64,000 bases of DNA from Cerina litoralis (GTDB lineage: Bacteria > Bacteroidota > Bacteroidia > Flavobacteriales > Flavobacteriaceae). The notes beneath the pieces are model-generated. The model saw only the letters and a program-made list of their open reading frames with translations, was not told where the DNA came from and did not search any database. The stretch is taken from contig JAIRBC010000011.1 in NCBI GenBank assembly GCA_022008415.1, forward strand, positions 62,001 to 126,000, given 5' to 3'. This document shows, piece by piece, positions 1-64,000 of the stretch (positions are counted from its first letter, which is position 1; every line of letters begins with the position of its first letter). A program made the translations under genes and the position numbers.

Positions 1-308
1 TGTTCAATGGCCTCCTTGTTCTTATAAATGTAGGCCACCTCTTGAAATTCCTCCAACGAACCTTGGCTAAGGTCGCACAATAATTTTATCAACTGGAAAG
101 GGTGTTGTGCAAATCCGTGAAGTTCTGTACGATTACAGGTAGATGTAACCAATAGCCCGTCAATTCCTTGTGTCTTGGCCCTCATCAATAGCTCATCCAT
201 GGCGTTGCCGTCAAGACTGAACTTGCCCCGAACACCTGCATCCGCCTTTTTATAACTGACGCCGATGGTGTAAAAAGAATTTTGTTTGGAAATATGATAA
301 TCCTTCAT
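1..308 (-). CDS. hemA: Glutamyl-tRNA reductase HemA, N-terminal part (runs off window)
   Basis: First enzyme of C5-pathway tetrapyrrole synthesis: it reduces glutamyl-tRNA(Glu) to glutamate-1-semialdehyde in the cytosol. Reading the minus strand from the ATG at 308 gives about 102 residues opening MKDYHISKQNSFYTIGVSYK, then the stretch STCNRTEL, which is the family's catalytic-cysteine motif (STCNRTE). The N-terminal catalytic domain is therefore present and the NADPH and dimerisation domains lie outside the window. It is divergent from an AraC-type regulator, a plausible local regulator. A TAnnTTTG match lies just upstream (329-336). The identification is firm because motif and position in the protein agree. 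Confidence 0.93.
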   Translation of the reverse strand, partial: MKDYHISKQNSFYTIGVSYKKADAGVRGKFSLDGNAMDELLMRAKTQGIDGLLVTSTCNRTELHGFAQHPFQLIKLLCDLSQGSLEEFQEVAYIYKNKEAIE

Positions 309-328
309 GCAATGAATTCAAACGGATA

Positions 329-336
329 CAAAAATA
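329..336 (-). promoter_or_regulatory. Putative -7 element of the hemA promoter
   Basis: On the minus strand this reads TATTTTTG, matching the Bacteroidota sigma-ABfr -7 consensus TAnnTTTG, and it would place the start of transcription about 14 nt before the hemA ATG. No TTG is seen at the usual -33 distance, so this is a motif match only. Confidence 0.4.
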
Positions 337-430
337 AATTCCTAATCCTTATAAAAATAACGCTCGAGGAACAATTAATAACGTTACAAGTTTTTTTGGG
401 CAGGATTCTGGATAATCTATCGTAAACTCT

Positions 431-438
431 TATTTTTG
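431..438 (+). promoter_or_regulatory. Putative -7 element of the AraC-type regulator gene
   Basis: TATTTTTG matches the Bacteroidota -7 consensus TAnnTTTG. It lies about 70 nt before the regulator ATG, which would put the perfect inverted repeat at 462-492 within the transcribed leader. No good -33 TTG is visible. Confidence 0.4.
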
Positions 439-461
439 TAGATAATAAAGGGGTTTTGAAT

Positions 462-492
462 GCTTCTATTTAGAGTCGTTCTAAATAGAAGC
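462..492. promoter_or_regulatory. Perfect 13-bp inverted repeat, probable operator
   Basis: GCTTCTATTTAGA (462-474) and TCTAAATAGAAGC (480-492) are exact reverse complements separated by GTCGT. The site lies 17 nt before the AraC-type gene and downstream of its likely -7 box. Its core, TCTATTTAGA-N5-TCTAAATAGA, shares the left half and the spacer length with a site at the suf promoter (13195-13219). A repressor operator for iron or heme control is the favoured reading; an RNA hairpin in the leader is the alternative. Confidence 0.65.
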
Positions 493-509
493 CTGTAATA
501 GACTAAAAA

Positions 510-1400
510 ATGATAGATAAAAATAACGCTGAAGGTTCGTTTGAAGAAGTATTCTTTGAAGATGGATTTTATGTCCTAAAAATACAGAACGATGGCACGA
601 ATGCCCAAAAAGTAGTTAGGGACATCGATAGTTCATTTATTCAATTTCACTTTTGCCTAAAAGGCCATGCCAAGTTTATCTTCAATGAAGGCCGGTACGC
701 ATTGGAAGTCTCGGAGGAAAACTCCCTATTGCTATACAACAATCAGATAGACTTGCCACTCAATTTGGAACTCCATGCCAATTCCTGGTTGGTATCGATC
801 GTCATGACCATCAGGAAGTTCCATTCCCTTTTTTCCAAGGAAGCAAACTATATCCCATTCTTGAGCAAGGAAAACAGGGACAAGAAGTATTATTCACAAG
901 AAAAGTTTACCCCGGCGATCGCCGTAATCCTAAGTCAATTGATGAATTATCACTTGCATCCTTCGATAAAAGAACTTTATATCCGGGGCAAAGTATACGA
1001 GCTTATTTCCCTTTATTTTAATAGGAACGATGATACCGATATCGATCAATGTCCCTTTTTAGTCAGCGAGGACAGCGTAAAACGCATTAGGAAAGCCAAG
1101 GAAATAATGATCGCCCGGATGTCAGAGCCGCCAAGCCTACCAGAACTTGCGGAAGAAATAGGCCTCAGCCTGAAAAAATTAAAAGAAGGTTTTAAACAAA
1201 TTTACGGGGATTCGGTTTATAGCTTTTTGTTCGATTATAAAATGGAATATTCCCGGAAAATGTTGGAATACGGACAGCACAATGTCAACGAGGTGGGCCT
1301 GAAGGTGGGGTATAGTACCGCAAGTCATTTTATTGCGGCGTTTAAAAGAAAATACGGAACCACCCCAAAAAAATATTTGATGTCGTTGGCAAACGGATAG
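510..1400 (+). CDS. AraC-family transcriptional regulator
   Basis: 296-residue DNA-binding regulator. The last ~100 residues form the two helix-turn-helix AraC/XylS domain: SLPELAEEIGLSLKKLKEGF is the first HTH and the stretch ending HFIAAFKRKYGTTPKKYL is the second, with the family's F-K-R-x-x-G-x-x-P-x-x-Y/F pattern. The N-terminal ~180 residues form a sensor region that I do not recognise beyond a general resemblance to PchR-like regulators. Divergence from hemA suggests control of heme synthesis; that is inference from position. The gene stands alone, with an inverted-repeat operator immediately upstream that may be autoregulatory. The downstream crotonase gene begins 95 bp after its stop. 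Confidence 0.88.
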   Translation: MIDKNNAEGSFEEVFFEDGFYVLKIQNDGTNAQKVVRDIDSSFIQFHFCLKGHAKFIFNEGRYALEVSEENSLLLYNNQIDLPLNLELHANSWLVSIVMTIRKFHSLFSKEANYIPFLSKENRDKKYYSQEKFTPAIAVILSQLMNYHLHPSIKELYIRGKVYELISLYFNRNDDTDIDQCPFLVSEDSVKRIRKAKEIMIARMSEPPSLPELAEEIGLSLKKLKEGFKQIYGDSVYSFLFDYKMEYSRKMLEYGQHNVNEVGLKVGYSTASHFIAAFKRKYGTTPKKYLMSLANG

Positions 1401-1495
1401 GGTTTGACCATACGCTTTCCTAACAGGTTAAAGATTTGCATCTACATTCACGGTATCTCCCGATAGTCTCGGACAAATGAATAAAATGAATTAAA

Positions 1496-2281
1496 ATGAA
1501 AAAATACAAGAACCTCTTAGTCGAAAAAGAGGGCCATTTGGCCACCTTGACCATTGATCGTCCAAATAAATTAAATGCCCTAAACCGCGAGACCATCAAA
1601 GAGTTGCACGATGCCTTTGTTGCACTTAATGATGACGAGGAAATTAAGACAATTATTCTAACAGGCAGTGGCGATAAAGCCTTTGTCGCCGGTGCCGATA
1701 TCTCGGAATTCGCCGATTTTTCGCCAAAAGAAGGCTCCAATCTCGCAGCAAAGGGCCAAAAACTACTTTTCGATTTTGTGGAAAATCTAGCGACTCCAGT
1801 AATTGCCGCGATCAACGGCTTTGCGCTTGGCGGCGGTCTGGAACTTGCGATGGCTTGCCATTTTAGGGTAGCCAGCACCAAGGCTAAAATGGGACTCCCA
1901 GAGGTGTCTCTTGGCGTTATTCCAGGTTATGGCGGTACCCAGCGCTTGCCACAGCTTATTGGTAAGGGCCGCGCCATGGAACTCATTATGACCGCCAATA
2001 TGATCGATGCACAAAAAGCGGTGGCCTATGGCTTGATCAACCATATGGTACCAGCGGAAGATCTACTCCCTTTTTGCCATTCCTTGGGGGACAGGATATC
2101 GAAAAATTCCCCCGTTGCCATAGGTTATGCAATAAAAGCGATAAATGCGGGTTTTAAAAATAATACGGACGGTTACGCCACGGAAATCGATGCCTTTGGA
2201 ACTTGTTTTGGTACGGAGGACTTTAAAGAGGGAACCACGGCCTTTTTAGACAAGCGAAAGGCAGAATTTCCCGGAGCTTAG
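1496..2281 (+). CDS. Enoyl-CoA hydratase/isomerase family protein (crotonase)
   Basis: 261-residue crotonase-fold enzyme, expected to hydrate short-chain trans-2-enoyl-CoA to 3-hydroxyacyl-CoA. The oxyanion-hole motif AFVAGADISEF lies at about 62-72, and both catalytic glutamates of true hydratases are present: Glu116 in GGGLELAMAC and Glu136 in GLPEVSLGVIPGYGGTQR. The length is normal for a single-domain hydratase. Because both acids are retained, a hydratase is more likely than an isomerase or hydrolase. The start at 1496 follows two nearby ATGs in an A-rich leader (ATGAATAAA repeated with drift). Substrate chain length cannot be told from sequence; short-chain (crotonyl-CoA) is typical of close relatives. 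Confidence 0.92.
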   Translation: MKKYKNLLVEKEGHLATLTIDRPNKLNALNRETIKELHDAFVALNDDEEIKTIILTGSGDKAFVAGADISEFADFSPKEGSNLAAKGQKLLFDFVENLATPVIAAINGFALGGGLELAMACHFRVASTKAKMGLPEVSLGVIPGYGGTQRLPQLIGKGRAMELIMTANMIDAQKAVAYGLINHMVPAEDLLPFCHSLGDRISKNSPVAIGYAIKAINAGFKNNTDGYATEIDAFGTCFGTEDFKEGTTAFLDKRKAEFPGA

Positions 2282-2304
2282 AACTGCAATAAACCAACCT
2301 ACAG

Positions 2305-3861
2305 ATGAAAAATACGCTTATTGTTCTTTTTTTGGTATTCGCCACTACTTTGGTGAAAGCCCAAAATATGCCCTTGTCCTATACTTTTGGCGGAAAATAT
2401 AACGATAGGTACAAATTTTCCAATCTGATGGCTATGACCAGTGACGGCAACGGGGGATACCTTCTGGTTCGCGCTTATTATACCGGACTAATCCTAAAGC
2501 CAAAGGGATACTACATAGAACGATACGACAAGGACCTGTCCTTGTTGTCCGAATACAATTTTAAGATTAAGGATTTGGATTTTGTGGATGCTTTTGTTAA
2601 TAATGGACAATTGAACCTACTTTTTTTGCAATATAACCAACGATCGGAATCCTATGAATACGTAGTGCAAAGCAGCCCTTTGGAAAATATGGGATTTTCG
2701 CCAAAGACCATTTTATCAATTCCTTCAATTAGGGTAGATAGCCCTTTGGAAAAAAATTATTACAACAGGAATTTTTCGTCCGGGTTTACAACTACGGTTT
2801 TATTCAATAAGGACAAATCGGCCTTTGCCATTAGTGCCCACTTTAAAAAGAAATCCGACAATCAGCATTTCATTTATTTGTTCGATAACTCCTTGAACAA
2901 ATTAATAACCCACGATTTTTCATCACAGATCGAAGAAAAAAATTACGCCTTTGAAAACATAGAGGTCTCCAAGGATAAATCGGTAATTTATCTAATAGGC
3001 AAGGCCTATTTTAAAAAGAAACGCTTTGCCATCACGGAGCGTAAATTCCAATACGAATTGGTCAGGATAACAACCAATAACGATGAAAAAACACAGACTT
3101 TTGACGGACCGGGCAAATTTTCTGAAGCCTTGATCCCGATACTTACCGGTAATCGGTTGTTGTGCGTTGGGTTTTATGCGGATCGCAAGGACAACCGATA
3201 CAACGGCCTTACCTATGTAGACATAGATCCCGAATCCCTTGAAATTAGGACCAAAAAATACGATCCTTTTTCACAACAGTTTATGAAGGACAAGTTTGGG
3301 AAGGAAATGGACAAGGAAATCAAGAACCTCGTTTTTAAAAACGTGAGCTTAACCTCCGACGGATCCATTCTTTTTAACGCCGAGGAGGAATTCGTTACCG
3401 ACAGTTACCAATCCGATGGCGGAGGCAATCGCATTAAGATAAACCGATACCACTACAATGATATAGTAAGCGCAAAACTGGATTCGTCAGGCAACATGGT
3501 ATGGGCGCGCAACATCAACAAATCCGAGGTTACCCAAGGAGATGGGGCCTATGCGTCCTATAGCACCTATACCAATGGGGACACTACTTATTTCTTTATC
3601 AGTACCGCCGCCGAAAACCCACAGCAGCTCGGGGTAGATCGCATCGTGTTTAGGCAGGGCTATACCCATAACCGAAATGTGTTCGCCATAGAACTCGATG
3701 CACTGGGCCATATGAGCTGGGAAAAAGTAATAGACGACAAGGAAGCCCGTTTGCCTCTTATGGTATCCCTTCCCTATATCGATTATATAAATGACACCGT
3801 TCTTTTTTATGCCAAAAGGGGCAATAAAAAGCAATTGGTGAAGGTAAGCGTGGGCTCCTAG
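2305..3861 (+). CDS. Secreted protein of unknown function
   Basis: 518-residue protein with a clear signal peptide (residues 1-19, cleavage after VKA before Gln20). The mature part is rich in beta-strand-like stretches (repeated blocks of the type GGYLLV, YIERYDKDL, VIYLIGKAYF) and in Tyr, Asp and Lys, which suggests a beta-propeller or similar repeat fold outside the cytoplasm. I find no catalytic motif, no lipobox cysteine and no C-terminal type IX sorting domain. It starts 23 bp after the crotonase stop, so the two may be co-transcribed. The family is not recognised. Confidence 0.8.
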   Translation: MKNTLIVLFLVFATTLVKAQNMPLSYTFGGKYNDRYKFSNLMAMTSDGNGGYLLVRAYYTGLILKPKGYYIERYDKDLSLLSEYNFKIKDLDFVDAFVNNGQLNLLFLQYNQRSESYEYVVQSSPLENMGFSPKTILSIPSIRVDSPLEKNYYNRNFSSGFTTTVLFNKDKSAFAISAHFKKKSDNQHFIYLFDNSLNKLITHDFSSQIEEKNYAFENIEVSKDKSVIYLIGKAYFKKKRFAITERKFQYELVRITTNNDEKTQTFDGPGKFSEALIPILTGNRLLCVGFYADRKDNRYNGLTYVDIDPESLEIRTKKYDPFSQQFMKDKFGKEMDKEIKNLVFKNVSLTSDGSILFNAEEEFVTDSYQSDGGGNRIKINRYHYNDIVSAKLDSSGNMVWARNINKSEVTQGDGAYASYSTYTNGDTTYFFISTAAENPQQLGVDRIVFRQGYTHNRNVFAIELDALGHMSWEKVIDDKEARLPLMVSLPYIDYINDTVLFYAKRGNKKQLVKVSVGS

Positions 3862-3866
3862 CCCCT

Positions 3867-3925
3867 TATCCGTGTTAGGTTCGTCTTAAGATTGATTCCA
3901 CAATGGGAATTGCCTTTCACGGATA
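3867..3925. terminator. Inverted repeat after the secreted-protein gene
   Basis: TATCCGTG (3867-3874) pairs exactly with CACGGATA (3918-3925) across a 43-nt loop, directly downstream of the stop at 3861. No T-run follows, so this may be a weak terminator or an mRNA-stabilising stem. Confidence 0.3.
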
Positions 3926-4036
3926 GAAAATAGCTTCCAAGTTCTAGCAGATTCATCACGAGCCCTTTTTCCAAATTAAATCCCACATTTTAATTAAATT
4001 CTGGAATTATTCCATATATTTGGAATAAATCCTATT

Positions 4037-5110
4037 TTGACCAAAAAAGAATACATTAAAGGCCGGGGGGCACAAGAGAATAAAGCAAACAAGTTTCTTC
4101 AATTCTCTTATGAAATGCGGGACGATTTCCTGGAATTTTGTAGGATCGAGGGGGAAGAGGCCGCTAACAACAAGACAAAATACATTCCTGCTTTTCCCAA
4201 AACAATCGTAAATAAGGTGACCAGCCCGGATGTGAGGATGCAATTTTCCATGAACCCCTACCAAGGCTGTGAACACGGCTGTATCTACTGCTACGCCCGT
4301 AATACCCACGAATATTGGGGCTATAGTGCAGGATTGGATTTCGAGAGGAAAATTCTCGTTAAGAAAGATGCCCCAAAATTGCTCGAAAAGAAACTTAGAG
4401 GCAAAATCTGGACGGCCCGGACCATTGTTCTCTCCGGCAATACGGATTGTTACCAACCCGCCGAGAAGAAATTTGGAATCACCCGTGCGTGCTTGGAGAT
4501 TTTCTTAAAGTACCGTCATCCCGTGGGTATCATTACGAAAAATGCATTGATTTTAAAGGATCTGGATATCCTTAGGGAGTTGGCCAAGGATACCCTTATC
4601 GGGGTACACGTTTCCGTAACCACGCTTTCCGAGGAAACCCGCCGTATTTTGGAACCCCGGACGGCGTCCATAAAACGGCGGTTGGAAACCATTAAAATTC
4701 TGGCCGATAACAACATTCCTGTAAATGCCATGCTGGCACCGATCATTCCGGGCATAAACAGTCATGAAATTATGAATTTGGCCAAAGCGGTTTCTGATCG
4801 CGGTGCTTTGTCCTTCGGATTTACGGTAGTGCGACTCAACGGGGCCATTGGCCATATCTTTAGCGATTGGATAAGAAAGACCCTGCCCGATAGGGCCGAT
4901 AAAGTGCTCCACCAGATAGAGGCCTGCCACAACGGAACGCTTAACGATAGTCGCTATGGGATTCGAAGCCGGGGTGAAGGCAAGATCGCCCAGCAAATCC
5001 ATGACATGATGGCTTTGGCCAAAAGAACGTATTTTAAGGACCGTGTTTTCCCGAAGTTGAACACGGATCTCTACCCCATTCACAAGCAGGGGCAATTACG
5101 ATTGTTTTAA
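4037..5110 (+). CDS. PA0069-family radical SAM protein
   Basis: 357 residues. The radical SAM [4Fe-4S] motif CX3CX2C is seen as Cys78, Cys82 and Cys85 in GCEHGCIYCYARNTHEYWGY, and the N-terminal IKGRGAQ signature is characteristic of the PA0069/Rv2578c-type family. The start is TTG at 4037: no in-frame ATG precedes the conserved KGRGAQ motif, and upstream codons offer no better choice. The reaction catalysed by this family is not known; DNA repair has been suggested because of resemblance to spore photoproduct lyase. It is followed by a GC-rich repeat region and then the convergent vsr-like gene, which may or may not be related in function. Confidence 0.9.
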   Translation: MTKKEYIKGRGAQENKANKFLQFSYEMRDDFLEFCRIEGEEAANNKTKYIPAFPKTIVNKVTSPDVRMQFSMNPYQGCEHGCIYCYARNTHEYWGYSAGLDFERKILVKKDAPKLLEKKLRGKIWTARTIVLSGNTDCYQPAEKKFGITRACLEIFLKYRHPVGIITKNALILKDLDILRELAKDTLIGVHVSVTTLSEETRRILEPRTASIKRRLETIKILADNNIPVNAMLAPIIPGINSHEIMNLAKAVSDRGALSFGFTVVRLNGAIGHIFSDWIRKTLPDRADKVLHQIEACHNGTLNDSRYGIRSRGEGKIAQQIHDMMALAKRTYFKDRVFPKLNTDLYPIHKQGQLRLF

Positions 5111-5312
5111 ACGATCCCGGTCAGAAGCAGGTACAAATTCTGTTAAAAATCCAAAATTCCAAGTCCCCCCTTTTTTGCAACGGGAGCTAGCCCGACAAAA
5201 TTATTCCCGTCCGAACGCAAGCCCGACATGGTCGTTCTGGCTGGGCACTGGCAGACTGGCGGGGTGCCGTCCCGATAACTATCGGGGGCGGAGAGGTTAC
5301 CACTTATCAGTT
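5111..5312. repeat. Intergenic REP-like GC-rich repeat region
   Basis: This 200-bp gap between convergent genes has a GC-rich block with short palindromes, including CCCGATAACTATCGGG at 5271-5286 (7-bp stem, 2-nt loop) and CTGGCGGG at 5255-5262. Close relatives of the first palindrome recur at about 34754-34768 and 34818-34825, and the second at 16431-16468. They look like REP-type palindromic repeats. No gene is seen here. Confidence 0.5.
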
Positions 5313-5786
5313 CTAAACACTTTGTTTCTGAAGATGGTCAACCACCCTTTGAAGACAAGTGGCCAACTCTTTTTTTATTTCCCGCTCCCAGAACCGGAAT
5401 ACTTCGTAGCCTAAGCGCTCCAGCTCGGCATTTACTTCCCTATCGCGCTGCATGTTGCGCTCTATCTTAGGAATCCAAAATTCCCGGTTGGTCTTTATCT
5501 TTGGTTTTCGCTCCTTCCAGTTATACCCGTGCCAGTATTCGCCATCGATAAAAATAACCGTTCTATATTTATTAAGTACGATGTCTGGCTTACCGATCAA
5601 TTTTTTGTAATCCACGCGATAACGGTAACCCGCCGCCCACAAAGCTTTTCTAAAAACCAATTCGGGTTTGGTGTTTTTTCCCCTTATCTTGCCCATGATC
5701 TTGGATCGCTCCGGGGTCGTATAAAATCCCGATTCCTCATTAAAACGCGGGACTTTGATCCTATTTTCCGAATATTCTTTTGGCAT
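5313..5786 (-). CDS. Very-short-patch-repair (Vsr)-like endonuclease, zinc-less variant
   Basis: 157 residues with the Vsr fold order: RSKIMGKIRGKNTKPEL (about 28-44), KPDIVL with the expected catalytic Asp68, a DGEYWHG block (81-87) with His86, then NREFWIPKIERNMQRD and the terminal LGYEVFRFWE. Classical Vsr nicks next to T:G mismatches at Dcm sites. In Escherichia coli Vsr three cysteines and a histidine hold structural zinc; here those cysteine positions are Glu or aromatic residues, and the only cysteine in the whole protein is Cys143 near the C-terminus. No cytosine methyltransferase gene is nearby, so its mismatch partner is unclear. It may be a general orphan Vsr-like nuclease. Confidence 0.82.
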   Translation of the reverse strand: MPKEYSENRIKVPRFNEESGFYTTPERSKIMGKIRGKNTKPELVFRKALWAAGYRYRVDYKKLIGKPDIVLNKYRTVIFIDGEYWHGYNWKERKPKIKTNREFWIPKIERNMQRDREVNAELERLGYEVFRFWEREIKKELATCLQRVVDHLQKQSV

Positions 5787-5837
5787 TATATAAAATTACG
5801 AAGAATATCCGGTCCGTTAATAACAGACAAACACACT

Positions 5838-5868
5838 AAAAAAAATCCCAAGCTAGATGGCTCGGGAA
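5838..5868 (-). terminator. Rho-independent terminator of the sdh operon
   Basis: On the minus strand TCCCGAGC pairs with GCTTGGGA (one G-U pair) around the loop CATCTA, followed by eight Ts. It lies 37 bp beyond the sdhB stop, as expected for the end of sdhCAB. Confidence 0.8.
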
Positions 5869-5904
5869 TTGTTATTTACGGTTTGTGGTTCCTAATTTAA
5901 AGGT

Positions 5905-6651
5905 TCACCCTTCGGTAGCGGCACTCATATACTCCCTATTCATACGGGCAATACTCTCCAATGAAATCCCTTTGGGGCATTCCACTTCGCACGCTCCAGT
6001 ATTGGTGCAGTTACCAAAACCTTCCAAATCCATTTGACGCACCATGTTCTCTACCCTTTCCGCAGCCTCCACACGGCCTTGGGGCAAAAGGGCAAATTGG
6101 GATATTTTGGCGGAAGTGAACAACATGGCACTCGCATTTTTACAAGCAGCTACACAAGCACCGCAACCGATACAGGTGGCGTTGTCCATAGACAAATCTG
6201 CATTTTCCTTGGGAATTGGGATGGCATTGGCATCTACGGTATTTCCCGAGGTATTTACCGAGATAAAACCCCCAGCCTGCTGAATCCGGTCAAAGGAGCT
6301 ACGATCTACTATCAAATCCTTGATTACGGGAAATGCAGTGGCCCTAAAAGGCTCAATATATATGGTATCCCCATCACTAAACTTCCGCATGTGCAATTGG
6401 CAAGTGGTGGTCAATCTATCCGGACCATGGGGCTCCCCGTTGATCTGTAAGGAACAGGCGCCACATATTCCCTCGCGGCAGTCGTGGTCAAATTCCACGG
6501 GTTCCTCTCCTTTGTTGTTCAGTTCTTCGTTAAGAACATCCAACATCTCCAAAAATGACATGTCCCCGTCTATTCCATCAATAGGATAGTCAACGAGCTT
6601 ACCTTTGGTTTTGGCATCTTTTTGACGCCATATTTTTAGATTTAGTTTCAT
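5905..6651 (-). CDS. sdhB: Succinate dehydrogenase/fumarate reductase iron-sulfur subunit
   Basis: 248 residues. It carries electrons from SdhA to the membrane quinone site. Three cluster motifs are visible: [2Fe-2S] Cys58, Cys63, Cys66, Cys84; [4Fe-4S] Cys160, Cys163, Cys166 with Cys170; [3Fe-4S] Cys215, Cys221, Cys225 with the Cys170 region. The length and the arrangement fit the Bacteroidota succinate:menaquinone oxidoreductase. It is the last gene of a minus-strand sdhC-sdhA-sdhB operon, separated from sdhA by about 445 bp that contain a broken four-helix-bundle gene and a 7-bp repeat ladder. A terminator follows. Confidence 0.97.
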
Positions 6652-6660
6652 GCCGAAATC

Positions 6661-6688
6661 CGTTATTTGTTAATCGTTAATCGTTAAT
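6661..6688. repeat. Heptamer ladder upstream of sdhB
   Basis: Four consecutive 7-bp units CGTTATT, TGTTAAT, CGTTAAT and CGTTAAT end 10 bp before the sdhB ATG (transcript strand: units of the form ATTAACG). It belongs to the class of degenerate short-unit ladders described in the findings. Confidence 0.75.
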
Positions 6689-6693
6689 GATTG

Positions 6694-7052
6694 TTAGCTT
6701 TTACTAGATAATTGATATATCCATTTTAAATTACAATCCATGATCATTAACTTTAATTCTTCATATGTCTATTTTCAATATAACCTATATCTAAACTGTC
6801 GATTGGTTGATCCAATAATTCATAAGCCGAACCTCTCGATGTTCTGCAAAATTGTGCATTTTCACTGTAATGGAATCCACCGTAACCTTCCGATATATTA
6901 TGGGTTACAGATCTTGATGCCCTTCGCATCTGAGAAACCAACGCCTATTTTTCATGCTCGGGAAACTGTTTAATAACTCTCGAGATTTCCCTTCGTAACC
7001 GAGTCTCATTTTTCCGGCAATCCAAATCTTCAAAAGTCCTAATATTTCCCAT
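6694..7052 (-). pseudogene. Broken four-helix-bundle (23S-IVP/TIGR02436-like) gene within the sdh operon
   Basis: From the ATG at 7052 the reading frame begins MGNIRTFEDLDCRKNETRL and continues to FPEHEK, where a TAG (6945-6947) stands at a position that is normally aromatic. The same frame then resumes ALVSQMRRASRSVTHNISEG and SRGSAYELLDQPIDSL, clear family hallmarks. Near residue 97 the frame shifts by one base, after which YEELKLMIMD continues to a stop at 6694. The total of 359 bp is one base short of 120 codons, which fits a single deletion. Proteins of this family form pentameric four-helix bundles; their function is unknown. The remnant lies between sdhA and sdhB. Confidence 0.88.
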
Positions 7053-7096
7053 AGAACTCTAAATTACAGTTAACTTTTAGCGGTTAACTATTAACA

Positions 7097-9100
7097 TTAT
7101 TTATAGCTCCTCGTCTTCAGCTCAATATTCTCATATACCAAGCTCTCCTTGTGGAGAACGGAATCCTTGGGTTCGCCTTTGTATTCCCAGGCGGAGACGA
7201 ACTTAAAGTTTTTGTCGTCCCTTAATGCCTCGCCTTCTTCGGTTTGGTATTCTTCCCGGAAATGTCCACCACAAGATTCATTTCGTGTTAACGCATCTTT
7301 GGCAAACAATTCGCCAAGCTCCAGAAAGTCGGCCACTCGGCCAGCTTTTTCCAATTCTTGGTTGAGCCCGTCGGCGGTTCCAGGAATCCTGACGTTTTCC
7401 CAAAAATCCGAACGGAGTTCTGAGATTTCCTTTATGGCTTCCTTTAATCCTTTCGCATTGCGCGACATTCCACATTTGTCCCACATAATATGACCCAGTT
7501 TCTTGTGGTAATGATCCACGGAATGCTTGCCTTTACCGGACATCAACCGCTCAATACGATCCCGAACATCTTTTTCAACCGAATCAAATTCGGCCGAATC
7601 GGTCGGGATAGGGCCCGTCCTAATATCATGCGATAAATAATCGCCAATAGTATACGGCAATATAAAATACCCGTCGGCCAACCCCTGCATAAGCGCAGAT
7701 GCTCCTAATCGGTTGGCGCCGTGATCGCTAAAGTTTGCCTCACCGGCCGCATAGCAACCGGGAATCGTAGTTTGTAAATTATAATCTACCCATAGGCCGC
7801 CCATGGTGTAGTGAACCGCTGGGTAGATCATCATGGGGGTTACATATGGATTTTCGTCCACAATTTTTTCGTACATCTGGAAGAGGTTCCCATACTTGGC
7901 CTCCACAATCCCTTCACCCAATTCGGTTATCTTTTCTTTTGAAGGATTGCTAAAACCGTGTATTTTCGCTTGTTCCTTGCCGTATCTTTCGATGGCCGAT
8001 TTAAAATCCAGAAATACGGCTTGCCCTGTTTTATTTACCCCAAAACCAGCGTCGCAACGTTCCTTGGCAGCCCTGGAAGCCACATCACGAGGTACGAGGT
8101 TGCCAAAAGCCGGATATCTTCTTTCCAAATAATAGTCCCTTTCTTCTTCGCTTAGTTGGGTAGGTTTCATTTTTCCTTCCCGGATCGCCTTGGCATCTTC
8201 CATGCGTTTTGGAACCCAGATTCGGCCGTCGTTCCTTAAGGATTCGGACATTAAGGTGAGTTTGGATTGATGATCCCCCGAAACCGGTATACAGGTGGGG
8301 TGAATCTGCGTATAGCAAGGGTTGGCAAAAAAGGCACCTCTACGGTGCGCCCGCCACGCTGCCATGACATTGCTGCCCATAGCGTTTGTAGACAGAAAGA
8401 ATACGTTGCCGTAACCACCACTTGCCAATACCACGGCATGGGCGGAATGTCGCTCAATTTCTCCGGTAACCAAATTTCGGGCTATTATGCCCCGTGCCTT
8501 GCCATCCACCAGCACAAGGTCTAACATCTCATGACGGTTATAGGCCTTGATCTTACCCCGATTTATCTGTCGGTTCATAGCGGCATAGGCACCCAACAAT
8601 AATTGTTGTCCGGTTTGGCCTTTAGCGTAGAATGTACGCGAGACCAGGACACCCCCAAAGGAACGGTTGTCCAACAATCCGCCGTATTCACGGGCAAAAG
8701 GAACCCCTTGTGCCACGCATTGGTCTATAATATTTCCAGATACCTCCGCCAGTCTGTACACGTTGGCCTCCCTAGAACGATAATCACCCCCTTTTACGGT
8801 GTCGTAAAAAAGTCGATAGTTGCTATCGCCGTCGCCTTGATAATTTTTTGCGGCATTGATACCGCCTTGAGCCGCAATGGAATGCGCCCTTCTGGGAGAA
8901 TCTTGGTAACAGAAGGTTTTTACATTGTATCCCAGTTCGGCAAAAGTAGCCGCAGCGGATCCTCCGGCAAGGCCGGTGCCCACGACGATTATATCTATCT
9001 TACGTTTATTGGCCGGGTTTACCAGATTGATGTCGTTCTTGTACTGTGTCCATTTATCGGCCAAAGGACCGGATGGAATTTTAGAATCCAAAATGCCCAT
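7097..9100 (-). CDS. sdhA: Succinate dehydrogenase/fumarate reductase flavoprotein subunit
   Basis: 667 residues, the catalytic subunit that oxidises succinate to fumarate in the TCA cycle. The FAD Rossmann motif [18 protein letters not shown] lies at about 40-57, and His73 in [20 protein letters not shown] is the expected covalent FAD attachment site. Fumarate-site motifs HPTCIPVSG and [15 protein letters not shown] are present, as is the C-terminal GGHFREE block. The length matches the longer Bacteroidota/epsilon-type SdhA. The gene begins 2 bp after the sdhC stop, so the two are translated from one message. Confidence 0.97.
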
Positions 9101-9102
9101 AA

Positions 9103-9771
9103 TTAATGTATTATTGGGTTAAGGTGATGGTATATAGCTATAATAATGAAGCCAAAGGGTACGGCCACCGCAAAGATTTTGCAAAAGACCTTTAGGCCTG
9201 GCGTGTATTTATTGTTTACCCCCATACTTTGGAAAGAGGATGCGAAACCATGCCACAAGTGCAAGGAAAGCAGCACAAAAGCAATGATGTACAATACCGT
9301 ACGCCACAGTGGTACAAATTTTTCAACGGTCTCTGCGTAATATCTCGAAGGATCCTGAGGCAGGACTTCAATATATTTATAATCGATTTCGTGAACCCAA
9401 AAGTCGTACATGTGCAGGCCTAAGAATGCCAAAATCACCAGTCCGGAAATGATCATGTTCCTCGAGGCCCAAGTAGAATTTCTATTGCCGTTGAACTTGG
9501 CGTATTTAACATTTCTAGCCTTGTTGTTCTGGATCTCCAGAACAAATCCCATAACGAAATGGACAATGACACCCGCAATGAGAATAGGTTGAAAAATGTA
9601 TTGGACCACCGGATTATAACCCATAAAATGGGACCATTGGTTAAAGGTATCCGGTGAGATTACGGAAGTGAAATTGATGGTAAAGTGCTGTGCCAAGAAC
9701 AATACCAAAAAAAGGCCGGAGAGGGCCATGGTCACCTTTCGGGCGATGGAAGATCGTATCAATCCGCTCAT
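9103..9771 (-). CDS. sdhC: Succinate dehydrogenase cytochrome b subunit (di-heme, SdhC type)
   Basis: 222 residues with five membrane segments (about 12-32, 56-78, 101-123, 156-178 and 196-218). Histidines expected to ligate two b hemes lie in these helices: [33 protein letters not shown] and LHLWHGF. This is the single-polypeptide membrane anchor of the succinate:menaquinone oxidoreductase (type B) used by Bacteroidota. It is the first gene of the operon, and a near-consensus promoter sits just upstream (9791-9821). Confidence 0.93.
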
Positions 9772-9790
9772 TGGTCTGGAGTTTTAAAGA

Positions 9791-9821
9791 CAAATTTAGG
9801 CCATGTATGGCTGTTTAACAA
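9791..9821 (-). promoter_or_regulatory. Promoter of the sdhCAB operon
   Basis: On the minus strand TTG (9819-9821), a 20-nt spacer and TAAATTTG (9791-9798) match the Bacteroidota promoter TTG-N19-21-TAnnTTTG. The predicted start lies about 13 nt before the sdhC ATG, giving a very short leader. Confidence 0.7.
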
Positions 9822-9858
9822 GCCCTAAGCAAATTAAGCCACGTTATTTATACTGGTT

Positions 9859-9963
9859 TTAAAGAATGACAGGGTTGGTGTCCCTAAAGGAAATCCATTT
9901 CCACACTGCGGGAATGTCTATGGTACAGCCATCCTTTTTTTGGTCGTGGCACAGCAATTGCAT
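9859..9963 (-). CDS. Possible 34-residue small ORF upstream of sdhC
   Basis: The minus strand encodes a 34-residue peptide beginning MQLLCHDQKKDGCTIDIPAV and ending in NPVIL. Its composition (Trp, Cys, Pro, Asp spread) looks protein-like, but it is short, shows no family motif, and ends about 90 bp before sdhC. It may be a small protein, a gene remnant or chance. The rest of this 357-bp divergent gap (9772-10128) holds the sdh promoter and a possible -7 element TAAATTTG at 10047-10054 for the aminopeptidase gene. Confidence 0.25.
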   Translation of the reverse strand: MQLLCHDQKKDGCTIDIPAVWKWISFRDTNPVIL

Positions 9964-10128
9964 AATTTTGCGAAATCAAAAAAAATAGCGTGCACGGGGC
10001 ATAAACAAAATCGATTTCATGTATATCTACAGATGTATTTTGTATTTAAATTTGTTTTATCGCCGACACAGCCATTGAACAGCGCGGCAAATTTTCATAA
10101 TTACAGCGCAACAAATAATTTATCCTAG

Positions 10129-11421
10129 ATGAAATACGACCTAATCGACAATAACCTCTTTATAAAAAACCGCAAAAAATTTATGGCGCAGATGATGCCC
10201 CACAGCCTTGCGGTTTTCAATTCTAACGATATTTACCCCATTGGGGCGGACAGCACCATGCCTTTTCAGCAACAACGGGATCTTTTTTACCTCAGCGGCG
10301 CGGATCAAGAGGAGACTATTTTGTTACTTTTCCCCGATTCGATCGAGGAGAAGCACAGGGAAATATTATTTGTACGCGAAACCAATGCCCACATTGCGGT
10401 ATGGGAGGGAGCTAAGCTTACCAAGGAAAGGGCAACCGAGGTCTCCGGCATTGAAACGGTTTATTGGCTGACCGAGTTCGACAAGATTTTCTACGGATTG
10501 ATGACCGAAGTAGATACAATTTATTTTAACACCAATGAACATTATCGCCAATCTGTCGAAACCCAGACCCGCGAAGATCGGTTTATCATAAGGTGTAAGG
10601 AAAAGTTCCCCGCCCACCAATGGGCCAAGAGCAATCCGATCCTTCAAAGGTTACGTGGAGTAAAGGAACCCGAGGAAATCGCTTTGATGCAAAGGGCGTG
10701 CGACATTACCGAAAAAGGATTCCGAAGACTTTTGGAATTTGTGAAGCCGGGGGTATGGGAATACGAAGTGGAAGCCGAATTGTTGCACGAGTTTATTAGA
10801 AACAGATCTCGCGGTTTCGCCTATACGCCGATCATTGCTTCGGGGAACAGCGCCAATGTGCTGCATTATGTGGAAAACAACAGGCAGTGCAAGGACGGCG
10901 ATCTTCTATTGCTCGATACGGCGGCAGAATACGCCAACTTTTCCAGTGATCTTACCCGTACCATTCCCGTAAACGGAAAATTCACAACCCGTCAAAAGGA
11001 AGTTTACGAAGCAGTTTTACGGGTAAAAAATGAAGCCACAAAAATGTTGGTGCCGGGCACCTATTGGGCCGAATACCACAAGGAAGTGGGAAAAATTATG
11101 ACTTCCGAATTGCTTGGCCTAGGTTTGCTGGATAAAAAAGACGTAAAAAACGAAAGCGAAGACTGGCCGGCCTATAAAAAATATTTTATGCACGGCACTA
11201 GCCATCACATTGGCCTGGACACCCATGATTATGGAGAACTTAAGTCCCCTATGAAAGCCAATATGGTATTTACGGTAGAGCCAGGCATCTATATTCCCGA
11301 AGAAGAATTTGGAATAAGGCTAGAAGATGACGTCGTGATCCAAGAAAAGGGCGAGCCATTCAATTTGATGGGCAACATTCCTATCGAAGCTAAAGAGATA
11401 GAGGATTTAATGAACAATTAG
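10129..11421 (+). CDS. pepP: Aminopeptidase P family protein (Xaa-Pro aminopeptidase)
   Basis: 430 residues, a cytosolic metallopeptidase that removes N-terminal residues preceding proline. The pita-bread (M24) domain carries the five metal ligands: Asp263 (LLLDTAAEY), Asp274 (SSDLTRT), His359 (MHGTSHHIGLD), Glu384 (TVEPGIY) and Glu399 (GIRLEDD). The N-terminal creatinase-like domain spans about 1-170. The ligand set and the length match PepP of the two-domain type rather than methionine aminopeptidase or prolidase, although prolidase activity cannot be excluded. It appears monocistronic and is divergent from sdhCAB. Confidence 0.93.
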   Translation: MKYDLIDNNLFIKNRKKFMAQMMPHSLAVFNSNDIYPIGADSTMPFQQQRDLFYLSGADQEETILLLFPDSIEEKHREILFVRETNAHIAVWEGAKLTKERATEVSGIETVYWLTEFDKIFYGLMTEVDTIYFNTNEHYRQSVETQTREDRFIIRCKEKFPAHQWAKSNPILQRLRGVKEPEEIALMQRACDITEKGFRRLLEFVKPGVWEYEVEAELLHEFIRNRSRGFAYTPIIASGNSANVLHYVENNRQCKDGDLLLLDTAAEYANFSSDLTRTIPVNGKFTTRQKEVYEAVLRVKNEATKMLVPGTYWAEYHKEVGKIMTSELLGLGLLDKKDVKNESEDWPAYKKYFMHGTSHHIGLDTHDYGELKSPMKANMVFTVEPGIYIPEEEFGIRLEDDVVIQEKGEPFNLMGNIPIEAKEIEDLMNN

Positions 11422-11696
11422 CGTTGCGTTAAGTCAACGGGGACGTAAGCTTTTTATTCTTTTATTAGCGATATTAAAATAGGTAAATCGTCGAGTTTAT
11501 TGTGCCGTTTGTCGAAAAAAATGTTTTTTATCCAAAAAAGAGCGAAAAAAGATTTCGGCGACCCAATAAATTGAATAGTATGGGCGTTAAGGATATTACA
11601 GTGATTTTAATTACCCAGTTTTTGATTTATAACTTGTATTAATCATAGCATTTTACGGTCCCCAAGGCTTACCAATGCACCCCTTAATCTCTACAG

Positions 11697-11951
11697 ATGA
11701 AAAAAGTTTTCTCTAACTATGGTTCCAAGCTCAGCTCCTTCTGCTGCAGTTTTTTTGGCCATCACTACGCCGTATCCAAGAAAGTAACATTGCATATCAA
11801 GGAATACAAATGTATTCATTGTGGCAAGGAAGTGACCACCGATGTAAGCGGAAATCTTTCGATGCTCACTCCAGAGCTACAGGAAATAAACAACACCTTG
11901 GAAAGGCTTTATCAAAAGAAACATCGGACTTCCACACAACAAGTAGCTTAA
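11697..11951 (+). CDS. Small cysteine-rich (zinc-ribbon-like) protein
   Basis: 84 residues. It has a Cys-Cys-x4-His-His cluster (SFCCSFFGHHY, about 17-27) and a CIHCGKEV knuckle (about 40-47), which together could bind one zinc. The C-terminal half (LTPELQEINNTLERLYQKK) looks helical. It resembles small conserved flavobacterial hypothetical proteins, but I cannot assign a function. It starts 275 bp after pepP; that gap shows no other gene. The stop is 5 bp from the convergent thiL stop. Confidence 0.6.
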   Translation: MKKVFSNYGSKLSSFCCSFFGHHYAVSKKVTLHIKEYKCIHCGKEVTTDVSGNLSMLTPELQEINNTLERLYQKKHRTSTQQVA

Positions 11952-11955
11952 AATA

Positions 11956-13008
11956 TCATTCCTTTTCGGAAAAAGAGTTCCAGCCCTGAGCGGTTAATGG
12001 AATTTTAGAATTATTCCTGGAAATTAAGTGCGCCCCTTCATTTTTATCCGTCATGTGCCCCACGACGGTTAAATTGGGATTGCCTTTTATTTTCGGGAAT
12101 TCTTTTTGGTCTATGGCAAAGAGCAGCTCGTAGTCCTCCCCGCCGCTCAAAGCCACCAGGGTGCTGTCTATCTTAAACTCCTCACATGCCGAAATTACGG
12201 TTGGATCCAAGGGAATTTTATCTTCATAAAGATTACACCCCACCTCACTTTTTTTGCACAGATGAAGGATTTCCGAAGAAAGTCCGTCACTGATGTCTAT
12301 CATAGAAGTAGGAATGACCCCCAGTTTCTTTAACAGCGCTACTATATCCTTCCTCGCTTCTGGTTTTAATTGGCGTTCCACTATATAGGTATAGGGCGAA
12401 AGGTCTGGTTGGCTGTTAGGATTTACCTTAAATACTTCCTTTTCACGCTCCAATACCTGCAATCCCATATAAGCCGCTCCTAGATCACCCGAAACCACTA
12501 ACAGGTCGTTTGGTTTTGCTCCTGATCGATATACTATGTCCTTATCTTCGGCACATCCTATCGCGGTAACACTCACGATCATACCTTTCTGGGAGGAGGT
12601 CATATCGCCCCCAACAAGGTCTATACCGTATATTTTACAGGCCAAAGCTACCCCGGCATAAAATTCCTCCAAAGCCTCCAAGGGAAACCGGTTGGACACG
12701 GCAAGTGAAACGGTAATTTGGGTGGGGTGGGCGTTCATGGCATAGATGTCGGAAAGATTTACCATCACCGATTTGTATCCCAAATGTTTTAAAGGCATGT
12801 AACTAAGGTCAAAATGTACGCCTTCGATTAACAGGTCTGTCGAAACAATGGTTTTCCTATCCCCAAAATGGAGCACTGCCGCATCGTCTCCTATTCCCTT
12901 TTGGGTAGATTTTTGCGTTGTCGAGAAACCTTTGGTCAAATGGTCTATCAATCCAAATTCCCCTAATTGCTGCAAGGGGGTGCTTTCTTGGTCCTTATCT
13001 TCTAACAT
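11956..13008 (-). CDS. thiL: Thiamine-monophosphate kinase
   Basis: 350 residues. It phosphorylates thiamine monophosphate to thiamine diphosphate with ATP. The PurM/AIR-synthase-like fold is shown by the N-terminal GDDAAVLHFG (ATP and Mg site), the TDLLIEGVHFD block, GGDMTSS near residue 137, and the conserved MIDISDGLSSEI and ALSGGEDYELLF motifs. The length is typical. No other thiamine genes are nearby, so it stands alone. The Bacteroidota homologues often carry a short Gln/Glu-rich N-terminus as seen here. Confidence 0.95.
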   Translation of the reverse strand: MLEDKDQESTPLQQLGEFGLIDHLTKGFSTTQKSTQKGIGDDAAVLHFGDRKTIVSTDLLIEGVHFDLSYMPLKHLGYKSVMVNLSDIYAMNAHPTQITVSLAVSNRFPLEALEEFYAGVALACKIYGIDLVGGDMTSSQKGMIVSVTAIGCAEDKDIVYRSGAKPNDLLVVSGDLGAAYMGLQVLEREKEVFKVNPNSQPDLSPYTYIVERQLKPEARKDIVALLKKLGVIPTSMIDISDGLSSEILHLCKKSEVGCNLYEDKIPLDPTVISACEEFKIDSTLVALSGGEDYELLFAIDQKEFPKIKGNPNLTVVGHMTDKNEGAHLISRNNSKIPLTAQGWNSFSEKE

Positions 13009-13154
13009 CTTAAATTAGGTTAATAAAGTGAATCGATGCAAAAGTAGGTACTACACCCAAAGAAACTAAGAAATTGTATCTATTTATCGCTCCCGATCTT
13101 CATTGGAAACAGGTATCGCTATCGTTTATCCCCAAATTCGTTATAATAATGTTG

Positions 13155-13185
13155 TAGTATATGGGAAACACGTACATATATACTA
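13155..13185. promoter_or_regulatory. Inverted repeat upstream of the suf promoter
   Basis: TAGTATAT (13155-13162) and ATATACTA (13178-13185) are exact reverse complements with a 15-nt spacer, overlapping the likely -33 to -7 region of the suf promoter. It is AT-rich and could be chance, or a second regulator site. Confidence 0.3.
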
Positions 13186-13191
13186 TATTTG
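13184..13191 (+). promoter_or_regulatory. Putative -7 element of the suf operon promoter
   Basis: TATATTTG matches TAnnTTTG. It would start transcription near 13198, giving a leader of about 23 nt to the ATG at 13221. At the -33 position only ATG, not TTG, is seen, so activation or weak basal strength is possible. Its position excludes the longer reading-frame start at 13161. Confidence 0.55.
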
Positions 13192-13194
13192 TAC

Positions 13195-13219
13195 TCTATT
13201 TAGAATTAATCCAATTAAG
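13195..13219. promoter_or_regulatory. Putative operator at the suf promoter, shared with hemA/araC
   Basis: TCTATTTAGA (13195-13204), spacer ATTAA, then TCCAATTAAG (13210-13219). The left half is identical over 10 bp to the operator at 465-474, the spacer is also 5 nt, and the right half agrees at 6 of 10 positions. It overlaps the predicted transcription start, as a repressor site would. Confidence 0.5.
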
Positions 13220-13220
13220 T

Positions 13221-13550
13221 ATGATCAAAGTATCGGAAACTGCCAAGCAAAAAGTGGTTGCCCTGATGACCGACGAAGGCTTCGATGCCAGCAAGGACTA
13301 TGTGCGCGTTGGTGTAAAGAGTGGGGGTTGTAGCGGGCTATCCTATGAGCTGCGCTTTGACAACAAGATGGATGAGACGGACAAAGTTTTCGAGGACAAT
13401 TCCGTTCGCATTATAGTGGATAAAAAAAGCTTCCTTTATCTCGCCGGGACCGTATTGGAATATTCGGGCGGATTGAACGGAAAAGGCTTTGTGTTTAATA
13501 ATCCCAACGCACAGCGCACCTGTGGATGTGGGGAGAGTTTTTCGCTTTAA
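13221..13550 (+). CDS. HesB/IscA/SufA-type iron-sulfur carrier protein
   Basis: 109 residues, A-type carrier that receives [Fe-S] clusters from the SUF scaffold and passes them to apoproteins. The three ligand cysteines are Cys37 (SGGCSGLSY), Cys101 and Cys103 (CGCGESF). I chose the ATG at 13221 (MIKVSETAKQ) because homologues begin there and the promoter lies between it and the earlier in-frame ATG at 13161. It heads the suf operon. In this genome the next gene is an inserted four-helix-bundle gene rather than sufB. Confidence 0.93.
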   Translation: MIKVSETAKQKVVALMTDEGFDASKDYVRVGVKSGGCSGLSYELRFDNKMDETDKVFEDNSVRIIVDKKSFLYLAGTVLEYSGGLNGKGFVFNNPNAQRTCGCGESFSL

Positions 13551-13554
13551 ATAA

Positions 13555-13586
13555 AGTAAAAAAGGTAAAAAGCTAAAGAGGTAAGG
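13555..13586. repeat. Octamer ladder upstream of the four-helix-bundle gene
   Basis: Four adjacent 8-bp units, AGTAAAAA, AGGTAAAA, AGCTAAAG and AGGTAAGG, fill the gap between the carrier gene and the four-helix-bundle start at 13593. Confidence 0.6.
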
Positions 13587-13592
13587 GGGATT

Positions 13593-13967
13593 ATGAATCA
13601 ATATACATCTTTTGAGGATTTGGAGGTTTATAAAGCTACCCTTTCGTTTACCGTCAATATATTTGAGGTGTTACAACAGGAAAAATTCAAAAAAGAGTTT
13701 GCCTTTGTCGATCAATTGAAACGAGCGACCCTTTCAATATCCAATAACATAGCCGAGGGTTTTGAAAGAGAAACCGATAAAGAATTGGTGGGTTTTCTAT
13801 ATTTTTCAAAGGGATCCGCGGGCGAAGTAAGAAATATCCTTAATGTGTTGGAAGCTGTAAAATATTTGGATGCCAATGACTATCAAAGTCTAAAGGGAGA
13901 TTCAAAACAACTTTCCAACTACATTAAATACGTTAAAAAGAAGGACGGATTTGATTTTAAATCATGA
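13593..13967 (+). CDS. Four-helix-bundle protein (23S-IVP/TIGR02436-like), intact
   Basis: 124 residues. Family hallmarks are visible: FEDLEVYKATLSFTVNIFE (helix 1), VDQLKRATLSISNNIAEGFE (helix 2), ELVGFLYFSKGSAGEVRNIL (helix 3) and the terminal LSNYIKYVKKK (helix 4). Relatives occur within 23S rRNA intervening sequences and as stand-alone bacterial genes; their function is not established. Here the gene lies in the suf operon between the A-type carrier and sufB, in the same direction, flanked on both sides by short AT-rich repeat ladders. Its core differs from both broken copies (6694-7052; 52060-52392), so the three were probably acquired separately. Confidence 0.9.
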   Translation: MNQYTSFEDLEVYKATLSFTVNIFEVLQQEKFKKEFAFVDQLKRATLSISNNIAEGFERETDKELVGFLYFSKGSAGEVRNILNVLEAVKYLDANDYQSLKGDSKQLSNYIKYVKKKDGFDFKS

Positions 13968-14020
13968 ACATTTTAGTTGTAATCATTAACTTTTTCCCTT
14001 TTTAACTCATTAACTTAATT

Positions 14021-15472
14021 ATGGCCATGGCATATACAGAAGAGCAACTTAAAAAAGAACTGGAGACCAAGGAATACGAATATGGTTTCTATACGGATAT
14101 AGAATCGGACACATTTCCTAAAGGATTGAACGAAGAGGTGGTCATCGCAATATCAAAAAAGAAGGAAGAGCCGGAGTGGATGACCCAATGGCGTTTAGAA
14201 TCTTTCCGTGCATGGAAGGAGATGAAAGAGCCCGAATGGGCAAATGTAGACTATGAAAAACCCGATTTTCAGGATATTTCATATTATTCTGCACCCACAA
14301 AAAAGCCCAAATACAATAGCTTGGACGAAGTAGACCCCGAATTGTTGGATACTTTTAAAAGGTTGGGGATTTCCTTGGACGAACAAAAGAAATTGGCAGG
14401 TGTCGCCGTAGATATTGTGATGGATTCGGTTTCCGTAGCCACTACCTTTAGAAAAACGTTGGCGGAAAAAGGTATTATTTTCTGCTCCATATCGGACGCT
14501 ATCAAAGAGCATCCGGAACTGGTAAGAAAATATTTGGGTACCGTGGTACCTCAAAAGGATAATTTCTACGCCGCTTTGAATTCGGCCGTATTTTCTGACG
14601 GGTCGTTCTGCTACATTCCAAAAGGGGTGCGCTGCCCTATGGAACTCTCTACCTATTTTAGGATAAACCAAGGCGGCACCGGACAATTTGAACGCACTTT
14701 GCTCATTGCCGACGAGGGAAGTTATGTGAGCTATTTGGAAGGTTGTACCGCCCCCTCTAGGGACGAAAACCAATTGCACGCCGCAGTGGTAGAATTGATT
14801 GCCATGGATAATGCCGAGATAAAATACTCTACCGTCCAAAATTGGTATCCTGGTGATAAGGATGGCAAAGGAGGGGTCTTCAATTTTGTTACCAAAAGAG
14901 GTTGGTGCGAAAACCATGCAAAAATATCCTGGACCCAGGTAGAGACCGGATCGGCCATTACCTGGAAATACCCTTCTTGCGTGTTGAAAGGGGATTACTC
15001 CATTGGCGAATTCTACTCCATAGCCGTGACCAACAACCACCAGCAAGCAGATACGGGCACCAAGATGGTCCACCTAGGGAAGAACACAAGAAGCACCATT
15101 ATCTCCAAGGGAATTTCGGCAGGGCAATCGCAAAACAGTTATAGAGGCCTGGTACAGGTACATAGCCGCGCTGAAAATGCCCGGAATTTTTCCCAATGCG
15201 ATTCCCTTTTGATGGGGAACGCCTGTGGGGCCCATACCTTCCCCTATATCGAGGTAAAGAATAAAACGGCACAAATTGAGCACGAGGCAACCACTAGCAA
15301 AATTGGGGAAGATCAAATATTTTACTGCAACCAGAGGGGAATTGATACCGAATCGGCCATTGCTTTGATCGTAAACGGTTTTGGCAAGGAGGTACTGAAC
15401 AAACTACCCATGGAATTTGCCGTGGAAGCACAAAAATTATTACAAATAAGCCTGGAAGGCTCGGTGGGATAA
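14021..15472 (+). CDS. sufB: Fe-S cluster assembly protein SufB
   Basis: 483 residues (481 if the ATG at 14027 is used; [12 protein letters not shown] is the usual start). It is the main scaffold subunit of the SufBC2D complex, on which clusters are built from SufE-delivered sulfur. Conserved blocks include [12 protein letters not shown] at the N-terminus, [26 protein letters not shown], and the C-terminal [19 protein letters not shown]. Length and content match SufB rather than SufD. It is followed by sufC after 105 bp. Confidence 0.97.
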
Positions 15473-15577
15473 AACCGATACAAGCTTTCCTTAAGGGGAG
15501 CCTCCCAAGTTTTAACCAGTGGGATACAAAGAACTAAATTTAGGATATCACAGCATTTAAACAGCAATACCAGTATT

Positions 15578-16330
15578 ATGTTAAAAATTAAGAATTTACA
15601 CGCCAGTGTAGACGGCAAGGAAATATTAAGAGGTATTAACCTGGAAATCAACGCCGGTGAGGTACACGCTATAATGGGACCAAATGGTTCCGGAAAAAGC
15701 ACTTTGGCCGCGGCCATTGCAGGAAAAGAGGAATTTGAGATTACCGAAGGGGAAATTTACTTGGGCGGGGAGAATCTTGAAGATAATTCCCCGGAAGAAC
15801 GGGCCCATAAGGGTATTTTTCTCTCTTTTCAATATCCGGTAGAGATTCCAGGGGTATCGGTGACCAATTTTATTAAAACGGCGATCAACGAATCCAGAAA
15901 AGGCCGAGGCCAGGAAGACATGCCGGCCAACCAAATGTTGAAATTGATCCGGGAAAAAGCAGAATTATTGGATATCGATCGGAAATTCTTATCGCGTTCC
16001 TTGAACGAAGGGTTTTCCGGGGGAGAGAAAAAAAGGAACGAAATCTTCCAAATGGCCATGCTGGAACCCAAATTGGCTATCTTGGATGAAACGGACTCCG
16101 GACTGGACATCGATGCACTTCGCATCGTTGCGAACGGTGTAAACAAACTGAGGAGCAAGGATAGGGCCATCATGGTAATCACCCACTACCAACGTCTGTT
16201 GGAATATATTATCCCCGATTTTGTCCATGTAATACACAATGGAAAGATCGTAAAATCGGGCACCAAGGAATTGGCATTGGAACTGGAAGAAAAAGGATAC
16301 GATTGGCTTAAGAACGAAGCCGTCGTCTAA
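15578..16330 (+). CDS. sufC: Fe-S cluster assembly ATPase SufC
   Basis: 250 residues, ABC-type ATPase whose hydrolysis drives conformational change of SufB-SufD. Walker A GPNGSGKST spans about 34-42. The signature FSGGEKKRNEIFQMA, Walker B LAILDETDSGLD and the SufC-specific SFQYPVEIPGV and ITHYQRLLEYI motifs are all present. The length is typical. Upstream of it the 105-bp spacer has a short GGGAG/CTCCC stem but no clear promoter, so co-transcription with sufB is likely. Confidence 0.98.
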   Translation: MLKIKNLHASVDGKEILRGINLEINAGEVHAIMGPNGSGKSTLAAAIAGKEEFEITEGEIYLGGENLEDNSPEERAHKGIFLSFQYPVEIPGVSVTNFIKTAINESRKGRGQEDMPANQMLKLIREKAELLDIDRKFLSRSLNEGFSGGEKKRNEIFQMAMLEPKLAILDETDSGLDIDALRIVANGVNKLRSKDRAIMVITHYQRLLEYIIPDFVHVIHNGKIVKSGTKELALELEEKGYDWLKNEAVV

Positions 16331-16554
16331 ATAAGTGTACATCTAAAAAATCCGATAACTGCGTTACGCTCATTTTGAAAACAGTCATTTACACTGGTAA
16401 ACTCCTTGGTTTTCAAAACCTGCCCGTACCCCGCCAGAATGATATTGTCGGGCTGGCGGTCGGGCGGGCTTCGCAAGCCTTGTTCTCGAATTTTCTAGCT
16501 CAGACACACGTATATGTTTACAAACTACTGAATAAGTACAAGGTTTTCAATTGG
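16331..16554. repeat. Spacer with GC-rich inverted repeat between sufC and sufD
   Basis: This spacer holds a GC-rich hairpin, CCGCCAG (16432-16438) with CTGGCGG (16460-16466), flanked by further GCCCG/CGGGC pairings. The same words occur in the 5111-5312 repeat region, so it is probably a REP-like element inserted in the operon. No gene is seen. Confidence 0.5.
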
Positions 16555-16603
16555 CAGTAAACAGTTGCTGCATTCTGAAAACTAGTTGCTGAATACTGAA
16601 AAG
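16555..16603. repeat. Heptamer ladder upstream of sufD
   Basis: Seven adjacent 7-bp units, for instance TGAAAAC, TAGTTGC, TGAATAC and TGAAAAG, run to 1 nt before the sufD ATG. A 21-bp copy (three units) is repeated with two changes (16563-16582 and 16584-16603). Confidence 0.7.
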
Positions 16604-16604
16604 A

Positions 16605-17921
16605 ATGGATTTAAAAGAAAAACTTATCTCGTCATTTTTGGCTTTTGAGAACACCGTAAACATGGAGCATCCCGTGCACGATGTTCGGACAGAAGCCATT
16701 AAGGTCTTTGAAACCAAAGGTTTCCCGAATAAAAAAGAGGAAGCTTGGAAATACACTTCATTGAACAGCCTTCAAAAAATTGATTTCAGCCTTTTTCCCA
16801 ATTGGGAAAACACGCTGGAATACAAGGATGTACGCAAGTATTTTTTGCACGAGATCGATAGTTACAAAATTGTTTTTGTAGATGGAGTCTATAGCTCGTA
16901 CTTATCTGAAACTACACACGATGGCGTCGATGTATGTTTAATGAGCTCTGCCATGAACAAATCGGAATATCAGCCGGTCATTGATGTGTATTTCAACCAA
17001 GTGGCTTCTAAGGATGAACCCCTAACCGCACTTAACACCGCATTTACCAGGGAAGGAGCGTATATCCGAATTCCGAGGAACAAGGTGGCCAAGAAACCTA
17101 TTGAAATCCTTCACTTTTCAACCGGAAACGAGGCTGCCTTAATGGTACAGCCCCGCAACCTTATCATTGCCGAAGAAAACGCCGAATTACAGGTAATAGA
17201 AAGACATCAAAGTTTAACGAGCAACGAGGTCTTTACCAATTGTGTAACCGAGATTTTTGCCGACAAGAATGCGATTGTCGATTATTACAAAGTGCAGAAC
17301 GACGTGGCAACGGCCTCCTTGATAGACAATACCTACATCTCCCAAAAGAACGGTAGTTCGGTAAACGTTCATACGTTTTCATTTGGTGGAAAATTGACCA
17401 GAAACAACCTGAACTTCTATCAGAACGGGGAGCGTATAAATTCTACCTTAAAAGGGGTCACCATTTTGGGAGAAAAACAACACGTAGACCATCATACCCT
17501 GGTTTACCACAAACAGCCCAACTGCGAAAGCCATCAGGATTACAAGGGGATTTTTGGAGAAAATTCTATCGGGGTTTTCAACGGAAAAATTATCGTGGAC
17601 AAGATCGCCCAAAAGACCGATGCTTTTCAGCAGAACAACAATATCCTAATAAGCGATAAGGCCACGATCAATTCCAAGCCCCAATTGGAGATTTTTGCAG
17701 ATGACGTAAAGTGTTCCCATGGCTGCACCATTGGCCAATTGGACGAGGAGGCACTTTTTTACCTTCAATCCCGTGGTATTCCTAAAAGAGAGGCACAGGC
17801 CCTGTTGATGTATGCATTTGCCAACAACGTTCTGGAAAGCGTTCGTATTCCAGAGTTAAAAGCCAGGATCAATAAATTAATCGCTATGAAATTGGGGGTT
17901 AATTTGGGGTTTAATTTATAA
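16605..17921 (+). CDS. sufD: Fe-S cluster assembly protein SufD
   Basis: 438 residues, partner of SufB in the SufBC2D scaffold. The C-terminal beta-helix core (SufBD) is shown by VDHHTLVYHKQPNCESHQDY, GIFGENSIGVFNGKI and the DVKCSHGCTIGQLDEEALFY motif, followed by YLQSRGIPKREAQALL. The N-terminal helical part (about 1-130) includes the PNKKEEAWKYTS block typical of SufD. It follows sufC after 274 bp of repeat-rich spacer and precedes sufS by 145 bp. Confidence 0.96.
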   Translation: MDLKEKLISSFLAFENTVNMEHPVHDVRTEAIKVFETKGFPNKKEEAWKYTSLNSLQKIDFSLFPNWENTLEYKDVRKYFLHEIDSYKIVFVDGVYSSYLSETTHDGVDVCLMSSAMNKSEYQPVIDVYFNQVASKDEPLTALNTAFTREGAYIRIPRNKVAKKPIEILHFSTGNEAALMVQPRNLIIAEENAELQVIERHQSLTSNEVFTNCVTEIFADKNAIVDYYKVQNDVATASLIDNTYISQKNGSSVNVHTFSFGGKLTRNNLNFYQNGERINSTLKGVTILGEKQHVDHHTLVYHKQPNCESHQDYKGIFGENSIGVFNGKIIVDKIAQKTDAFQQNNNILISDKATINSKPQLEIFADDVKCSHGCTIGQLDEEALFYLQSRGIPKREAQALLMYAFANNVLESVRIPELKARINKLIAMKLGVNLGFNL

Positions 17922-17943
17922 ATCAAAAAATTGATTTTCTTAG

Positions 17944-17968
17944 AATCTCCTCCCCACAGACGAGGAGA
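17944..17968. repeat. Small hairpin between sufD and sufS
   Basis: TCTCCTC and GAGGAGA pair as a 7-bp stem with a 10-nt loop. No T-run follows, so it is more likely an intercistronic mRNA stem than a terminator. Confidence 0.35.
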
Positions 17969-18066
17969 GATGGTCATTTTATCGAAATTGGGGGAAGTCC
18001 GAAGAGGCTTAAAGCCAAAGCCCTTCTTAGCGCTCCGAAAACCAAAGGGATAAATTTTAGTTTTTC

Positions 18067-19293
18067 ATGATAAATACTGTTTTCGATATACTTACCATAC
18101 GTACCGATTTTCCGATCTTAAACCGAAAAGTCAATGGGTACCCCTTGGTATATTTGGATAATGCGGCTACCTCACAGACCCCACAGCAGGTTATTGATGT
18201 AATCGTAGATTACTATCGTAATTACAATGCCAATATTCACCGTGGGGTACATGCCCTTTCCCAAGAGGCGACGGACAAATACGAAGAGGCACGGCTAAAA
18301 ATTCAAAAGCATTTTAATGCCGCCAAATCCCATGAAATTATCTTCACCTCTGGGACCACGCAAGGCATCAACCTAGTGGCCAATAGTTTTTCTACCTTCT
18401 TGAAACCAGGGGACGAACTGCTGGTTTCCGCCATGGAGCACCACTCCAATATTGTGCCGTGGCAAATGCTTTGCGAAAGAACGGGTGCGATCCTTAAGGT
18501 TATTCCCATGAACGAAGATGGGGTTTTGTTGATGGATACTTTTAAAGATTTATTGAGCAACAGGACCAAACTTGTTTTCTGCAACCATGTATCCAATGCC
18601 CTGGGAACTATCAACCCAATCCAGGAAATAATCGAAGAGTCCCATACAATAGGTGCTGCAGTTCTTATAGATGGTGCCCAGGCTGCTCCCCATATCAAGG
18701 CCGATATGCAAAAATTGGACGTTGATTTCTATACGGTTTCTGCCCATAAAATGTGTGGGCCGACGGGGGTCGGCATACTGTATGGAAAAGAAGAATGGCT
18801 TAACAAAATGCCCCCTTATCAAGGAGGCGGGGAGATGATCGCAGAGGTTACTTTTGAAAAGACCACCTATGCCGATCTGCCCCATAAATTTGAGGCGGGA
18901 ACCCCCAACATCTGTGGAGGAATTGCTTTTGGTGCCGCTTTGGACTATATGAATGCCATTGGTTTTGATTCGATTGCAAGTTATGAGCAGGAATTGTTAC
19001 AATATGCCACGCAAAAATTAACGATGATCGAAGGGCTGAGAATCTACGGCACGGCCAAAGAAAAGACCTCGGTGATCTCTTTTAATATCCAGGGCATACA
19101 CCCATACGATATAGGTACGATTCTGGATAAATTGGGCATTGCGGTGCGCACGGGCCATCATTGTGCCCAACCCGTAATGGACTTTTACCATATCCCCGGA
19201 ACGGTACGGGCAAGTTTTAACTTTTACAACACCAAGGAGGAAGTAGATGTCTTGGTAGAAGGGGTAAGACGAGCAAAAAAAATGCTGCTTTAA
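18067..19293 (+). CDS. sufS: Cysteine desulfurase SufS
   Basis: 408 residues, PLP enzyme that takes sulfur from cysteine as an enzyme persulfide and hands it to SufE. The PLP lysine is Lys228 in VSAHKMCGPTGVGILYG. The active-site cysteine is Cys366 in RTGHHCAQPVMDFY, of the group II (SufS/CsdA) type rather than the IscS type. The SGTTQGINLVA and EHHSNIVPWQ motifs are conserved. Its place between sufD and sufE supports the assignment. Confidence 0.97.
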   Translation: MINTVFDILTIRTDFPILNRKVNGYPLVYLDNAATSQTPQQVIDVIVDYYRNYNANIHRGVHALSQEATDKYEEARLKIQKHFNAAKSHEIIFTSGTTQGINLVANSFSTFLKPGDELLVSAMEHHSNIVPWQMLCERTGAILKVIPMNEDGVLLMDTFKDLLSNRTKLVFCNHVSNALGTINPIQEIIEESHTIGAAVLIDGAQAAPHIKADMQKLDVDFYTVSAHKMCGPTGVGILYGKEEWLNKMPPYQGGGEMIAEVTFEKTTYADLPHKFEAGTPNICGGIAFGAALDYMNAIGFDSIASYEQELLQYATQKLTMIEGLRIYGTAKEKTSVISFNIQGIHPYDIGTILDKLGIAVRTGHHCAQPVMDFYHIPGTVRASFNFYNTKEEVDVLVEGVRRAKKMLL

Positions 19294-19319
19294 CCTAAAG
19301 GAATCATTGCCGTGTAAGG

Positions 19320-19350
19320 TTGAAAACCATCCGAACTTATCGTATTTTTG
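19320..19350 (+). promoter_or_regulatory. Internal promoter upstream of sufE
   Basis: TTG (19320-19322), a 20-nt spacer and TATTTTTG (19343-19350) match TTG-N19-21-TAnnTTTG closely. The start would be near 19357, about 80 nt before sufE. It suggests sufE and the genes after it can be transcribed independently of the upstream suf promoter. Confidence 0.65.
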
Positions 19351-19436
19351 TAAAATATAAATATCTCCGTGATTGCCGAGAGCGGCTTATGGCTGTTGAG
19401 TAAAGTCCAAGCAAGAAGGGAGATCAAAACGGGCCC

Positions 19437-19859
19437 ATGACCATAAAAGAAATTCAAGAAGATATTATCGAAGAATTTTCCATGTTCGATGATTGGATGC
19501 AGCGGTACGAGTACATGATCGAATTGGGAAAATCACTCCCGTTGATCGAGGAAAAATATAAAACAGACGACAACATCATCAAGGGCTGCCAAAGTAAGGT
19601 GTGGGTCCACGCCGAACTGGAGGACGATAAACTGGTCTTTACCGCCGATAGCGACGCCATAATTACCAAAGGTATAATCGCCATCTTGATACGTGCCTTT
19701 AGTAACCAAAGACCAAACGATATCATCGAGGCCAACACGAGATTTATTGATGAAATTGGCCTCAAGGAACATTTGTCCCCTACCCGGGCCAACGGCTTGG
19801 TAAGCATGATAAAGCAGTTAAAATTGTACGCAGTGGCGTACCAAACACAGATAAATTAA
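19437..19859 (+). CDS. sufE: SufE family sulfur acceptor
   Basis: 140 residues. It takes persulfide sulfur from SufS and passes it to SufB. The acceptor is Cys51 in IIKGCQSKVWV. The N-terminal YMIELGKSLPLIEEKYK helix and the SRLNGLVSM-like ending (TRANGLVSMIKQLK) are typical of the family, and so is the length. Its own promoter appears to lie just upstream. Confidence 0.95.
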   Translation: MTIKEIQEDIIEEFSMFDDWMQRYEYMIELGKSLPLIEEKYKTDDNIIKGCQSKVWVHAELEDDKLVFTADSDAIITKGIIAILIRAFSNQRPNDIIEANTRFIDEIGLKEHLSPTRANGLVSMIKQLKLYAVAYQTQIN

Positions 19860-19866
19860 AATAATC

Positions 19867-19940
19867 TATGGGTTTATTTGGCCTATGGCCAGTTTATAAG
19901 TTTAAGAAATTGAGCTTATAAACCTATGAACCTATAAACT
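19867..19940. repeat. Octamer ladder with inverted symmetry upstream of the DUF59 gene
   Basis: Eight-bp units AGTTTATA and AGTTTAAG (19891-19906) are followed by TATAAACC, TATGAACC and TATAAACT (19917-19940). The first and last units are exact reverse complements. Less regular octamers precede from 19867. The ladder ends 2 nt before the next ATG. Confidence 0.7.
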
Positions 19941-19942
19941 CT

Positions 19943-20281
19943 ATGAGTATGAGCGAATTGGAAACAGCAATCGACACCCAGGAATTGGGCGAAAAAATAG
20001 TTCGTGTCCTAAAAACCATCTACGACCCTGAAATCCCCGTCGATATTTATGAATTGGGGTTAATCTATGACGTTTTGGTCAATGAGGAAAACGAAGTGAA
20101 AATCTTAATGACCCTTACCTCTCCAAATTGTCCGGTAGCGGAATCATTGCCCATGGAGGTAGAAGAACGGGTAAAGTCTATTGATGAGTTAAAGGATGTG
20201 GAAGTGGAAATCACCTTCGACCCCCCTTGGACACAAGACTTAATGAGCGAAGAAGCCAAATTGGAATTGGGGCTTCTCTAA
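19943..20281 (+). CDS. DUF59/MIP18-family Fe-S assembly factor (SufT-like)
   Basis: 112 residues. It has the signature block DPEIPVDIYELGLIYDV (about 28-44) and the conserved Cys63 in LTSPNCPVAESLP, which characterise DUF59 proteins that help maturation of Fe-S proteins. It ends with DPPWTQDLMSEEAKLELGLL, the usual C-terminus. Its place after sufE fits a SUF accessory role. Alternative start at 19949 (second Met) is possible. Whether it does cluster transfer or maintenance is not shown by sequence. Confidence 0.93.
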   Translation: MSMSELETAIDTQELGEKIVRVLKTIYDPEIPVDIYELGLIYDVLVNEENEVKILMTLTSPNCPVAESLPMEVEERVKSIDELKDVEVEITFDPPWTQDLMSEEAKLELGLL

Positions 20282-20385
20282 TTTCAAAATAGCAAGGTAG
20301 AAGTTCGAATTGGTTTGATGAAAATATTCTATGGGGCTCCTTTAGGGAATACTAGGATATTCTAACGGTTATCCGAAATAAAAAA

Positions 20386-20898
20386 ATGCCAGAGAATACA
20401 GAAGATATCGTAAACCGGGTTGCCCAGAGCAAACTGGTCACCTTTAATCTGGAAGATTATTATCCGGCAGGGAGACGTGTGTTGTTGGATATTAAGGACT
20501 GGTTGCACCAAGGCATTGTTCTTAGGGAAAAGGAGTACAGAAATTTTGTTGCCGAACACGATTGGGAACTTTACCAAGACGCTTTTGTAGGGCTTACCTG
20601 CTCTACCGACGCGATAATTCCTGGCTGGGCCTATATGTTGATTATGACCAAACTACAGCCCTATGCCCTCAGGGTGGTAATCGGGGATTTGGAACAACTG
20701 GAAACCTCAATATTTCAGTCCGTTATTACGGATATAGACGTTTCTGAATACAAAGGCAAGCCCGTCATTATTAAAGGGTGTACAAAAAGACCCGTTCCAG
20801 CCAATGCCTATATATGGATTACTGCCAAATTACAAACCGTGGCCAAAAGCGTCATGTACGGGGAGGCTTGCTCTTCGGTTCCCCTCTTTAAAAAGTAA
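20386..20898 (+). CDS. DUF2480 family protein
   Basis: 170 residues, a Bacteroidota-restricted family with no known function, commonly found near the SUF genes. There is no signal peptide or membrane segment. Conserved-looking blocks are LVTFNLEDYYP, LVFLR-type helix LREKEYRNFV, CSTDAIIPGWAYMLI and PVIIKGCTKRPVPANAYI. Two cysteine-containing loops (GLTCSTDAI and IKGCTKRPVP) could bind metal or react with thiols, but this is speculation. The start at 20386 is the first ATG of the conserved N-terminus. Position after sufE and DUF59 suggests a link to cluster assembly. Confidence 0.85.
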   Translation: MPENTEDIVNRVAQSKLVTFNLEDYYPAGRRVLLDIKDWLHQGIVLREKEYRNFVAEHDWELYQDAFVGLTCSTDAIIPGWAYMLIMTKLQPYALRVVIGDLEQLETSIFQSVITDIDVSEYKGKPVIIKGCTKRPVPANAYIWITAKLQTVAKSVMYGEACSSVPLFKK

Positions 20899-20930
20899 GT
20901 GATCAATACCCGCCATTTACCTACATTTCT

Positions 20931-20938
20931 TACCTTTG
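20931..20938 (+). promoter_or_regulatory. Putative -7 element of the DUF3078 gene
   Basis: TACCTTTG matches TAnnTTTG and lies 26 nt before the ATG at 20965. No -33 TTG is visible. Confidence 0.5.
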
Positions 20939-20964
20939 TGCCCCTAAACTAAACACTTATCATT

Positions 20965-21891
20965 ATGAAGAGAATTGCAATTGCATTGACCGTGTTCCTG
21001 GCTGTTTCCAATAGTTATGGGCAAACGATAGACGAATTAAAGGCAGAACAGGCTGCCAAGAAAGATTCCATCGCCGCAATACAAGGCAGGGTGGATGCCC
21101 TACAAGGGCAAATAGATACCTTTCCCGGATGGAAAATTGGGGCATTTGGCACCATAGGGTTAAGCATTTCGGCTGCCGACAACTGGTACTCCAAAGGTTC
21201 TCCCAACCAATCTGCGGGCAATATCGGCATTAATTTCAACGGATATGCCAACTTGGACCGGGAAAAATTTTTCTGGAAAAACAAGACCAACATCAATTTG
21301 GGATGGGTAAAATTAGACGACAAGGATGATCCCAACGACAGCGACAGTTTTGAATCTTCCACGGACATTTTTACGCTTACCTCGCTCTACGGTTACAAGT
21401 TGAGCGATAAATTCGCCGCTTCAGCACTGGGGGAATATAGAACTTCCATCATAGATAATTTTAACAACCCGGGATATTTGGATCTTGGTATCGGTGCCAC
21501 ATGGACGCCTATTGAGAACTTGGTCGTGGTGATTCACCCTTTAAACTACAACATTGTCTTTAGTGACGAAGGCGATATCTATGATTCTTCCCTCGGTACC
21601 AAAATTGTGGCGGATTACAATAAGAAATGGGGGGCTTTGAAATACAACTCCACCCTCTCCGCATTTATAAGCTATAAAGGATCCGATTATTCCAACTGGT
21701 CGTGGATCAACTCCTTGGGTTACACTTTCTGGAAGAATATCGGTGCCGGGATTGATTTTGGCCTAAGACAAAGCAAGCAGGAAGCATTGGATTATAACCT
21801 GAACACCTTGGGTAATACCACCGCTACGTTCGACAATATAGATAATAAATTACAGACCTATTGGTTATTAGGATTGAACTATAATTTTTAG
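20965..21891 (+). CDS. DUF3078 family outer-membrane-type protein
   Basis: 308 residues. A signal peptide (residues 1-19, cleavage before Gln20) is followed by a short coiled region (TIDELKAEQAAKKDSIAAIQ), then a beta-rich domain with the DUF3078-type blocks WKIGAFGTIGLSISAADNWY, FFWKNKTNINLGWVKLDDK and YDSSLGTKIVADYNKKWG. It ends in YNF, an aromatic C-terminus as in outer-membrane beta-barrels. It is probably a barrel of the outer membrane; its cargo or role is unknown. It has its own -7 element and a strong terminator. Confidence 0.88.
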   Translation: MKRIAIALTVFLAVSNSYGQTIDELKAEQAAKKDSIAAIQGRVDALQGQIDTFPGWKIGAFGTIGLSISAADNWYSKGSPNQSAGNIGINFNGYANLDREKFFWKNKTNINLGWVKLDDKDDPNDSDSFESSTDIFTLTSLYGYKLSDKFAASALGEYRTSIIDNFNNPGYLDLGIGATWTPIENLVVVIHPLNYNIVFSDEGDIYDSSLGTKIVADYNKKWGALKYNSTLSAFISYKGSDYSNWSWINSLGYTFWKNIGAGIDFGLRQSKQEALDYNLNTLGNTTATFDNIDNKLQTYWLLGLNYNF

Positions 21892-21918
21892 GAAATAAAG
21901 AATTTCTTGACCTTATCT

Positions 21919-21953
21919 AAAAAAGCCCCGGCGTCTCCGCCAGGGCTTTTTTT
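21919..21953 (+). terminator. Rho-independent terminator after the DUF3078 gene
   Basis: GCCC and GGCG pair with CGCC and GGGC (one mismatch between) around a TCTC loop, flanked by an A-run and followed by a T-run of seven. It should work in both directions. Confidence 0.9.
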
Positions 21954-22362
21954 CAAAGTAGGTTGGTGAAATGGGATTTTAGCTTTTAGATTAAAATGTC
22001 GATTTGGGGAACCAAGCACTTTTTGTTTCAGATTGTGTTAGATTTGGGGTTAAACACTCACTTAATCACATTGTAAATGTAGTTCGGTTCTTTGGATCTG
22101 CTAAATTTTTGTTGTGAACTTGCCAAGAATTGTTGTCAGAAAAACCAACGGTACATTTTCTCCGATGAACGACATTCGTTTGCTAAATCTTTACGCTCAA
22201 CAAAACTGTTTTAAGATCGTTACGCCCAAGGTATTCTATGGATTAGCATGATCATAACGCAATTATAACCGACGGTTCATATTTAGCTATTTTAAACCCT
22301 TGAAATTAAATATATAATATTTTACCCGTATTTTTGATAGGTATTTATCCAAATACCATGCT
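21954..22362. other. 409-bp intergenic region before the hemJ-like gene
   Basis: No convincing gene is visible. It is AT-rich. One 28-codon plus-strand reading frame (22166-22252) starts MNDIRLLNLYAQQNCFKI, but it lacks any support. A -7 match, TATTTTTG at 22329-22336, lies 26 nt before the next gene and is its likely promoter. Confidence 0.45.
22329..22336 (+). promoter_or_regulatory. Putative -7 element of the hemJ-like gene
   Basis: TATTTTTG matches TAnnTTTG, with the ATG 26 nt downstream. A TTG occurs at 22300-22302, but the spacing of 26 nt is too long for the consensus. Confidence 0.45.
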
Positions 22363-22914
22363 ATGGGAGACTACTACAACTATATCAAAGCCTTGCACCT
22401 TATTTTTGTAATAACTTGGTTTGCAGGACTATTCTATATCCCACGCCTGTTTATTTACCATATCGAAGCATCACAAAAGCCCTCCCCAGCAAAGGAAATC
22501 CTAACCCGACAGCTACAACTGATGACCAAGCGGTTGTGGTATATTATTACCTGGCCTTCGGCTGTGCTGGCGGTCCTTTTTGCAAGCTGGTTACTTGTCC
22601 TAATGCCCTCCTGGCTAAGTCAGCCATGGATGCACATAAAACTGGTCTTTGTGCTTTTGTTGATCTTGTACCACCTAAAGACGCATCAAATTTTTAGGCA
22701 ATTGCAACGAGATGAGGTTAAACATACCTCCCGATTTATGCGGATCTGGAACGAAGGTGCCACCTTGATACTATTTGCCATCGTCTTTTTAGCGATACTA
22801 AAAAGCACCTTTAACTGGATCTTTGGCGTGGTCGGGATCGTTGTTTTAGGGGTCCTGTTAATGTTGGGCATAAAACTGTATAAACGTACCCGGGACAAAA
22901 ATCCAAATATCTAA
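22363..22914 (+). CDS. hemJ: HemJ/CopD-like membrane protein (putative protoporphyrinogen oxidase)
   Basis: 183 residues with about four to five membrane helices. The N-terminus reads YIKALHLIFVITWFAGLFYI then PRLFIYH, the HemJ (UPF0093) hallmark with the conserved His11, Trp and Arg, and the central LWYIITWPSAVLAVL and MHIKLVFVLLLILYHL blocks also fit. HemJ oxidises protoporphyrinogen IX in heme synthesis using a bound heme. Many Bacteroidota lack HemG and HemY and use this type. CopD-like copper proteins are related in helix pattern, so the assignment is probable, not certain. The following kinase gene begins 140 bp downstream. Confidence 0.85.
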   Translation: MGDYYNYIKALHLIFVITWFAGLFYIPRLFIYHIEASQKPSPAKEILTRQLQLMTKRLWYIITWPSAVLAVLFASWLLVLMPSWLSQPWMHIKLVFVLLLILYHLKTHQIFRQLQRDEVKHTSRFMRIWNEGATLILFAIVFLAILKSTFNWIFGVVGIVVLGVLLMLGIKLYKRTRDKNPNI

Positions 22915-23054
22915 CCATGCACAGAGCACAAAATAGCGCATAGCGTTAAGCACTTGTCCATAATTGGCTCGATATTTGAAGCTTTGGGCAAAAGCAAAAT
23001 TTCTATCGGAAATCTGTATCGTTAATCCAAAAAACCATTCCCGTGTTCAAAAAC

Positions 23055-24491
23055 ATGTCGCTTCGCTCCCGGATTTTCATCTCCATGATTCTTTTGGTGC
23101 TCGTGGCCTCCGTTCTAATTGCCGGGGTAACCATCCATCAATACGGGGAGCAATCCAGAAGTTACCATGTGGAAAAACTGGATCGGAAGGAGGAACAGAT
23201 AAAACAAAGCATTTATTATACGCTTCAGCGTACCACCTACCCGGTAAATTCCGAAAATCTGGGCCTGATCTTTAACACCGAAATTTATGAAATCGCCGTC
23301 GTTCAAAATGTAAACTTCAACATCTACGATTTAGAGGGGCAACTGGTCAAAAGTTCCCGTCCCAAATTTGAAAACGACTCCATTTCCATCTGTTTAAGTG
23401 CAGAAGTGCTCAACCACTTAAATTCTAGCCCCACAAACCGGTTCGTAGAGGGAAAATCAACGGCTGGCTACAGTTATCAAGCTTCTTATACCTATATTAC
23501 CGATAATAAGTTTAAGCCAATTGGTATTTTGAACATTCCGTATTTTGAGGATAATTCAATTAGCAACACGGAACTCAAGGAGTTTCTTATCCGTCTTGGC
23601 GGGGTCTATCTTTTTATGTTGTTTATAGCCATTGCCATGGCCTATTTTATTTCAAAATACATTACTCGGTCCATCCAAACGATATCGGACAAGATGAACC
23701 AGACGAAACTTTCGCAACGCAATGAAAAAATAATTGTGGACGATCCCAGTGAGGAAATAGGAAAATTGATCGATTCCTACAACGCGATGATAGACAAGCT
23801 CGAATTAAGTGCCGCCAAACTGGCCCGTAGTGAAAGGGAACACGCTTGGAGGGAAATGGCGAAACAAGTTGCACACGAGATAAAGAATCCGTTGACTCCC
23901 ATGCGGTTGAGCGTACAGGATTTTCAAATGAAATTCGACCCCAAAGACCCCAAAAGTTCCGAGAAACTAAAAGAGTTTTCCAAAACATTGATTCAACAGA
24001 TAGATACATTGAGTAATATTGCTTCCGCATTTTCGAATTTTGCAAATATGCCCGCACAACTTAACGAAACGCTCAATGTGGTAAAGATCGTGAAGCTGGC
24101 TACGGATATATTCAATGAAAGTTACATACATTTTAGGGCAGAGGAGGATGAGATTATTGTGAATATGGATAGAACCCAACTTATCCGAGTAATGACAAAC
24201 CTCATCAAAAATGCCACCCAGGCGGTCCCCGAGGTGGAATCTCCCAAAGTAATGGTCTCCGTACTTTCCGATGGTGATTTTGTAAAGATTATTGTGGCGG
24301 ACAACGGAATCGGTATAAGGGAAGACTCCAAAAATAGAATTTTCGAACCCAAGTTTACCACAAAAACCAGTGGTATGGGACTTGGACTGGGCATGGTCAA
24401 GAATATTGTGGAAACCTATAACGGAACCATCGATTTTGCTTCGGAATTTGGAAAGGGCACCATTTTCACCGTGCGTTTCCCCATAGCATGA
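23055..24491 (+). CDS. Sensor histidine kinase (NtrY-like)
   Basis: About 478 residues. Two membrane segments (roughly 7-27 and 181-203) flank a periplasmic sensor of about 150 residues, followed by HAMP (205-255), the dimerisation/phosphoacceptor helix REMAKQVAHEIKNPLTPMRL with His274, and an HATPase domain with N box (MTNLIKNATQAV), DNGIGI and GMGLGLGMVKNIVE. The H-box ending NPLTPM is typical of NtrY-type kinases. A GTG at 23043 gives a 4-residue longer product (MFKNMSLR); the ATG at 23055 is preferred. No response regulator is adjacent, so the partner is elsewhere. Confidence 0.93.
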   Translation: MSLRSRIFISMILLVLVASVLIAGVTIHQYGEQSRSYHVEKLDRKEEQIKQSIYYTLQRTTYPVNSENLGLIFNTEIYEIAVVQNVNFNIYDLEGQLVKSSRPKFENDSISICLSAEVLNHLNSSPTNRFVEGKSTAGYSYQASYTYITDNKFKPIGILNIPYFEDNSISNTELKEFLIRLGGVYLFMLFIAIAMAYFISKYITRSIQTISDKMNQTKLSQRNEKIIVDDPSEEIGKLIDSYNAMIDKLELSAAKLARSEREHAWREMAKQVAHEIKNPLTPMRLSVQDFQMKFDPKDPKSSEKLKEFSKTLIQQIDTLSNIASAFSNFANMPAQLNETLNVVKIVKLATDIFNESYIHFRAEEDEIIVNMDRTQLIRVMTNLIKNATQAVPEVESPKVMVSVLSDGDFVKIIVADNGIGIREDSKNRIFEPKFTTKTSGMGLGLGMVKNIVETYNGTIDFASEFGKGTIFTVRFPIA

Positions 24492-24591
24492 TGGCGAAGC
24501 TAGTAGTTGTAGCGAAATTAGTATATTTATTTTTTTAGAACGATCGTCCTAGTTAAAGCCATCTATCTACATTTATCTAAATCCATAGACC

Positions 24592-25305
24592 ATGTTACAC
24601 AAGATAAATTTGGAACACATTCTCTTTCTGGATATTGAGACGGTTCCGGAACATGAAACGTTCCAGCAACTCGACGATGAAAAAAAATCCCTATGGGAAC
24701 ACAAATCCCAGTACCAGCGCAAAGACGAATTCACCGCCGAGGAATTCTATGACCGGGCAGGGATTTGGGCCGAGTTTGGGAAAATAGTATGTATCTCGGT
24801 AGGCTATTTTAACAATAAAGGCGAATCTAAAAGTTTCCGTGTCACCACTTTTCACGGAGAGGAGATGAAACTATTGAAGGAGTTTAAAAATCTATTGGAT
24901 ACCCATTTTAACCATTCCAAATATTTATTGTGCGCCCATAACGGCAAAGAGTTCGACTTCCCATACATTGCGCGGCGTATGATCATTCATCGCATAAACT
25001 TACCGGAAAAATTGAACCTTTTCGGAAAGAAACCTTGGGAAATTCCACATCTGGACACTATGGAGCTGTGGAAGTTTGGAGATTTTAAGCACTATACCTC
25101 TTTAAAACTTATGGCCAACGTCTTGGGTATACCCTCCCCTAAGGAAGACATTGATGGCGGTATGGTACGGGATGTTTTCTATATTGAAAAGGACATCGAG
25201 AGAATCGTTGCCTATTGCGAACTAGATGTGATAACCATTGCCCAAGTGTTTCTTAGATTGCGGAACGAGGAGTTGTTGGATGATGAGGAGATCAAGCATG
25301 TATGA
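24592..25305 (+). CDS. DEDDy-type 3'-5' exonuclease (PolB-exonuclease-like)
   Basis: 237 residues. Exonuclease motifs of the DnaQ-like superfamily are visible: ExoI DIETVPE (Asp14, Glu16), ExoII CAHNGKEFDFPYIARRM and ExoIII YCELDVITIAQVFLRL, with Tyr in the DEDDy position. This is the predicted 3'-5' exonuclease family related to the proofreading domain of DNA polymerase II (PolB). The substrate (DNA or RNA) cannot be told from sequence. It starts 100 bp after the histidine kinase; the next gene is convergent, with its stop 8 bp away. Confidence 0.9.
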   Translation: MLHKINLEHILFLDIETVPEHETFQQLDDEKKSLWEHKSQYQRKDEFTAEEFYDRAGIWAEFGKIVCISVGYFNNKGESKSFRVTTFHGEEMKLLKEFKNLLDTHFNHSKYLLCAHNGKEFDFPYIARRMIIHRINLPEKLNLFGKKPWEIPHLDTMELWKFGDFKHYTSLKLMANVLGIPSPKEDIDGGMVRDVFYIEKDIERIVAYCELDVITIAQVFLRLRNEELLDDEEIKHV

Positions 25306-25312
25306 CTGCCAC

Positions 25313-26260
25313 CTAGCCGTTGTATTTCAGTTCGATAAAAACTGGAAAATGGTCGCTATATCCACCAAAGTAATTGTCCCCGACATACGTCCTAAACGGA
25401 TTTCCCTTGTACTTGCCTTCCCATTCCCTTAAAAAATGGTCGTCAAAAATATGGGCCTCCAAAAATTCGTGCGTGCCCCGCTCCTTTTGCAGGAAGTTTT
25501 GAGAGATAATGATTTGATCAAAGAGCAGCCAGGATTTTTTATAACGTGTACTGCCAGATGTGTATGTAAGCAATTTAGAAGTGGCGTTGTACAATTGCGT
25601 TCCGTTGATCAGTTGGGATATGCTCTCGGAATTGGGACCATCGTTAAAATCGCCCATCACAATATATTTTGGACTTTCCACTTTCTCCTCTAACCGTAAC
25701 ATGTATTCCTTTATGGTCCGCGACGCCTCGATGCGCTTGTAGGCTGTTTCTACCCCACCCTGTCTCCGTGATGGCCAATGGTTAACAAAAACATGCACCT
25801 CTTCTCCATTAAATTTACCGTGGACATACAATACGTCCCTCGTGGTATCCCTTACCCCGTTCAAGTTATCGACCATAAGGGGAATTGGTTCAGAATTTAT
25901 TACCGTAAAGTCAGATTTTAAATAGACGAGGGCGGTATCTATCCCTCTTTCATCCGGGGACTCGTAGTGCACTAAACCATAATCCAATTTCACCAAGGAC
26001 TCGGTAGCAAGCAAATCCTTAATGACTCTCTTATTTTCTACCTCGGCCACGCCGATTAGTGAGGGTGGGTTTGGGCTAGTTCTCGATCCTATCTGGGAAA
26101 TAGCGGTGCCCAATTTATGAAGTTTCTTCCGATAGCGTTTTGGGGTCCATTTTTTAACCCCGTTTGGCGTATAATCCTCGTCTAAAGTATATTGGTTGTG
26201 CTCGGTGTCGAAAAGATTTTCCAGATTGTAAAAAGCTATAGTATATATATTATCTCCCAT
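25313..26260 (-). CDS. Endonuclease/exonuclease/phosphatase (EEP) family protein
   Basis: About 315 residues. It has the EEP motifs AFYNLENLFD (metal Asn/Glu), GVAEVENKRVI, VVFVNHWPSRRQG-type block (HVFVNHWPSRR), VMGDFNDGP and the terminal SDHFPVFIEL, all required for Mg-dependent phosphoesterases such as ExoIII or sphingomyelinase-like enzymes. An earlier ATG at 26284 gives eight more residues; 26260 is preferred because family members begin close to TIAFYN. No signal peptide, so it is cytosolic. The substrate is unknown. Confidence 0.85.
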   Translation of the reverse strand: MGDNIYTIAFYNLENLFDTEHNQYTLDEDYTPNGVKKWTPKRYRKKLHKLGTAISQIGSRTSPNPPSLIGVAEVENKRVIKDLLATESLVKLDYGLVHYESPDERGIDTALVYLKSDFTVINSEPIPLMVDNLNGVRDTTRDVLYVHGKFNGEEVHVFVNHWPSRRQGGVETAYKRIEASRTIKEYMLRLEEKVESPKYIVMGDFNDGPNSESISQLINGTQLYNATSKLLTYTSGSTRYKKSWLLFDQIIISQNFLQKERGTHEFLEAHIFDDHFLREWEGKYKGNPFRTYVGDNYFGGYSDHFPVFIELKYNG

Positions 26261-26360
26261 TTTGTGATTTCGTTCCAAAAACAAATTTCCCTATCGATTT
26301 GGGGAGTATAAAAATACAGAAATAGGATAATAAGTCACTGCATTGATTAGATTTGTATAA

Positions 26361-26436
26361 TGAAGTGGTTTAACTATATCCTTTCGTCAAAAAATGTCTA
26401 TTTTTCGCTAGAAAACAAGAAGTTTAAACCACTTCA
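26361..26436. repeat. 76-bp inverted-repeat element upstream of hflX
   Basis: TGAAGTGGTTTAA (26361-26373) and its exact reverse complement TTAAACCACTTCA (26424-26436) bracket 50 bp. The whole unit ends 12 bp before the hflX ATG. It looks like a small MITE-like or palindromic element, or a structured leader of the hflX mRNA. Confidence 0.6.
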
Positions 26437-26448
26437 ATAATTGAATTT

Positions 26449-27660
26449 ATGCTCGAGAAAAAAATTATTGAATACGAAAAGGCGGTGCTCATTGGGGTCA
26501 TAACCAAAGAACAGAACGAAGAGAAGGTAAACGAATATCTGGACGAACTGGAATTCCTCACCTATACAGCGGGGGGAGAAGTAAAAAAAAGGTTCGTTCA
26601 AAAGATAAACGTTCCCAATCCCAAGACCTATATAGGTAGCGGCAAGATAAAGGAAGTAGAAGCCTACGTGACCGAAAACGAGATAGGGTCGGTCATTTTT
26701 GATGACGAACTTACCCCCGGCCAGCAGCGCAACATAGAACGGGAGCTGCGCTGTAAAATATTGGACCGCACGGGTCTAATTCTGGATATCTTCGCCCAGC
26801 GGGCCCAGACAAGTTATGCCCGTACCCAAGTGGAACTGGCGCAGTATGAATATTTATTGCCTCGACTAACGGGACTGTGGACCCACTTGGAACGCCAAAA
26901 GGGTGGCATCGGGATGAGAGGACCGGGGGAGACCGAAATAGAAACCGATAGGCGTATCGTTAGGGACCGGATTACCTTGTTGAAAAAAAAGCTCTCCAAG
27001 ATAGACAGACAAATGGAAACCCAACGAGGCAACCGAGGTGCCTTGGTGCGCGTTGCACTGGTAGGATACACCAACGTGGGCAAATCTACCTTAATGAACG
27101 TCATCAGTAAAAGTGAGGTCTTTGCAGAGAACAAGCTATTTGCTACCTTGGATACCACAGTGAGGAAGGTAGTTATCGGCAATCTGCCTTTCCTTTTGAG
27201 CGATACCGTTGGCTTTATAAGGAAATTGCCGACCCAGTTGGTCGAAAGCTTTAAAAGTACGCTCGACGAGGTTCGGGAGGCTGATCTTTTATTGCACGTA
27301 GTAGACATTTCACACCCGCAGTTCGAGGAACATATAGATTCGGTAAACCTGATTTTGGACGAAATAGACAGTGCGGATAAACGTTGTGTTATGGTGTTCA
27401 ATAAAATAGATCAATACGAGCACGAGACCATTGATGCCGATGACCCGATAACCCAAAAGACCGAGAAACATTTTACCATTGAAGAGTGGAAACACACCTG
27501 GATGCAGCGCGTGGGAGACAGGGCCATTTTTATCTCGGCCTTGAACAAGGAAAACCTGGATGAATTCCGCAAAAAGGTCTACGATGAGGTTAGGGATATT
27601 CACGTGACCCGATTTCCCTATAATAATTTTCTATATCCTGAACATTTAGACCAATATTAA
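26449..27660 (+). CDS. hflX: GTPase HflX
   Basis: 403 residues, ribosome-associated GTPase that helps rescue or split stalled ribosomes. The N-terminal HflX domain (about 1-190) includes GSGKIKEVEAYV, DDELTPGQQRNIE and the GMRGPGETEIETDRR motif. The G domain has G1 GYTNVGKST (206-214), G3 DTVGF and G4 NKID. The length is typical. The 5' region holds a long inverted repeat. A structured small RNA seems to start about 120 bp downstream of the stop. Confidence 0.96.
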   Translation: MLEKKIIEYEKAVLIGVITKEQNEEKVNEYLDELEFLTYTAGGEVKKRFVQKINVPNPKTYIGSGKIKEVEAYVTENEIGSVIFDDELTPGQQRNIERELRCKILDRTGLILDIFAQRAQTSYARTQVELAQYEYLLPRLTGLWTHLERQKGGIGMRGPGETEIETDRRIVRDRITLLKKKLSKIDRQMETQRGNRGALVRVALVGYTNVGKSTLMNVISKSEVFAENKLFATLDTTVRKVVIGNLPFLLSDTVGFIRKLPTQLVESFKSTLDEVREADLLLHVVDISHPQFEEHIDSVNLILDEIDSADKRCVMVFNKIDQYEHETIDADDPITQKTEKHFTIEEWKHTWMQRVGDRAIFISALNKENLDEFRKKVYDEVRDIHVTRFPYNNFLYPEHLDQY

Positions 27661-27769
27661 TCTTCATCCCTGCCAACACCTTTAATCGGGTACGCCGTAA
27701 GAAAGTGCCCGGTTACCACACAATGACTTCGGTTTGCGACAAAAGTTAAAATACGCGGATATCCAATCC

Positions 27770-27777
27770 TATATTTG
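27770..27777 (+). promoter_or_regulatory. Putative -7 element of the small RNA downstream of hflX
   Basis: TATATTTG matches TAnnTTTG; TTA at 27746-27748 with a 21-nt spacer is a 2-of-3 match to the -33 TTG. The predicted start (27784) coincides with the first base of the closing stem of the RNA. Confidence 0.55.
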
Positions 27778-27783
27778 TAGGGT

Positions 27784-27927
27784 AATCCTAGTTGGTTGCC
27801 CCCTTCCGCAACGTCCCTATTTCTATAGGGATCTATCGGACAAACCACTACTGACGAAAAGGATTGCAACACCTACTTAAGTAAAGAACCCTCCGCCGGA
27901 AGATTGTGGCCAATGGAGGGTTTTTTA
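27784..27927 (+). ncRNA. Candidate structured small RNA (6S-like), about 145 nt
   Basis: Between a -7 promoter match and a strong terminator there is no reading frame but a chain of nested complements. AATCCT (27784-27789) pairs with AGGATT (27860-27865), AGT-x-GGTT with AACCACT, GTCC with GGAC, and CCCTAT with ATAGGG as the apical hairpin. The result is a long rod with small internal loops, the general shape of 6S RNA. Sequence alone does not prove the class; a different sRNA or an hflX 3'-derived RNA is possible. I rely on promoter, structure and terminator agreeing. Confidence 0.55.
27887..27927 (+). terminator. Rho-independent terminator of the small RNA
   Basis: AACCCTCC (27887-27894) pairs with GGAGGGTT (27915-27922) and is followed by six Ts. 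The loop contains a further GCC/GGC pairing. Confidence 0.85.
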
Positions 27928-27963
27928 ATTGAGATTGGATTGGAGAAATAAATCGTCTAAATA

Positions 27964-27995
27964 AAAATGGGCCACACCTCGGTGTCGCCCATTTT
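27964..27995 (-). terminator. Terminator of the 53-codon minus-strand gene
   Basis: AAAATGGGC pairs with GCCCATTTT, with an inner ACACC/GGTGT pairing. On the minus strand a T-rich run follows. It lies 23 bp beyond the stop of the small ORF at 28018, and could also serve as a back-up for the convergent small RNA. Confidence 0.75.
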
Positions 27996-28017
27996 AAAAT
28001 GTCTTTGCTAAAACCTT

Positions 28018-28179
28018 TTATAGCATAAAAAGCTTTTTTGCCAACATTAGGATCCCGCTATAGAAATCATTTCGATACACTTGAATTTCCTCTTGGGCGG
28101 GGGCATGGTTCATTTGGGCATCCATAACAATACGATTTGGGTAAATGGTTCTCCCTAAGGTTCGGGAGGGGTTAAACAT
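28018..28179 (-). CDS. Small unlisted gene, 53-residue protein of unknown function
   Basis: The minus strand from the ATG at 28179 encodes 53 residues beginning MFNPSRTLGRTIYPNRIVMD, with a C-terminal stretch LMLAKKLFML that looks helical. It is not similar to any family I recognise. Support comes from a terminator 23 bp after the stop (27964-27995) and a protein-like composition; there is no strong promoter match upstream, only TATATTTA. It lies in an otherwise gene-free stretch between a small RNA and the acyl-CoA synthetase gene. It could be a small regulatory protein or a remnant. Confidence 0.45.
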   Translation of the reverse strand: MFNPSRTLGRTIYPNRIVMDAQMNHAPAQEEIQVYRNDFYSGILMLAKKLFML

Positions 28180-28540
28180 TTGATTCAGGGTAAATATATT
28201 GGTAAAAAATAAAACCTCTAAATAATTGTTGTGAAATATGAAAAAAATGTTGTGAAAAATAGTCGCTTTTAAAATTCGACTAATATCACACGTCCCCTTT
28301 ATTCACTTTTAAAATAGAAATAGGTATCTTTTGTAGAGAATGTTATACTTGTTCCAGATAGAAATCTGGGAATTTTGGGAATTTTATTTTATTCTTTCCC
28401 AAGGCAAAATTTTCAAGCAAAGCCTTAGCTACGGTTTAAAATTTTAACGCCGGGAAAGGAGAAAAGAAAGACAGAAAAACTCGGGTTTGTATCTGGAATG
28501 AGTATAGTTATGATTAACTTAGGTAAAATTATTCGTTATC
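28180..28540. other. Gene-free stretch containing a long inverted repeat
   Basis: This 361-bp gap between divergent genes shows no reading frame worth reporting. It is AT-rich and contains the 163-bp palindromic element described separately. Confidence 0.5.
28344..28506. repeat. 163-bp imperfect palindrome (MITE-like element)
   Basis: The ends ATACTTGTTCCAGATA (28345-28360) and TATCTGGAATGAGTAT (28490-28505) are complementary at 14 of 16 positions. Complementarity continues inward, more loosely, through TCTTTCCC against GGGAAAGGA and AAAATTTT against AAAATTTT, leaving a small loop near AAGCCTTAGC. The unit could be a non-autonomous transposable element or a very long mRNA hairpin in the leader of the acyl-CoA synthetase gene (start at 28541). 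Confidence 0.6.
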
Positions 28541-30346
28541 ATGAAGTGGACGCCTGATCAAGGATCGGTTAAAAACAGCAATATTTATAAAACGATGCAA
28601 GCGCATGGTTTTACTTCCTATCCCGATTTTTGGAAATGGTCGGTAAATGAAAAACAGTCGTTTTGGACGGAAACAATGGATAGGCTGGGCATTCGTTTTA
28701 AGCAACGGTATTCCAAGGTATTGGATATCCCCGAAGGGGTTGAAAACGCAAAATGGCTATCCGGAGCGCAATTTAATATTGTGGACAGTTGTTTTCAGAA
28801 TGTGGATGACGCCACTGCAATTATTTTTCAGAAGCCCAATGGCTCCTTGCAAAAAACGACCCAAAAAGAATTGGAAATCTTGGTAAATCGGATAGCCAAT
28901 GGCCTAACCGACTTACAAATTGGGCCCGGGGATTCCATAGCCATCGATACAGCGATGACACTGGAGGCGGTTGCCGTTTATCTTGCCGCGATCAAAGCGG
29001 GGGTCGTCGTCGCCACAATTGCCGATAGTTTTAGTGCCCGGGAAATAGCCGTACGATTAAAAATCACAAAGCCAAAATTAGTCTTTACCCAAGACGTTTT
29101 ATTGCGTGGCAGCAAAAAATTGCCCTTATATCAAAAAGTATTGGAGGCCGGAGCCCCAAAAGCGGTGGTTATTAAAATGACGGAACTAGAACCTGAGTTG
29201 CGGGAGGGAGACCTTGATTGGGAAACTTTTGTTTCTGACAACACCAATTTTCAAAGTGTAATTTCCGAGCCGGACGATACCATCACGGTCTTGTTTTCAT
29301 CGGGCACTACCGGAGAGCCAAAAGCCATCCCATGGACCCATATTACCCCTATTAAAAGTGCTTCTGACGGGTACTACCACCACGATATCCAAAAAAACAA
29401 CGTGGTTTGTTGGCCTACCAATTTGGGTTGGATGATGGGCCCATGGCTCATCTTTGCTACCTTGATCAATAAAGGGACTATCGCCTTGTATTACGATGCC
29501 CCTCTTGACCTTGGTTTTGGCGAATTTGTACAAAATGCAAAAGTAAACATGCTCGGTGTCGTACCGAGTATCGTCAAGAGCTGGATGGGCAGTAAATGCA
29601 ATGAACATTTAGATTGGAACGCCATTAAGTGTTTTAGCTCCACTGGGGAGGTTTCCAATCCTACAGAGATGGAATATCTAATGCAACTGGGCAATCATAA
29701 ACCCGTAATTGAATACTGCGGGGGTACCGAGATCGGAGGAGGTTATGTTACCAGCACCGTGGTTCAAGAAAATATTCCAAGTACTTTCTCTTCACAGGCC
29801 CTAGGCGGTGCGTTTTTGTTGTTGGACCACGAGGGCAAGGCCGCCGAAAAAGGAGAGGTTTTTCTTGTGCCCCCTATTCTTGGCTTGTCCGATCGGCTCC
29901 TAAACCGTGACCATCACAAGGTGTATTTTAAGGACACCCCCACTTATCAAGGAGTACATTTGCGCCGACACGGAGATCAGCTTCAACGTTTGGAAAACGG
30001 GTATTACAAAGCCTTGGGGAGGATGGATGATGATATGAATTTGGGCGGTATAAAAGTGAGTTCGGTACAGATCGAAGCAGTGGTAAATAGACTCGACTTT
30101 GTCAAGGAATCGGCTGCTATTGCAGTTTCTCCCAAGGATGGGGGACCTAGTGAACTTTTCGTTTACTACGTGAAAAGTATCTCCGAGAAACCAGAAAGCG
30201 ATCGGTTGCACTTGGTTAACAGAATTATTAAAAAAGAACTGAACCCGCTATTTAAGGCGACCCAATTGATACCCTTAGAAAGCCTTCCGAGAACGGCTTC
30301 CAATAAAGTAATGCGTCGAATGTTGCGCGATCGGGCCGAGGGTTGA
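28541..30346 (+). CDS. Acyl-CoA synthetase (AMP-forming), acetyl-CoA-synthetase-like
   Basis: 601 residues of the ANL superfamily, activating a carboxylic acid to its CoA thioester through an acyl-AMP. Motif A3 is TVLFSSGTTGEPKAIPWTH, A5 is STGEVSN-type (SSTGEVSNPTEM), A8 is GRMDDDMNLGGIKVSSVQIE, and the catalytic C-terminal lysine is in PRTASNKVMRRML. The N-terminal ~60 residues resemble the cap of acetyl-CoA and acetoacetyl-CoA synthetases (FWKWSVNEKQSFWTE). The substrate cannot be fixed; a relation to plant AAE17/18-type peroxisomal synthetases is suspected. It is a single gene with a long leader. Confidence 0.85.
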   Translation: MKWTPDQGSVKNSNIYKTMQAHGFTSYPDFWKWSVNEKQSFWTETMDRLGIRFKQRYSKVLDIPEGVENAKWLSGAQFNIVDSCFQNVDDATAIIFQKPNGSLQKTTQKELEILVNRIANGLTDLQIGPGDSIAIDTAMTLEAVAVYLAAIKAGVVVATIADSFSAREIAVRLKITKPKLVFTQDVLLRGSKKLPLYQKVLEAGAPKAVVIKMTELEPELREGDLDWETFVSDNTNFQSVISEPDDTITVLFSSGTTGEPKAIPWTHITPIKSASDGYYHHDIQKNNVVCWPTNLGWMMGPWLIFATLINKGTIALYYDAPLDLGFGEFVQNAKVNMLGVVPSIVKSWMGSKCNEHLDWNAIKCFSSTGEVSNPTEMEYLMQLGNHKPVIEYCGGTEIGGGYVTSTVVQENIPSTFSSQALGGAFLLLDHEGKAAEKGEVFLVPPILGLSDRLLNRDHHKVYFKDTPTYQGVHLRRHGDQLQRLENGYYKALGRMDDDMNLGGIKVSSVQIEAVVNRLDFVKESAAIAVSPKDGGPSELFVYYVKSISEKPESDRLHLVNRIIKKELNPLFKATQLIPLESLPRTASNKVMRRMLRDRAEG

Positions 30347-30414
30347 TCCAATTGCCGAAACTTAAATATTGTTCCCGACCTAAACGGGCCAAAACCAAAA
30401 GACCAAAATATTAA

Positions 30415-30442
30415 GCGGACAGTGTCCGGTAGACAGTAGCCA
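30415..30442. repeat. Heptamer ladder downstream of the acyl-CoA synthetase
   Basis: Four 7-bp units, GCGGACA, GTGTCCG, GTAGACA and GTAGCCA, lie in the 157-bp convergent gap between the synthetase and the PBP gene. The words resemble those of the ladder before atpA. Confidence 0.5.
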
Positions 30443-30503
30443 ACAAAAAACGAAGTGCGACTAACCCGATCAACTAGTGCCAAGTTGAGGCAAAAGCTTT
30501 TGA

Positions 30504-32852
30504 CTAAAAATCCAACCCGTCCAAGTCGTTTTCTTTAACGGGGTTGTCCTTGCCGTTCTCCTCGACTTTTGAACAGTCTACATTGATCGACATATTTTCT
30601 GGCTCTGGAAATTCACCATCAGAGATCCCCAATTCCTTATCGGCATAGTTCTCTTTCATATAAACACCCCAAATGGGCAAGGCCATTGATGCCCCTTGAC
30701 CGTATGTTATGGTCCTAAAATGTACGTCCCTATCCTCTCCGCCTACCCAGACCCCGGTAACCAGATTGGGGACCATTCCCATAAACCAACCATCGCTTTG
30801 ATTTTGGGTGGTACCGGTCTTACCGGCGATCGGATTCTTGAACTCGTAGGGGTAACCGGTAATGATCTCTTTATATTCCGGTCTCCATTTCTCGTACCCG
30901 GTAGTTCGTAAACGGGTACCAGAACCTCCATGGGTAACCCCTTCCATTAGGTTTACCATGGCATAGGCCACATCTTTGCTCAACACGTCCCGGGTTTCGG
31001 GGACATATTCAAAAAGCACGGTTCCGTTCTTGTCCTCGATTCGGGTAACCATGACCGGTTTTACATAAACCCCTTGATTTGCAAAGGCACCATAAGCCCC
31101 CACCATTTCGTAAACGTTCACATCTGGAGTACCCAAAGCAATGGAGGGCACTTCGGGGATGTCCCCTGTCAATCCGAGATTTCTCGCTATGGACACCACG
31201 GCGGCCGGCCCCACCTTATCGATCAATTGTGCGGTAATGGTATTTACCGAATTGGCCAAGGCATTCTTTAGGGTCAACATCTTTCCCGTGTACTTGCCAA
31301 CAGAATTCTTGGGGCACCACGGTTCCGGGTTCCCGTATTTCCCGGCCTCGATACAATATTGATTGTCCGGCAGGGAATCACAGGGCGAAAGTCTCAATTG
31401 GTCTATGGCCGCGGCATAAACGAAGGGCTTAAAGGTAGAGCCCACCTGTCGTGCTCCTTGAATGACATTGTCATATTGAAAATGCTTATAATCGATGCCC
31501 CCTACCCAGGCCTTTACGTGCCCCGTTTGGGGCTCCATGGACATCATGGCCGCCCTTAGAAAAGATTTATAATACCGAATGGAATCTAAAGGGGTTAAGA
31601 TCGTATCCTTTTCATGGGTTTCGCTATTCCAATCAAAAACGGTCATTTCCGCTGGTTCTTTAAAAGATGCCCTGATCTCCTTTTCGGATTTACCTTGCGC
31701 CTTTAGCACGTGCCATCTTTTGGAACTTTTCATTGCCCGTTCCATAATCCTATCGATATCACCTGGTTCTTCAGCTATAAAAGGTGCCGTTGGATTTCGA
31801 TCCGGGGTATTTTGATGAAAAAATTCGGCTTGCAATCTTTTCATATGCTCCCGTACCGCCTTTTCGGCATTGGCCTGCATCCTGGAATCCAAGGTGGTAT
31901 AGACCTTTAAGCCGTCCAAATAGAGATTGTATTTGGTACCGTCCGGTTTGGGGTGCTTTTGGATCCACCCGTTCAAATACTTTTGGAGATACATTCTAAA
32001 GTAGGTGGCAAGGCCCTCCCTATGGGATTCCGGATTGTAATTGATATCCATTTTCGTAGCCTGTAGGGAATCCTTCTCTTTTTCGGTTATAAAATCGGCC
32101 TTTGCCATCTGACTCAGAACCGTATTCCTTCTCTTTCGGGTTAGTTCCTCTCTCCTTAATGGATTGTATAAGGAGGAATTCTGTAACATGCCTACCAAAA
32201 CTGCAGATTCCTCTATTTTTAAGTCCTGGGGCTCCTTTCCAAAATAAATCTTCGCCGCGGAACGTATCCCATCGGCATTGTTGCCAAAATCGTATTGGTT
32301 AAAATACATGGCCATAATCTCGTCCTTGGTGTACTGCCGCTCTAGCCGGATGGCTATGACCCATTCCTTAATTTTTTGAATGATACGATCCCAAGTACTG
32401 TCCGACGGGCGTACGGTAAAAAGCAATTTGGAAAGTTGTTGGGTAATGGTACTCGCCCCACCTCGCTGCCCCAAAAACACAAGCGCCCGTAAAGTGCCCC
32501 AGGCATCGATCCCAGAGTGGCCATAATAGCGTATATCTTCCGTAGACACTAAGGCATTAACCAAATTTTTAGGAAGTTGGACGAAAGGAACTGGAGTACG
32601 ATTGTCGTCCAAATAATACTTTCCCAAGGTAATCCCATCCACCGAAATGACCTCGGTTGCCAAATTGGTCTGTGGATTCTCCAAACGCTCAAAGGTGGGC
32701 ATCTCCCCGAGAAACCCCCAGGCAGCCAATTGAAAAACGAACAAAATTGATAGTATACCTATGGCGAACAAAATCCAAAACCATTTGATAAATTTACCGA
32801 AGCCACTATTTTTTTTCCGTTTAACCGGCTTGTTTTTTACAGCTTTTGCCAT
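30504..32852 (-). CDS. Class A penicillin-binding protein (PBP1A-type)
   Basis: 782 residues, bifunctional peptidoglycan synthase anchored in the inner membrane. One N-terminal membrane segment (about 22-46) follows a basic cytosolic tail. The GT51 transglycosylase domain (about 75-270) carries the catalytic Glu in STEDIRYYGHSG and the RGGASTITQQL motif. The transpeptidase domain (about 430-740) has the active-site Ser-x-x-Lys in GSTFKPFVYA, the SVN motif in ANSVNTITAQ and KTGTTQNQSD. A short acidic tail ends in DGLDF. It lies 6 bp downstream of the gldH stop, so the two are likely co-transcribed. Confidence 0.95.
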   Translation of the reverse strand: MAKAVKNKPVKRKKNSGFGKFIKWFWILFAIGILSILFVFQLAAWGFLGEMPTFERLENPQTNLATEVISVDGITLGKYYLDDNRTPVPFVQLPKNLVNALVSTEDIRYYGHSGIDAWGTLRALVFLGQRGGASTITQQLSKLLFTVRPSDSTWDRIIQKIKEWVIAIRLERQYTKDEIMAMYFNQYDFGNNADGIRSAAKIYFGKEPQDLKIEESAVLVGMLQNSSLYNPLRREELTRKRRNTVLSQMAKADFITEKEKDSLQATKMDINYNPESHREGLATYFRMYLQKYLNGWIQKHPKPDGTKYNLYLDGLKVYTTLDSRMQANAEKAVREHMKRLQAEFFHQNTPDRNPTAPFIAEEPGDIDRIMERAMKSSKRWHVLKAQGKSEKEIRASFKEPAEMTVFDWNSETHEKDTILTPLDSIRYYKSFLRAAMMSMEPQTGHVKAWVGGIDYKHFQYDNVIQGARQVGSTFKPFVYAAAIDQLRLSPCDSLPDNQYCIEAGKYGNPEPWCPKNSVGKYTGKMLTLKNALANSVNTITAQLIDKVGPAAVVSIARNLGLTGDIPEVPSIALGTPDVNVYEMVGAYGAFANQGVYVKPVMVTRIEDKNGTVLFEYVPETRDVLSKDVAYAMVNLMEGVTHGGSGTRLRTTGYEKWRPEYKEIITGYPYEFKNPIAGKTGTTQNQSDGWFMGMVPNLVTGVWVGGEDRDVHFRTITYGQGASMALPIWGVYMKENYADKELGISDGEFPEPENMSINVDCSKVEENGKDNPVKENDLDGLDF

Positions 32853-32858
32853 AGCTAA

Positions 32859-33341
32859 CTACTTGGTTTTTTCTATTTGATATCCAACGTCTGTTATTCC
32901 TTCTAAATGTTCCACTCCGTCAATGTTCCCATTTTTGCGCATGGCCTGGGACAGTTGTAAGGTATATACGCCCGAAGTTGGAAAAACGATGTTTTCCTTG
33001 TACCATAATTTGCTTTCCTTAAGGCTGCCGTTTCCTTTTCCCAACCATTGCCCATCCGGTAAAGCCATTTCATACTCCAAGGTATCCTTAACCGTTTCCC
33101 CGCTGGGAAAGGTGAGTTCGGCAATCAAAAAAAGATTGCTATAAGGATAGCTCGCATCGTTTCTAACGTTGATAAAAATGTTGTTCTTTTGGATCGTATC
33201 CATCCCGGAAAAAGTGAACTTAATTACGTTGTCCTTTCCCCATTGTCCGCCCTCGGTAGCCTTGTAATCGGATCTTACGATATTATTGCTACACGAAAAC
33301 ATCAGGCTACAAATAAATAGGGGCAAAATATTCTTAACCAT
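32859..33341 (-). CDS. gldH: Gliding motility lipoprotein GldH
   Basis: 160 residues, a lipoprotein that is needed for gliding and type IX secretion in Flavobacterium. The N-terminus MVKNILPLFICSLMFSC is a lipoprotein signal with Cys17. The block YKATEGGQWGKDNVIKFTFS and NVRNDASYPYSNLFLIAELTF are recognisable GldH features, as is the context between ricT and a class A PBP. I chose the ATG at 33341, because the longer frame from 33512 would add 57 residues in front of the lipobox. The ATG overlaps the ricT stop by 8 nt, indicating translational coupling. Confidence 0.92.
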   Translation of the reverse strand: MVKNILPLFICSLMFSCSNNIVRSDYKATEGGQWGKDNVIKFTFSGMDTIQKNNIFINVRNDASYPYSNLFLIAELTFPSGETVKDTLEYEMALPDGQWLGKGNGSLKESKLWYKENIVFPTSGVYTLQLSQAMRKNGNIDGVEHLEGITDVGYQIEKTK

Positions 33342-34554
33342 TTTTGGAAGGTTTTTTATTGGAAGAACCCTTCCTTCTATTGTTTTGATTGCTTGACCTT
33401 TTGTTGTTCCGATTGCTCGATTTTCTGTTTTTATTCCGATTCCTATTTCTCTTTTGTTTGGGACGGTCAAAACGGGTAAGGCTGTCCTGGCCAACCACGT
33501 TTTCAAAAACATGCTCCTTTACTTCCACGATTTGCTCTACCGCGTACGCCTCCAAGCTGGGGACTTTCTCCTTCTTCTTGTTCATTTCCAGAATTTTCTG
33601 GACTTGTTTTTTAGTCAACGCGTGCCAATTGGCAGGATCATCCTTATAGGAAAACCAAAGCATTCCCTTAAAAATATCGGCTTTTTGGCAAAAGGCCAAT
33701 CCCTTTTCCGTAAACAACTTGCTGTCCTGGGAGGGGAAGTCCTTTAACGCCTCCAGATAAACGTCTAGCTCATAATTGAGGCAACATTTCAATTTACCGC
33801 ATTGCCCGGCAAGTTTTTGTGGGTTTAAAGATAGTTGTTGGTAACGTGCGGCCGAAGTACTAACGGAACGAAAATCGGTAAGCCAGGTAGAACAGCATAA
33901 TTCCCTGCCACAGGATCCAATGCCTCCCAAACGTTGGGCTTCTTGTCGGTATCCTATTTGGCGCATTTCTATACGGATACTAAAGGCCTTGGCCATATCC
34001 TTGATCAATTGGCGAAAATCTACGCGTTCCTCGGCGGTATAATAAAAAGTGGCCTTGGATCCATCGCCCTGAAATTCTACATCGGAAATTTTCATTTGCA
34101 GGTTCAGGATGATCGCGATTTCACGGGACCGTTTTTTTATCTCTTCCTCCCTATCCCTACATTTTTGCCAAATATCGATGTCTTTCTGGGATGCCTTTCG
34201 GTATATTTTTGGTAGTTCTTCATCCTTAAAATCCACCTTTTTTCTCTTCATTTGAACCCTCACCAGTTCTCCGGAAAGTGTTACCATCCCAACATCGTGC
34301 CCGGATTGTGCCTGAGTGGCGACAATATCCCCTATGGAAAGGGAAAGATTCCTATCGTTTCTAAAAAATTCCTTTCTGCTATTTTTAAAGCGGACTTCCA
34401 CGCAGTCAAATGGTTCTTCCCCATTTGGCAACGACATGTTGGAAAGCCAATCAAAAACCGTCAATTTGTTACAACCATCGGTACCACAAGTTCCATTGTT
34501 CTTGCACCCCCGCGGTTGCCCCCCCTTGCCGGTAGAACAACTGCTACAACCCAT
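33334..34554 (-). CDS. ricT: PSP1/RicT family regulatory iron-sulfur-type protein
   Basis: 406 residues. The PSP1 C-terminal domain is clear (EVRFKNSRKEFFRND, IGDIVATQAQSGHDVGMV, and the cysteine-rich block LGGIGSCGRELCCSTWL and KLAGQCGKLKCCLNYELD). The N-terminus has an extra cysteine cluster, CSSCSTGK and TCGTDGC. In Bacillus, RicT (YaaT) binds an Fe-S cluster in the Ric complex that acts on RNA maturation. Here the C-terminal ~50 residues are an unusual Arg/Asn/Lys/Ser-rich tail (RNRNRNKNRKSSNRNN), likely disordered and RNA- or protein-binding. It is the first gene of a ricT-gldH-PBP run. Confidence 0.9.
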   Translation of the reverse strand: MGCSSCSTGKGGQPRGCKNNGTCGTDGCNKLTVFDWLSNMSLPNGEEPFDCVEVRFKNSRKEFFRNDRNLSLSIGDIVATQAQSGHDVGMVTLSGELVRVQMKRKKVDFKDEELPKIYRKASQKDIDIWQKCRDREEEIKKRSREIAIILNLQMKISDVEFQGDGSKATFYYTAEERVDFRQLIKDMAKAFSIRIEMRQIGYRQEAQRLGGIGSCGRELCCSTWLTDFRSVSTSAARYQQLSLNPQKLAGQCGKLKCCLNYELDVYLEALKDFPSQDSKLFTEKGLAFCQKADIFKGMLWFSYKDDPANWHALTKKQVQKILEMNKKKEKVPSLEAYAVEQIVEVKEHVFENVVGQDSLTRFDRPKQKRNRNRNKNRKSSNRNNKRSSNQNNRRKGSSNKKPSKNG

Positions 34555-34835
34555 ATTCAGTATATTGAATCAATGGAAAACGTTATCCAATATACCATTT
34601 AACCGGTATTGTTTTCCATCAAAAAAGGTTCATAAATTATTAACGCCCGGCATCAAAAAAATTATTCGCAACAACGCATTTTGATGCTTTTTGGGTACGA
34701 AACGTAAAGATAGTGTTTTTTTGGTGTGATGTAAAGTAAACCGGTTCGCATCCCGACAACTATCGGGAACAGCATGTACAAAATTGATAAGTAATTCACG
34801 CCGCCACCCAAAGTTATCGGGATGCCGAATTCCCG
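34555..34835. repeat. Intergenic region with REP-like inverted repeats
   Basis: The 281-bp gap between ricT and trhO holds GCATCCCGACAACT (34749-34762) and AGTTATCGGGATGC (34813-34826), complementary at 13 of 14 positions. Each contains the CCCGATA-type half-palindrome also found at 5271-5286. No gene is seen. Confidence 0.5.
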
Positions 34836-35891
34836 CTATTTCTCGGTTACCGCACCGGGGCCTTTTTTAAACTTTAACACCTCCGATCGGCCTTTTTTGA
34901 AGATTTTATTACTTATAGTTATGCCTTTACGCATTTTTTTTTGCACTTCATACGGGAGTGCCACAATCTCCCGGCACGCTACCGAACAACAATTATCCAT
35001 CTTTTTTGCACAATCCCCACATTGGATAAAAAGCAGATGGCAGGCCTCGTTGGCACAGTTTACATGGGTGTCGCAAGGTGCCCCGCACTGGTGGCACTGG
35101 GCAATCACATGTTCGGTAATCCGTTCTCCCCTGCGGTGATCAAAAACAAAGTTCTTGCCCAAAAATTTGTTTTCGAGCTTCTTTTGCTCCACTTGACGCG
35201 CATACTCTATGATGCCTCCTTCTAACTGGTAAACATTCTTAAACCCCTTGTGCTTGTAATAGGCACTGGCCTTTTCACACCGGATTCCGCCCGTACAGTA
35301 CATTACCAAATTCTTATTCTCCTTATGTTCCGATAGGTCTTTTTCTATAATGTCCAAGGAATCCCTAAAAGTATCCACATCCGGGGTAATGGCATTCTTA
35401 AAGTGGCCTATTTCGCTCTCGTAATGGTTTCGCATATCCACCAAAACCGTATCCGAAGCCTCGATGAGTTCGTTAAATTTCTCCGCATTCACGTGGATTC
35501 CCTTATCGGTTACATCAAAAGTTCCATCGTCCAGACCATCGGCTACGATCTTCCTTCTTACCTTGACCTTTAGTTTTAGGAAGGATTTGTCGTGTTGTTC
35601 TATGGCTATGTTAAGACGTACGTTTTCCAAAAAGGAAATACTATCTAGATGGGCCTTAAAGACTTCAAAATTTTCGGCCGGAACTGATAATTGTGCGTTA
35701 ACACCCTCGTGGGCAACGTAGATTCGGCCCAAAACTTCCATTTTGTCCCAATTGATAAACAAGTGGTCCCTTAAAATTTGTGGGTTGCCGATATGCGCAT
35801 ATTGATAAAAGGAGATGGTAAGGCGTTCCTTCCCGGCCTGCTCTATAAGAGCCTCCCTTTCCTTTGCACTTAAAGTATTGTACAGTTGCAT
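34836..35891 (-). CDS. trhO: tRNA uridine-5 hydroxylase TrhO (rhodanese-like)
   Basis: 351 residues. TrhO makes 5-hydroxyuridine at position 34 of some tRNAs using O2. The rhodanese-like active loop MYCTGGIRCEKASAYYK carries Cys199, and the N-terminal acylphosphatase-like domain (about 20-110) has ISFYQYAHIGNPQILRDHLF. The family-specific block KVKVRRKIVADGL follows. A zinc-type cysteine region near the C-terminus (CHQCGAPCDTHVNC, IQCGDCAKKM, DNCCSVACRE) is present. Length matches the family. It appears as a single gene, divergent from recA across a region with a short terminated RNA. Confidence 0.92.
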   Translation of the reverse strand: MQLYNTLSAKEREALIEQAGKERLTISFYQYAHIGNPQILRDHLFINWDKMEVLGRIYVAHEGVNAQLSVPAENFEVFKAHLDSISFLENVRLNIAIEQHDKSFLKLKVKVRRKIVADGLDDGTFDVTDKGIHVNAEKFNELIEASDTVLVDMRNHYESEIGHFKNAITPDVDTFRDSLDIIEKDLSEHKENKNLVMYCTGGIRCEKASAYYKHKGFKNVYQLEGGIIEYARQVEQKKLENKFLGKNFVFDHRRGERITEHVIAQCHQCGAPCDTHVNCANEACHLLFIQCGDCAKKMDNCCSVACREIVALPYEVQKKMRKGITISNKIFKKGRSEVLKFKKGPGAVTEK

Positions 35892-36040
35892 GCTATACCA
35901 ATAGATTAAGAGCCCATTGTAAAATATGAGATTAGAATTTTAAAACGGTCTCAGGGTTGAAGAAATAAATTTAAATACAAAGGTACTGCTAATCTATCTT
36001 GTTCCAAAATTTGACCCCCTAGATATAATGGAAAACAATA

Positions 36041-36182
36041 AAAATAAAAATGGGTCTTGGGAGATACCAAGACCCATTTTAAGACCACCTCTTATTCTTC
36101 TTTTTCATAGCCCCTTATGGGTTTAGAAAGTGGCCACTGGTAACCATTGTCTTGAATACAATGGCATCTAAATATGAGTTAG
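36041..36182 (-). ncRNA. Candidate short RNA upstream of recA under an ECF-type promoter
   Basis: On the minus strand an ECF-like promoter (36189-36219) is followed by about 140 nt and a perfect 14-bp terminator (36047-36080). The leader contains a CCATTGT/ACAATGG hairpin and only a 9-codon reading frame (MKKKNKRWS) just before the terminator. No other gene in this 537-bp gap explains a terminator. I read it as a small RNA or a micro-peptide message made under ECF sigma control. This could also be a decayed leader of a lost operon. Confidence 0.45.
36047..36080 (-). terminator. Perfect 14-bp stem terminator between trhO and recA
   Basis: AAAATGGGTCTTGG and CCAAGACCCATTTT pair perfectly around GAGATA. 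On the minus strand the sequence that follows is T-rich, so it ends a minus-strand transcript. It stands between two divergently transcribed genes, where a terminator is not expected. Confidence 0.8.
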
Positions 36183-36188
36183 TTCTTT

Positions 36189-36219
36189 ATAAGATGCAGC
36201 ATTTCCAAAAAGGTTGCGT
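36189..36219 (-). promoter_or_regulatory. ECF-type promoter copy B (minus strand)
   Basis: On the minus strand ACGCAACCTTTTTGG (36205-36219) is followed after 8 nt by CATCTTAT. The first 15 bases and the distance to CATCT equal those at 37584-37612 exactly. It fits an ECF -35 (AAC) and -10 (CATCT-like) arrangement. Confidence 0.6.
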
Positions 36220-36254
36220 AATTTTCTTATTATTTTGTTTTGCTGTTCCCCCAT

Positions 36255-36314
36255 CGCTATACGCAATACGCTAAAATCCGTTTGCGATTGGCGTAAGGCG
36301 AATAGCGCAAAGCG
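36255..36314. repeat. Heptamer ladder upstream of recA
   Basis: Units CGCTATA, CGCAATA and CGCTAAA (36255-36275) are followed after a short break by units of the opposite type, containing GCGAATAG and GCGCAAAG (36285-36312). The two halves are partly reverse complementary. The same word CGCTATACGC returns downstream of recA at 37454-37463. Confidence 0.65.
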
Positions 36315-36428
36315 GTTGATTGGCTCAAACGTTATTCGCCCTAAACTGAATTTTCAATCAAATTCAAAGTACAACACCTTTTATTATGGCAAAAGAAATA
36401 CTATTTTAGCATCCTTAACACGATAAAA

Positions 36429-37436
36429 ATGAGTTCTGAAAAAGAAGCAAAATTAAAGGCCCTAAAACTTACGTTGGACAAGTTGGACAAAACCTATGGC
36501 AAAGGTGCAGTCATGAAGATGGGGGACAGCGTTGTGGCCGATGTAGAGGTTATACCATCCGGATCCCTAGGGTTGGATATTGCATTGGGAGTAGGCGGAT
36601 ACCCAAGGGGTAGGGTCGTTGAAATCTATGGGCCCGAATCTTCCGGTAAAACAACATTGACCCTACACGCTATCGCAGAGGCCCAAAAAAATGGTGGCAT
36701 CGCGGCATTTATTGATGCGGAACACGCTTTTGACCGGTTTTACGCCCAAAAATTGGGCGTAGATATCGACAATTTAATCATTTCGCAACCCGACCATGGG
36801 GAACAGGCACTCGAAATTGCCGACAACCTAATACGTTCCGGTGCCATCGATATAGTGATTATAGATTCCGTTGCCGCCCTGACGCCAAAAAGCGAGATCG
36901 AGGGTGAAATGGGCGACTCCAAGATGGGCCTACACGCCCGTTTGATGTCCCAGGCGCTTAGAAAACTAACCGCTTCTATAAGCAAGACCCACTGCACGGT
37001 CATCTTCATTAACCAGTTGCGGGAAAAAATCGGGGTGATGTTCGGAAATCCGGAAACCACCACAGGGGGAAACGCCCTTAAATTCTATGCTTCGGTAAGG
37101 CTGGATATCCGACGATCTACCCAAATAAAGGATACCGACGGAGGGGTGCAAGGGAACAAGACCCGAGTAAAAGTGGTGAAAAACAAAGTGGCACCACCGT
37201 TTAAAATGGCAGAATTCGATATTATGTACGGTGAAGGAATCTCTAAAATTGGGGAAGTACTCGATTTGGGCGTAGAATTCGAAATCATCAAAAAAAGTGG
37301 TTCTTGGTTTAGTTATGGGGACACCAAACTGGGACAGGGCAGGGATGCCGTAAAAGCGTTACTGCAGGACAATCCAGAACTTTCAGAGGAATTGGAAGGC
37401 AAAATCAAGGAAGCTATCCATACGGTAAAGAAGTAG
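36429..37436 (+). CDS. recA: Recombinase RecA
   Basis: 335 residues, the DNA strand-exchange protein for homologous recombination and the SOS response. Walker [10 protein letters not shown] spans 68-76, the MAW region [10 protein letters not shown] and the L2 loop [22 protein letters not shown] are intact, and the C-terminus [16 protein letters not shown] is normal. The ATG at 36429 is directly after an A-rich leader. No LexA-like site is visible upstream. Degenerate 7-bp ladders flank the gene on both sides. Confidence 0.98.
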
Positions 37437-37453
37437 CACTTGTTTTAGCTTGT

Positions 37454-37520
37454 CGCTATACGCTTTACGACCTATCTCGCCGAGTTTACGACGCCAAGCA
37501 GATAGCGAAATGTGCAAAGC
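37454..37520. repeat. Heptamer-like repeat downstream of recA
   Basis: CGCTATA and CGCTTTA (37454-37467) open this region, and AGATAGCG (37500-37507) closes it as an inverted counterpart. The words match the ladder upstream of recA, so the two probably share an origin. Confidence 0.45.
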
Positions 37521-37583
37521 ATTGGTTTTCCCAACGAAAACCGTTTTTTCGTGCTAAATTAATATTAAAACCGCGCTTTTAAC

Positions 37584-37612
37584 ACGCAACCTTTTTGGGC
37601 TATTGTCATCTA
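37584..37612 (+). promoter_or_regulatory. ECF-type promoter copy A, before the lipoprotein-sigma operon
   Basis: ACGCAACCTTTTTGG (37584-37598) and GTCATCTA (37605-37612) have the spacing of copy B. The CAACC and GTCATCT parts resemble the -35 and -10 motifs of ECF promoters. Lying 24 bp before the lipoprotein ATG, it suggests autoregulation by the sigma factor encoded downstream. Confidence 0.6.
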
Positions 37613-37636
37613 TTAAAAAAAGAAGATTTAATAGCT

Positions 37637-38077
37637 ATGAAAAGAAAATTATTATTGACGCTGCTCTTTGTGGCGGGTTTGGGCATTAGCTCCTGCGATC
37701 TGGGAGACGATGGCGAAAGTTATGCCTACCTACCTTTAAAAGTAGTTAGTGCCGACCTCCCGGAATCTTTTGAACTCAACAAAACGTACCGTATCAAGGT
37801 CACCTACCGAAGACCCGACGATTGTACCTATTTTGAATGGTTCGAAATCACAAAGCCGGAACTGACCACCAGAAACGTAGTGCCCGTAGGTGCCGAACTC
37901 ACAGACAACACGGGCTGCAAAGAAACCAATGACGAAGTAGATGCGTATTTTAATTTTGTAGTCATTTATACCGATACGTATCATTTTCGATTTTATACCG
38001 GAGAAGATGAAAATGGCGATGCACAATACTTGGAGATGGATGTCCCCGTTAACGAAAAGCACGTGCCCGCCGGATAA
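37637..38077 (+). CDS. Lipoprotein upstream of the ECF sigma factor
   Basis: 146 residues. The N-terminus MKRKLLLTLLFVAGLGISSC is a lipoprotein signal with Cys20, followed by Asp (SSCDLGDDG), which may affect sorting. The mature protein is beta-rich (ESFELNKTYRIKVTYRRPDD, FEWFEITKPELTT), with cysteines near positions 71 and 101. The start at 37637 was chosen over 37595 because the latter would begin inside the promoter. Family not recognised. It is first in a likely lipoprotein-sigma-barrel operon and could be a sensor or a target of it. Confidence 0.75.
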   Translation: MKRKLLLTLLFVAGLGISSCDLGDDGESYAYLPLKVVSADLPESFELNKTYRIKVTYRRPDDCTYFEWFEITKPELTTRNVVPVGAELTDNTGCKETNDEVDAYFNFVVIYTDTYHFRFYTGEDENGDAQYLEMDVPVNEKHVPAG

Positions 38078-38102
38078 ACAAAGAAAGTCTAACCAACATA
38101 TT

Positions 38103-38720
38103 TTGGGTCTGGAAGAGCTCATTAACAATTGCAAAAAGGGCAATAGAAAAGCACAGGAACAGTTGTACCGGAAATTTGCCGATCGATTGTTCGGTATTTG
38201 CCTTAAATATTCCAGAAACCAAATGGAAGCGGAAGACAACCTGCACGACAGTTTCATCACCATTTATGAAAAAATAGATCAGTTTAAGTTTAAAGGCTCC
38301 TTTGAGGGTTGGCTCAAAAGAATTACTATCAATACCGTCTTGCTCAAATACAGAAATGAAGAGCATCTCAACCTGGTAACCGACAATATCGAGGAAGAGG
38401 TGGAAGTTGACAGTGGTTATGCAGATATTGGTCTAGCCACCCTGTTGGGATATATTCAGGAACTGCCGAATAAATATCGGTTAACCTTTAACCTCTATGT
38501 GATGGATGGCTATACGCATAAGGAAATTGGCGAAAAATTGGGCACCTCCGCCGGTACCTCAAAATCCAATCTGGCTAGGGCCAAGGCGATTCTAAAACAA
38601 AAAATAGAGACCGATCCGGCCAAAATAATCGTTGGGTTTTTGATGTTTTACAGTAAAAGAGTATTAAAACCATTGACTGCCAATAAAATTGGATCGGTGT
38701 TCAAACGAACTGCACCATGA
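38103..38720 (+). CDS. ECF-family RNA polymerase sigma factor
   Basis: About 205 residues. Region 2 (LYRKFADRLFGICLKYSRNQ then EAEDNLHDSFITIYEKI) and region 4 (ELPNKYRLTFNLYVMDGYTH with the HTH GEKLGTSAGTSKSNLARAKA) are clear, and there is no region 3, so it is an ECF type. I prefer the TTG at 38103 (GLEELINNCKKG follows); the open frame from 38007 overlaps the lipoprotein gene and its leading residues are not sigma-like. Its stop overlaps the next ATG by 4 nt (38717-38720). The short C-terminal extension (about 30 residues) is unusual but basic. Confidence 0.9.
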   Translation: MGLEELINNCKKGNRKAQEQLYRKFADRLFGICLKYSRNQMEAEDNLHDSFITIYEKIDQFKFKGSFEGWLKRITINTVLLKYRNEEHLNLVTDNIEEEVEVDSGYADIGLATLLGYIQELPNKYRLTFNLYVMDGYTHKEIGEKLGTSAGTSKSNLARAKAILKQKIETDPAKIIVGFLMFYSKRVLKPLTANKIGSVFKRTAP

Positions 38721-40243
38721 GTAAAAAAAGCATACATAACCTGTTCCAAGAGAAGTTCAAGGACTTCCAAGAGCGGCCGGACGACAAAGTTTGGGACCGT
38801 ATAGAAACCACCTTGGACGAACGCAAAAAGTCGCGGAACGTATTCCCCATTTGGTGGAAACTGGGTGCTATCGCCGCCGGTTTGGCCCTTCTACTTTATT
38901 TATTGGGCCCATTTGAAAACAATAACCCCGAATTGCCGATCATAACAAATTCGGAAAAAGGGCAAACCCCTTCCATTCATAAGCCAAAGGAAAGCAAGAA
39001 TCCGGCTATTACGGGGGCCGATAACAAAAAGGCCATAAAAAATGAGGAGAACCTTAGCACGGGCATAGATGTAACAAACCCCAACAATAAAAAAGTCGGT
39101 ACGGCCGTAACCTCCGTTAAATCAAATGAAAAGGAAAATTCCATCGATGGGAAGACCAAAAAGAAACAACCTTATAGATCTTCCCAAGCTGTTATCACGT
39201 CTAGGGAGGAAGATAAACAATGGGCAACAAATGGGAAATCCAGTCCAGAAAACGGCCATATTAGTAGCAAACAACCCGCTTTAATTGCTAAAAAATCCGA
39301 TTCCATAGACCCTTTGGCGCAAAATATTCAAGGAATTCGATCGGAGAATAAGGAAGCCATAACCGAAGAATCGACGATAGATTCCCCTACTATCCCACCT
39401 AGCGCAACCCCTTTTACCGAGGCTATGGTTGCAGTGGACACCATGGAGGTCTCGGAAAAAAAATCGATTTTCGAGGTTTTGGACCATAACGACGCTGAGT
39501 TTATAGCCGATGGTAAAAAACAGAGGTGGTCCGTAGAGCCCAGTATCGCTCCCGTGTATTTTAATGCCGCGGGCGAAGGGTCATCAATAGCCCCCAGCTT
39601 TGTGAACAATTCCAAGTCGGGAGAGGTCAGTTTTAGCTATGGGGTTTTGGTTTCTTATGGGGTGGGTAAAAAATGGAGTATCCGTTCCGGGGTACAAAAG
39701 GTAAACTACGGGTATAGCACCAATGACATTTCGTACACCTCAACTTTTGGGATTGTATCCATCCCCAATATTGACAACATTAATTATAATACGAATTCCG
39801 AAAATCTTATAGTACAGAATAAGAACCCAGGGAAACCCATACCGGGAATGGCATTGGATGCAACAGCCAAAAACCCTACCCGTACGGGTAAGATGTTACA
39901 GCAATTTGGGTATTTGGAAGTCCCGATGGAAGTTAATTATGCACTATTGGACAAAAAGTTTGGAATAGATCTTATTGGTGGGGTCAGCTCCCTCTTTTTA
40001 ACGGATAACAGCGTAACCTTGGAATCGGGGGACCGGAACACGGAACTCGGGGAAGCCAATAATATAAATTCTGTGAATTTTAGTGCCAACTTTGGCTTTG
40101 GGCTCAATTATCGGCTCCTACCCAAAGTACACCTCAATGTAGAACCCATTTTTAAATATCAGTTGAACACGTTTTCCAATACGGCGGGTAGTTTTCAGCC
40201 CTTTTCAATAGGGGTATACAGCGGACTTAATTTTAAGTTTTAA
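38717..40243 (+). CDS. Membrane-anchored protein with C-terminal outer-membrane beta-barrel domain
   Basis: 508 residues. A short cytosolic N-terminus (about 1-44, with RPDDKVWDRIETTLDERKK) resembles the tail of anti-sigma factors. One membrane segment follows (about 45-65), then a long low-complexity linker rich in Lys, Asn, Ser and Glu (66-270). From about 275 the sequence has beta-barrel character (SYGVLVSYGVGKKWSIRSGV, LEVPMEVNYALLDKKFGID, FGLNYRLLPKVHLNVEP) and ends in Phe (NFKF). It is translationally coupled to the sigma factor. The likely role is to sense envelope stress and hold the sigma factor; that is inference. Confidence 0.75.
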   Translation: MSKKSIHNLFQEKFKDFQERPDDKVWDRIETTLDERKKSRNVFPIWWKLGAIAAGLALLLYLLGPFENNNPELPIITNSEKGQTPSIHKPKESKNPAITGADNKKAIKNEENLSTGIDVTNPNNKKVGTAVTSVKSNEKENSIDGKTKKKQPYRSSQAVITSREEDKQWATNGKSSPENGHISSKQPALIAKKSDSIDPLAQNIQGIRSENKEAITEESTIDSPTIPPSATPFTEAMVAVDTMEVSEKKSIFEVLDHNDAEFIADGKKQRWSVEPSIAPVYFNAAGEGSSIAPSFVNNSKSGEVSFSYGVLVSYGVGKKWSIRSGVQKVNYGYSTNDISYTSTFGIVSIPNIDNINYNTNSENLIVQNKNPGKPIPGMALDATAKNPTRTGKMLQQFGYLEVPMEVNYALLDKKFGIDLIGGVSSLFLTDNSVTLESGDRNTELGEANNINSVNFSANFGFGLNYRLLPKVHLNVEPIFKYQLNTFSNTAGSFQPFSIGVYSGLNFKF

Positions 40244-40246
40244 ATT

Positions 40247-40319
40247 GCCTCCTTAGCTCAGCTGGTAGAGCACCGCTTTCGTAAAGCGTAGGTCGCAGGT
40301 TCAAGTCCTGTAGGAGGCT
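40247..40319 (+). tRNA. tRNA-Thr (CGT anticodon)
   Basis: A 73-nt cloverleaf: acceptor GCCTCCT with AGGAGGC, D arm GCTCAGCTGGTAGAGC, anticodon loop TTCGTAA with CGT (codon ACG), and T arm with GGTTCAAGTCC. No CCA is encoded. It lies 4 bp after the barrel gene. Its last 19 nt overlap the end of the antisense plsC gene. Confidence 0.93.
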
Positions 40320-41062
40320 CTAAGTTTCTTTCTCGCTAAACCTTCCAAAATAACACCCCTTACTTCTTCCCGCAACCGGGATTTATCTTCTTCAGCTAGG
40401 TTCCCTGTTTTAATAAACGGGTATACTTTTGCCCGGACCGGCCCAGGACCACCGCCGAACAAGGTAAAGGGAAACCGTTGTTTATTGTCCAAAAAAACAA
40501 TCGGGACAATCGGTATATTATGGGCTATAGCCATCTTAAAGGCCCCGTCCTTAAAGGTGTCGAGTATAATATCTTCCTCCGGAACGCCTCCTTCGGGGAA
40601 GATACAAATAGATAGTCCCTGCTCCAATCTTCGGTTAGCCCTCCGATAAACCCCGGTTCTACTACCACTATCTTCCCTATCTACCAAAATACAGACCCGC
40701 TTATAAAAAAATCCGAAAATGGGAATCCTTACCAATTCCTTCTTTCCCACAAACACGAATGGGTTGCGGCTTACTTGTAACATGAGCATGATATCCAACA
40801 TACTCGTATGGTTGGCCACCAGCATATAGCTCTTGCCTCTTTGCATATGCTGTTGCCTCGAAATTTTGGGAAAACATCCCATCCCGTATAAAATCGTTTT
40901 GGCCCAAATATTCCTCGCCAACCAAAAAAATTGGGGATACCACCGTTCGGAGGCGGTAAAAAAGAGTAAGAAGGGAGAAAAAAGTAAAATGGGGATAACC
41001 GCCAATACATAAAACCAGATTCGGTAAAGGATCTGTCCAATTTTAGTGAATAGTACAAGCAT
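40301..41062 (-). CDS. plsC: 1-acyl-sn-glycerol-3-phosphate acyltransferase (PlsC family)
   Basis: 253 residues. It adds the second acyl chain to lysophosphatidate in phospholipid synthesis. The catalytic HX4D motif is seen in VANHTSMLDIMLML, the second motif in FPEGGVPEEDII, and the third-type motif in IVPIVFLDN. An N-terminal membrane helix (IWFYVLAVIPILLFSPFLLFF) is present. I chose the start at 41062 because the longer frame from 41125 begins in a poorly conserved stretch. The 3' end runs 19 nt into the convergent tRNA-Thr. Confidence 0.88.
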   Translation of the reverse strand: MLVLFTKIGQILYRIWFYVLAVIPILLFSPFLLFFTASERWYPQFFWLARNIWAKTILYGMGCFPKISRQQHMQRGKSYMLVANHTSMLDIMLMLQVSRNPFVFVGKKELVRIPIFGFFYKRVCILVDREDSGSRTGVYRRANRRLEQGLSICIFPEGGVPEEDIILDTFKDGAFKMAIAHNIPIVPIVFLDNKQRFPFTLFGGGPGPVRAKVYPFIKTGNLAEEDKSRLREEVRGVILEGLARKKLRASYRT

Positions 41063-41106
41063 AAAATCAAAAGTAACAATAATGAAGTGATTTTTACGAA
41101 TTCCTT

Positions 41107-41114
41107 TACCTTTG
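41107..41114 (+). promoter_or_regulatory. Putative -7 element of trpS
   Basis: TACCTTTG matches TAnnTTTG and lies 43 nt before the trpS ATG. No -33 TTG is visible. Confidence 0.45.
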
Positions 41115-41157
41115 CCCCTGAACAAAAAGTGAACTCTTTTAACTCATATTAAACCGG

Positions 41158-42126
41158 ATGGCAAGAATACTTACGGGCATACAAAGTACGGGCAGGCCCC
41201 ATTTGGGCAATATTTTAGGGGCCGTTATCCCGGCCATAGAAATGGCCAATGATCCAAAAAACGAATCCTTCCTGTTTATTGCGGATATGCACTCCCTTAC
41301 CCAGATAAAAAATGCGGAGGTCTTAAGAAGCAATACCTATAATGTGGCGGCCACTTGGTTGGCCTTTGATCTGGACTTGGAAAAAACCGTATTCTATAGA
41401 CAGAGCGATGTGCCACAAACCGCAGAGCTCACTTGGTACCTAAGCTGTTTTTTTCCTTATCAGCGCCTTACCTTGGCCCATTCCTTTAAGGATAAGGCAG
41501 ACCGGTTAGAGGATGTGAATGCCGGCCTCTTTACCTATCCGATGCTTATGGCCGCGGATATTTTGTTGTACGATGCCAATATTGTCCCGGTGGGCAAAGA
41601 CCAGCTGCAACATTTGGAAATGACCCGGGACGTGGCCTCCCGCTTCCATGCGCAAATGGGCGAAACCTTTGTAATCCCCAAAGGCAAAGTACAGGAAAGT
41701 ACCATGTACGTTCCCGGTACCGACGGGGAAAAAATGAGCAAGAGCAAGGGGAACATTATCGATATTTTCCTGCCCGATAAACAATTGCGCAAACAGATTA
41801 TGGGCATCGTTACGGATAGTACACCTATGGAAGAACCCAAGAACCCTGATACCGACAATGTATTTGCCCTGTACAAGATATTGGCCAGTGATTCGCAAAC
41901 CGAAGAGATGAGGGAAAATTACTTAAATGGAAACTATGGTTACGGCCATGCCAAGCAGGCGCTTTTTGAACTGATTATCAAAAAATTTGGAGGAGCCCGG
42001 GAGAAATTCAATTACTATCTGGAACATCTGGAAGAAGTAGAGGAAGCGCTGGCCTTGGGGGCGGGAAAAGCCCATAAAGTGGCCGACACGGTGTTGGCCA
42101 GGGTACGAAAAAATGTCGGATATTAG
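41158..42126 (+). CDS. trpS: Tryptophanyl-tRNA synthetase
   Basis: 322 residues, a class I synthetase charging tRNA-Trp. The HIGH-like motif is in GRPHLGNILGA (His15 to Asn18) and KMSKS spans 192-196 in EKMSKSKGN. The tryptophan pocket block YPMLMAADILLYDANIVPVG and HLEMTRDVA are conserved. The length is typical. The gene is divergent from plsC. Confidence 0.97.
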   Translation: MARILTGIQSTGRPHLGNILGAVIPAIEMANDPKNESFLFIADMHSLTQIKNAEVLRSNTYNVAATWLAFDLDLEKTVFYRQSDVPQTAELTWYLSCFFPYQRLTLAHSFKDKADRLEDVNAGLFTYPMLMAADILLYDANIVPVGKDQLQHLEMTRDVASRFHAQMGETFVIPKGKVQESTMYVPGTDGEKMSKSKGNIIDIFLPDKQLRKQIMGIVTDSTPMEEPKNPDTDNVFALYKILASDSQTEEMRENYLNGNYGYGHAKQALFELIIKKFGGAREKFNYYLEHLEEVEEALALGAGKAHKVADTVLARVRKNVGY

Positions 42127-42178
42127 GGGCTTCCTTGGCCCCTCCAAAGGAGTTGTGCCAAATACATAAGTAGATACG

Positions 42179-42202
42179 AAAACCGACTTGCGAGTCGGTT
42201 AA
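42179..42202 (+). terminator. Hairpin downstream of trpS
   Basis: AACCGACT and AGTCGGTT pair as a perfect 8-bp stem with a TGCG loop. No T-run follows, so its role as terminator is uncertain. Confidence 0.35.
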
Positions 42203-42330
42203 CCCGATAAATCTATCGATATACAAGTACAAAATAACGGATTTAAGCATGTTCTTTATCGATAAACTACCATTTTGAGGATGGCCGACATGGAAAACAA
42301 AGATTTTCCGACCGTATGGTTTGTGAAGAT

Positions 42331-43434
42331 CTAGATGGCTTCGAACAATTTACCCGGAAGGGGCCGAATTACGCCTTTCATTTCCATATTCAAAAGGGTC
42401 GAGGAAGTTTTAAAAACAGGCAGGTTACAATCTAGAGCAATAGCGTCTAACAATTGCTTACCGGTTTTTTGCAGATGGTCATAAATGGCCTTTTCCGTAG
42501 TGTCCATTTCCACGAACAATTGTTTTTGGATCGATTGTGGCTTTTTGTCCCCGAGCTCCCATCCCAGCATATAAATTAGATCGGAGGCCGAAGTCAGCAT
42601 GTGCGCTTTTTGTTGTTTGATAAGATTATGGCAACCGGTACTGTACTTATCATGGACCCTTCCAGGAACCGCAAAGACATCCCTGTTGTAGCCATTGGCA
42701 ATTTCTGCGGTCACCAGGCTACCTCCCTTTTCGGCAGATTCTATCACTACGGTGGCCTCACTAATTCCAGCAATAACCCGGTTGCGCCTCAGAAAATTCT
42801 CTCTTTCGGGATTGGAGGTGCTCCAGAACTCGGTTAAAAACCCGCCGTTTTTTTCAACATCCGCTCCGTAAACCGAATGCACTTTTGGATAGCACTGATT
42901 TAGGCCGTGTGCCAGACAGCCAATGGTCTGCAACCCGTGTTTTATCGCCGCTTTTTGAATGCAAATATCGACCCCATACGCATAGCCACTGACAATAATC
43001 GGATCTAACGGAGCAATTTCTTCAATAAAAGATTCACAAAATGACATCCCATAACTAGTAATGTTCCTGGTGCCCACAACACTGATTATCCTTCGACCGT
43101 CCAAATCTATCTTCCCTCTCTTAAACAACAGGATGGGACTATCTAAGCAATGCTTTAAATAGGCCGGATAATCCTTATCCATAAAGTAGGTGTATTCGAT
43201 ACCTTGATTTGCGATATATTCAAACTCCTGCTCTGCGGCCTCCAAATGTGCTTTATCGAACAAATGGCGAAGTACGAAGGCCCCAACCCCATCAATTCTC
43301 TGCAACCGCTGTTTTCTATCCCAAAAAATGGCGGATGGGCTACCACAGTGTGCGATAAGTTTTTTTGCCGTCACGTCGCCAATGTTCGGAATATTTTGAA
43401 GTCGCAAAAGGGCAATCAGTTCATCCTTAACCAT
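42331..43434 (-). CDS. dprA: DNA-processing protein DprA
   Basis: 367 residues. DprA loads RecA onto incoming single-stranded DNA in natural transformation. The N-terminal SAM-like domain (about 1-75) is followed by the Rossmann-like core with VGTRNITSYG, IVSGYAYGVDICIQKAAI and RNRVIAGISEATVVIESAEKGGS. The C-terminal winged helix is present (about 305-367). The window has no other competence genes. It is divergent from the HU/SPOR gene, and its promoter is not obvious. Confidence 0.94.
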   Translation of the reverse strand: MVKDELIALLRLQNIPNIGDVTAKKLIAHCGSPSAIFWDRKQRLQRIDGVGAFVLRHLFDKAHLEAAEQEFEYIANQGIEYTYFMDKDYPAYLKHCLDSPILLFKRGKIDLDGRRIISVVGTRNITSYGMSFCESFIEEIAPLDPIIVSGYAYGVDICIQKAAIKHGLQTIGCLAHGLNQCYPKVHSVYGADVEKNGGFLTEFWSTSNPERENFLRRNRVIAGISEATVVIESAEKGGSLVTAEIANGYNRDVFAVPGRVHDKYSTGCHNLIKQQKAHMLTSASDLIYMLGWELGDKKPQSIQKQLFVEMDTTEKAIYDHLQKTGKQLLDAIALDCNLPVFKTSSTLLNMEMKGVIRPLPGKLFEAI

Positions 43435-43539
43435 TTCCAGATCTCTTAAAGTTATTCACAAAATACATAAAATATAATGTTAATAAAAAATTGACGTTAT
43501 TGTGTTGTAACTTTTTATATTTTGCAATCTTTGTCGGAA

Positions 43540-44487
43540 ATGCAGGTAGCCCGATCCATAGAAGAATTATTGTACCGGTACAATTGTGTAATTATGCCGG
43601 GGTTCGGTGCTTTCCTTACCCAGCGAAAGTCTGCCACGATCCATCAAACCACCAATGCATTTTACCCTCCTTCCAAGGTATTGTCCTTTAACGAACAGCT
43701 CTCCAGCAATGATGGGCTATTGGTTTCCCATTTGGCGCAGATGGAAAAACGCTCCTACGACGAAATGTTGAAAGAGGTAGCGCTAATATCATCGCAATGG
43801 AAAGCAGACTTAAAGGAAAATAAAAGGCTGACCTTAACAAATATTGGAGAACTGTGGTTGAACAAGGCCGGTAAAATCCAGTTTCAACCTTCGTATCAGG
43901 TCAATTATCTTACCTCCTCGTTCGGATTATCCTCATTTGTGTCGGCCCCAGTGATTCGGGAAGTCTTAAAGGAGGAAGTGCAGGAATTGGAAGAGCACAT
44001 TCCTTTTGTCATCACCCCGGAAAAGAGGGAGAAATTTGCCATCGGGCACTACCTTAAATATGCAGCCGTAATTCTGCTGGCGCTAACTGCAGGATTTACG
44101 GGTTATCGCATTTTTGGTGGGAATGTCTTAAACGAACAACTGGCACAAAAGGCAGCGCAAGAACAGGTAACCAAGAAAATTCAGGAAGCTACCTTTTTTA
44201 GCAATGCCCCCTTGGAGCTGCCGGCGCTGACACTTACTCTGGAAAAAAACACTAAAACCGCCGATCATCAGATTATTGCCGGAGCCTACAGAATGCAAGG
44301 GAATGCCGATAAAAAAGTACGTGAACTCAGAGCCAAGGGTTATGATTCGCAATACATCGGAGTAAACAAATACGGCCTTCATCTAGTAACCTATGGGGGT
44401 TACGACGATGCCAAAACCGCGCTAATCAACCTTAGAAAAATAAAGCAAACCGAATCTAGTGAGGCTTGGCTGCTTTCTTCAAAATAG
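43540..44487 (+). CDS. HU-CCDC81-like and SPOR domain membrane protein
   Basis: 315 residues. The cytosolic N-terminus (about 1-165) has two HU-like folds of the CCDC81-type bacterial family (SIEELLYRYNCVIMPGFGAF, then TLTNIGELWL). A membrane helix (about 180-200) precedes a periplasmic linker and a C-terminal SPOR domain (about 243-315, with HQIIAGAYRMQGNADKKVREL and LVTYGGYDDAKTALINLRKI). SPOR domains bind denuded glycans at division sites. The ATG at 43540 was chosen; an in-frame TTG exists at 43522. The layout suggests a link between nucleoid or cytosolic partners and the septal wall. Confidence 0.88.
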   Translation: MQVARSIEELLYRYNCVIMPGFGAFLTQRKSATIHQTTNAFYPPSKVLSFNEQLSSNDGLLVSHLAQMEKRSYDEMLKEVALISSQWKADLKENKRLTLTNIGELWLNKAGKIQFQPSYQVNYLTSSFGLSSFVSAPVIREVLKEEVQELEEHIPFVITPEKREKFAIGHYLKYAAVILLALTAGFTGYRIFGGNVLNEQLAQKAAQEQVTKKIQEATFFSNAPLELPALTLTLEKNTKTADHQIIAGAYRMQGNADKKVRELRAKGYDSQYIGVNKYGLHLVTYGGYDDAKTALINLRKIKQTESSEAWLLSSK

Positions 44488-44534
44488 GAGCTTATTTAAG
44501 CGCTATTAATTACCTTCCTTCCCTTTTTCCCGTG

Positions 44535-44542
44535 TATCTTTG
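44535..44542 (+). promoter_or_regulatory. Putative -7 element of the thioesterase gene
   Basis: TATCTTTG matches TAnnTTTG and lies 17 nt before the ATG at 44560. It overlaps an in-frame GTG at 44542, which argues against that earlier start. Confidence 0.5.
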
Positions 44543-44559
44543 TGCCAAAATATAGGAAT

Positions 44560-45081
44560 ATGCAGCCTAAGACACCTAGTGAATCCAGAACAACGATGAC
44601 CGATATGGTACTGCCGGGCGAGACCAACCCCCTTAATAATCTATTTGGGGGGGAGCTCCTCGCAAGAATGGATAGGGCGGCCAGTATTGCGGCCCGCCGC
44701 CATAGCAGAAAGATTACCGTGACCGCTTCCGTAAACCATGTGGCGTTTAACCAATCGGTACCTTTGGGGACCGTGCTTACCGTAGAAGCTGCCGTTTCTA
44801 GGGCCTTTAGAACCTCAATGGAGGTATATATCGATGTTTGGATGGAGGATCGCTACAACGGGGAGCGCTCAAAGGCAAACGAGGCCATCTTTACCTTTGT
44901 TGCAGTAGACGAAACCGGCCGCCCAACACAGGTGCCCCCCCTAAACCCCGAAACCACGTTGGAAAAAGAACGCTTTGAGGCCGCGTTGCGCAGAAAGCAG
45001 TTGAGTTTGGTCCTAGCCGGTAAAATGAAACCAGATCAAGCGACGGAACTGAAAGCGTTATTTTATCCTCCAAGCTCTTAA
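44560..45081 (+). CDS. Acyl-CoA thioesterase (hotdog fold)
   Basis: 173 residues. It hydrolyses acyl-CoA to free acid and CoA. The family motif LPGETNPLNNLFGGELLARMD near the N-terminus and VNHVAFNQSVPLGTVLTV are typical of the YciA/BFIT-type hotdog thioesterases; Asn and Asp in this block are the expected catalytic residues. A single hotdog domain is present. The start at 44560 is preferred over GTG 44542. The stop overlaps the convergent aldo-keto reductase stop by 4 nt. Confidence 0.9.
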   Translation: MQPKTPSESRTTMTDMVLPGETNPLNNLFGGELLARMDRAASIAARRHSRKITVTASVNHVAFNQSVPLGTVLTVEAAVSRAFRTSMEVYIDVWMEDRYNGERSKANEAIFTFVAVDETGRPTQVPPLNPETTLEKERFEAALRRKQLSLVLAGKMKPDQATELKALFYPPSS

Positions 45082-45914
45082 AAGTTAAAATTATCGGGGT
45101 CCGCACCAAACCTTTTTCCACGGTCCATACCTTTTAAAAGGACCATATCCTTTTGCGACAGTTCAAAATCGAAGATATCGGCATTGGCGATGATGCGGTC
45201 TCTGCGAACCGATTTGGGAATTGTAACGACACCATGCTGCAGATCCCACCGCAAAACGATCTGCGCAACGGTCTTTTTATACTGTTTGGCCAGATTCCTT
45301 ATTGGCTCCAAATCAAAGATATTTCCCTGCATCAATGGAGACCAAGCTTCATACTGGATGGTATTTTCAGAACAAAAATCAATCAACTCCTGCTGCACCA
45401 GATAGGGGTGAAACTCCATTTGGTTTACCATCGGAACTATGTTGGAATCGGGGATTAGGTCTTGCAAATGATGCTTTAAGAAATTGCTTACCCCAATGGC
45501 GCGGACGCGGCCCTCATTATATAAGTATTCCAGAGCCCGCCAGGTTTCCTTATATTTTCCTAAAACCGGCCAATGTACGAGATATAGGTCTAGGTAGTCC
45601 GTTTGCAACCTCCTTAAACTAGCGTCAAAGGCTTTTAGGGTAGACTCGTATCCCTGATCCGAATTCCACACCTTGCTGACCAGAAATACATCCTTGCGGT
45701 TTACCTCGCTTTCCCTAATACCCCGTCCGACCCCTTTTTCATTGTTGTATACCGAAGCGGTGTCGATATGCCTATACCCGGTTTCCAATGCCCATTTTAC
45801 CGCATTTGCCACCTCGAACCCGTCTTTGGATTGAAATACTCCCAATCCCAGATAAGGCATATCAACTCCATTGCGCAAGGTAAATGTACCCTTGATATCA
45901 GATATTTTGTGCAT
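45078..45914 (-). CDS. Aldo/keto reductase
   Basis: 278 residues, NADPH-dependent reductase of aldehydes or ketones. The tetrad is Asp51, Tyr56, Lys81 and His114 (RHIDTASVYNNE, LVSKVWN, LYLVHWP), and the C-terminal IPKSVRRDRIIANADIFDF is the NADPH phosphate-binding motif. It resembles the 2,5-diketo-gluconate reductase group (short-loop AKR5-like). The natural substrate cannot be told. It is likely the last gene of a run that starts upstream on the minus strand, separated by 15 bp from the M23 protein gene. Confidence 0.94.
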   Translation of the reverse strand: MHKISDIKGTFTLRNGVDMPYLGLGVFQSKDGFEVANAVKWALETGYRHIDTASVYNNEKGVGRGIRESEVNRKDVFLVSKVWNSDQGYESTLKAFDASLRRLQTDYLDLYLVHWPVLGKYKETWRALEYLYNEGRVRAIGVSNFLKHHLQDLIPDSNIVPMVNQMEFHPYLVQQELIDFCSENTIQYEAWSPLMQGNIFDLEPIRNLAKQYKKTVAQIVLRWDLQHGVVTIPKSVRRDRIIANADIFDFELSQKDMVLLKGMDRGKRFGADPDNFNF

Positions 45915-45929
45915 CCTGTTATAAATTCG

Positions 45930-47159
45930 TTATAATCGATATATCCATTCTTCCGGGTTGAGCCGCTGTGTATCCTTATAGAGGTAGAACTTCAACTGTG
46001 TTTGCCCGTTCAACCGATTGGTATAAACATCGCCGAGCGCTTCCTTCGCCGTAACCTTGTCGCCCTTTTTCACATAGAGATGGGATAGGTTGTAATACGT
46101 GCTTATATAATTGCCGTGTTTTAGCTGTACCCCTTTGTTCCCCCCCGGAACCGAAAGTATGGCAATGACTTCCCCGTCAAAAATGGCCCTGGCCTGTGCC
46201 CCTTCATCCGTGGCTATGATAACCCCATTACTTTCGTGCTTGATTCCCGGATAAATTGCATCGCGATAAACACCAAATCCCTGACTTTTGATCCCCTTTT
46301 CAACGGGCCAAATAAGCTTACCCTTATTGGCCGAAAAGTTATTGGCCAAAATTGTAGCCTCTGGGGTTAAGACGAACCTACTGGAATTTGTTGTATTCCC
46401 AGCTTTTTTATTTGAGGCGGCAATCGCGTTCCTGATCAGACGCTCGATCTGTTGATCTATCTTACGAGCCTCCGCTTCCTTCTTCCTTATGCTAGCGGTA
46501 TACTTACTCTCGTTCTCACGGATGGTACCCAGCAATGCCTTCTGATCGTTCATTTCCTGCATCATCTCTTTTCTGGCCTTTAAATTTGCCGCTACCAAAA
46601 GGTCTTTTTGTCTTCGCTGCTCGGACAAGTCCTTGTTGAGTTGGGTCAGTTCATTCGTTTTAGCCACCAACTTCTCGCCCTGATCCTTTCGGTACTTGGT
46701 ATATTGTTTCATATACTGATACCGTTTGAATGCCTGGAAAAAATTTTCGGAGGACAAAATAAACAACAACCTGTTTTGTTGCGATCGGTTTTCGTAGGAT
46801 TTTTGGATCATTGTAGCGTACTCCTCCTTTTGAAACTTTAGGTCTTCGCGCAGTTTGCCAATATTTCTAATGTTCGCATTGATCTGCCTGTTCAATAGGT
46901 TGGATTGTTGATTGGTGACACGGATAAGCTGCTGGCGAACGTTGATCTTTTTATCGAGCGCACTCATTTGGTCCAATACGGTGCCCTTTTCTTTCTTTTC
47001 TGCGAAAAGCAACCGGTTTATTTCATCGATCTCTTTTTGAAGCTGTTCCCGTTTTGCTTCCAAAGCCTTTTGTTCATTGGTTTGCCCATGGAGTCTTGCC
47101 ATGGAAACCAATGATATAAATAACAGACAGCAAATATAATATGAATGTTTACCTGTCAT
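45930..47159 (-). CDS. EnvC-like murein hydrolase activator (degenerate M23 domain)
   Basis: 409 residues. A signal peptide (cleaved near LHG/Q) is followed by a long coiled coil (about 28-250) and a C-terminal LytM/M23 domain (about 290-409). Active M23 enzymes keep His-x3-Asp and His-x-His zinc ligands; here the corresponding stretches are IKHESNGVIIATDEG and STYYNLSHLYVKK, so at least one ligand histidine is Asn. That is the EnvC pattern, a non-catalytic activator of amidases. It is 1 bp from the DUF4292 gene, likely one operon. Confidence 0.85.
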   Translation of the reverse strand: MTGKHSYYICCLLFISLVSMARLHGQTNEQKALEAKREQLQKEIDEINRLLFAEKKEKGTVLDQMSALDKKINVRQQLIRVTNQQSNLLNRQINANIRNIGKLREDLKFQKEEYATMIQKSYENRSQQNRLLFILSSENFFQAFKRYQYMKQYTKYRKDQGEKLVAKTNELTQLNKDLSEQRRQKDLLVAANLKARKEMMQEMNDQKALLGTIRENESKYTASIRKKEAEARKIDQQIERLIRNAIAASNKKAGNTTNSSRFVLTPEATILANNFSANKGKLIWPVEKGIKSQGFGVYRDAIYPGIKHESNGVIIATDEGAQARAIFDGEVIAILSVPGGNKGVQLKHGNYISTYYNLSHLYVKKGDKVTAKEALGDVYTNRLNGQTQLKFYLYKDTQRLNPEEWIYRL

Positions 47160-47160
47160 T

Positions 47161-47949
47161 TTACTTTAAGACTATCTCTTTAAAACCTTTTGGTATTCTA
47201 TATGGAAATGTCAACGGCCTATTATACTGCATATTCCTGTATTCTAAATTTATTGTGTTTTTAGAATCCCCGTCCAAGGCAGTAATCCCTATTTTATCTG
47301 GTAAGATCCAATGGCCAATGGATTGATATTTTCCATACTCTATATCCAACATTCTTTTTTTTAAGGGCTGGGATAATATTTGGGATGCCACCATATAACT
47401 TCTAGGATCGATCCGGAACATAGATTTAAAGAGGGCCATAGGCTGCCTAGGTTTTAGTACATACATTTGCCCGTCAAAGTTAGCACTATATTTTTCATCC
47501 TTTAGATTAAAGATGGCCCGCCCCAAAAGTACGTTCTGTATCTGGACAAAATTCAATTCCACTCCCAAAAATGTACTGAAATAGGAAAAGTCGCCGTCAA
47601 AGTATTCGTTGTTCAGTTTGTTGTAAAAAGTGACCCTATTTGGTGTGATATAGGCTTTAACAACTCCCATTGGAGCACTTATCCAAATGGCTTTGTCTCT
47701 TTCCATACGCAGACTTACCGTAAATTCCTGGGAAGATTCCCCGTCCGAATATGTTATTCTGGCCTTACCGCTGAGGGTCTTAAAATTGTTTTGATTATTG
47801 TAGTGGTTTCTAATGACGGCCCTGGAGGAAAGATTCTCGTCAATTGCCCCATCTACATCTATTTTGGCAGATTTACAGGAGCTAAGGAAAAGCACCACAA
47901 CGAAGTATCCCCAAAAAATTTGATGTCTGCCCAAATATTTGTTTGCCAT
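47161..47949 (-). CDS. DUF4292 family lipoprotein
   Basis: 262 residues. A long N-terminal hydrophobic segment ends in the lipobox FLSSC (Cys25), so it is probably lipidated. The mature part has a LolA/LolB-like beta pattern: FKTLSGKARITYSDGESSQE, FTVSLRMERDKAIWISAPMG and ARAIF-type strands. DUF4292 proteins of Bacteroidota are thought to be relatives of lipoprotein carrier proteins, but their role is unknown. It is in an operon with EnvC-like and TPR genes. Confidence 0.85.
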   Translation of the reverse strand: MANKYLGRHQIFWGYFVVVLFLSSCKSAKIDVDGAIDENLSSRAVIRNHYNNQNNFKTLSGKARITYSDGESSQEFTVSLRMERDKAIWISAPMGVVKAYITPNRVTFYNKLNNEYFDGDFSYFSTFLGVELNFVQIQNVLLGRAIFNLKDEKYSANFDGQMYVLKPRQPMALFKSMFRIDPRSYMVASQILSQPLKKRMLDIEYGKYQSIGHWILPDKIGITALDGDSKNTINLEYRNMQYNRPLTFPYRIPKGFKEIVLK

Positions 47950-47950
47950 T

Positions 47951-48877
47951 TCAGGATCCCGGTTTTATTTTACTAAGATACATATTTGCCTTGGAAGAAT
48001 TTCCCAAAGCACTATATGCATTTGACAACTGACGATAAATTTTGTTGTTCAATTCGGTATCATCCAAAAGATAGTCCAACGCAGATTCCAGGGTTTCGGA
48101 GGCTTTTTTATACTGGGAGTTATTATTTAGGGCAACCCCATAGGCGTAGTAGAAATAAGGCTGGGTCGGAAAACTTTCCAAGGCATTGGAGGCAATCTGT
48201 ATCAAAGCTTCATAATCTTTCAAAACAATCAGTTGTTCAATTTGGGAATAATAAGATTGCAAAGGGCCCTTTGATGACCCCTCCCTTTGGCCCACAGAAC
48301 TAACAGTTGCAGGATTTTGCTTAACGGCGATAGAGTCCTTGATCTTAAGCACCAAATTGGCCGTAAAGGAGGAAATTTTTATACCTTTTAGTACTTTTAG
48401 TGCTCCTTCGTAATTTCCATGCCAATAATAGATCAAGGCCAAGTTTTCCCTCAGTTGTATATTGTCGAACGGAATCCTAGTTTTAATCCCTTCAAATGAA
48501 TTCCCCAGCTTTGGAAGAATCTCCGCCAAAACGTTCAGGTACCAAAGGTTTTCCGGTTTTGAATTGAGCGCGTTAACGGCGTATTCCTGGGCTAAAACAA
48601 AATTGCCCCCATCACTATACGCCTTAGCCAATTCAAAATCCACAACTTCATTGTTCGGGCTAATTTCCTTGCACTTTAACAAAAGGATTATTGCTTTGTC
48701 GTAATTTTCTATCGCCTTTTGTTTTAAGGCCTCAAAAAACGCCTCTTGAAATTCATCGGAATACATTTCGGTGGAAACCGCGGCATTGCCTTCTTCCGGT
48801 TCTTGGGTAAGGGCATGATTCGGTTTGAGAAGCAACCCCAAAATAAAAAGAAAAAATAATGGCCCGGTATTTTTCAT
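47951..48877 (-). CDS. TPR-repeat protein, secreted
   Basis: 308 residues. Signal peptide residues about 1-23 (MKNTGPLFFLFILGLLLKPN, then HALTQ). Several tetratricopeptide repeats follow (KAIENYDKAIILLLKCKEIS, ELAKAYSDGGNFVLAQEYAV, YYAYGVALNNNSQYKKASET, QLSNAYSALGNSSKANMYLS). It is likely a periplasmic protein-protein adaptor. Start chosen at 48877 over 48904, since the extra nine residues would precede the signal peptide. Its neighbours (EnvC-like, DUF4292, dut) suggest cell-wall or envelope context. Confidence 0.82.
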   Translation of the reverse strand: MKNTGPLFFLFILGLLLKPNHALTQEPEEGNAAVSTEMYSDEFQEAFFEALKQKAIENYDKAIILLLKCKEISPNNEVVDFELAKAYSDGGNFVLAQEYAVNALNSKPENLWYLNVLAEILPKLGNSFEGIKTRIPFDNIQLRENLALIYYWHGNYEGALKVLKGIKISSFTANLVLKIKDSIAVKQNPATVSSVGQREGSSKGPLQSYYSQIEQLIVLKDYEALIQIASNALESFPTQPYFYYAYGVALNNNSQYKKASETLESALDYLLDDTELNNKIYRQLSNAYSALGNSSKANMYLSKIKPGS

Positions 48878-48912
48878 ATCTGAACTTAAGGATCCAAGGG
48901 GCAAGGGGACTT

Positions 48913-49347
48913 TTACTTCGTCCCGGTACTCCCAAAACCACCAGCACCACGAGAGGTCTCGGACAATTCCTCAACTTCCGACCATTCCGCGCGTTCGTGC
49001 TTGGCTATAATCAATTGGGCCACCCGTTCCCCATTGGTGACCGTAAACGAATCGTTGGACAGGTTAACCAGAATAACTCCTATTTCCCCCCTATAATCGG
49101 CGTCAATAGTTCCTGGGGAGTTGAGTACCGTTATTCCATTTTTGGCGGCCAATCCGCTGCGCGGACGTACCTGAGCCTCATAACCAATAGGCAATTCCAA
49201 AAAAAGACCTGTTTTAATTATGGCCCTCCCTAAAGGATTTAACGTAATTGGCTCTGAAATATTGGCTCTTAGATCCATTCCCGCCGATGCCCCTGTTTCG
49301 TACTGGGGCAGGGCATGGGAAGATCGGTTGATGATTTTTATATTCAT
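48913..49347 (-). CDS. dut: dUTP diphosphatase
   Basis: 144 residues. It hydrolyses dUTP to dUMP and keeps uracil out of DNA. The five trimeric dUTPase motifs are visible: [47 protein letters not shown] and the C-terminal [10 protein letters not shown]. Length and order are normal. It sits downstream of a flippase gene and a palindromic heptamer ladder. Confidence 0.97.
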
Positions 49348-49407
49348 ACGATTATGTTTTTCTACTAAGTACTATAGTAGATCGATTAATAATTTAGATG
49401 TCATCGA

Positions 49408-49442
49408 AACAGAGAGAATAGAATATAGAGAATAGACTATTG
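49408..49442. repeat. Heptamer ladder, left part, between dut and the flippase gene
   Basis: Five consecutive 7-bp units, AACAGAG, AGAATAG, AATATAG, AGAATAG and ACTATTG. Two of them, AACAGAG and AATATAG, return as exact reverse complements at 49479-49492. Confidence 0.7.
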
Positions 49443-49478
49443 ATTTAAAGTGCTAGGTAACGATCTGCTGGATTTTGT

Positions 49479-49499
49479 CTCTGTTCTATATTCTTTTTT
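49479..49499. repeat. Heptamer ladder, right part (reverse complement units)
   Basis: CTCTGTT (49479-49485) and CTATATT (49486-49492) are exact reverse complements of two units at 49408-49428, followed by a T-rich unit. The pair would fold into a stem in the transcript. Confidence 0.65.
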
Positions 49500-50959
49500 T
49501 ACTTCCTCAAAAATATTTGAGTGAGTTTTTCCCTTTCCATTTTGAAAACCAGCGCCAAAAATACAAAAAGTAAAAAGGATCCGATCCATATATTTCTATC
49601 AAATACATAGAAGGAAATAGCGGAAAACAGAATCGAGATGGTTAAATAGAAGTATATTTTGCGAAAATTATACGGGACCGGATAGTACTTTCTACCGAAA
49701 TAAAAAGAAAGCACCATCATACTGCCATAGGCAATCAGTGTAGCTATGGCAGAAGCCATATAACCCATGCTGGGAATAAGGGTGTAGTTTATCATAATGG
49801 TCAGAATGGCGCCTATCATGGAGATATAGGCCCCAAATTTTGTTTGATCCGTCACCTTGTACCAAACCGAAAGATTGTGGTAGATGCCCAAAAAGAAATT
49901 GGCCAGTACAATTAAGGGCACAACCGACATTGCCTCCCAATACGCAGGGTTTCTCACAAAAATCAACTTTAATACATCTGCATAAACCACGACCGCGAGC
50001 AAAATTACACTGCCCAGGACGATAAAGTAATTCGTGATCTGGGCATAGGCCTTCTGGGGGTTTTCGGTTGTGGAATGGCTAAAAAAGAAAGGTTCGATCC
50101 CCATCCTAAAAGCAGTTGCGAACAACGTCATGAACAAAGCCAATTTATAACAGGCCGCATATTTACCCACCTCGCTATCCGCGATACCTTCCGGTAACAA
50201 TTTTGCCAAAAGAATCTTGTCAAAGACCTCGTTGATTGTAAAGGCAATCCCCGCGATCATAACCGGCATGGCATATTTTATCATGTTTCTCCAAAGTGAA
50301 AAATCAAAAGCATACGGACGCCTAATATACAATCGGAGCATCATTAAGAGGGTAACACTGCTCGAAATAAGATTGGAGATAAAAATATAGGAGATTTCAA
50401 AATCGGGTTTATAAATCCCTGCCAAGAAGGATTCCGGGTTGGTCTGGACAATTTGCGGCAGATACCTAATAAAGAAAATATTGAGTCCTAGGTTGATGGC
50501 TACGTTCGTTAACTTGACCAACGCATATCGCATGGGCTTCTCGTTTGCCCTTAACCAGGCAAAAGGAACGATTACCAGTGCGTCCAAAACCAGGATCCAA
50601 ATGGCATATTGGATGTACTTTGCGTCGATTTCCGTGAATTGCGACATCCTATCCTGAAAAATTTGGGCCAAAACCAAGAAAAGAAGGGTACTTACCAATA
50701 TGGAAATCAGGGAGGTAGACACCATTTTTTTCCGGTTCGGGGCGTTGTGGTAAAACCTAAAAAAGGCCGTTTCCATCCCGTAGGCCAAGATTACATTGAA
50801 AATAGCGAACCAAGAAAAGATAACCGTTACCACCCCATAGCTATCGGTGACCAAATATTTGGTGTACAGGGGCAGGAGAAGAAAAGAGAGCATTCTAGGC
50901 AACACCGTTGCCAAACCATAGATAAAAGTTTGTTTGAAAAGTTTATTAAGCGGGTTCAA
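49499..50959 (-). CDS. Oligosaccharide flippase family protein (Wzx-type)
   Basis: 486 residues with about 12-14 hydrophobic helices and the polysaccharide-biosynthesis (MATE/MOP) pattern. The N-terminus LNKLFKQTFIYGLATVLPRM is a typical flippase start. It probably moves lipid-linked sugars across the inner membrane. No glycosyltransferase genes are in the window, so its substrate is unknown. It precedes dut in the same direction. Confidence 0.88.
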   Translation of the reverse strand: MNPLNKLFKQTFIYGLATVLPRMLSFLLLPLYTKYLVTDSYGVVTVIFSWFAIFNVILAYGMETAFFRFYHNAPNRKKMVSTSLISILVSTLLFLVLAQIFQDRMSQFTEIDAKYIQYAIWILVLDALVIVPFAWLRANEKPMRYALVKLTNVAINLGLNIFFIRYLPQIVQTNPESFLAGIYKPDFEISYIFISNLISSSVTLLMMLRLYIRRPYAFDFSLWRNMIKYAMPVMIAGIAFTINEVFDKILLAKLLPEGIADSEVGKYAACYKLALFMTLFATAFRMGIEPFFFSHSTTENPQKAYAQITNYFIVLGSVILLAVVVYADVLKLIFVRNPAYWEAMSVVPLIVLANFFLGIYHNLSVWYKVTDQTKFGAYISMIGAILTIMINYTLIPSMGYMASAIATLIAYGSMMVLSFYFGRKYYPVPYNFRKIYFYLTISILFSAISFYVFDRNIWIGSFLLFVFLALVFKMEREKLTQIFLRK

Positions 50960-51161
50960 CTAGAATAATATTAGGAAATTTAAAAGTAGGTATTTATACA
51001 TTCGCAACAAAGGATGATCCACGCTTTGAGCATATTATTCCCAAGGAAGTCGTTCCGGTTGTGTTACGCTGGCACTAGGGACCGAGACCATGCCAAAAAC
51101 CGGTAGTCCACAAAAAAACCCCGTTGGAGACGGGGTTTTAAATTATTTTCTATTGCAAATC
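50960..51161. other. Intergenic region between the flippase gene and atpG
   Basis: No gene is established here. One plus-strand frame (about 50993-51079) reads protein-like, with KDDPRFEHIIPKEVVPVVLR before a stop, but it lacks an ATG. The atp terminator lies at its right end. Confidence 0.35.
51112..51139 (-). terminator. Terminator of the atp operon
   Basis: AAAACCCCG pairs with CGGGGTTTT around a TTGGAGA loop; a T-run follows on the minus strand. It lies 22 bp beyond the atpG stop. Confidence 0.9.
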
Positions 51162-52022
51162 TTAATTGTTCAATGCCTCTGCACCACCCACAATCTCCAA
51201 GATTTCATTGGTGATGGCCGCCTGTCTGGCTTTGTTGTAGCTCAGTTTTAACTGATCTCTAAGTTCTGTGGCGTTATCGGTTGCCTTGTGCATGGCGGTC
51301 ATACGGGCACCGTGCTCACTGGCGAACGAATCGCGTATTTCTTTATACAATTGCGTCTTCAATGATTTCGGAATTAATTGCTCCACAATTTCTGCTTTGG
51401 TAGGCTCAAAAATATAATCCGCATTGACATTCTCTCCTTCGGCGACGGGAACAATAGGTAAAAATTGTTCGGTCATCACTGTTTGGGTGGCCGCATTTTT
51501 AAACTTGTTGTACACAACATCGATCCTGTCATAGGAACCATTTGCAAACAAAGCCATCAACTCTTCGGCTATAAGGGCAACATTGTCAAAGGAAAGGTCA
51601 TCGTATACTTGGCTGTGGTTAGAGATTACATTGGTCTTTTTCGATAGGATATCATTCGCCTTTTTCCCAATCGCCATAAAATCTACTTGCTTTCCGGCAT
51701 AGGTTTCATTGGCCAAGGCCTGACTTCTCTTAATAACATTGGTGTTAAAAGCGCCACAGAGCCCACGATTGGAAGTCACCGCTACGACCAGCACCTTCTT
51801 AACCTCTCTATTATCTGAATATTTACTATCCGAATCAACATCCAAACTGGCACTTAAATTCTGTAATAGCTCGGTGAGCTTGTCCGAATAGGGCCGCATG
51901 GCCGTAATGGCGTCCTGGGCCTTCTTCAACTTTGCTGCCGACACCATTTTCATGGCGCTGGTAATCTGCATCGTAGAGGATACCGAGGCTATTCTGTTTC
52001 GTATTTCCTTTAAGTTAGCCAT
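51162..52022 (-). CDS. atpG: F-type ATP synthase gamma subunit
   Basis: 286 residues, the rotor shaft of the F1 head. The N-terminus MANLKEIRNRIASVSSTMQI and SRGLCGAFNTNVIKR are conserved, as is the C-terminal NKARQAAITNEILEIVGGAEAL. It is the last gene of the operon atpB-E-F-H-A-G; beta and epsilon are not in the window, as usual in Bacteroidota. The spacer between it and atpA contains a broken four-helix-bundle gene. Confidence 0.97.
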   Translation of the reverse strand: MANLKEIRNRIASVSSTMQITSAMKMVSAAKLKKAQDAITAMRPYSDKLTELLQNLSASLDVDSDSKYSDNREVKKVLVVAVTSNRGLCGAFNTNVIKRSQALANETYAGKQVDFMAIGKKANDILSKKTNVISNHSQVYDDLSFDNVALIAEELMALFANGSYDRIDVVYNKFKNAATQTVMTEQFLPIVPVAEGENVNADYIFEPTKAEIVEQLIPKSLKTQLYKEIRDSFASEHGARMTAMHKATDNATELRDQLKLSYNKARQAAITNEILEIVGGAEALNN

Positions 52023-52059
52023 TCTTTATAATTATGGATTTGGAATGAATAATTCTGAA

Positions 52060-52392
52060 TTGGGAATTTCTAATTAATGTTACCAAAAATTTTATAAGTT
52101 CCACACATTTCTATTTCAAATCGATTGGAATTGGCATGGTAGTTTCCTTTAATATCTCCAACCAATATGGAGTTTCGTCGGCTTCCTTTAAAGCAATTCC
52201 TAACTTGTTCTTGAAATCCTTTGCGCTAACGCCTCGTTGCGATTCCCTAGCATTTGCACCAATACTTGTTCTTCATTTACGTAATTGATGGGCAATTTCA
52301 AAATCTCCTCTTCCTTTTAATATTCTACTGAAAAGAACAATATCGCATCCAAAAAGAAAACTTTTGTCCACAATTGGATTGCCCTTTACCTT
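52060..52392 (-). pseudogene. Broken four-helix-bundle gene between atpA and atpG
   Basis: On the minus strand one frame reads VKGNPIVDKSFLFGCDIVLF and then ILKGRGDFEIAHQLRK, hits TGA, and continues RTSIGANARESQRGVSAKDF, KNKLGIALKEADETPYWLEI and LKETTMPIPIDLK. A TAG follows at 52111-52113 and then KCVELIKFLVTLIRN in the same frame. These are the hallmarks of the TIGR02436 four-helix-bundle family (TSIGAN, KDFxxKLxIALKEAxETxYWL). The start codon is AAG where ATG is expected. Thus the gene has two stops and a lost start. It is recognisable to about 52060 and the frame closes at 52015, inside atpG. Confidence 0.88.
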
Positions 52393-52403
52393 ATAATTCC
52401 GAA

Positions 52404-53984
52404 TTAGTTTTGATATTTTTTCGTCAAATCCTTACAAACCGCGGTCAAGGTATGGGTGACCTCATCCGTGAGCTTTCCTGCCTTTAGCGTATCGAGAACA
52501 TCCCTGTGCTTCGCATTGAGGAACTCCAAGTAATCTTTTTCAAATTCCCTTACCTTGTTTACCGGTACACTTCTCAAAAGGTTTTTGGATCCGGCAAATA
52601 TGATCGCAATCTGATCTTCGACGGTATAGGGGTCGTTCTGGGCCTGCTTTAATATTTCCACATTGCGGCGTCCTTTTTCGATAACGTTCAAGGTCGCGGA
52701 ATCCAGATCGGAACCAAATTTTGCAAAAGCCTCCAGCTCCCTAAACTGGGCCTGATCTAGCTTTAAAGTACCCGCCACTTTTTTCATGGATTTGATCTGG
52801 GCGTTACCCCCGACCCTGGATACAGAAATCCCTACGTTAATTGCTGGACGAACCCCCTGGTTAAACAAATCCTGGGTCAAAAATATCTGTCCATCCGTAA
52901 TGGAGATTACGTTGGTAGGGATATAGGCCGATACGTCCCCTGCCTGCGTTTCAATTATAGGCAAGGCGGTTAAAGAACCCCCACCTTTGACGATAGGTTT
53001 TAAAGCGTCTGGCAGATCGTTCATGTTCTTGGCGATACCGTCATCGGCAATTACCTTGGCCGAACGCTCCAACAACCTGGAGTGAAGGTAAAATACGTCT
53101 CCCGGATAAGCCTCTCGTCCCGGTGGTCTCCTTAATAAAAGGGAAACCTCACGATAGGCAACCGCCTGCTTTGACAAATCGTCGTAAATAATTAAAGCGG
53201 GGCGGCCGGTATCCCGGAAATATTCCCCGATAGATGCGCCCGCAAAAGGAGCGTATACTTGCATAGGGGCAGGGTCCGATGCGTTGGCCGCAACAATAGT
53301 CGTATAAGCCAAGGCACCCTTATCCTCCAAGGTCTGTGCTATGGCAGCTACCGTTGAGGCCTTTTGGCCAATTGCGACATAGATACAGTACACTGGATGT
53401 CCGGCATCGTAAAATTCTTTTTGATTCAGGATCGTATCGATACAAACCGTAGTTTTACCGGTCTGACGGTCACCGATTACAAGCTCTCTTTGACCGCGAC
53501 CAACGGGAATCATGGCATCGATCGCCTTAATACCCGTTTGCAAAGGCTCGTTTACAGGCTGACGGAAAATAACGCCCGGTGCCTTACGCTCCAACGGCAT
53601 TTCATAAAGTTTCCCTGCAATCGGTCCCTTGCCATCGATGGGATTCCCCAGGGTATCCACAACCCGGCCAGCAATTCCTTCGCCAACTTTTATGGAGGCT
53701 ATTCGCTGGGTGCGCTTTACGGTATCCCCTTCGCCAACTTCTCGGGAAGGGCCCAGGAGCACTACCCCCACATTATCTTCTTCCAAGTTGAGGACGATTC
53801 CTTCCAATCCACCTTCAAACTCAACCAGCTCCCCGTACTGTACGTTGGCCAGGCCATAGACCCGGGCGATACCGTCACCTACTTGCAGAACGGTTCCTAC
53901 TTCGTCCAAGGAAGCACTTGCATCAAATCCTGATAGTTGTTTCTTTAAAATTGCCGATACTTCGGCGGCTTTTACTCCTGCCAT
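52404..53984 (-). CDS. atpA: F-type ATP synthase alpha subunit
   Basis: 526 residues. The Walker A motif is GDRQTGKTT (about 171-179), and the alpha-subunit [14 protein letters not shown] and [13 protein letters not shown] motifs are present. It is the non-catalytic nucleotide-binding subunit of F1 that alternates with beta. It lies downstream of atpH, and the 60-bp spacer holds a 7-bp ladder directly before the start codon. Confidence 0.98.
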
Positions 53985-53988
53985 TTGT

Positions 53989-54023
53989 TTTAGACGTTAG
54001 ACTATAGACGGTAGACGGTAGAC
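53989..54023. repeat. Heptamer ladder before atpA
   Basis: Five adjacent 7-bp units: on the transcript strand GTCTACC twice, then GTCTATA, GTCTAAC and GTCTAAA. The last unit is 4 nt from the atpA ATG. Confidence 0.8.
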
Positions 54024-54044
54024 GCCTACGGTCTTGGTTCTTGT

Positions 54045-54587
54045 TTATATACTACTCTTCGAAAATTCTCTTTTAAGATTGTTCAACTGGTTGGCTATAC
54101 TGGAATCGAACTGCAAATCGCCGACCCTGAGAACAAAACCACCGATGATACTTTCATCAATTTTGTTTTCCAACGAAACTTCGTTACCTGTCAATTGTGC
54201 TACTTGTTGCAACACTTTTGTCTCCAATGCCGGGGTTAGAGGTACGGCTGTGGTCACATAAGCTACGTCCTGTCCTTTCAACTGTTCGTTAAGGATAATG
54301 TATTTAAATGCGACTTCCTGCAACATGGAAATCCGCTTGTTCCCTATCAATAAATTAACCAACCCTTGGGTAATGGCATGCGTATCTGTAAAGATAGCGG
54401 ACAACGCCTTTTTCTTTACCTCAGCTTTTAAAATCGGACTTGCCAAAAGATCTCTTAGTTGCTCACTATCAGAAACGGTAGTAGATATGTTGCGCATATC
54501 CTTTTCTACCGCTTTCGCGGCCTTTTTGTCCAATGCAAAGTTCAAAACCGCCTTTGCGTATCGTAATGCTGCCCTGGAATTGTTCAT
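54045..54587 (-). CDS. atpH: F-type ATP synthase delta subunit
   Basis: 180 residues, the peripheral-stalk cap that links F1 to the b subunits. N-terminal helical region with SRAALRYAKAVLNFALDK, and the C-terminal LENKIDESIIGGFVLRVGDL motif, are conserved. It is positioned between atpF and atpA as usual. Confidence 0.95.
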   Translation of the reverse strand: MNNSRAALRYAKAVLNFALDKKAAKAVEKDMRNISTTVSDSEQLRDLLASPILKAEVKKKALSAIFTDTHAITQGLVNLLIGNKRISMLQEVAFKYIILNEQLKGQDVAYVTTAVPLTPALETKVLQQVAQLTGNEVSLENKIDESIIGGFVLRVGDLQFDSSIANQLNNLKREFSKSSI

Positions 54588-54589
54588 TC

Positions 54590-54677
54590 TCTTTTTAAGT
54601 AATTAGGTTATTGTCTTATTAGATTATTTCTGTATGTTGTCAACATAATAACCCAATAACTAAGTTACACAGTAACC
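54590..54677. repeat. Eleven-unit octamer ladder between atpF and atpH
   Basis: The region divides without remainder into eleven 8-bp units. On the transcript strand the first units are GGTTACTG, TGTAACTT, AGTTATTG and GGTTATTA; the later ones are TAATAAGA, CAATAACC and TAATTACT, which are near reverse complements of the first. It fills the whole intercistronic space. Confidence 0.8.
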
Positions 54678-54693
54678 ATTGACCGTTTGCCAA

Positions 54694-55194
54694 TTAATTC
54701 AACTTAATATCGCCAAGCATCTCTTCCACCAATTTCAACTGCTTGTCCTTGGCACTCAATTGTCCCTTAATGATCTTCTCGGCAATTTCTAATGACAAAC
54801 TGGCCACCTGATCCTTTATATCTGCTATTGCCGCCTTTTTCTCGCCTTCTATGGCGGCCTGCGCCTGCGCTATCATTTTATCGCCTTCCGCCTTGGACAG
54901 CTCCTTGGCATCGGCAACGATCTTATCCTTGATCTCACGGGCTTCTTTTAGCATGGTCTCGCGTTCTGCTCGGGCTTCTTTCAACAACCTTTCACTATCG
55001 GCCGTTACGTTCTGCATTTCCTTTTTGGCATTCTCGGCCGCTGCCAAGGCGTCCTTGATCCCTTCTTCCCTGTCATTGACCGCGTTTAGGATAGGTCCCC
55101 ATGCATACTTTTTTAACAATAAAATAAGCAGTACAAACAGTATTATCTGCCAAAAGAAAAGGCCAGCCGAAAAGTCATTTACTAATTTATCCAT
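54694..55194 (-). CDS. atpF: F-type ATP synthase subunit b
   Basis: 166 residues, the peripheral-stalk dimer. One membrane helix (about 11-29, GLFFWQIILFVLLILLLKKY) is followed by a long charged, alanine-rich helix (AENAKKEMQNVTADSERLLK). The length is normal. It lies between atpE and atpH. Confidence 0.96.
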   Translation of the reverse strand: MDKLVNDFSAGLFFWQIILFVLLILLLKKYAWGPILNAVNDREEGIKDALAAAENAKKEMQNVTADSERLLKEARAERETMLKEAREIKDKIVADAKELSKAEGDKMIAQAQAAIEGEKKAAIADIKDQVASLSLEIAEKIIKGQLSAKDKQLKLVEEMLGDIKLN

Positions 55195-55257
55195 GGTGTG
55201 TGCCGCCGAGGCGGATATATTTATTAAATTTTGCTTTTAAATAGAGTTAAACATACC

Positions 55258-55278
55258 GCCCCAACCAACCGTTGGGGC
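55258..55278 (-). repeat. Intercistronic hairpin after atpE
   Basis: GCCCCAAC and GTTGGGGC form an 8-bp stem with a 5-nt loop, 22 bp beyond the atpE stop and before atpF. There is no T-run. Such stems can protect the atpE message, which is needed in excess; that role is an inference. Confidence 0.55.
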
Positions 55279-55299
55279 CCTATGTTTATTGTTTGGTTT

Positions 55300-55494
<195 letters not shown>

Positions 55495-55539
55495 CTATCT
55501 AGTTTAAAAATTAAAAAATACGACTCAAAAATACTGCAA

Positions 55540-55563
55540 TGCGAGTCCCGCCTTCGCGGGAAC
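55540..55563. repeat. REP-like hairpin between atpE and atpB
   Basis: CCCGC and GCGGG pair as a stem with a CTTC loop inside GTCCCGCCTTCGCGGGAACG. This GC-rich element resembles REP palindromes of the class common in other bacteria, and stands out from the AT-rich spacer. Confidence 0.5.
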
Positions 55564-55578
55564 GACCAAAACACTTTT

Positions 55579-56709
55579 CTACAAATGCTCCAGTTCCGGA
55601 TCACCTTCGTGTTCCTCATGGGTGGCAAACCCGAAATACAGGGCCGCCAACATGGTAAATATATAGGCCTGTAACAATGCCACCAAAAGTTCTATCAATG
55701 AAATGGCAAAGGACAATCCAAAGGAAAGCGGCCCCCCGACCCAACTTTTAAATATAAATATTAAACCGATCAAACTCATCAATACCACGTGCCCGGCGGT
55801 CATGTTTGCGTACAAACGTATCAATAGGGCGAAGGGCTTAATGAACAATCCCAAAATCTCAATGGGTACCAATATAGCGTATATGATTAGTTTACCGTAC
55901 CAGGGCATTCCGTCGCCCAAAGGGTCAAAAATGTGCTTCCAATAGGTTTTGTTACCTGTAAAGTTGGTGATGAAAAACACGATGATGGCCAAAGCGGAGG
56001 TCACCGCAATATTTCCGGTTACGTTGACTCCCAGCGGGGTTTGTCCGAACATATTGAGGAACCATATAAAGAAGAATATGGTCAACAGGAAGGACATGTA
56101 TCTCTTGTAGTGTTTCTCGCCTATGTTGGCAATAGCAATATCATCCCTAATATAGAGTACAATAGGCTCAAAGAAACGGCCCGCTCCAGTGGCGATGCCT
56201 TGGTTCTCTTTGTAGCTTTTAGCAAGGCTCCGGAACAAGAGCAACATTAGCAAACCCGTTATTAACATCATAACTACGCTCTTCGTAATCGAAAAATCCA
56301 AAGGACGAACGTTGGTCGGATAATGGCTTTCGTCGAACTCTATAGTGCCCTGGGCATCTGTCTTATATATTTTGCTGTGGAAAAGTTTGTAATAGTTACC
56401 GTTGACCTCGGCAACCTCTTCGCCGTGATGAAATTTCGAGGATGAAAATACTTGGAGTCCATTGTCCCATAAAATCACGGGCAATGGAAAGCCATAGTGA
56501 TGGGCAACCCCGTTGTCATCGGTAGTGGAAAAAAAATTAAAGTCGTGGGAATCTTGTAAATGGTGATTTATATATTCCTTAATTTCGGTCTTAAGGTCCT
56601 CTTTGTCCTCCCCTGCAGGACGCTTTTCCGTTGCAAAAGCACCTATGCCCCAAAAAAGTGCAACAACTAAAAGAATTCTTTTCAAAAATGGATTTTGCAT
56701 GTCGCTCAA
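55579..56709 (-). CDS. atpB: F-type ATP synthase subunit a
   Basis: 376 residues, with a long N-terminal extension typical of Bacteroidota, starting with a signal-like segment (MQNPFLKRILLVVALFWGIGAFA). The C-terminal half has the five to six membrane helices, including the essential Arg in PFALLIRLYANMTAGHV. It forms the proton channel with the c ring. It is the first atp gene, with a -7 element upstream (56735-56742). Confidence 0.96.
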   Translation of the reverse strand: MSDMQNPFLKRILLVVALFWGIGAFATEKRPAGEDKEDLKTEIKEYINHHLQDSHDFNFFSTTDDNGVAHHYGFPLPVILWDNGLQVFSSSKFHHGEEVAEVNGNYYKLFHSKIYKTDAQGTIEFDESHYPTNVRPLDFSITKSVVMMLITGLLMLLLFRSLAKSYKENQGIATGAGRFFEPIVLYIRDDIAIANIGEKHYKRYMSFLLTIFFFIWFLNMFGQTPLGVNVTGNIAVTSALAIIVFFITNFTGNKTYWKHIFDPLGDGMPWYGKLIIYAILVPIEILGLFIKPFALLIRLYANMTAGHVVLMSLIGLIFIFKSWVGGPLSFGLSFAISLIELLVALLQAYIFTMLAALYFGFATHEEHEGDPELEHL

Positions 56710-56734
56710 AAATATCGGTCCCTAAAAATCGGTG

Positions 56735-56742
56735 CAAATGTA
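56735..56742 (-). promoter_or_regulatory. Putative -7 element of the atp operon
   Basis: On the minus strand TACATTTG matches TAnnTTTG. Transcription would begin near 56728, 19 nt before the atpB ATG. No TTG is seen at the -33 distance. The 209-bp gap shows no gene. Confidence 0.55.
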
Positions 56743-56918
56743 CACTTTTCCCTTAAAAAGAAAAAAGCATTTTAAAGGTTTATTTTCGGGGTATTTTTAA
56801 CCAGAGTTCCGCTTAATCTGCCCGGCAAAAAAGATGGTGGCAAGATAGCAGAAAATAATATTAATATACTTGTTTTCAAGCGATTATTTTAAGGATATAG
56901 CGATCCGCACCCTTGCGG

Positions 56919-57314
56919 TCAGGATTCCAACCTACGCAGCATTTTTGTGGTGAAAACGGTTTCTATGACCAAGGAGATGGTGTAAGGCACAAAAAAAGCG
57001 GCAAATTCTAGGGTATCCATGTGTCCATCAGCTTTATAAACCGGATAAAAGACTATAAAAAACACCAAAAATTTCAAAAAACTGCCGGCCAAGTGAACGA
57101 ATCCTATTTGTTGTTTTAAACGGTGACGATAAAAATACAGTGGGGGGAAAATTGCGGTAGCCAACAAAAAGTTGAGGCCATAGGACCACAGCAGAAGATT
57201 GGCGAACAAGGGTAGCTTTTTGGCGTAAAGAACACCAAGATGGACGCACAGGGCCAACATAAGGGAAAGACTCAGGGCAAGGACAAACTGGAGCGGCAAG
57301 CTTCTTTTGATCAT
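56919..57314 (-). CDS. Small four-helix membrane protein (DUF6168-like), near atpI position
   Basis: 131 residues with about four hydrophobic helices (LQFVLALSLSLMLALCVHLG, LLWSYGLNFLLATAIFPPLY, LAGSFLKFLVFFIVFYPVY, FFVPYTISLVIETVF). The start at 57314 (MIKRSLPLQF) is preferred; the longer frame to 57353 would overlap the AtpZ gene. Its position between an AtpZ/AtpI-like gene and atpB equals that of AtpI-type assembly factors of the c ring. A role in ATP synthase assembly is inferred from context only. Confidence 0.65.
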   Translation of the reverse strand: MIKRSLPLQFVLALSLSLMLALCVHLGVLYAKKLPLFANLLLWSYGLNFLLATAIFPPLYFYRHRLKQQIGFVHLAGSFLKFLVFFIVFYPVYKADGHMDTLEFAAFFVPYTISLVIETVFTTKMLRRLES

Positions 57315-57538
57315 CAATACTTTAGGTGCTTTAAATGCCGCAAAACTACCCAAATAGAAATTGCCACGCCAAGTAGCGTGGCAATTATGGTAATCGTCTT
57401 ATTTTGGATATGGTAATGGCCATCTAGCCATTTACCGCCTTGTACGGATAGGTATATAATAGCACCCATCTCAAAGGCGATACCCGATAGGAGGGCCACA
57501 TTTCTTAAATTGTTCTTAGGAGGCTTTTGCGGGTTCAT
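57314..57538 (-). CDS. AtpZ/AtpI-family protein
   Basis: 74 residues with two membrane helices (ALLSGIAFEMGAIIYLSVQG and ITIIATLLGVAISIWVVLRH) and the short KWLDGHYHIQNK loop, the pattern of the AtpZ/AtpI family that acts in F1F0 assembly or Mg transport. The stop shares bases with the start of the next gene (57314), and the start overlaps the bactofilin end by 23 nt. The tight overlaps point to translational coupling. Confidence 0.85.
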   Translation of the reverse strand: MNPQKPPKNNLRNVALLSGIAFEMGAIIYLSVQGGKWLDGHYHIQNKTITIIATLLGVAISIWVVLRHLKHLKY

Positions 57539-57953
57539 TGGCGGTTGGCTTTTTATAACTGGCTGGGGAAGGGGTATTTCCTTTTCCCTCTTTTCCCTTC
57601 ATGGTACACGAGGCATTAAACGTGGCCCCGGGTTCCACTGCCAATTTGGAAACGGAAACCGTGCCCTCTATGACGGCCGATGCTTTTAACGATAGTAGGT
57701 CGGAAACCAAGAGTTCCCCGTTAAAACTACCTTCAATATCTGCGTTAACACATTCTACCTTGCCGTGGATATAGCCGTCCTTGCCAATGACTACCTTACC
57801 AGATGTCTTTACATTGCCATCTAGCTTACCATCGATCCTAAAATCGGCTTCGGAGACGATGTCTCCCTTAATTTTGGTGTTTTTTTCGATTCTGTTGGGT
57901 TGCCCACCTATTTCTGTCATAACTTTAGGTTTTTTGTTGTTGTCTGAAAACAT
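57516..57953 (-). CDS. Bactofilin family cytoskeletal protein
   Basis: 145 residues. The central bactofilin beta-helix (about 14-115) shows short repeats with Gly/Asn turns: KIKGDIVSEADFRIDGKLDG, NVKTSGKVVIGKDGYIHGKV, ADIEGSFNGELLVSDLLSLK. The C-terminus is a short Pro-, Lys- and Ser-rich tail (GNTPSPASYKKPTANEPAKA). Bactofilins polymerise into filaments that organise the envelope. It lies between sprE/porW and the AtpZ gene on one strand. Confidence 0.93.
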   Translation of the reverse strand: MFSDNNKKPKVMTEIGGQPNRIEKNTKIKGDIVSEADFRIDGKLDGNVKTSGKVVIGKDGYIHGKVECVNADIEGSFNGELLVSDLLSLKASAVIEGTVSVSKLAVEPGATFNASCTMKGKEGKGNTPSPASYKKPTANEPAKAS

Positions 57954-58035
57954 TTGTTCTATGATTTTGGGGTTAATTTATGCGCACTGGTAACCGTTTG
58001 GAAATATCTGTTATTCTATAAAACCCGTCCCGAGT

Positions 58036-60585
58036 TCACAAGCTTCCAAATTGTCGATTGTAGTCTTCTAAGTTCTTATGTATCTGAATTATCTGATAGT
58101 TGGCCGATAAAATTACAAAATTCTCATTGCGTACTTTATAATCTTTGTTGTTTTTTAGCAACTCGACATAGCCCAGGGCGAAATCCTTGGATTTAAACCC
58201 GTGAACGACCACAAATTCGTCTTCTAGGTTGTAGATGTCTTTAGAAATGATGTTGCTATAATTGAGGTCCTTCTGGGATTTGTTGAGCAGCTCGATCAGT
58301 TTTACCGCATTCCCATCGTCCCTTATCTTAAATGGGAACACTACTTTCCAATTGGAGGCTCCTTGTGACCCCGTCTCTTTTGTAAATTCCTTATTTTCCA
58401 ATTTGGGCAATTGTTCCTCTACCATTTGTTGGGCCCTTTTACCTTCTGGTTTATTGGGATAGTTAAGGGCCACATAGTTAAGTGCTTCCTTATACGCTTC
58501 AAAACCTTGGATACGACCGATCGCATTGGCTTTTAGCATTTCGAACTTGGGCACTATTGGATCGCCCGTGTGCTTATCGATATATTCCTGGGCCCCGGCA
58601 ATAACCTCGAGATATTTTTGATCTTGGAAACCTTTGTACAATCGGTCGTATTGCGCATCCTGACTATCCAATTCGTTTGCCAAAACTGCTCGGGGGTTCA
58701 ACAGTATTTCTGCGTAGCGCGAATCGGGGTGGTTCTCTATGATATTCTCCTTCATTTGTAATGCCAATGGGCTCCCAGATTCCTCGTATATTTTATAAAG
58801 ATTGTATTTAGAAGGCAATATTAAACGATCTTCTGGGTCCGATTTCAAAACCTCCTCCAATTTTCCTGCTGCCAGTGCATTTTCCCTGAATTTTTCCTTA
58901 TAAATAAGTCCCAATTGATAGTTGGCGAAATTTCTTTCGGTCTTTAGACTGTCTATAACGGTTACCTCGGTTGGTATTTGTTCCAGATAGTGGTCTGCCG
59001 AATATTTTTCGCCGTTCACCCCGACTTGTTTAATGGAATCCGCGGTGGAGTTTCCCGGTCCCGAACTTGTTATCAACTGCGCCTGGTTCTTGTTCGCCCA
59101 ACGCCAGTCGTCCTCTAAAGGACGATCGCCCCACCTGCTTCTAAAGTCCGACTTTCCGTACCCAAGACTAGTAATATTGTAAAAATAGAACTTTCCCTTA
59201 TTCTGTTTTCCCCCGCTGGTTTCCGCAAATGCGGCAATACCGGCGGTGTTCCTCTCGGTTTCTTTTTCCGCTTCGGCCTCGTCCTGTTTTCTCAATTTTA
59301 AAACGTAATCTTCAAAATAGGCCAATCGTTTTTCGGGAGACATCTGGTACAAATGGATGACGCTATCGGAGTAGTGTACAATGTCCTCGTATTTTATCAC
59401 GTCTTCAAGGTTGTCCAGTTTCCTCTTTATATATCTATATTTCTGGGGATTATTGGCCAAATTGATCAACGTACTATCGTAATAATTGCCCGCCACCTTG
59501 TAGTTGTGTTGGTCAAAATAGTATTCGGCTAGATCTCCGTAATTGAGCGCATTGATTCTCGGCTCGTTTTGGGTGGCCATAAGCGACTTATTGTAATAGA
59601 CCAGGCCGATACTGTCCGTACCGTTTGCCATATTAAATTCCGCTATCTGCCGGTATATCTTGTCCAAAAAGGGGCGATTTTCCCTATTTTCCTCCATATC
59701 CGTCAGATATTCCCCGAGCATTTCCCTGTTGTCATCGGTTACCTCGGTGTTGCGAAACTTCTGCAATTCGGCATTGATCATATAGACCCTAGGGGATTTC
59801 CTTTTCAATTCGATCACCTTGTCAAAGGCATAGTTGGCACTGTCCCTATAACCCAATTCGTTGTACAATTGTCCTACTATAAAATAATAACGTCCCCTTT
59901 CGGGTTTCTTTTTCGTGTAGATTGCCGCAATTCTCAAATTTTGAAGCGCTGTATCCGGCACCTTTAAATTTATATAAGCTTGGGCCATCATAGCCCTGGC
60001 ATCGGCGTATTCCTGATCTTTGAGATAGGCATTTTTGAGCAAGCGTTTTAAATTTTTGAGGGCCAACTCCTCATTTTCCAAGCGGATATTGACTTTTTCC
60101 CTCCAGATAGTGGCCTCAATGAGCATATCACTATCGGTATTGTTTTTTAAAATGTAGTTAAAGGCTTCTAGAGCGGGAATGTAGCGTTGGTCAAAATAGC
60201 GTGATTTTCCCAACAATAAAAAGGCCCCGTCTATCTCGGGGTTCCTTTCCCTGTACTTAATATCCATACTGTGTTTCTGGATGGCCTTGGCGGCCTTCTC
60301 CTCCGCTATTGTAAACTTGGGATTGTTGCCTTCGGAGTCTAACCTTATGTCGTCGGTAACCTCCAATCTTTCTATGGGCAAAATATCCCAATAGTTGTCC
60401 CTATAGCTATTGTTGAGCTCCTCCCTGCCTTCTTCCAATGCGATATCCCCATTGTACAACACATTGTATTTGGTGTTCATGGCGTGGAAACTGCGGTTTA
60501 AAAACGCATCTTTCTTAGTGGAGCAGGCATTAAACGCCAGACCCACCAAAATAGCGGATAAAATAAATTTGGAATAAAGCTTCAA
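58036..60585 (-). CDS. sprE: SprE/PorW family type IX secretion and gliding protein
   Basis: 849 residues. The N-terminus MKLYSKFILSAILVGLAFNAC is a lipoprotein signal with Cys21, then STKKDAFLNRSFHAMNTKYN and the EGREELNNSYRDNYWDILP block, characteristic of SprE/PorW. The rest is largely helical TPR-like repeats (ALEAFNYIL, AMMAQAYINLK, FEAYKEALNYVALNYPNKPE). SprE/PorW is required for type IX secretion and gliding in Bacteroidota. Its position next to bactofilin is common in the group. It heads the minus-strand run into bactofilin and AtpZ. Confidence 0.93.
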   Translation of the reverse strand: MKLYSKFILSAILVGLAFNACSTKKDAFLNRSFHAMNTKYNVLYNGDIALEEGREELNNSYRDNYWDILPIERLEVTDDIRLDSEGNNPKFTIAEEKAAKAIQKHSMDIKYRERNPEIDGAFLLLGKSRYFDQRYIPALEAFNYILKNNTDSDMLIEATIWREKVNIRLENEELALKNLKRLLKNAYLKDQEYADARAMMAQAYINLKVPDTALQNLRIAAIYTKKKPERGRYYFIVGQLYNELGYRDSANYAFDKVIELKRKSPRVYMINAELQKFRNTEVTDDNREMLGEYLTDMEENRENRPFLDKIYRQIAEFNMANGTDSIGLVYYNKSLMATQNEPRINALNYGDLAEYYFDQHNYKVAGNYYDSTLINLANNPQKYRYIKRKLDNLEDVIKYEDIVHYSDSVIHLYQMSPEKRLAYFEDYVLKLRKQDEAEAEKETERNTAGIAAFAETSGGKQNKGKFYFYNITSLGYGKSDFRSRWGDRPLEDDWRWANKNQAQLITSSGPGNSTADSIKQVGVNGEKYSADHYLEQIPTEVTVIDSLKTERNFANYQLGLIYKEKFRENALAAGKLEEVLKSDPEDRLILPSKYNLYKIYEESGSPLALQMKENIIENHPDSRYAEILLNPRAVLANELDSQDAQYDRLYKGFQDQKYLEVIAGAQEYIDKHTGDPIVPKFEMLKANAIGRIQGFEAYKEALNYVALNYPNKPEGKRAQQMVEEQLPKLENKEFTKETGSQGASNWKVVFPFKIRDDGNAVKLIELLNKSQKDLNYSNIISKDIYNLEDEFVVVHGFKSKDFALGYVELLKNNKDYKVRNENFVILSANYQIIQIHKNLEDYNRQFGSL

Positions 60586-61021
60586 AATTGGCTTAGTATG
60601 TGGTATACTTAACTGAATTTCGGCCGGATTATTATGTAGTTGGTCGATTATATTCTAAGTGGGCGGTAAACGGTCGGCAGAAAGCAAAATCTATAAGCAG
60701 AAATTATTCAAAGTACAAAGTTCAAGGACTTACCCCTTAATTAAAAGACCCTAAAAACTGTTGTGGGTTGCAGGTGATGTTGGAGCAGATTCCAAACTTT
60801 TGCTTTGTACATTACCGACTGATCGGTCGGTGTTCTCCTTTTCAGGAGAAAATCTCCGCCTAAATGTGTTCTTTGTAGACGTTTTGTGCTATAAATCGAA
60901 GGGAGCGGTTTTTAGATGGCCCACTTAAAAACAACAACCGACCTATGGGTATGTTTTCTGGTTTTGCAACCCCAAGCAACCGAGCACTTATACTTTCCAA
61001 AAAGTTAAGGACAAGGAAAGG
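60586..61021. other. 436-bp gap upstream of sprE/porW
   Basis: No gene is visible. The main features are an 18-bp near-palindrome at 60814-60831 and an adjacent 7-bp hairpin at 60833-60850. No TAnnTTTG match was found for sprE. It also holds loose CTTAT and GTACAAAG repeats near 60700. Confidence 0.5.
60814..60831. promoter_or_regulatory. TetR-operator-like near-palindrome
   Basis: ACCGACTGATCGGTCGGT differs from its own reverse complement only at one symmetric base pair, and resembles operators of TetR/AcrR-family repressors. The next 18 bp hold a TTCTCCT/AGGAGAA stem. No TetR gene is in the window. Confidence 0.5.
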
Positions 61022-61717
61022 CTAACCTGCAAAAAATTGCTCCAGTTCTTTTAAAGTTTTCGCAGAGGTCTTTATATCCCTGACCATATCCCCATGATCC
61101 AACACTACGATGCGTTCGCAGACCTCGGTGACGTGGATCAGGTCGTGGCTAGAAATCAGGATCGTCGATTCCTTGTCGGAGGTTAGTTCCCTGATGATTC
61201 CTTTCAACCGAATCTGGGTGGTAGGATCTAGATTGGCAAAAGGCTCGTCTAGCACGATCACTTTTGGGTTGCCGATAAAAGACGCTACGATGCCCACCTT
61301 TTTTTGGTTGCCCTTGGAAAGATCGCGCAAGTATTTTTTCTGGTTGAGTATCTCCCCGTGGAAAAAATCGGCAAAAGTGGCCAAAAGCGTATCTACATCG
61401 GCCTTGTTTCGGCCCCTAAGTTCCCCGATAAAATAAAAATATTCCTCCGGGGTAAGGTAACCTATCAAAAAAGTCTCATCGATAAAGGCCGAAGTAAAAG
61501 GTTTCCAGCCTTCACTTTGATCTACTTGCACCTCGTTATTCAGGATTTGGCCGGTTGTGGGCTGTATAAGATCCAACAACAGGCTAAAAAAAGTGGTCTT
61601 ACCAGCTCCGTTGTTGCCTACCAGTCCAAAACTTTGTCCTTTTGGGATTTCCAGATCGGGGATATTAAGAACGGTTTGATCTCCGTATTTTTTGGTTAGA
61701 TGATCTACTTTTATCAT
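61022..61717 (-). CDS. ABC transporter ATP-binding protein
   Basis: 231 residues. Walker A GNNGAGKTTFF (about 34-44), signature LSKGNQKKVGIVASFI, Walker B VIVLDEPFANLD and the H-loop ISSHDLIHVTEVCE are intact. The LSKGNQKK variant is common in exporters of the multidrug or lantibiotic type. It follows the DUF5687 permease gene on the same strand by 94 bp, and the two likely form one exporter. A short repeat ladder lies just before its start. Confidence 0.93.
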   Translation of the reverse strand: MIKVDHLTKKYGDQTVLNIPDLEIPKGQSFGLVGNNGAGKTTFFSLLLDLIQPTTGQILNNEVQVDQSEGWKPFTSAFIDETFLIGYLTPEEYFYFIGELRGRNKADVDTLLATFADFFHGEILNQKKYLRDLSKGNQKKVGIVASFIGNPKVIVLDEPFANLDPTTQIRLKGIIRELTSDKESTILISSHDLIHVTEVCERIVVLDHGDMVRDIKTSAKTLKELEQFFAG

Positions 61718-61730
61718 AATACAAGTTCAA

Positions 61731-61770
61731 ATGTCAAGTTCAAGCTCATGTGTCAAGTGTCAAGGTTCGG
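61731..61770. repeat. Short-unit ladder upstream of the ABC ATPase gene
   Basis: On the transcript strand the units CTTGACA (twice), CATGAGC, TTGAACT, TGACATT and TGAACTT run at 7-bp spacing to within about 13 nt of the ATG at 61717. Confidence 0.65.
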
Positions 61771-61811
61771 TGTTTAAAAGTAAAACGAGAAATCCTTGCC
61801 CCTCTCCAATA

Positions 61812-63284
61812 TTAAGTTTTTTGTTTATACGCCAACAGGGTTTTGTATTTCTCCTTTTTGTAAATACGTTCTATCATCGCGAAGGCCTTGTTTTTAAAGA
61901 CAAAGCCCAGGAGTCCGGCCGAGGCCACAAAAATAAAGCCGGCCGTCGGATCGATCAGGTAATGACCCAAGGCGTAAAAAACCAATGGGAGGACCAATTT
62001 GGGCAAGGTGAGCAGCAAGGTTCTGGCATTGAAAGCCTGTTTGTCCCCGAATGCTTTTTTGTTGGAGGTTAGGTCTATCGGGGTTTTTATATAGGCTCCG
62101 CCCCAAAGCACCAGATAGGAATTAACGCCCATGTTGTATATAGCACCCACCAAGACGGCCAGATAGGCCTGCCATCCAAAATAGAGATAAAAGGAAGCAA
62201 TAACGGTACTTATTGCCGTGGCAATAATAATTAAATACCACTTGGAAGCCAGGTATTCCCTGTATTGAATGTTCTGGCTCATCATCAAGGGATAGTAGGA
62301 GCTGTCCCAACTTGGCACAAATTGACCAAAGCTAAAAAGGAATCCGCCCGAAATAAAAATTCCGGCAAAAATTCTCCAGACCGGGGAGTTGTACGTCTCA
62401 ATACCGCCCGTAAAAAATAGAAACCCATAAAAAATAAAGAAAACACTCAAAATTACCGTGGTCCGGGAGCGTTTGTTCCTTTTAATCAGCTTAATATCGT
62501 TCTTTAAAAAAGTTCCCAAATTGCCAAAACGGTTCAACCAGCTCAGCTCTTCGGTTTTAGCCTCGGAGTGCTTGGTCGATAATCCGGCATCCAGGTACAT
62601 GTTCCTTTTAAAGTAACCATAGGCGACCCCGTACCATACCGCCAAAAGTACCCAAGGAAATATGGCCATCCATGGTATTTGGTACAAAGCATTAAATAAA
62701 GGGCCGGTATAACGGGTGGTATCGAACCCCAAGTAAAATTGCCCCAAGGCCAAAAGTACTACCAAGGATAGGGCCGGATAAAACACGCTGTTCTTGTTGT
62801 TGACCAGAATGTTGATTAAATTATTGCCAAAAATCAGGGCCATCACCCCCAAATGCCACCCAATAACGCCCAAGATGTCGTAGCCCTGGAACAACAGAAC
62901 GATGGAGAAGGGCACAAAGAAAAAGGCATGGGCCAAATTAAAGAAGGAAACAGCGGTCTTGCCCAAACTAAAATGTACCACTTGGTTTTTTTTAAACGGC
63001 AGGTATAACAAAGGTTTTATATTTACAACGGGCATTTTTTGCAACATATAACGGATTACAAGGTCTAGGGCCAGATAATAGATCAAGAACGCATTTACCA
63101 CCTCCAAAGGGTCTCCCCAGCCCTGTTCCTTTATTAAAAAGAAGACCCCCACTCCCATAGAAAGAAAAATAGCGATAAAATACAATGCCATAAACCCCAT
63201 AAAAATCTTAAAAGCAACGTTGGTCTTAAAAGAGGCAGACCTGTAAAAGGATTTCCACTGGAGGTTTATAAAGTGTTTGAACAT
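61812..63284 (-). CDS. DUF5687 family membrane protein (ABC permease)
   Basis: 490 residues with about ten to twelve hydrophobic helices (for example FKIFMGFMALYFIAIFLSMG, AFFFVPFSIVLLFQGYDILG, TTVILSVFFIFYGFLFFTGG). DUF5687 proteins are the permease partners of nearby ATPases. The start at 63284 (MFKHFINLQWKSFYRSASFK) is preferred over 63380, whose first 32 residues are Pro-, Gln- and Lys-rich and unlike membrane proteins. Together with the downstream ATPase it would form an exporter; substrate unknown. Confidence 0.85.
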   Translation of the reverse strand: MFKHFINLQWKSFYRSASFKTNVAFKIFMGFMALYFIAIFLSMGVGVFFLIKEQGWGDPLEVVNAFLIYYLALDLVIRYMLQKMPVVNIKPLLYLPFKKNQVVHFSLGKTAVSFFNLAHAFFFVPFSIVLLFQGYDILGVIGWHLGVMALIFGNNLINILVNNKNSVFYPALSLVVLLALGQFYLGFDTTRYTGPLFNALYQIPWMAIFPWVLLAVWYGVAYGYFKRNMYLDAGLSTKHSEAKTEELSWLNRFGNLGTFLKNDIKLIKRNKRSRTTVILSVFFIFYGFLFFTGGIETYNSPVWRIFAGIFISGGFLFSFGQFVPSWDSSYYPLMMSQNIQYREYLASKWYLIIIATAISTVIASFYLYFGWQAYLAVLVGAIYNMGVNSYLVLWGGAYIKTPIDLTSNKKAFGDKQAFNARTLLLTLPKLVLPLVFYALGHYLIDPTAGFIFVASAGLLGFVFKNKAFAMIERIYKKEKYKTLLAYKQKT

Positions 63285-63492
63285 GGAAAGTTGTTTGGGG
63301 TTTGGTGTTCTTCTTTTTGTCTTTTGTGGTTGTGGGCTTGCAGGGTTATTTTGCCGTTGGGAGACATGGGTTCTGTTCAAAGTTTAGGCTTCCTTGTTTT
63401 ATTCGTCCTTTTTGGGATTTAAATATACGTTATGCAGCGCAAAATAGTCACATTTTTCCGGGATTCCGATATTAAAAAGCAATAGCTTTCCT

Positions 63493-63500
63493 TATTTTTG
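63493..63500 (+). promoter_or_regulatory. Putative -7 element of the FNR-type gene
   Basis: TATTTTTG matches TAnnTTTG and lies 14 nt before the ATG at 63515. No -33 TTG is visible. Confidence 0.5.
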
Positions 63501-63514
63501 CACAAAATATTGCC

Positions 63515-64000
63515 ATGGCACACTTTTATCCTTTAACGGTACAACATATAAAGCCCCTGACCGACAATTCGGTTGCAATTACTTTTAGTATTCCAAAGGA
63601 ACTTACCAAGACCTTTGCCTTTAGCGCGGGTCAATACATCACCATAAAAAAAGAAATTAAGGGCAAAGAGCTCCGTCGATCCTATTCTATAAGCTCCTCC
63701 CCAAAAAGCGGAAGTATTACCGTAGGGGTAAAAAAGGTGGACAAGGGGAGTTTTTCCGACTACGCCAATCATAAATTGGCCGTAGGCGATGTTTTGGAAG
63801 TAATGCCCCCCGACGGAAGATTTGTATTCAACCCAACCGTAAAACCAAAAAATATCGCAGCCTTTGCCGCCGGCAGCGGAATTACCCCTGTCATCAGTAT
63901 CGCCAGGTCTGTTTTGGAATCCAATCCAAAGAACAAATTTGTATTGGTCTACGGCAACAAATCCTACAAAGAGACCATGTTCTATACGGAACTGGTAAAA
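63515..64000 (+). CDS. FNR-type flavin reductase, N-terminal part (PaaE-like; runs off window)
   Basis: 162 residues of an open frame that continues beyond the window. The FAD-binding motif is LRRSYSISSSP (Arg-x-Tyr-Ser), and the NAD(P)-binding start is AAGSGITPVISIARSVL. N-terminal beta-barrel and nucleotide domains are thus present. In relatives such as PaaE or HcpB-type reductases a C-terminal [2Fe-2S] ferredoxin domain follows, but that part is outside the window. The likely role is electron transfer from NADPH to an oxygenase or other acceptor. Confidence 0.88.
   Translation, partial: MAHFYPLTVQHIKPLTDNSVAITFSIPKELTKTFAFSAGQYITIKKEIKGKELRRSYSISSSPKSGSITVGVKKVDKGSFSDYANHKLAVGDVLEVMPPDGRFVFNPTVKPKNIAAFAAGSGITPVISIARSVLESNPKNKFVLVYGNKSYKETMFYTELVK

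Follow-up and report, generated by a model that had tools for sequence, protein, structure and literature searches.

Four-helix-bundle genes bracketed by inverted heptamer arms in operon spacers of Cerina litoralis and other Bacteroidota

Introduction

The four-helix-bundle protein family PF05635 has, to our knowledge, no established role. The closest described systems are the intervening sequences (IVSs) of 23S rRNA; PMC4990558 describes the Coxiella 23S rRNA insert as having an S23p/IVP frame that is sense to the host transcript, complementary ends that form a stem and heptameric direct repeats in its 5′ end, with a sporadic presence and a gene that is often decayed. The copies analysed here have the protein family, stem-forming ends, heptamers, sense gene, sporadic presence and decay in common with that insert, but they lie between protein-coding genes (from stop to start codon) at many sites per genome, their arms differ from copy to copy, and RNase III cleavage is in our case only an inferred step.

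Three other systems bear comparison. REPIN-RAYT systems (PMC3116915) likewise place short palindromes in spacers and pair gene-less copies with a candidate gene for mobilisation, but the arms here share no conserved sequence and the PF05635 gene sits inside the hairpin. Heptamer arrays such as TAACTGA (PMC4679880) also lie behind stop codons or before start codons, in Bacteroidetes among others; that study traces a single word, which almost always occurs as direct repeats, and its text contains neither “four helix” nor “S23” nor “intervening”. The Avd proteins of diversity-generating retroelements differ in setting, since the reverse transcriptase family PF00078 is found in only 37 of 148 genomes of the family and not in the C. 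litoralis genome. One gene of the kind analysed here is tabulated between guanylate kinase and a nucleotidyltransferase in PMC5524665, and literature searches among openly licensed papers, judged by title and abstract opening, listed none on these genes in operon spacers or on their inverted arms. Our best reading of the genome comparisons below is that the element would be a messenger-RNA counterpart of the rRNA IVSs, its movement and RNA processing being inferred.

Results

Three PF05635 genes and their arms

A profile search of the C. litoralis genome (E up to 10) finds three PF05635 loci in the 64,000-nucleotide stretch of DNA analysed here (the window):

6704..7052, minus strand: four-helix-bundle gene in the sdhA-sdhB spacer, broken by one in-frame TAG; PF05635 match 6756-7031, 79.0 bits, profile 1-92
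13593..13967, plus strand: intact four-helix-bundle gene of 124 aa, frame open, with the A-type carrier gene before it and sufB behind it; PF05635 match 13614-13925, 95.7-95.9 bits (Pfam cut-off 33.8); TIGR02436 in NCBIfam, 86.3 bits (cut-off 24)
52070..52384, minus strand: four-helix-bundle gene in the atpA-atpG spacer, broken by one TGA and headless of ATG; PF05635 match 52135-52374, 52.7 bits, profile 5-84

These searches bear out the initial annotation, which had put genes of this family between sdhA and sdhB, between the A-type carrier gene (sufA) and sufB, and between atpA and atpG, each of them sense to its host operon, with two broken and one intact; its sdh coordinates, 6694-7052, hold for the start at 7052 and not for the end, the stop codon being at 6704. 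No ATG precedes the atp gene within its spacer. The neighbours were identified by family search as sdhA, sdhB, the A-type carrier (TIGR00049), sufB, atpA and atpG. The fold is the four-helix bundle of 2GSC and 2RLD, and that of Avd as well: a PDB sequence search had 2gsc and 2rld among its matches, with Avd absent, and a fold search did return Avd. The suf copy protein matches PF05635 and no transposase family.

The genes are flanked by the following arms, which go beyond the content of the initial annotation, as do two features described below, hairpins that lack a gene and a second family of cargo:

7069..7096, minus strand: sdh 5′ arm of GTTAATM-like heptamers, starting right behind the sdhA stop codon
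6669..6698, minus strand: sdh 3′ arm of ATTAACG heptamers, complementary to the sdh 5′ arm
13554..13586, plus strand: suf 5′ arm
13981..14016, plus strand: suf 3′ arm
52389..52407, minus strand: atp 5′ arm, overlapping the atpA stop codon
52042..52072, minus strand: atp 3′ arm

The predicted duplexes between partner arms have energies of −13.5 (sdh), −15.3 (suf) and −15.7 kcal/mol (atp), as against −8.5 (mean), −10.0 and −6.8 kcal/mol, respectively, with the arms of other copies.

The same spacers in relatives, and selection on intact copies

A sample of 118 Bacteroidota genomes included 80 with PF05635 genes. The sdhA-sdhB spacer was compared in 80 other genomes, in which it is empty (≤15 nt) in 40, small and gene-less, in most cases with heptamer repeats, in 21, occupied by the four-helix-bundle gene in 11 (always sense) and otherwise constituted in 8. 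The sdh-site proteins fall into three groups on a tree that leaves out the C. litoralis sdh copy, three other copies from that site (an identical one and two short ones) and 19 of the 25 fadB-fadA copies of relatives; one spacer can hold different protein groups. At 9 of 14 multi-copy sites the same-site proteins form one group, into which uncounted single-copy sites may fall; the underlying tree leaves out 5 of the 10 C. litoralis copies (too short or broken), and its 33 automatic site classes may split a few sites. A decayed relative of the suf copy lies in the same spacer of one related genome, L100 (50% identity over 44 residues, E 3e-8; content resolved in 26 of the 30 suf spacers compared), and L170 has one of the sdh copy (49% identity over 67 residues, E 1e-17); a third remnant, read by eye in L109, was withdrawn when tblastn gave no confirmation. 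The refutation check proposed with the initial annotation has a mixed outcome: the same positions are not occupied in all relatives, although some copies are inherited, and since some sites are inherited while others are empty or hold separate protein groups, insertion preference and survival are both plausible. Decay and loss of copies are frequent.

The paa operon provided a measure of selection. Copies of the same type have dN/dS values of 0.02-0.09 (14 comparisons with unsaturated dS), as against 0.02-0.16 for the flanking enzymes; 11 of the 26 comparisons had saturated dS, one was between different types (0.32), and the copy of G364 in this set is truncated. Intact copies of this one operon are under strong purifying selection, and that their dN/dS is as low as in the enzymes alongside fits a pure parasite less well than it fits a gene with a function for the host. 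These values would be expected if the copies were operon-embedded regulators, kept intact by the host, whose protein binds its own hairpin and tunes the downstream gene; each copy having its own arms agrees with this, as does the recurrence of a fadB-fadA-type copy in 25 of 70 family loci, each in a different genome (the 70 are the best-scoring loci, 30 plus the next 40 listed, among which intact, long-inherited copies are over-represented). Nevertheless, congeners differ in presence at all four paa spacers, the sdh spacer is empty in half of the genomes compared and can hold different protein groups, and in C. litoralis itself no copies but those at suf and leu look complete; we consider such a regulatory role unlikely.

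Arm statistics, gene-less hairpins and a second cargo

Inverted arms of degenerate heptamers, specific to each copy, bracket most copies. In the 72 loci tested (8 of 80 were set aside for short arms) pairing scores were 12.7 for own arm pairs and 7.0 for swapped pairs (p ≤ 5e-5), and the arms matched themselves at lag 7 with a frequency of 0.47 versus 0.29. Within C. litoralis the arms pair with their own partner at 11.5 and with other copies at 5.5, which does not agree with a palindrome shared genome-wide as in REPINs. Matching arms are not universal: the own right arm ranked in the top four of 70 at only 34 loci, and in the duplex-energy test (11 of 80 loci set aside) the hisF-hisA copy was without matching arms (−6.6 versus −10.3 kcal/mol), making it an exception to the stem-forming ends found in most copies. 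The arms are richer in stop codons than shuffled sequences (z 4.5 and 5.5).

Two tests gave no support for selection acting on the sense RNA as a folded molecule. Mismatches between arms in the transcript are not enriched in G-U (37 G-U versus 80 A-C; by locus, A-C exceeds G-U in 27 of 59 and G-U exceeds A-C in 6 of 59), an A-C excess that the A-richness of both arms may explain, and whole spacers fold no better than shuffles (z −0.74 for sdh, −0.11 for leu).

Hairpins of similar style that carry no gene lie in sister spacers, two of which are atp spacers within the window, and in many spacers across the genomes examined. Those of the window are as follows, with inverted-repeat z-scores that are uncorrected for the 46 spacers tested:

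53990..54034, minus strand: gene-less heptamer hairpin of TCTACCG repeats in the spacer upstream of atpA; lag-7 match 0.93 (best 14-base stretch), z 3.0
54599..54668, minus strand: gene-less hairpin with a loop of ~24, one atp spacer further upstream; lag-7 match 0.64, z 2.7
19891..19940, plus strand: gene-less hairpin with a loop of ~26, in another codirectional spacer; z 4.1, lag-7 match only 0.50
49417..49497, minus strand: gene-less hairpin with a loop of ~39, in another codirectional spacer; z 3.1, lag-7 match 0.71

A second type of gene, GxxExxY (47 listed matches, spread over 23 of the 100 genomes searched; 30 loci taken, 2 of them passed over because their matches were short and another two left out of the arm test), is similarly bracketed by arms, without the 7-base period and with a weak maximum near 10.

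The abundance of gene-less heptamer hairpins, and a lag-7 match of 0.37 in nearby ordinary spacers, would also follow if the hairpins were simple-sequence or intercistronic palindromes of the host, grown through slippage and hairpin-templated repair, in which the genes were merely caught; PMC4679880, with its heptamer arrays in Bacteroidetes spacers and this gene unmentioned, points the same way. In an 11-of-14 heptamer test 30% of these control spacers passed, compared with 41% and 46% of the arms, and the control signal arises partly because the controls include arms and gene-less hairpins. Such an origin would not explain why the period tracks the cargo (7 with the four-helix-bundle genes, not 7 with GxxExxY), why both arms change jointly at one site between species, or why close proteins at different sites have similar arms, though some of these pairs may be one split site. 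The cross-site correlation of arms with proteins is weak overall (rho 0.09, p = 0.04), and site-splitting by the clustering may supply some of its close pairs. We judge an origin as host palindromes to be improbable.

Placement and orientation

The twelve rows of the whole-genome search merge into ten loci (one copy is split on C101, and one row is the tail of a C112 copy), seven above the Pfam cut-off and three below it; among the weaker ones a dehydrogenase-spacer match has an E of 0.002, and the hisF-hisA locus (E 0.38) is assigned solely by its position. Three of the ten lie in the window, an excess, as 0.13 would be expected by length for 64 kb in a genome of 4.75 Mb. Each of the ten sits between codirectional protein-coding frames and is sense, a chance of ~3e-5 given random strand and 70% codirectional pairs (40 of the 57 neighbouring pairs in the window); across the family 69 of the 70 best-scoring copies are in spacers between codirectional genes, and phylum-wide 21 of 29 have both neighbours codirectional, with 3 at operon ends, 2 otherwise placed and 3 of unresolved placement (one of the 29 was left out of the arm test). 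The bracketed-gene pattern recurs across Bacteroidota. Occupied spacers in C. litoralis include leu, his and fad, so essential operons, to which the initial annotation had tied the copies, are not required; its broader suggestion of preference for, or survival in, operon spacers stands as to the placement, which exceeds chance, and both of its alternatives are still plausible.

The calls of neighbouring genes come from a heuristic based on open reading frames, and family search also confirmed leuC, leuD, ffh and folD. The names fad, his, recJ, paa, hem, trp, met, gro and rfb, as well as sufC, sufD, the sugar-nucleotide genes and the VapBC- and Vsr-like labels, are those we presume from protein sequence or position by eye.

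Survivor bias alone, with random insertion and persistence only in tolerated same-strand spacers, accords with frequent decay and loss and with the purging expected of in-gene insertions, but it is very improbable, as convergent spacers should tolerate inserts well yet hold none of the ten C. litoralis copies, the sdh and paa inserts begin right behind the stop codon, and orientation is sense throughout in this genome and at the sdh site.

Discussion

We think it probable that the arms and the four-helix-bundle gene together constitute a small mobile element of operon gaps, predicted to fold out of the transcript as a stem-loop. What the comparisons show are the arms with their inverted pairing in most copies, the heptamer period, the sense and codirectional placement, the empty and filled versions of one spacer, the gene-less hairpins of like style and the purifying selection in one operon. 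No copy was seen to move, nor was a target-site duplication noticed. Arms and gene would move as one unit into the gap that separates the stop codon of an operon gene from the following start codon, and in the transcript of that operon the unit would form its stem-loop in the manner of the 23S rRNA IVSs. The protein, which has an Avd-like fold and is likely a nucleic-acid-binding pentamer, may act on the hairpin, and cleavage of the stem by RNase III would leave the host operon expressed. The gene-less hairpins could be deleted or non-autonomous versions of the element. It is not an rRNA IVS by location, its C. litoralis loci lying outside any rRNA helix, but it may work like one.

A resident reverse transcriptase was considered as a requirement for movement and rejected: C. 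litoralis (genome 99.96% complete) has no PF00078 match at E 1e-5, nor do copy-rich relatives such as G006 and G007, with 11 and 16 PF05635 matches. An incoming enzyme may still take part.

More tentatively, and with less confidence than in the mobile element itself, we suggest that these observations might define a new class of mobile element, characterised by a hairpin and not by a transposase. Its self-complementary tandem-repeat arms would insert at stop-start junctions inside operons and carry interchangeable loop genes, either four-helix-bundle (period 7) or GxxExxY nuclease-like (longer period). The class would hop to neighbouring spacers of one operon, leaving gene-less hairpins behind, and the comparisons hint at such local hopping, to which change of gene order would be an alternative; excision at the transcript level would keep it harmless, and the rRNA IVSs would be its ribosomal branch.

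If these are hairpin-bracketed mobile genes, then an orphan protein family, unexplained heptamer repeats and the rRNA IVSs would be one system, which would become testable in a tractable flavobacterium, and many operons of Bacteroidota would contain stem-loops through which their messages might be cut or tuned.

Placement of the Gene in Operon Spacers

A profile search of the Cerina litoralis genome with PF05635/TIGR02436, the small four-helix-bundle family, confirmed the three genes that the initial annotation had placed inside the sdh, suf and atp operons, all of them sense relative to the host operon, and its 12 rows merged into the following ten loci:

PF05635 loci of the C. litoralis genome
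sdhA–sdhB spacer (window), sense; broken
A-type carrier gene–sufB spacer (window), sense; open
atpA–atpG spacer (window), sense; broken
fadB–fadA–acyl-CoA dehydrogenase cluster, sense; two loci
leuC–leuD spacer, sense
ffh–folD spacer, sense
OsmC-like gene–recJ spacer, sense; score below the Pfam cut-off
dehydrogenase spacer, sense; score below the Pfam cut-off
hisF–hisA spacer, sense; score below the Pfam cut-off (E 0.38, not significant alone)

The neighbours are codirectional at all ten as well; this placement together with the uniform sense orientation has a chance of about 3e-5, given that 40 of 57 neighbouring gene pairs in the window are codirectional. Among the 70 best-scoring copies of the bacterial family, which occupy roughly thirty sites, both neighbours are codirectional with the gene in 69; sites read by eye include fadB–fadA (25 of the 70), metH, hem, trp, groES–groEL and rfb. 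The gene was matched (E 1e-15) in 80 of 118 genomes of the phylum, and of 29 phylum loci, 21 have two codirectional neighbours and 3 only an upstream one, with 2 otherwise and 3 unresolved.

Paired Heptamer Arms

In most copies degenerate heptamer repeats open the spacer close 3' of the upstream stop codon, and the reverse complement of this stretch closes it just ahead of the next start codon. The repeat word is copy-specific (GTTAATC at sdh; GAGCCTA in one fad spacer and CTAGAAA in the other), and within a copy each arm fits its partner. When arms are exchanged among 72 loci the match is lost (own pairs 12.7, swapped pairs 7.0, p ≤ 5e-5), and own pairs also exceed swapped ones at the ten C. 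litoralis loci (11.5 against 5.5, p ≤ 5e-5), at 26 copies sharing the fad site (12.75 against 9.86, p ≤ 5e-5) and at the phylum loci (12.8 against 6.5, n = 28); the hisF–hisA copy shows no arm pairing. Of four pairing modes, the reverse complement scored highest in 55 of 69 loci, ahead of the direct, the complement-only and the reverse-only mode, and in 34 loci the own right arm ranked within the top four of 70, against an expectation of four loci. Self-match at lag 7 reaches 0.466 in left arms and 0.479 in right arms, whereas most other lags give about 0.29; in 105 further spacers taken from these loci it is 0.37, a value raised partly because those spacers include arms or gene-less hairpins (inverted repeats in spacers that lack the gene). 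The anatomy of gene and arms is established, and the arrangement of gene, arms and operon spacer is general across the phylum.

At one locus (L085) the 5' arm, in the spacer ahead of the gene, has grown into a run of roughly ten 14-base repeats, each made of two heptamers. A Vsr-like endonuclease frame (window 5313–5786, minus strand; labelled by eye) adjoins the sdh operon, and no arms were noticed there.

Filled, Gene-less and Empty Spacers

The sdhA–sdhB spacer of 80 other genomes measures at most 15 nt in 40, 16–40 nt in 3, 41–150 nt in 21 and more in 16, and 11 of these 16 longest spacers contain the PF05635 gene, always sense (11/11). The 21 spacers of 41–150 nt gave no match to the gene; their two halves have lag-7 matches of 0.48 and 0.63 and pair with each other (8.67 against 6.52, p ≤ 5e-5), and they are mostly gene-less heptamer hairpins, a few appearing unrelated. 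Three loci (L171, L300, L343) carry a different small reading frame in this spacer, resembling by eye a small membrane protein in L171 and L300.

The sdh-site proteins form three groups on the tree, with three site-label changes, two of them forced by well-supported branches, which may represent gains or losses. Two Arenibacter species carry different protein groups in the sdhA–sdhB spacer and a third has the hairpin only. Among six congeners of another family, a given spacer of the paa operon may hold one protein type, another type or a decayed copy, and in some it is empty (down to 3 nt, or with the genes overlapping); two additional paa spacers have gene-less hairpins, one of which switched both arms together between species. 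Near the head of this operon an antisense VapBC-like gene pair (by eye) was seen in L264, L266, L267 and L268, and it is absent from genomes G360 and G364. Gene-less hairpins also occupy two successive atp spacers next to the atp element; their inverted-repeat z values, 3.0 and 2.7, are modest and carry no correction for the 46 spacers tested:

53990–54034 (window), gene-less hairpin with clear heptamers
54599–54668 (window), gene-less hairpin

Possible Movement

The record of inheritance is mixed. Same-site proteins form a single group on the tree at 9 of 14 multi-copy sites. The suf copy has a decayed relative in the same spacer, upstream of sufB, in one of 29 relatives (L100), and kin of its protein occupy other suf-operon spacers, further downstream than sufB, in three of the 29 (L100, L108, L110). 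Since, in addition, the two fad copies of C. litoralis occupy adjacent spacers and encode closely related proteins, movement within operons is suggested, with a change of gene order as the alternative. Across different sites, arm and protein similarity correlate weakly overall (rho 0.09, p = 0.04); the 42 cross-site pairs with protein identity above 60%, some of which may be one site divided by clustering, have an arm similarity of 12.8 against 7.5–7.7 for most pairs.

A Second Cargo Gene

The sole GxxExxY (PF13366) gene found in the C. litoralis genome is sense, has a sugar-nucleotide gene (labelled by eye) on either side, and is flanked at both ends by matching arms (ATGCGAATTATG):

L120 1480–1863 (contig C87), GxxExxY gene, sense

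Both neighbours are codirectional at 25 of 28 GxxExxY loci of the bacterial family, and own arms match better than swapped ones (12.1 against 7.4, n = 26, p ≤ 5e-5). These 26 arm pairs lack a 7-base period; their sole maximum, near 10, is broad and weak. Because period 7 accompanies the four-helix-bundle gene and is missing with GxxExxY, the repeat grammar of the arms appears to go with the cargo gene.

Discussion

PMC4990558 describes a 23S insert of Coxiella whose complementary ends make a 28-bp stem. It carries GACAGAT heptamers in tandem within its 5' end and a sense reading frame of the PF05635-type family, and RNase III cleaves it in vitro. Complementary ends, heptamers and a sense frame are common to that insert and the operon copies, and these shared features lead us to regard the four-helix-bundle gene with its arms as a fairly probable mobile, hairpin-bracketed gene. 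The Coxiella insert, however, lies in rRNA and the operon copies between protein genes, and for the latter RNase III cleavage is a prediction. Excision of the stem from the transcript is likely on this reading, and an element placed behind one gene's stop codon and ahead of the following start codon would then do little harm.

Several results weigh against this reading. Whole-spacer folds are no better than shuffles, movement itself was not observed, and arm mismatches at 59 loci comprise 37 G-U against 80 A-C in the sense strand, an excess of A-C that is wobble-compatible on the antisense strand. The very low dN/dS would also suit a host role for the protein. A resident reverse transcriptase was ruled unnecessary as a requirement.

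The finding is larger than the three genes of the initial annotation: it is a real, phylum-wide architecture that connects an orphan protein family both with heptamer hairpins and with the intervening sequences of rRNA.
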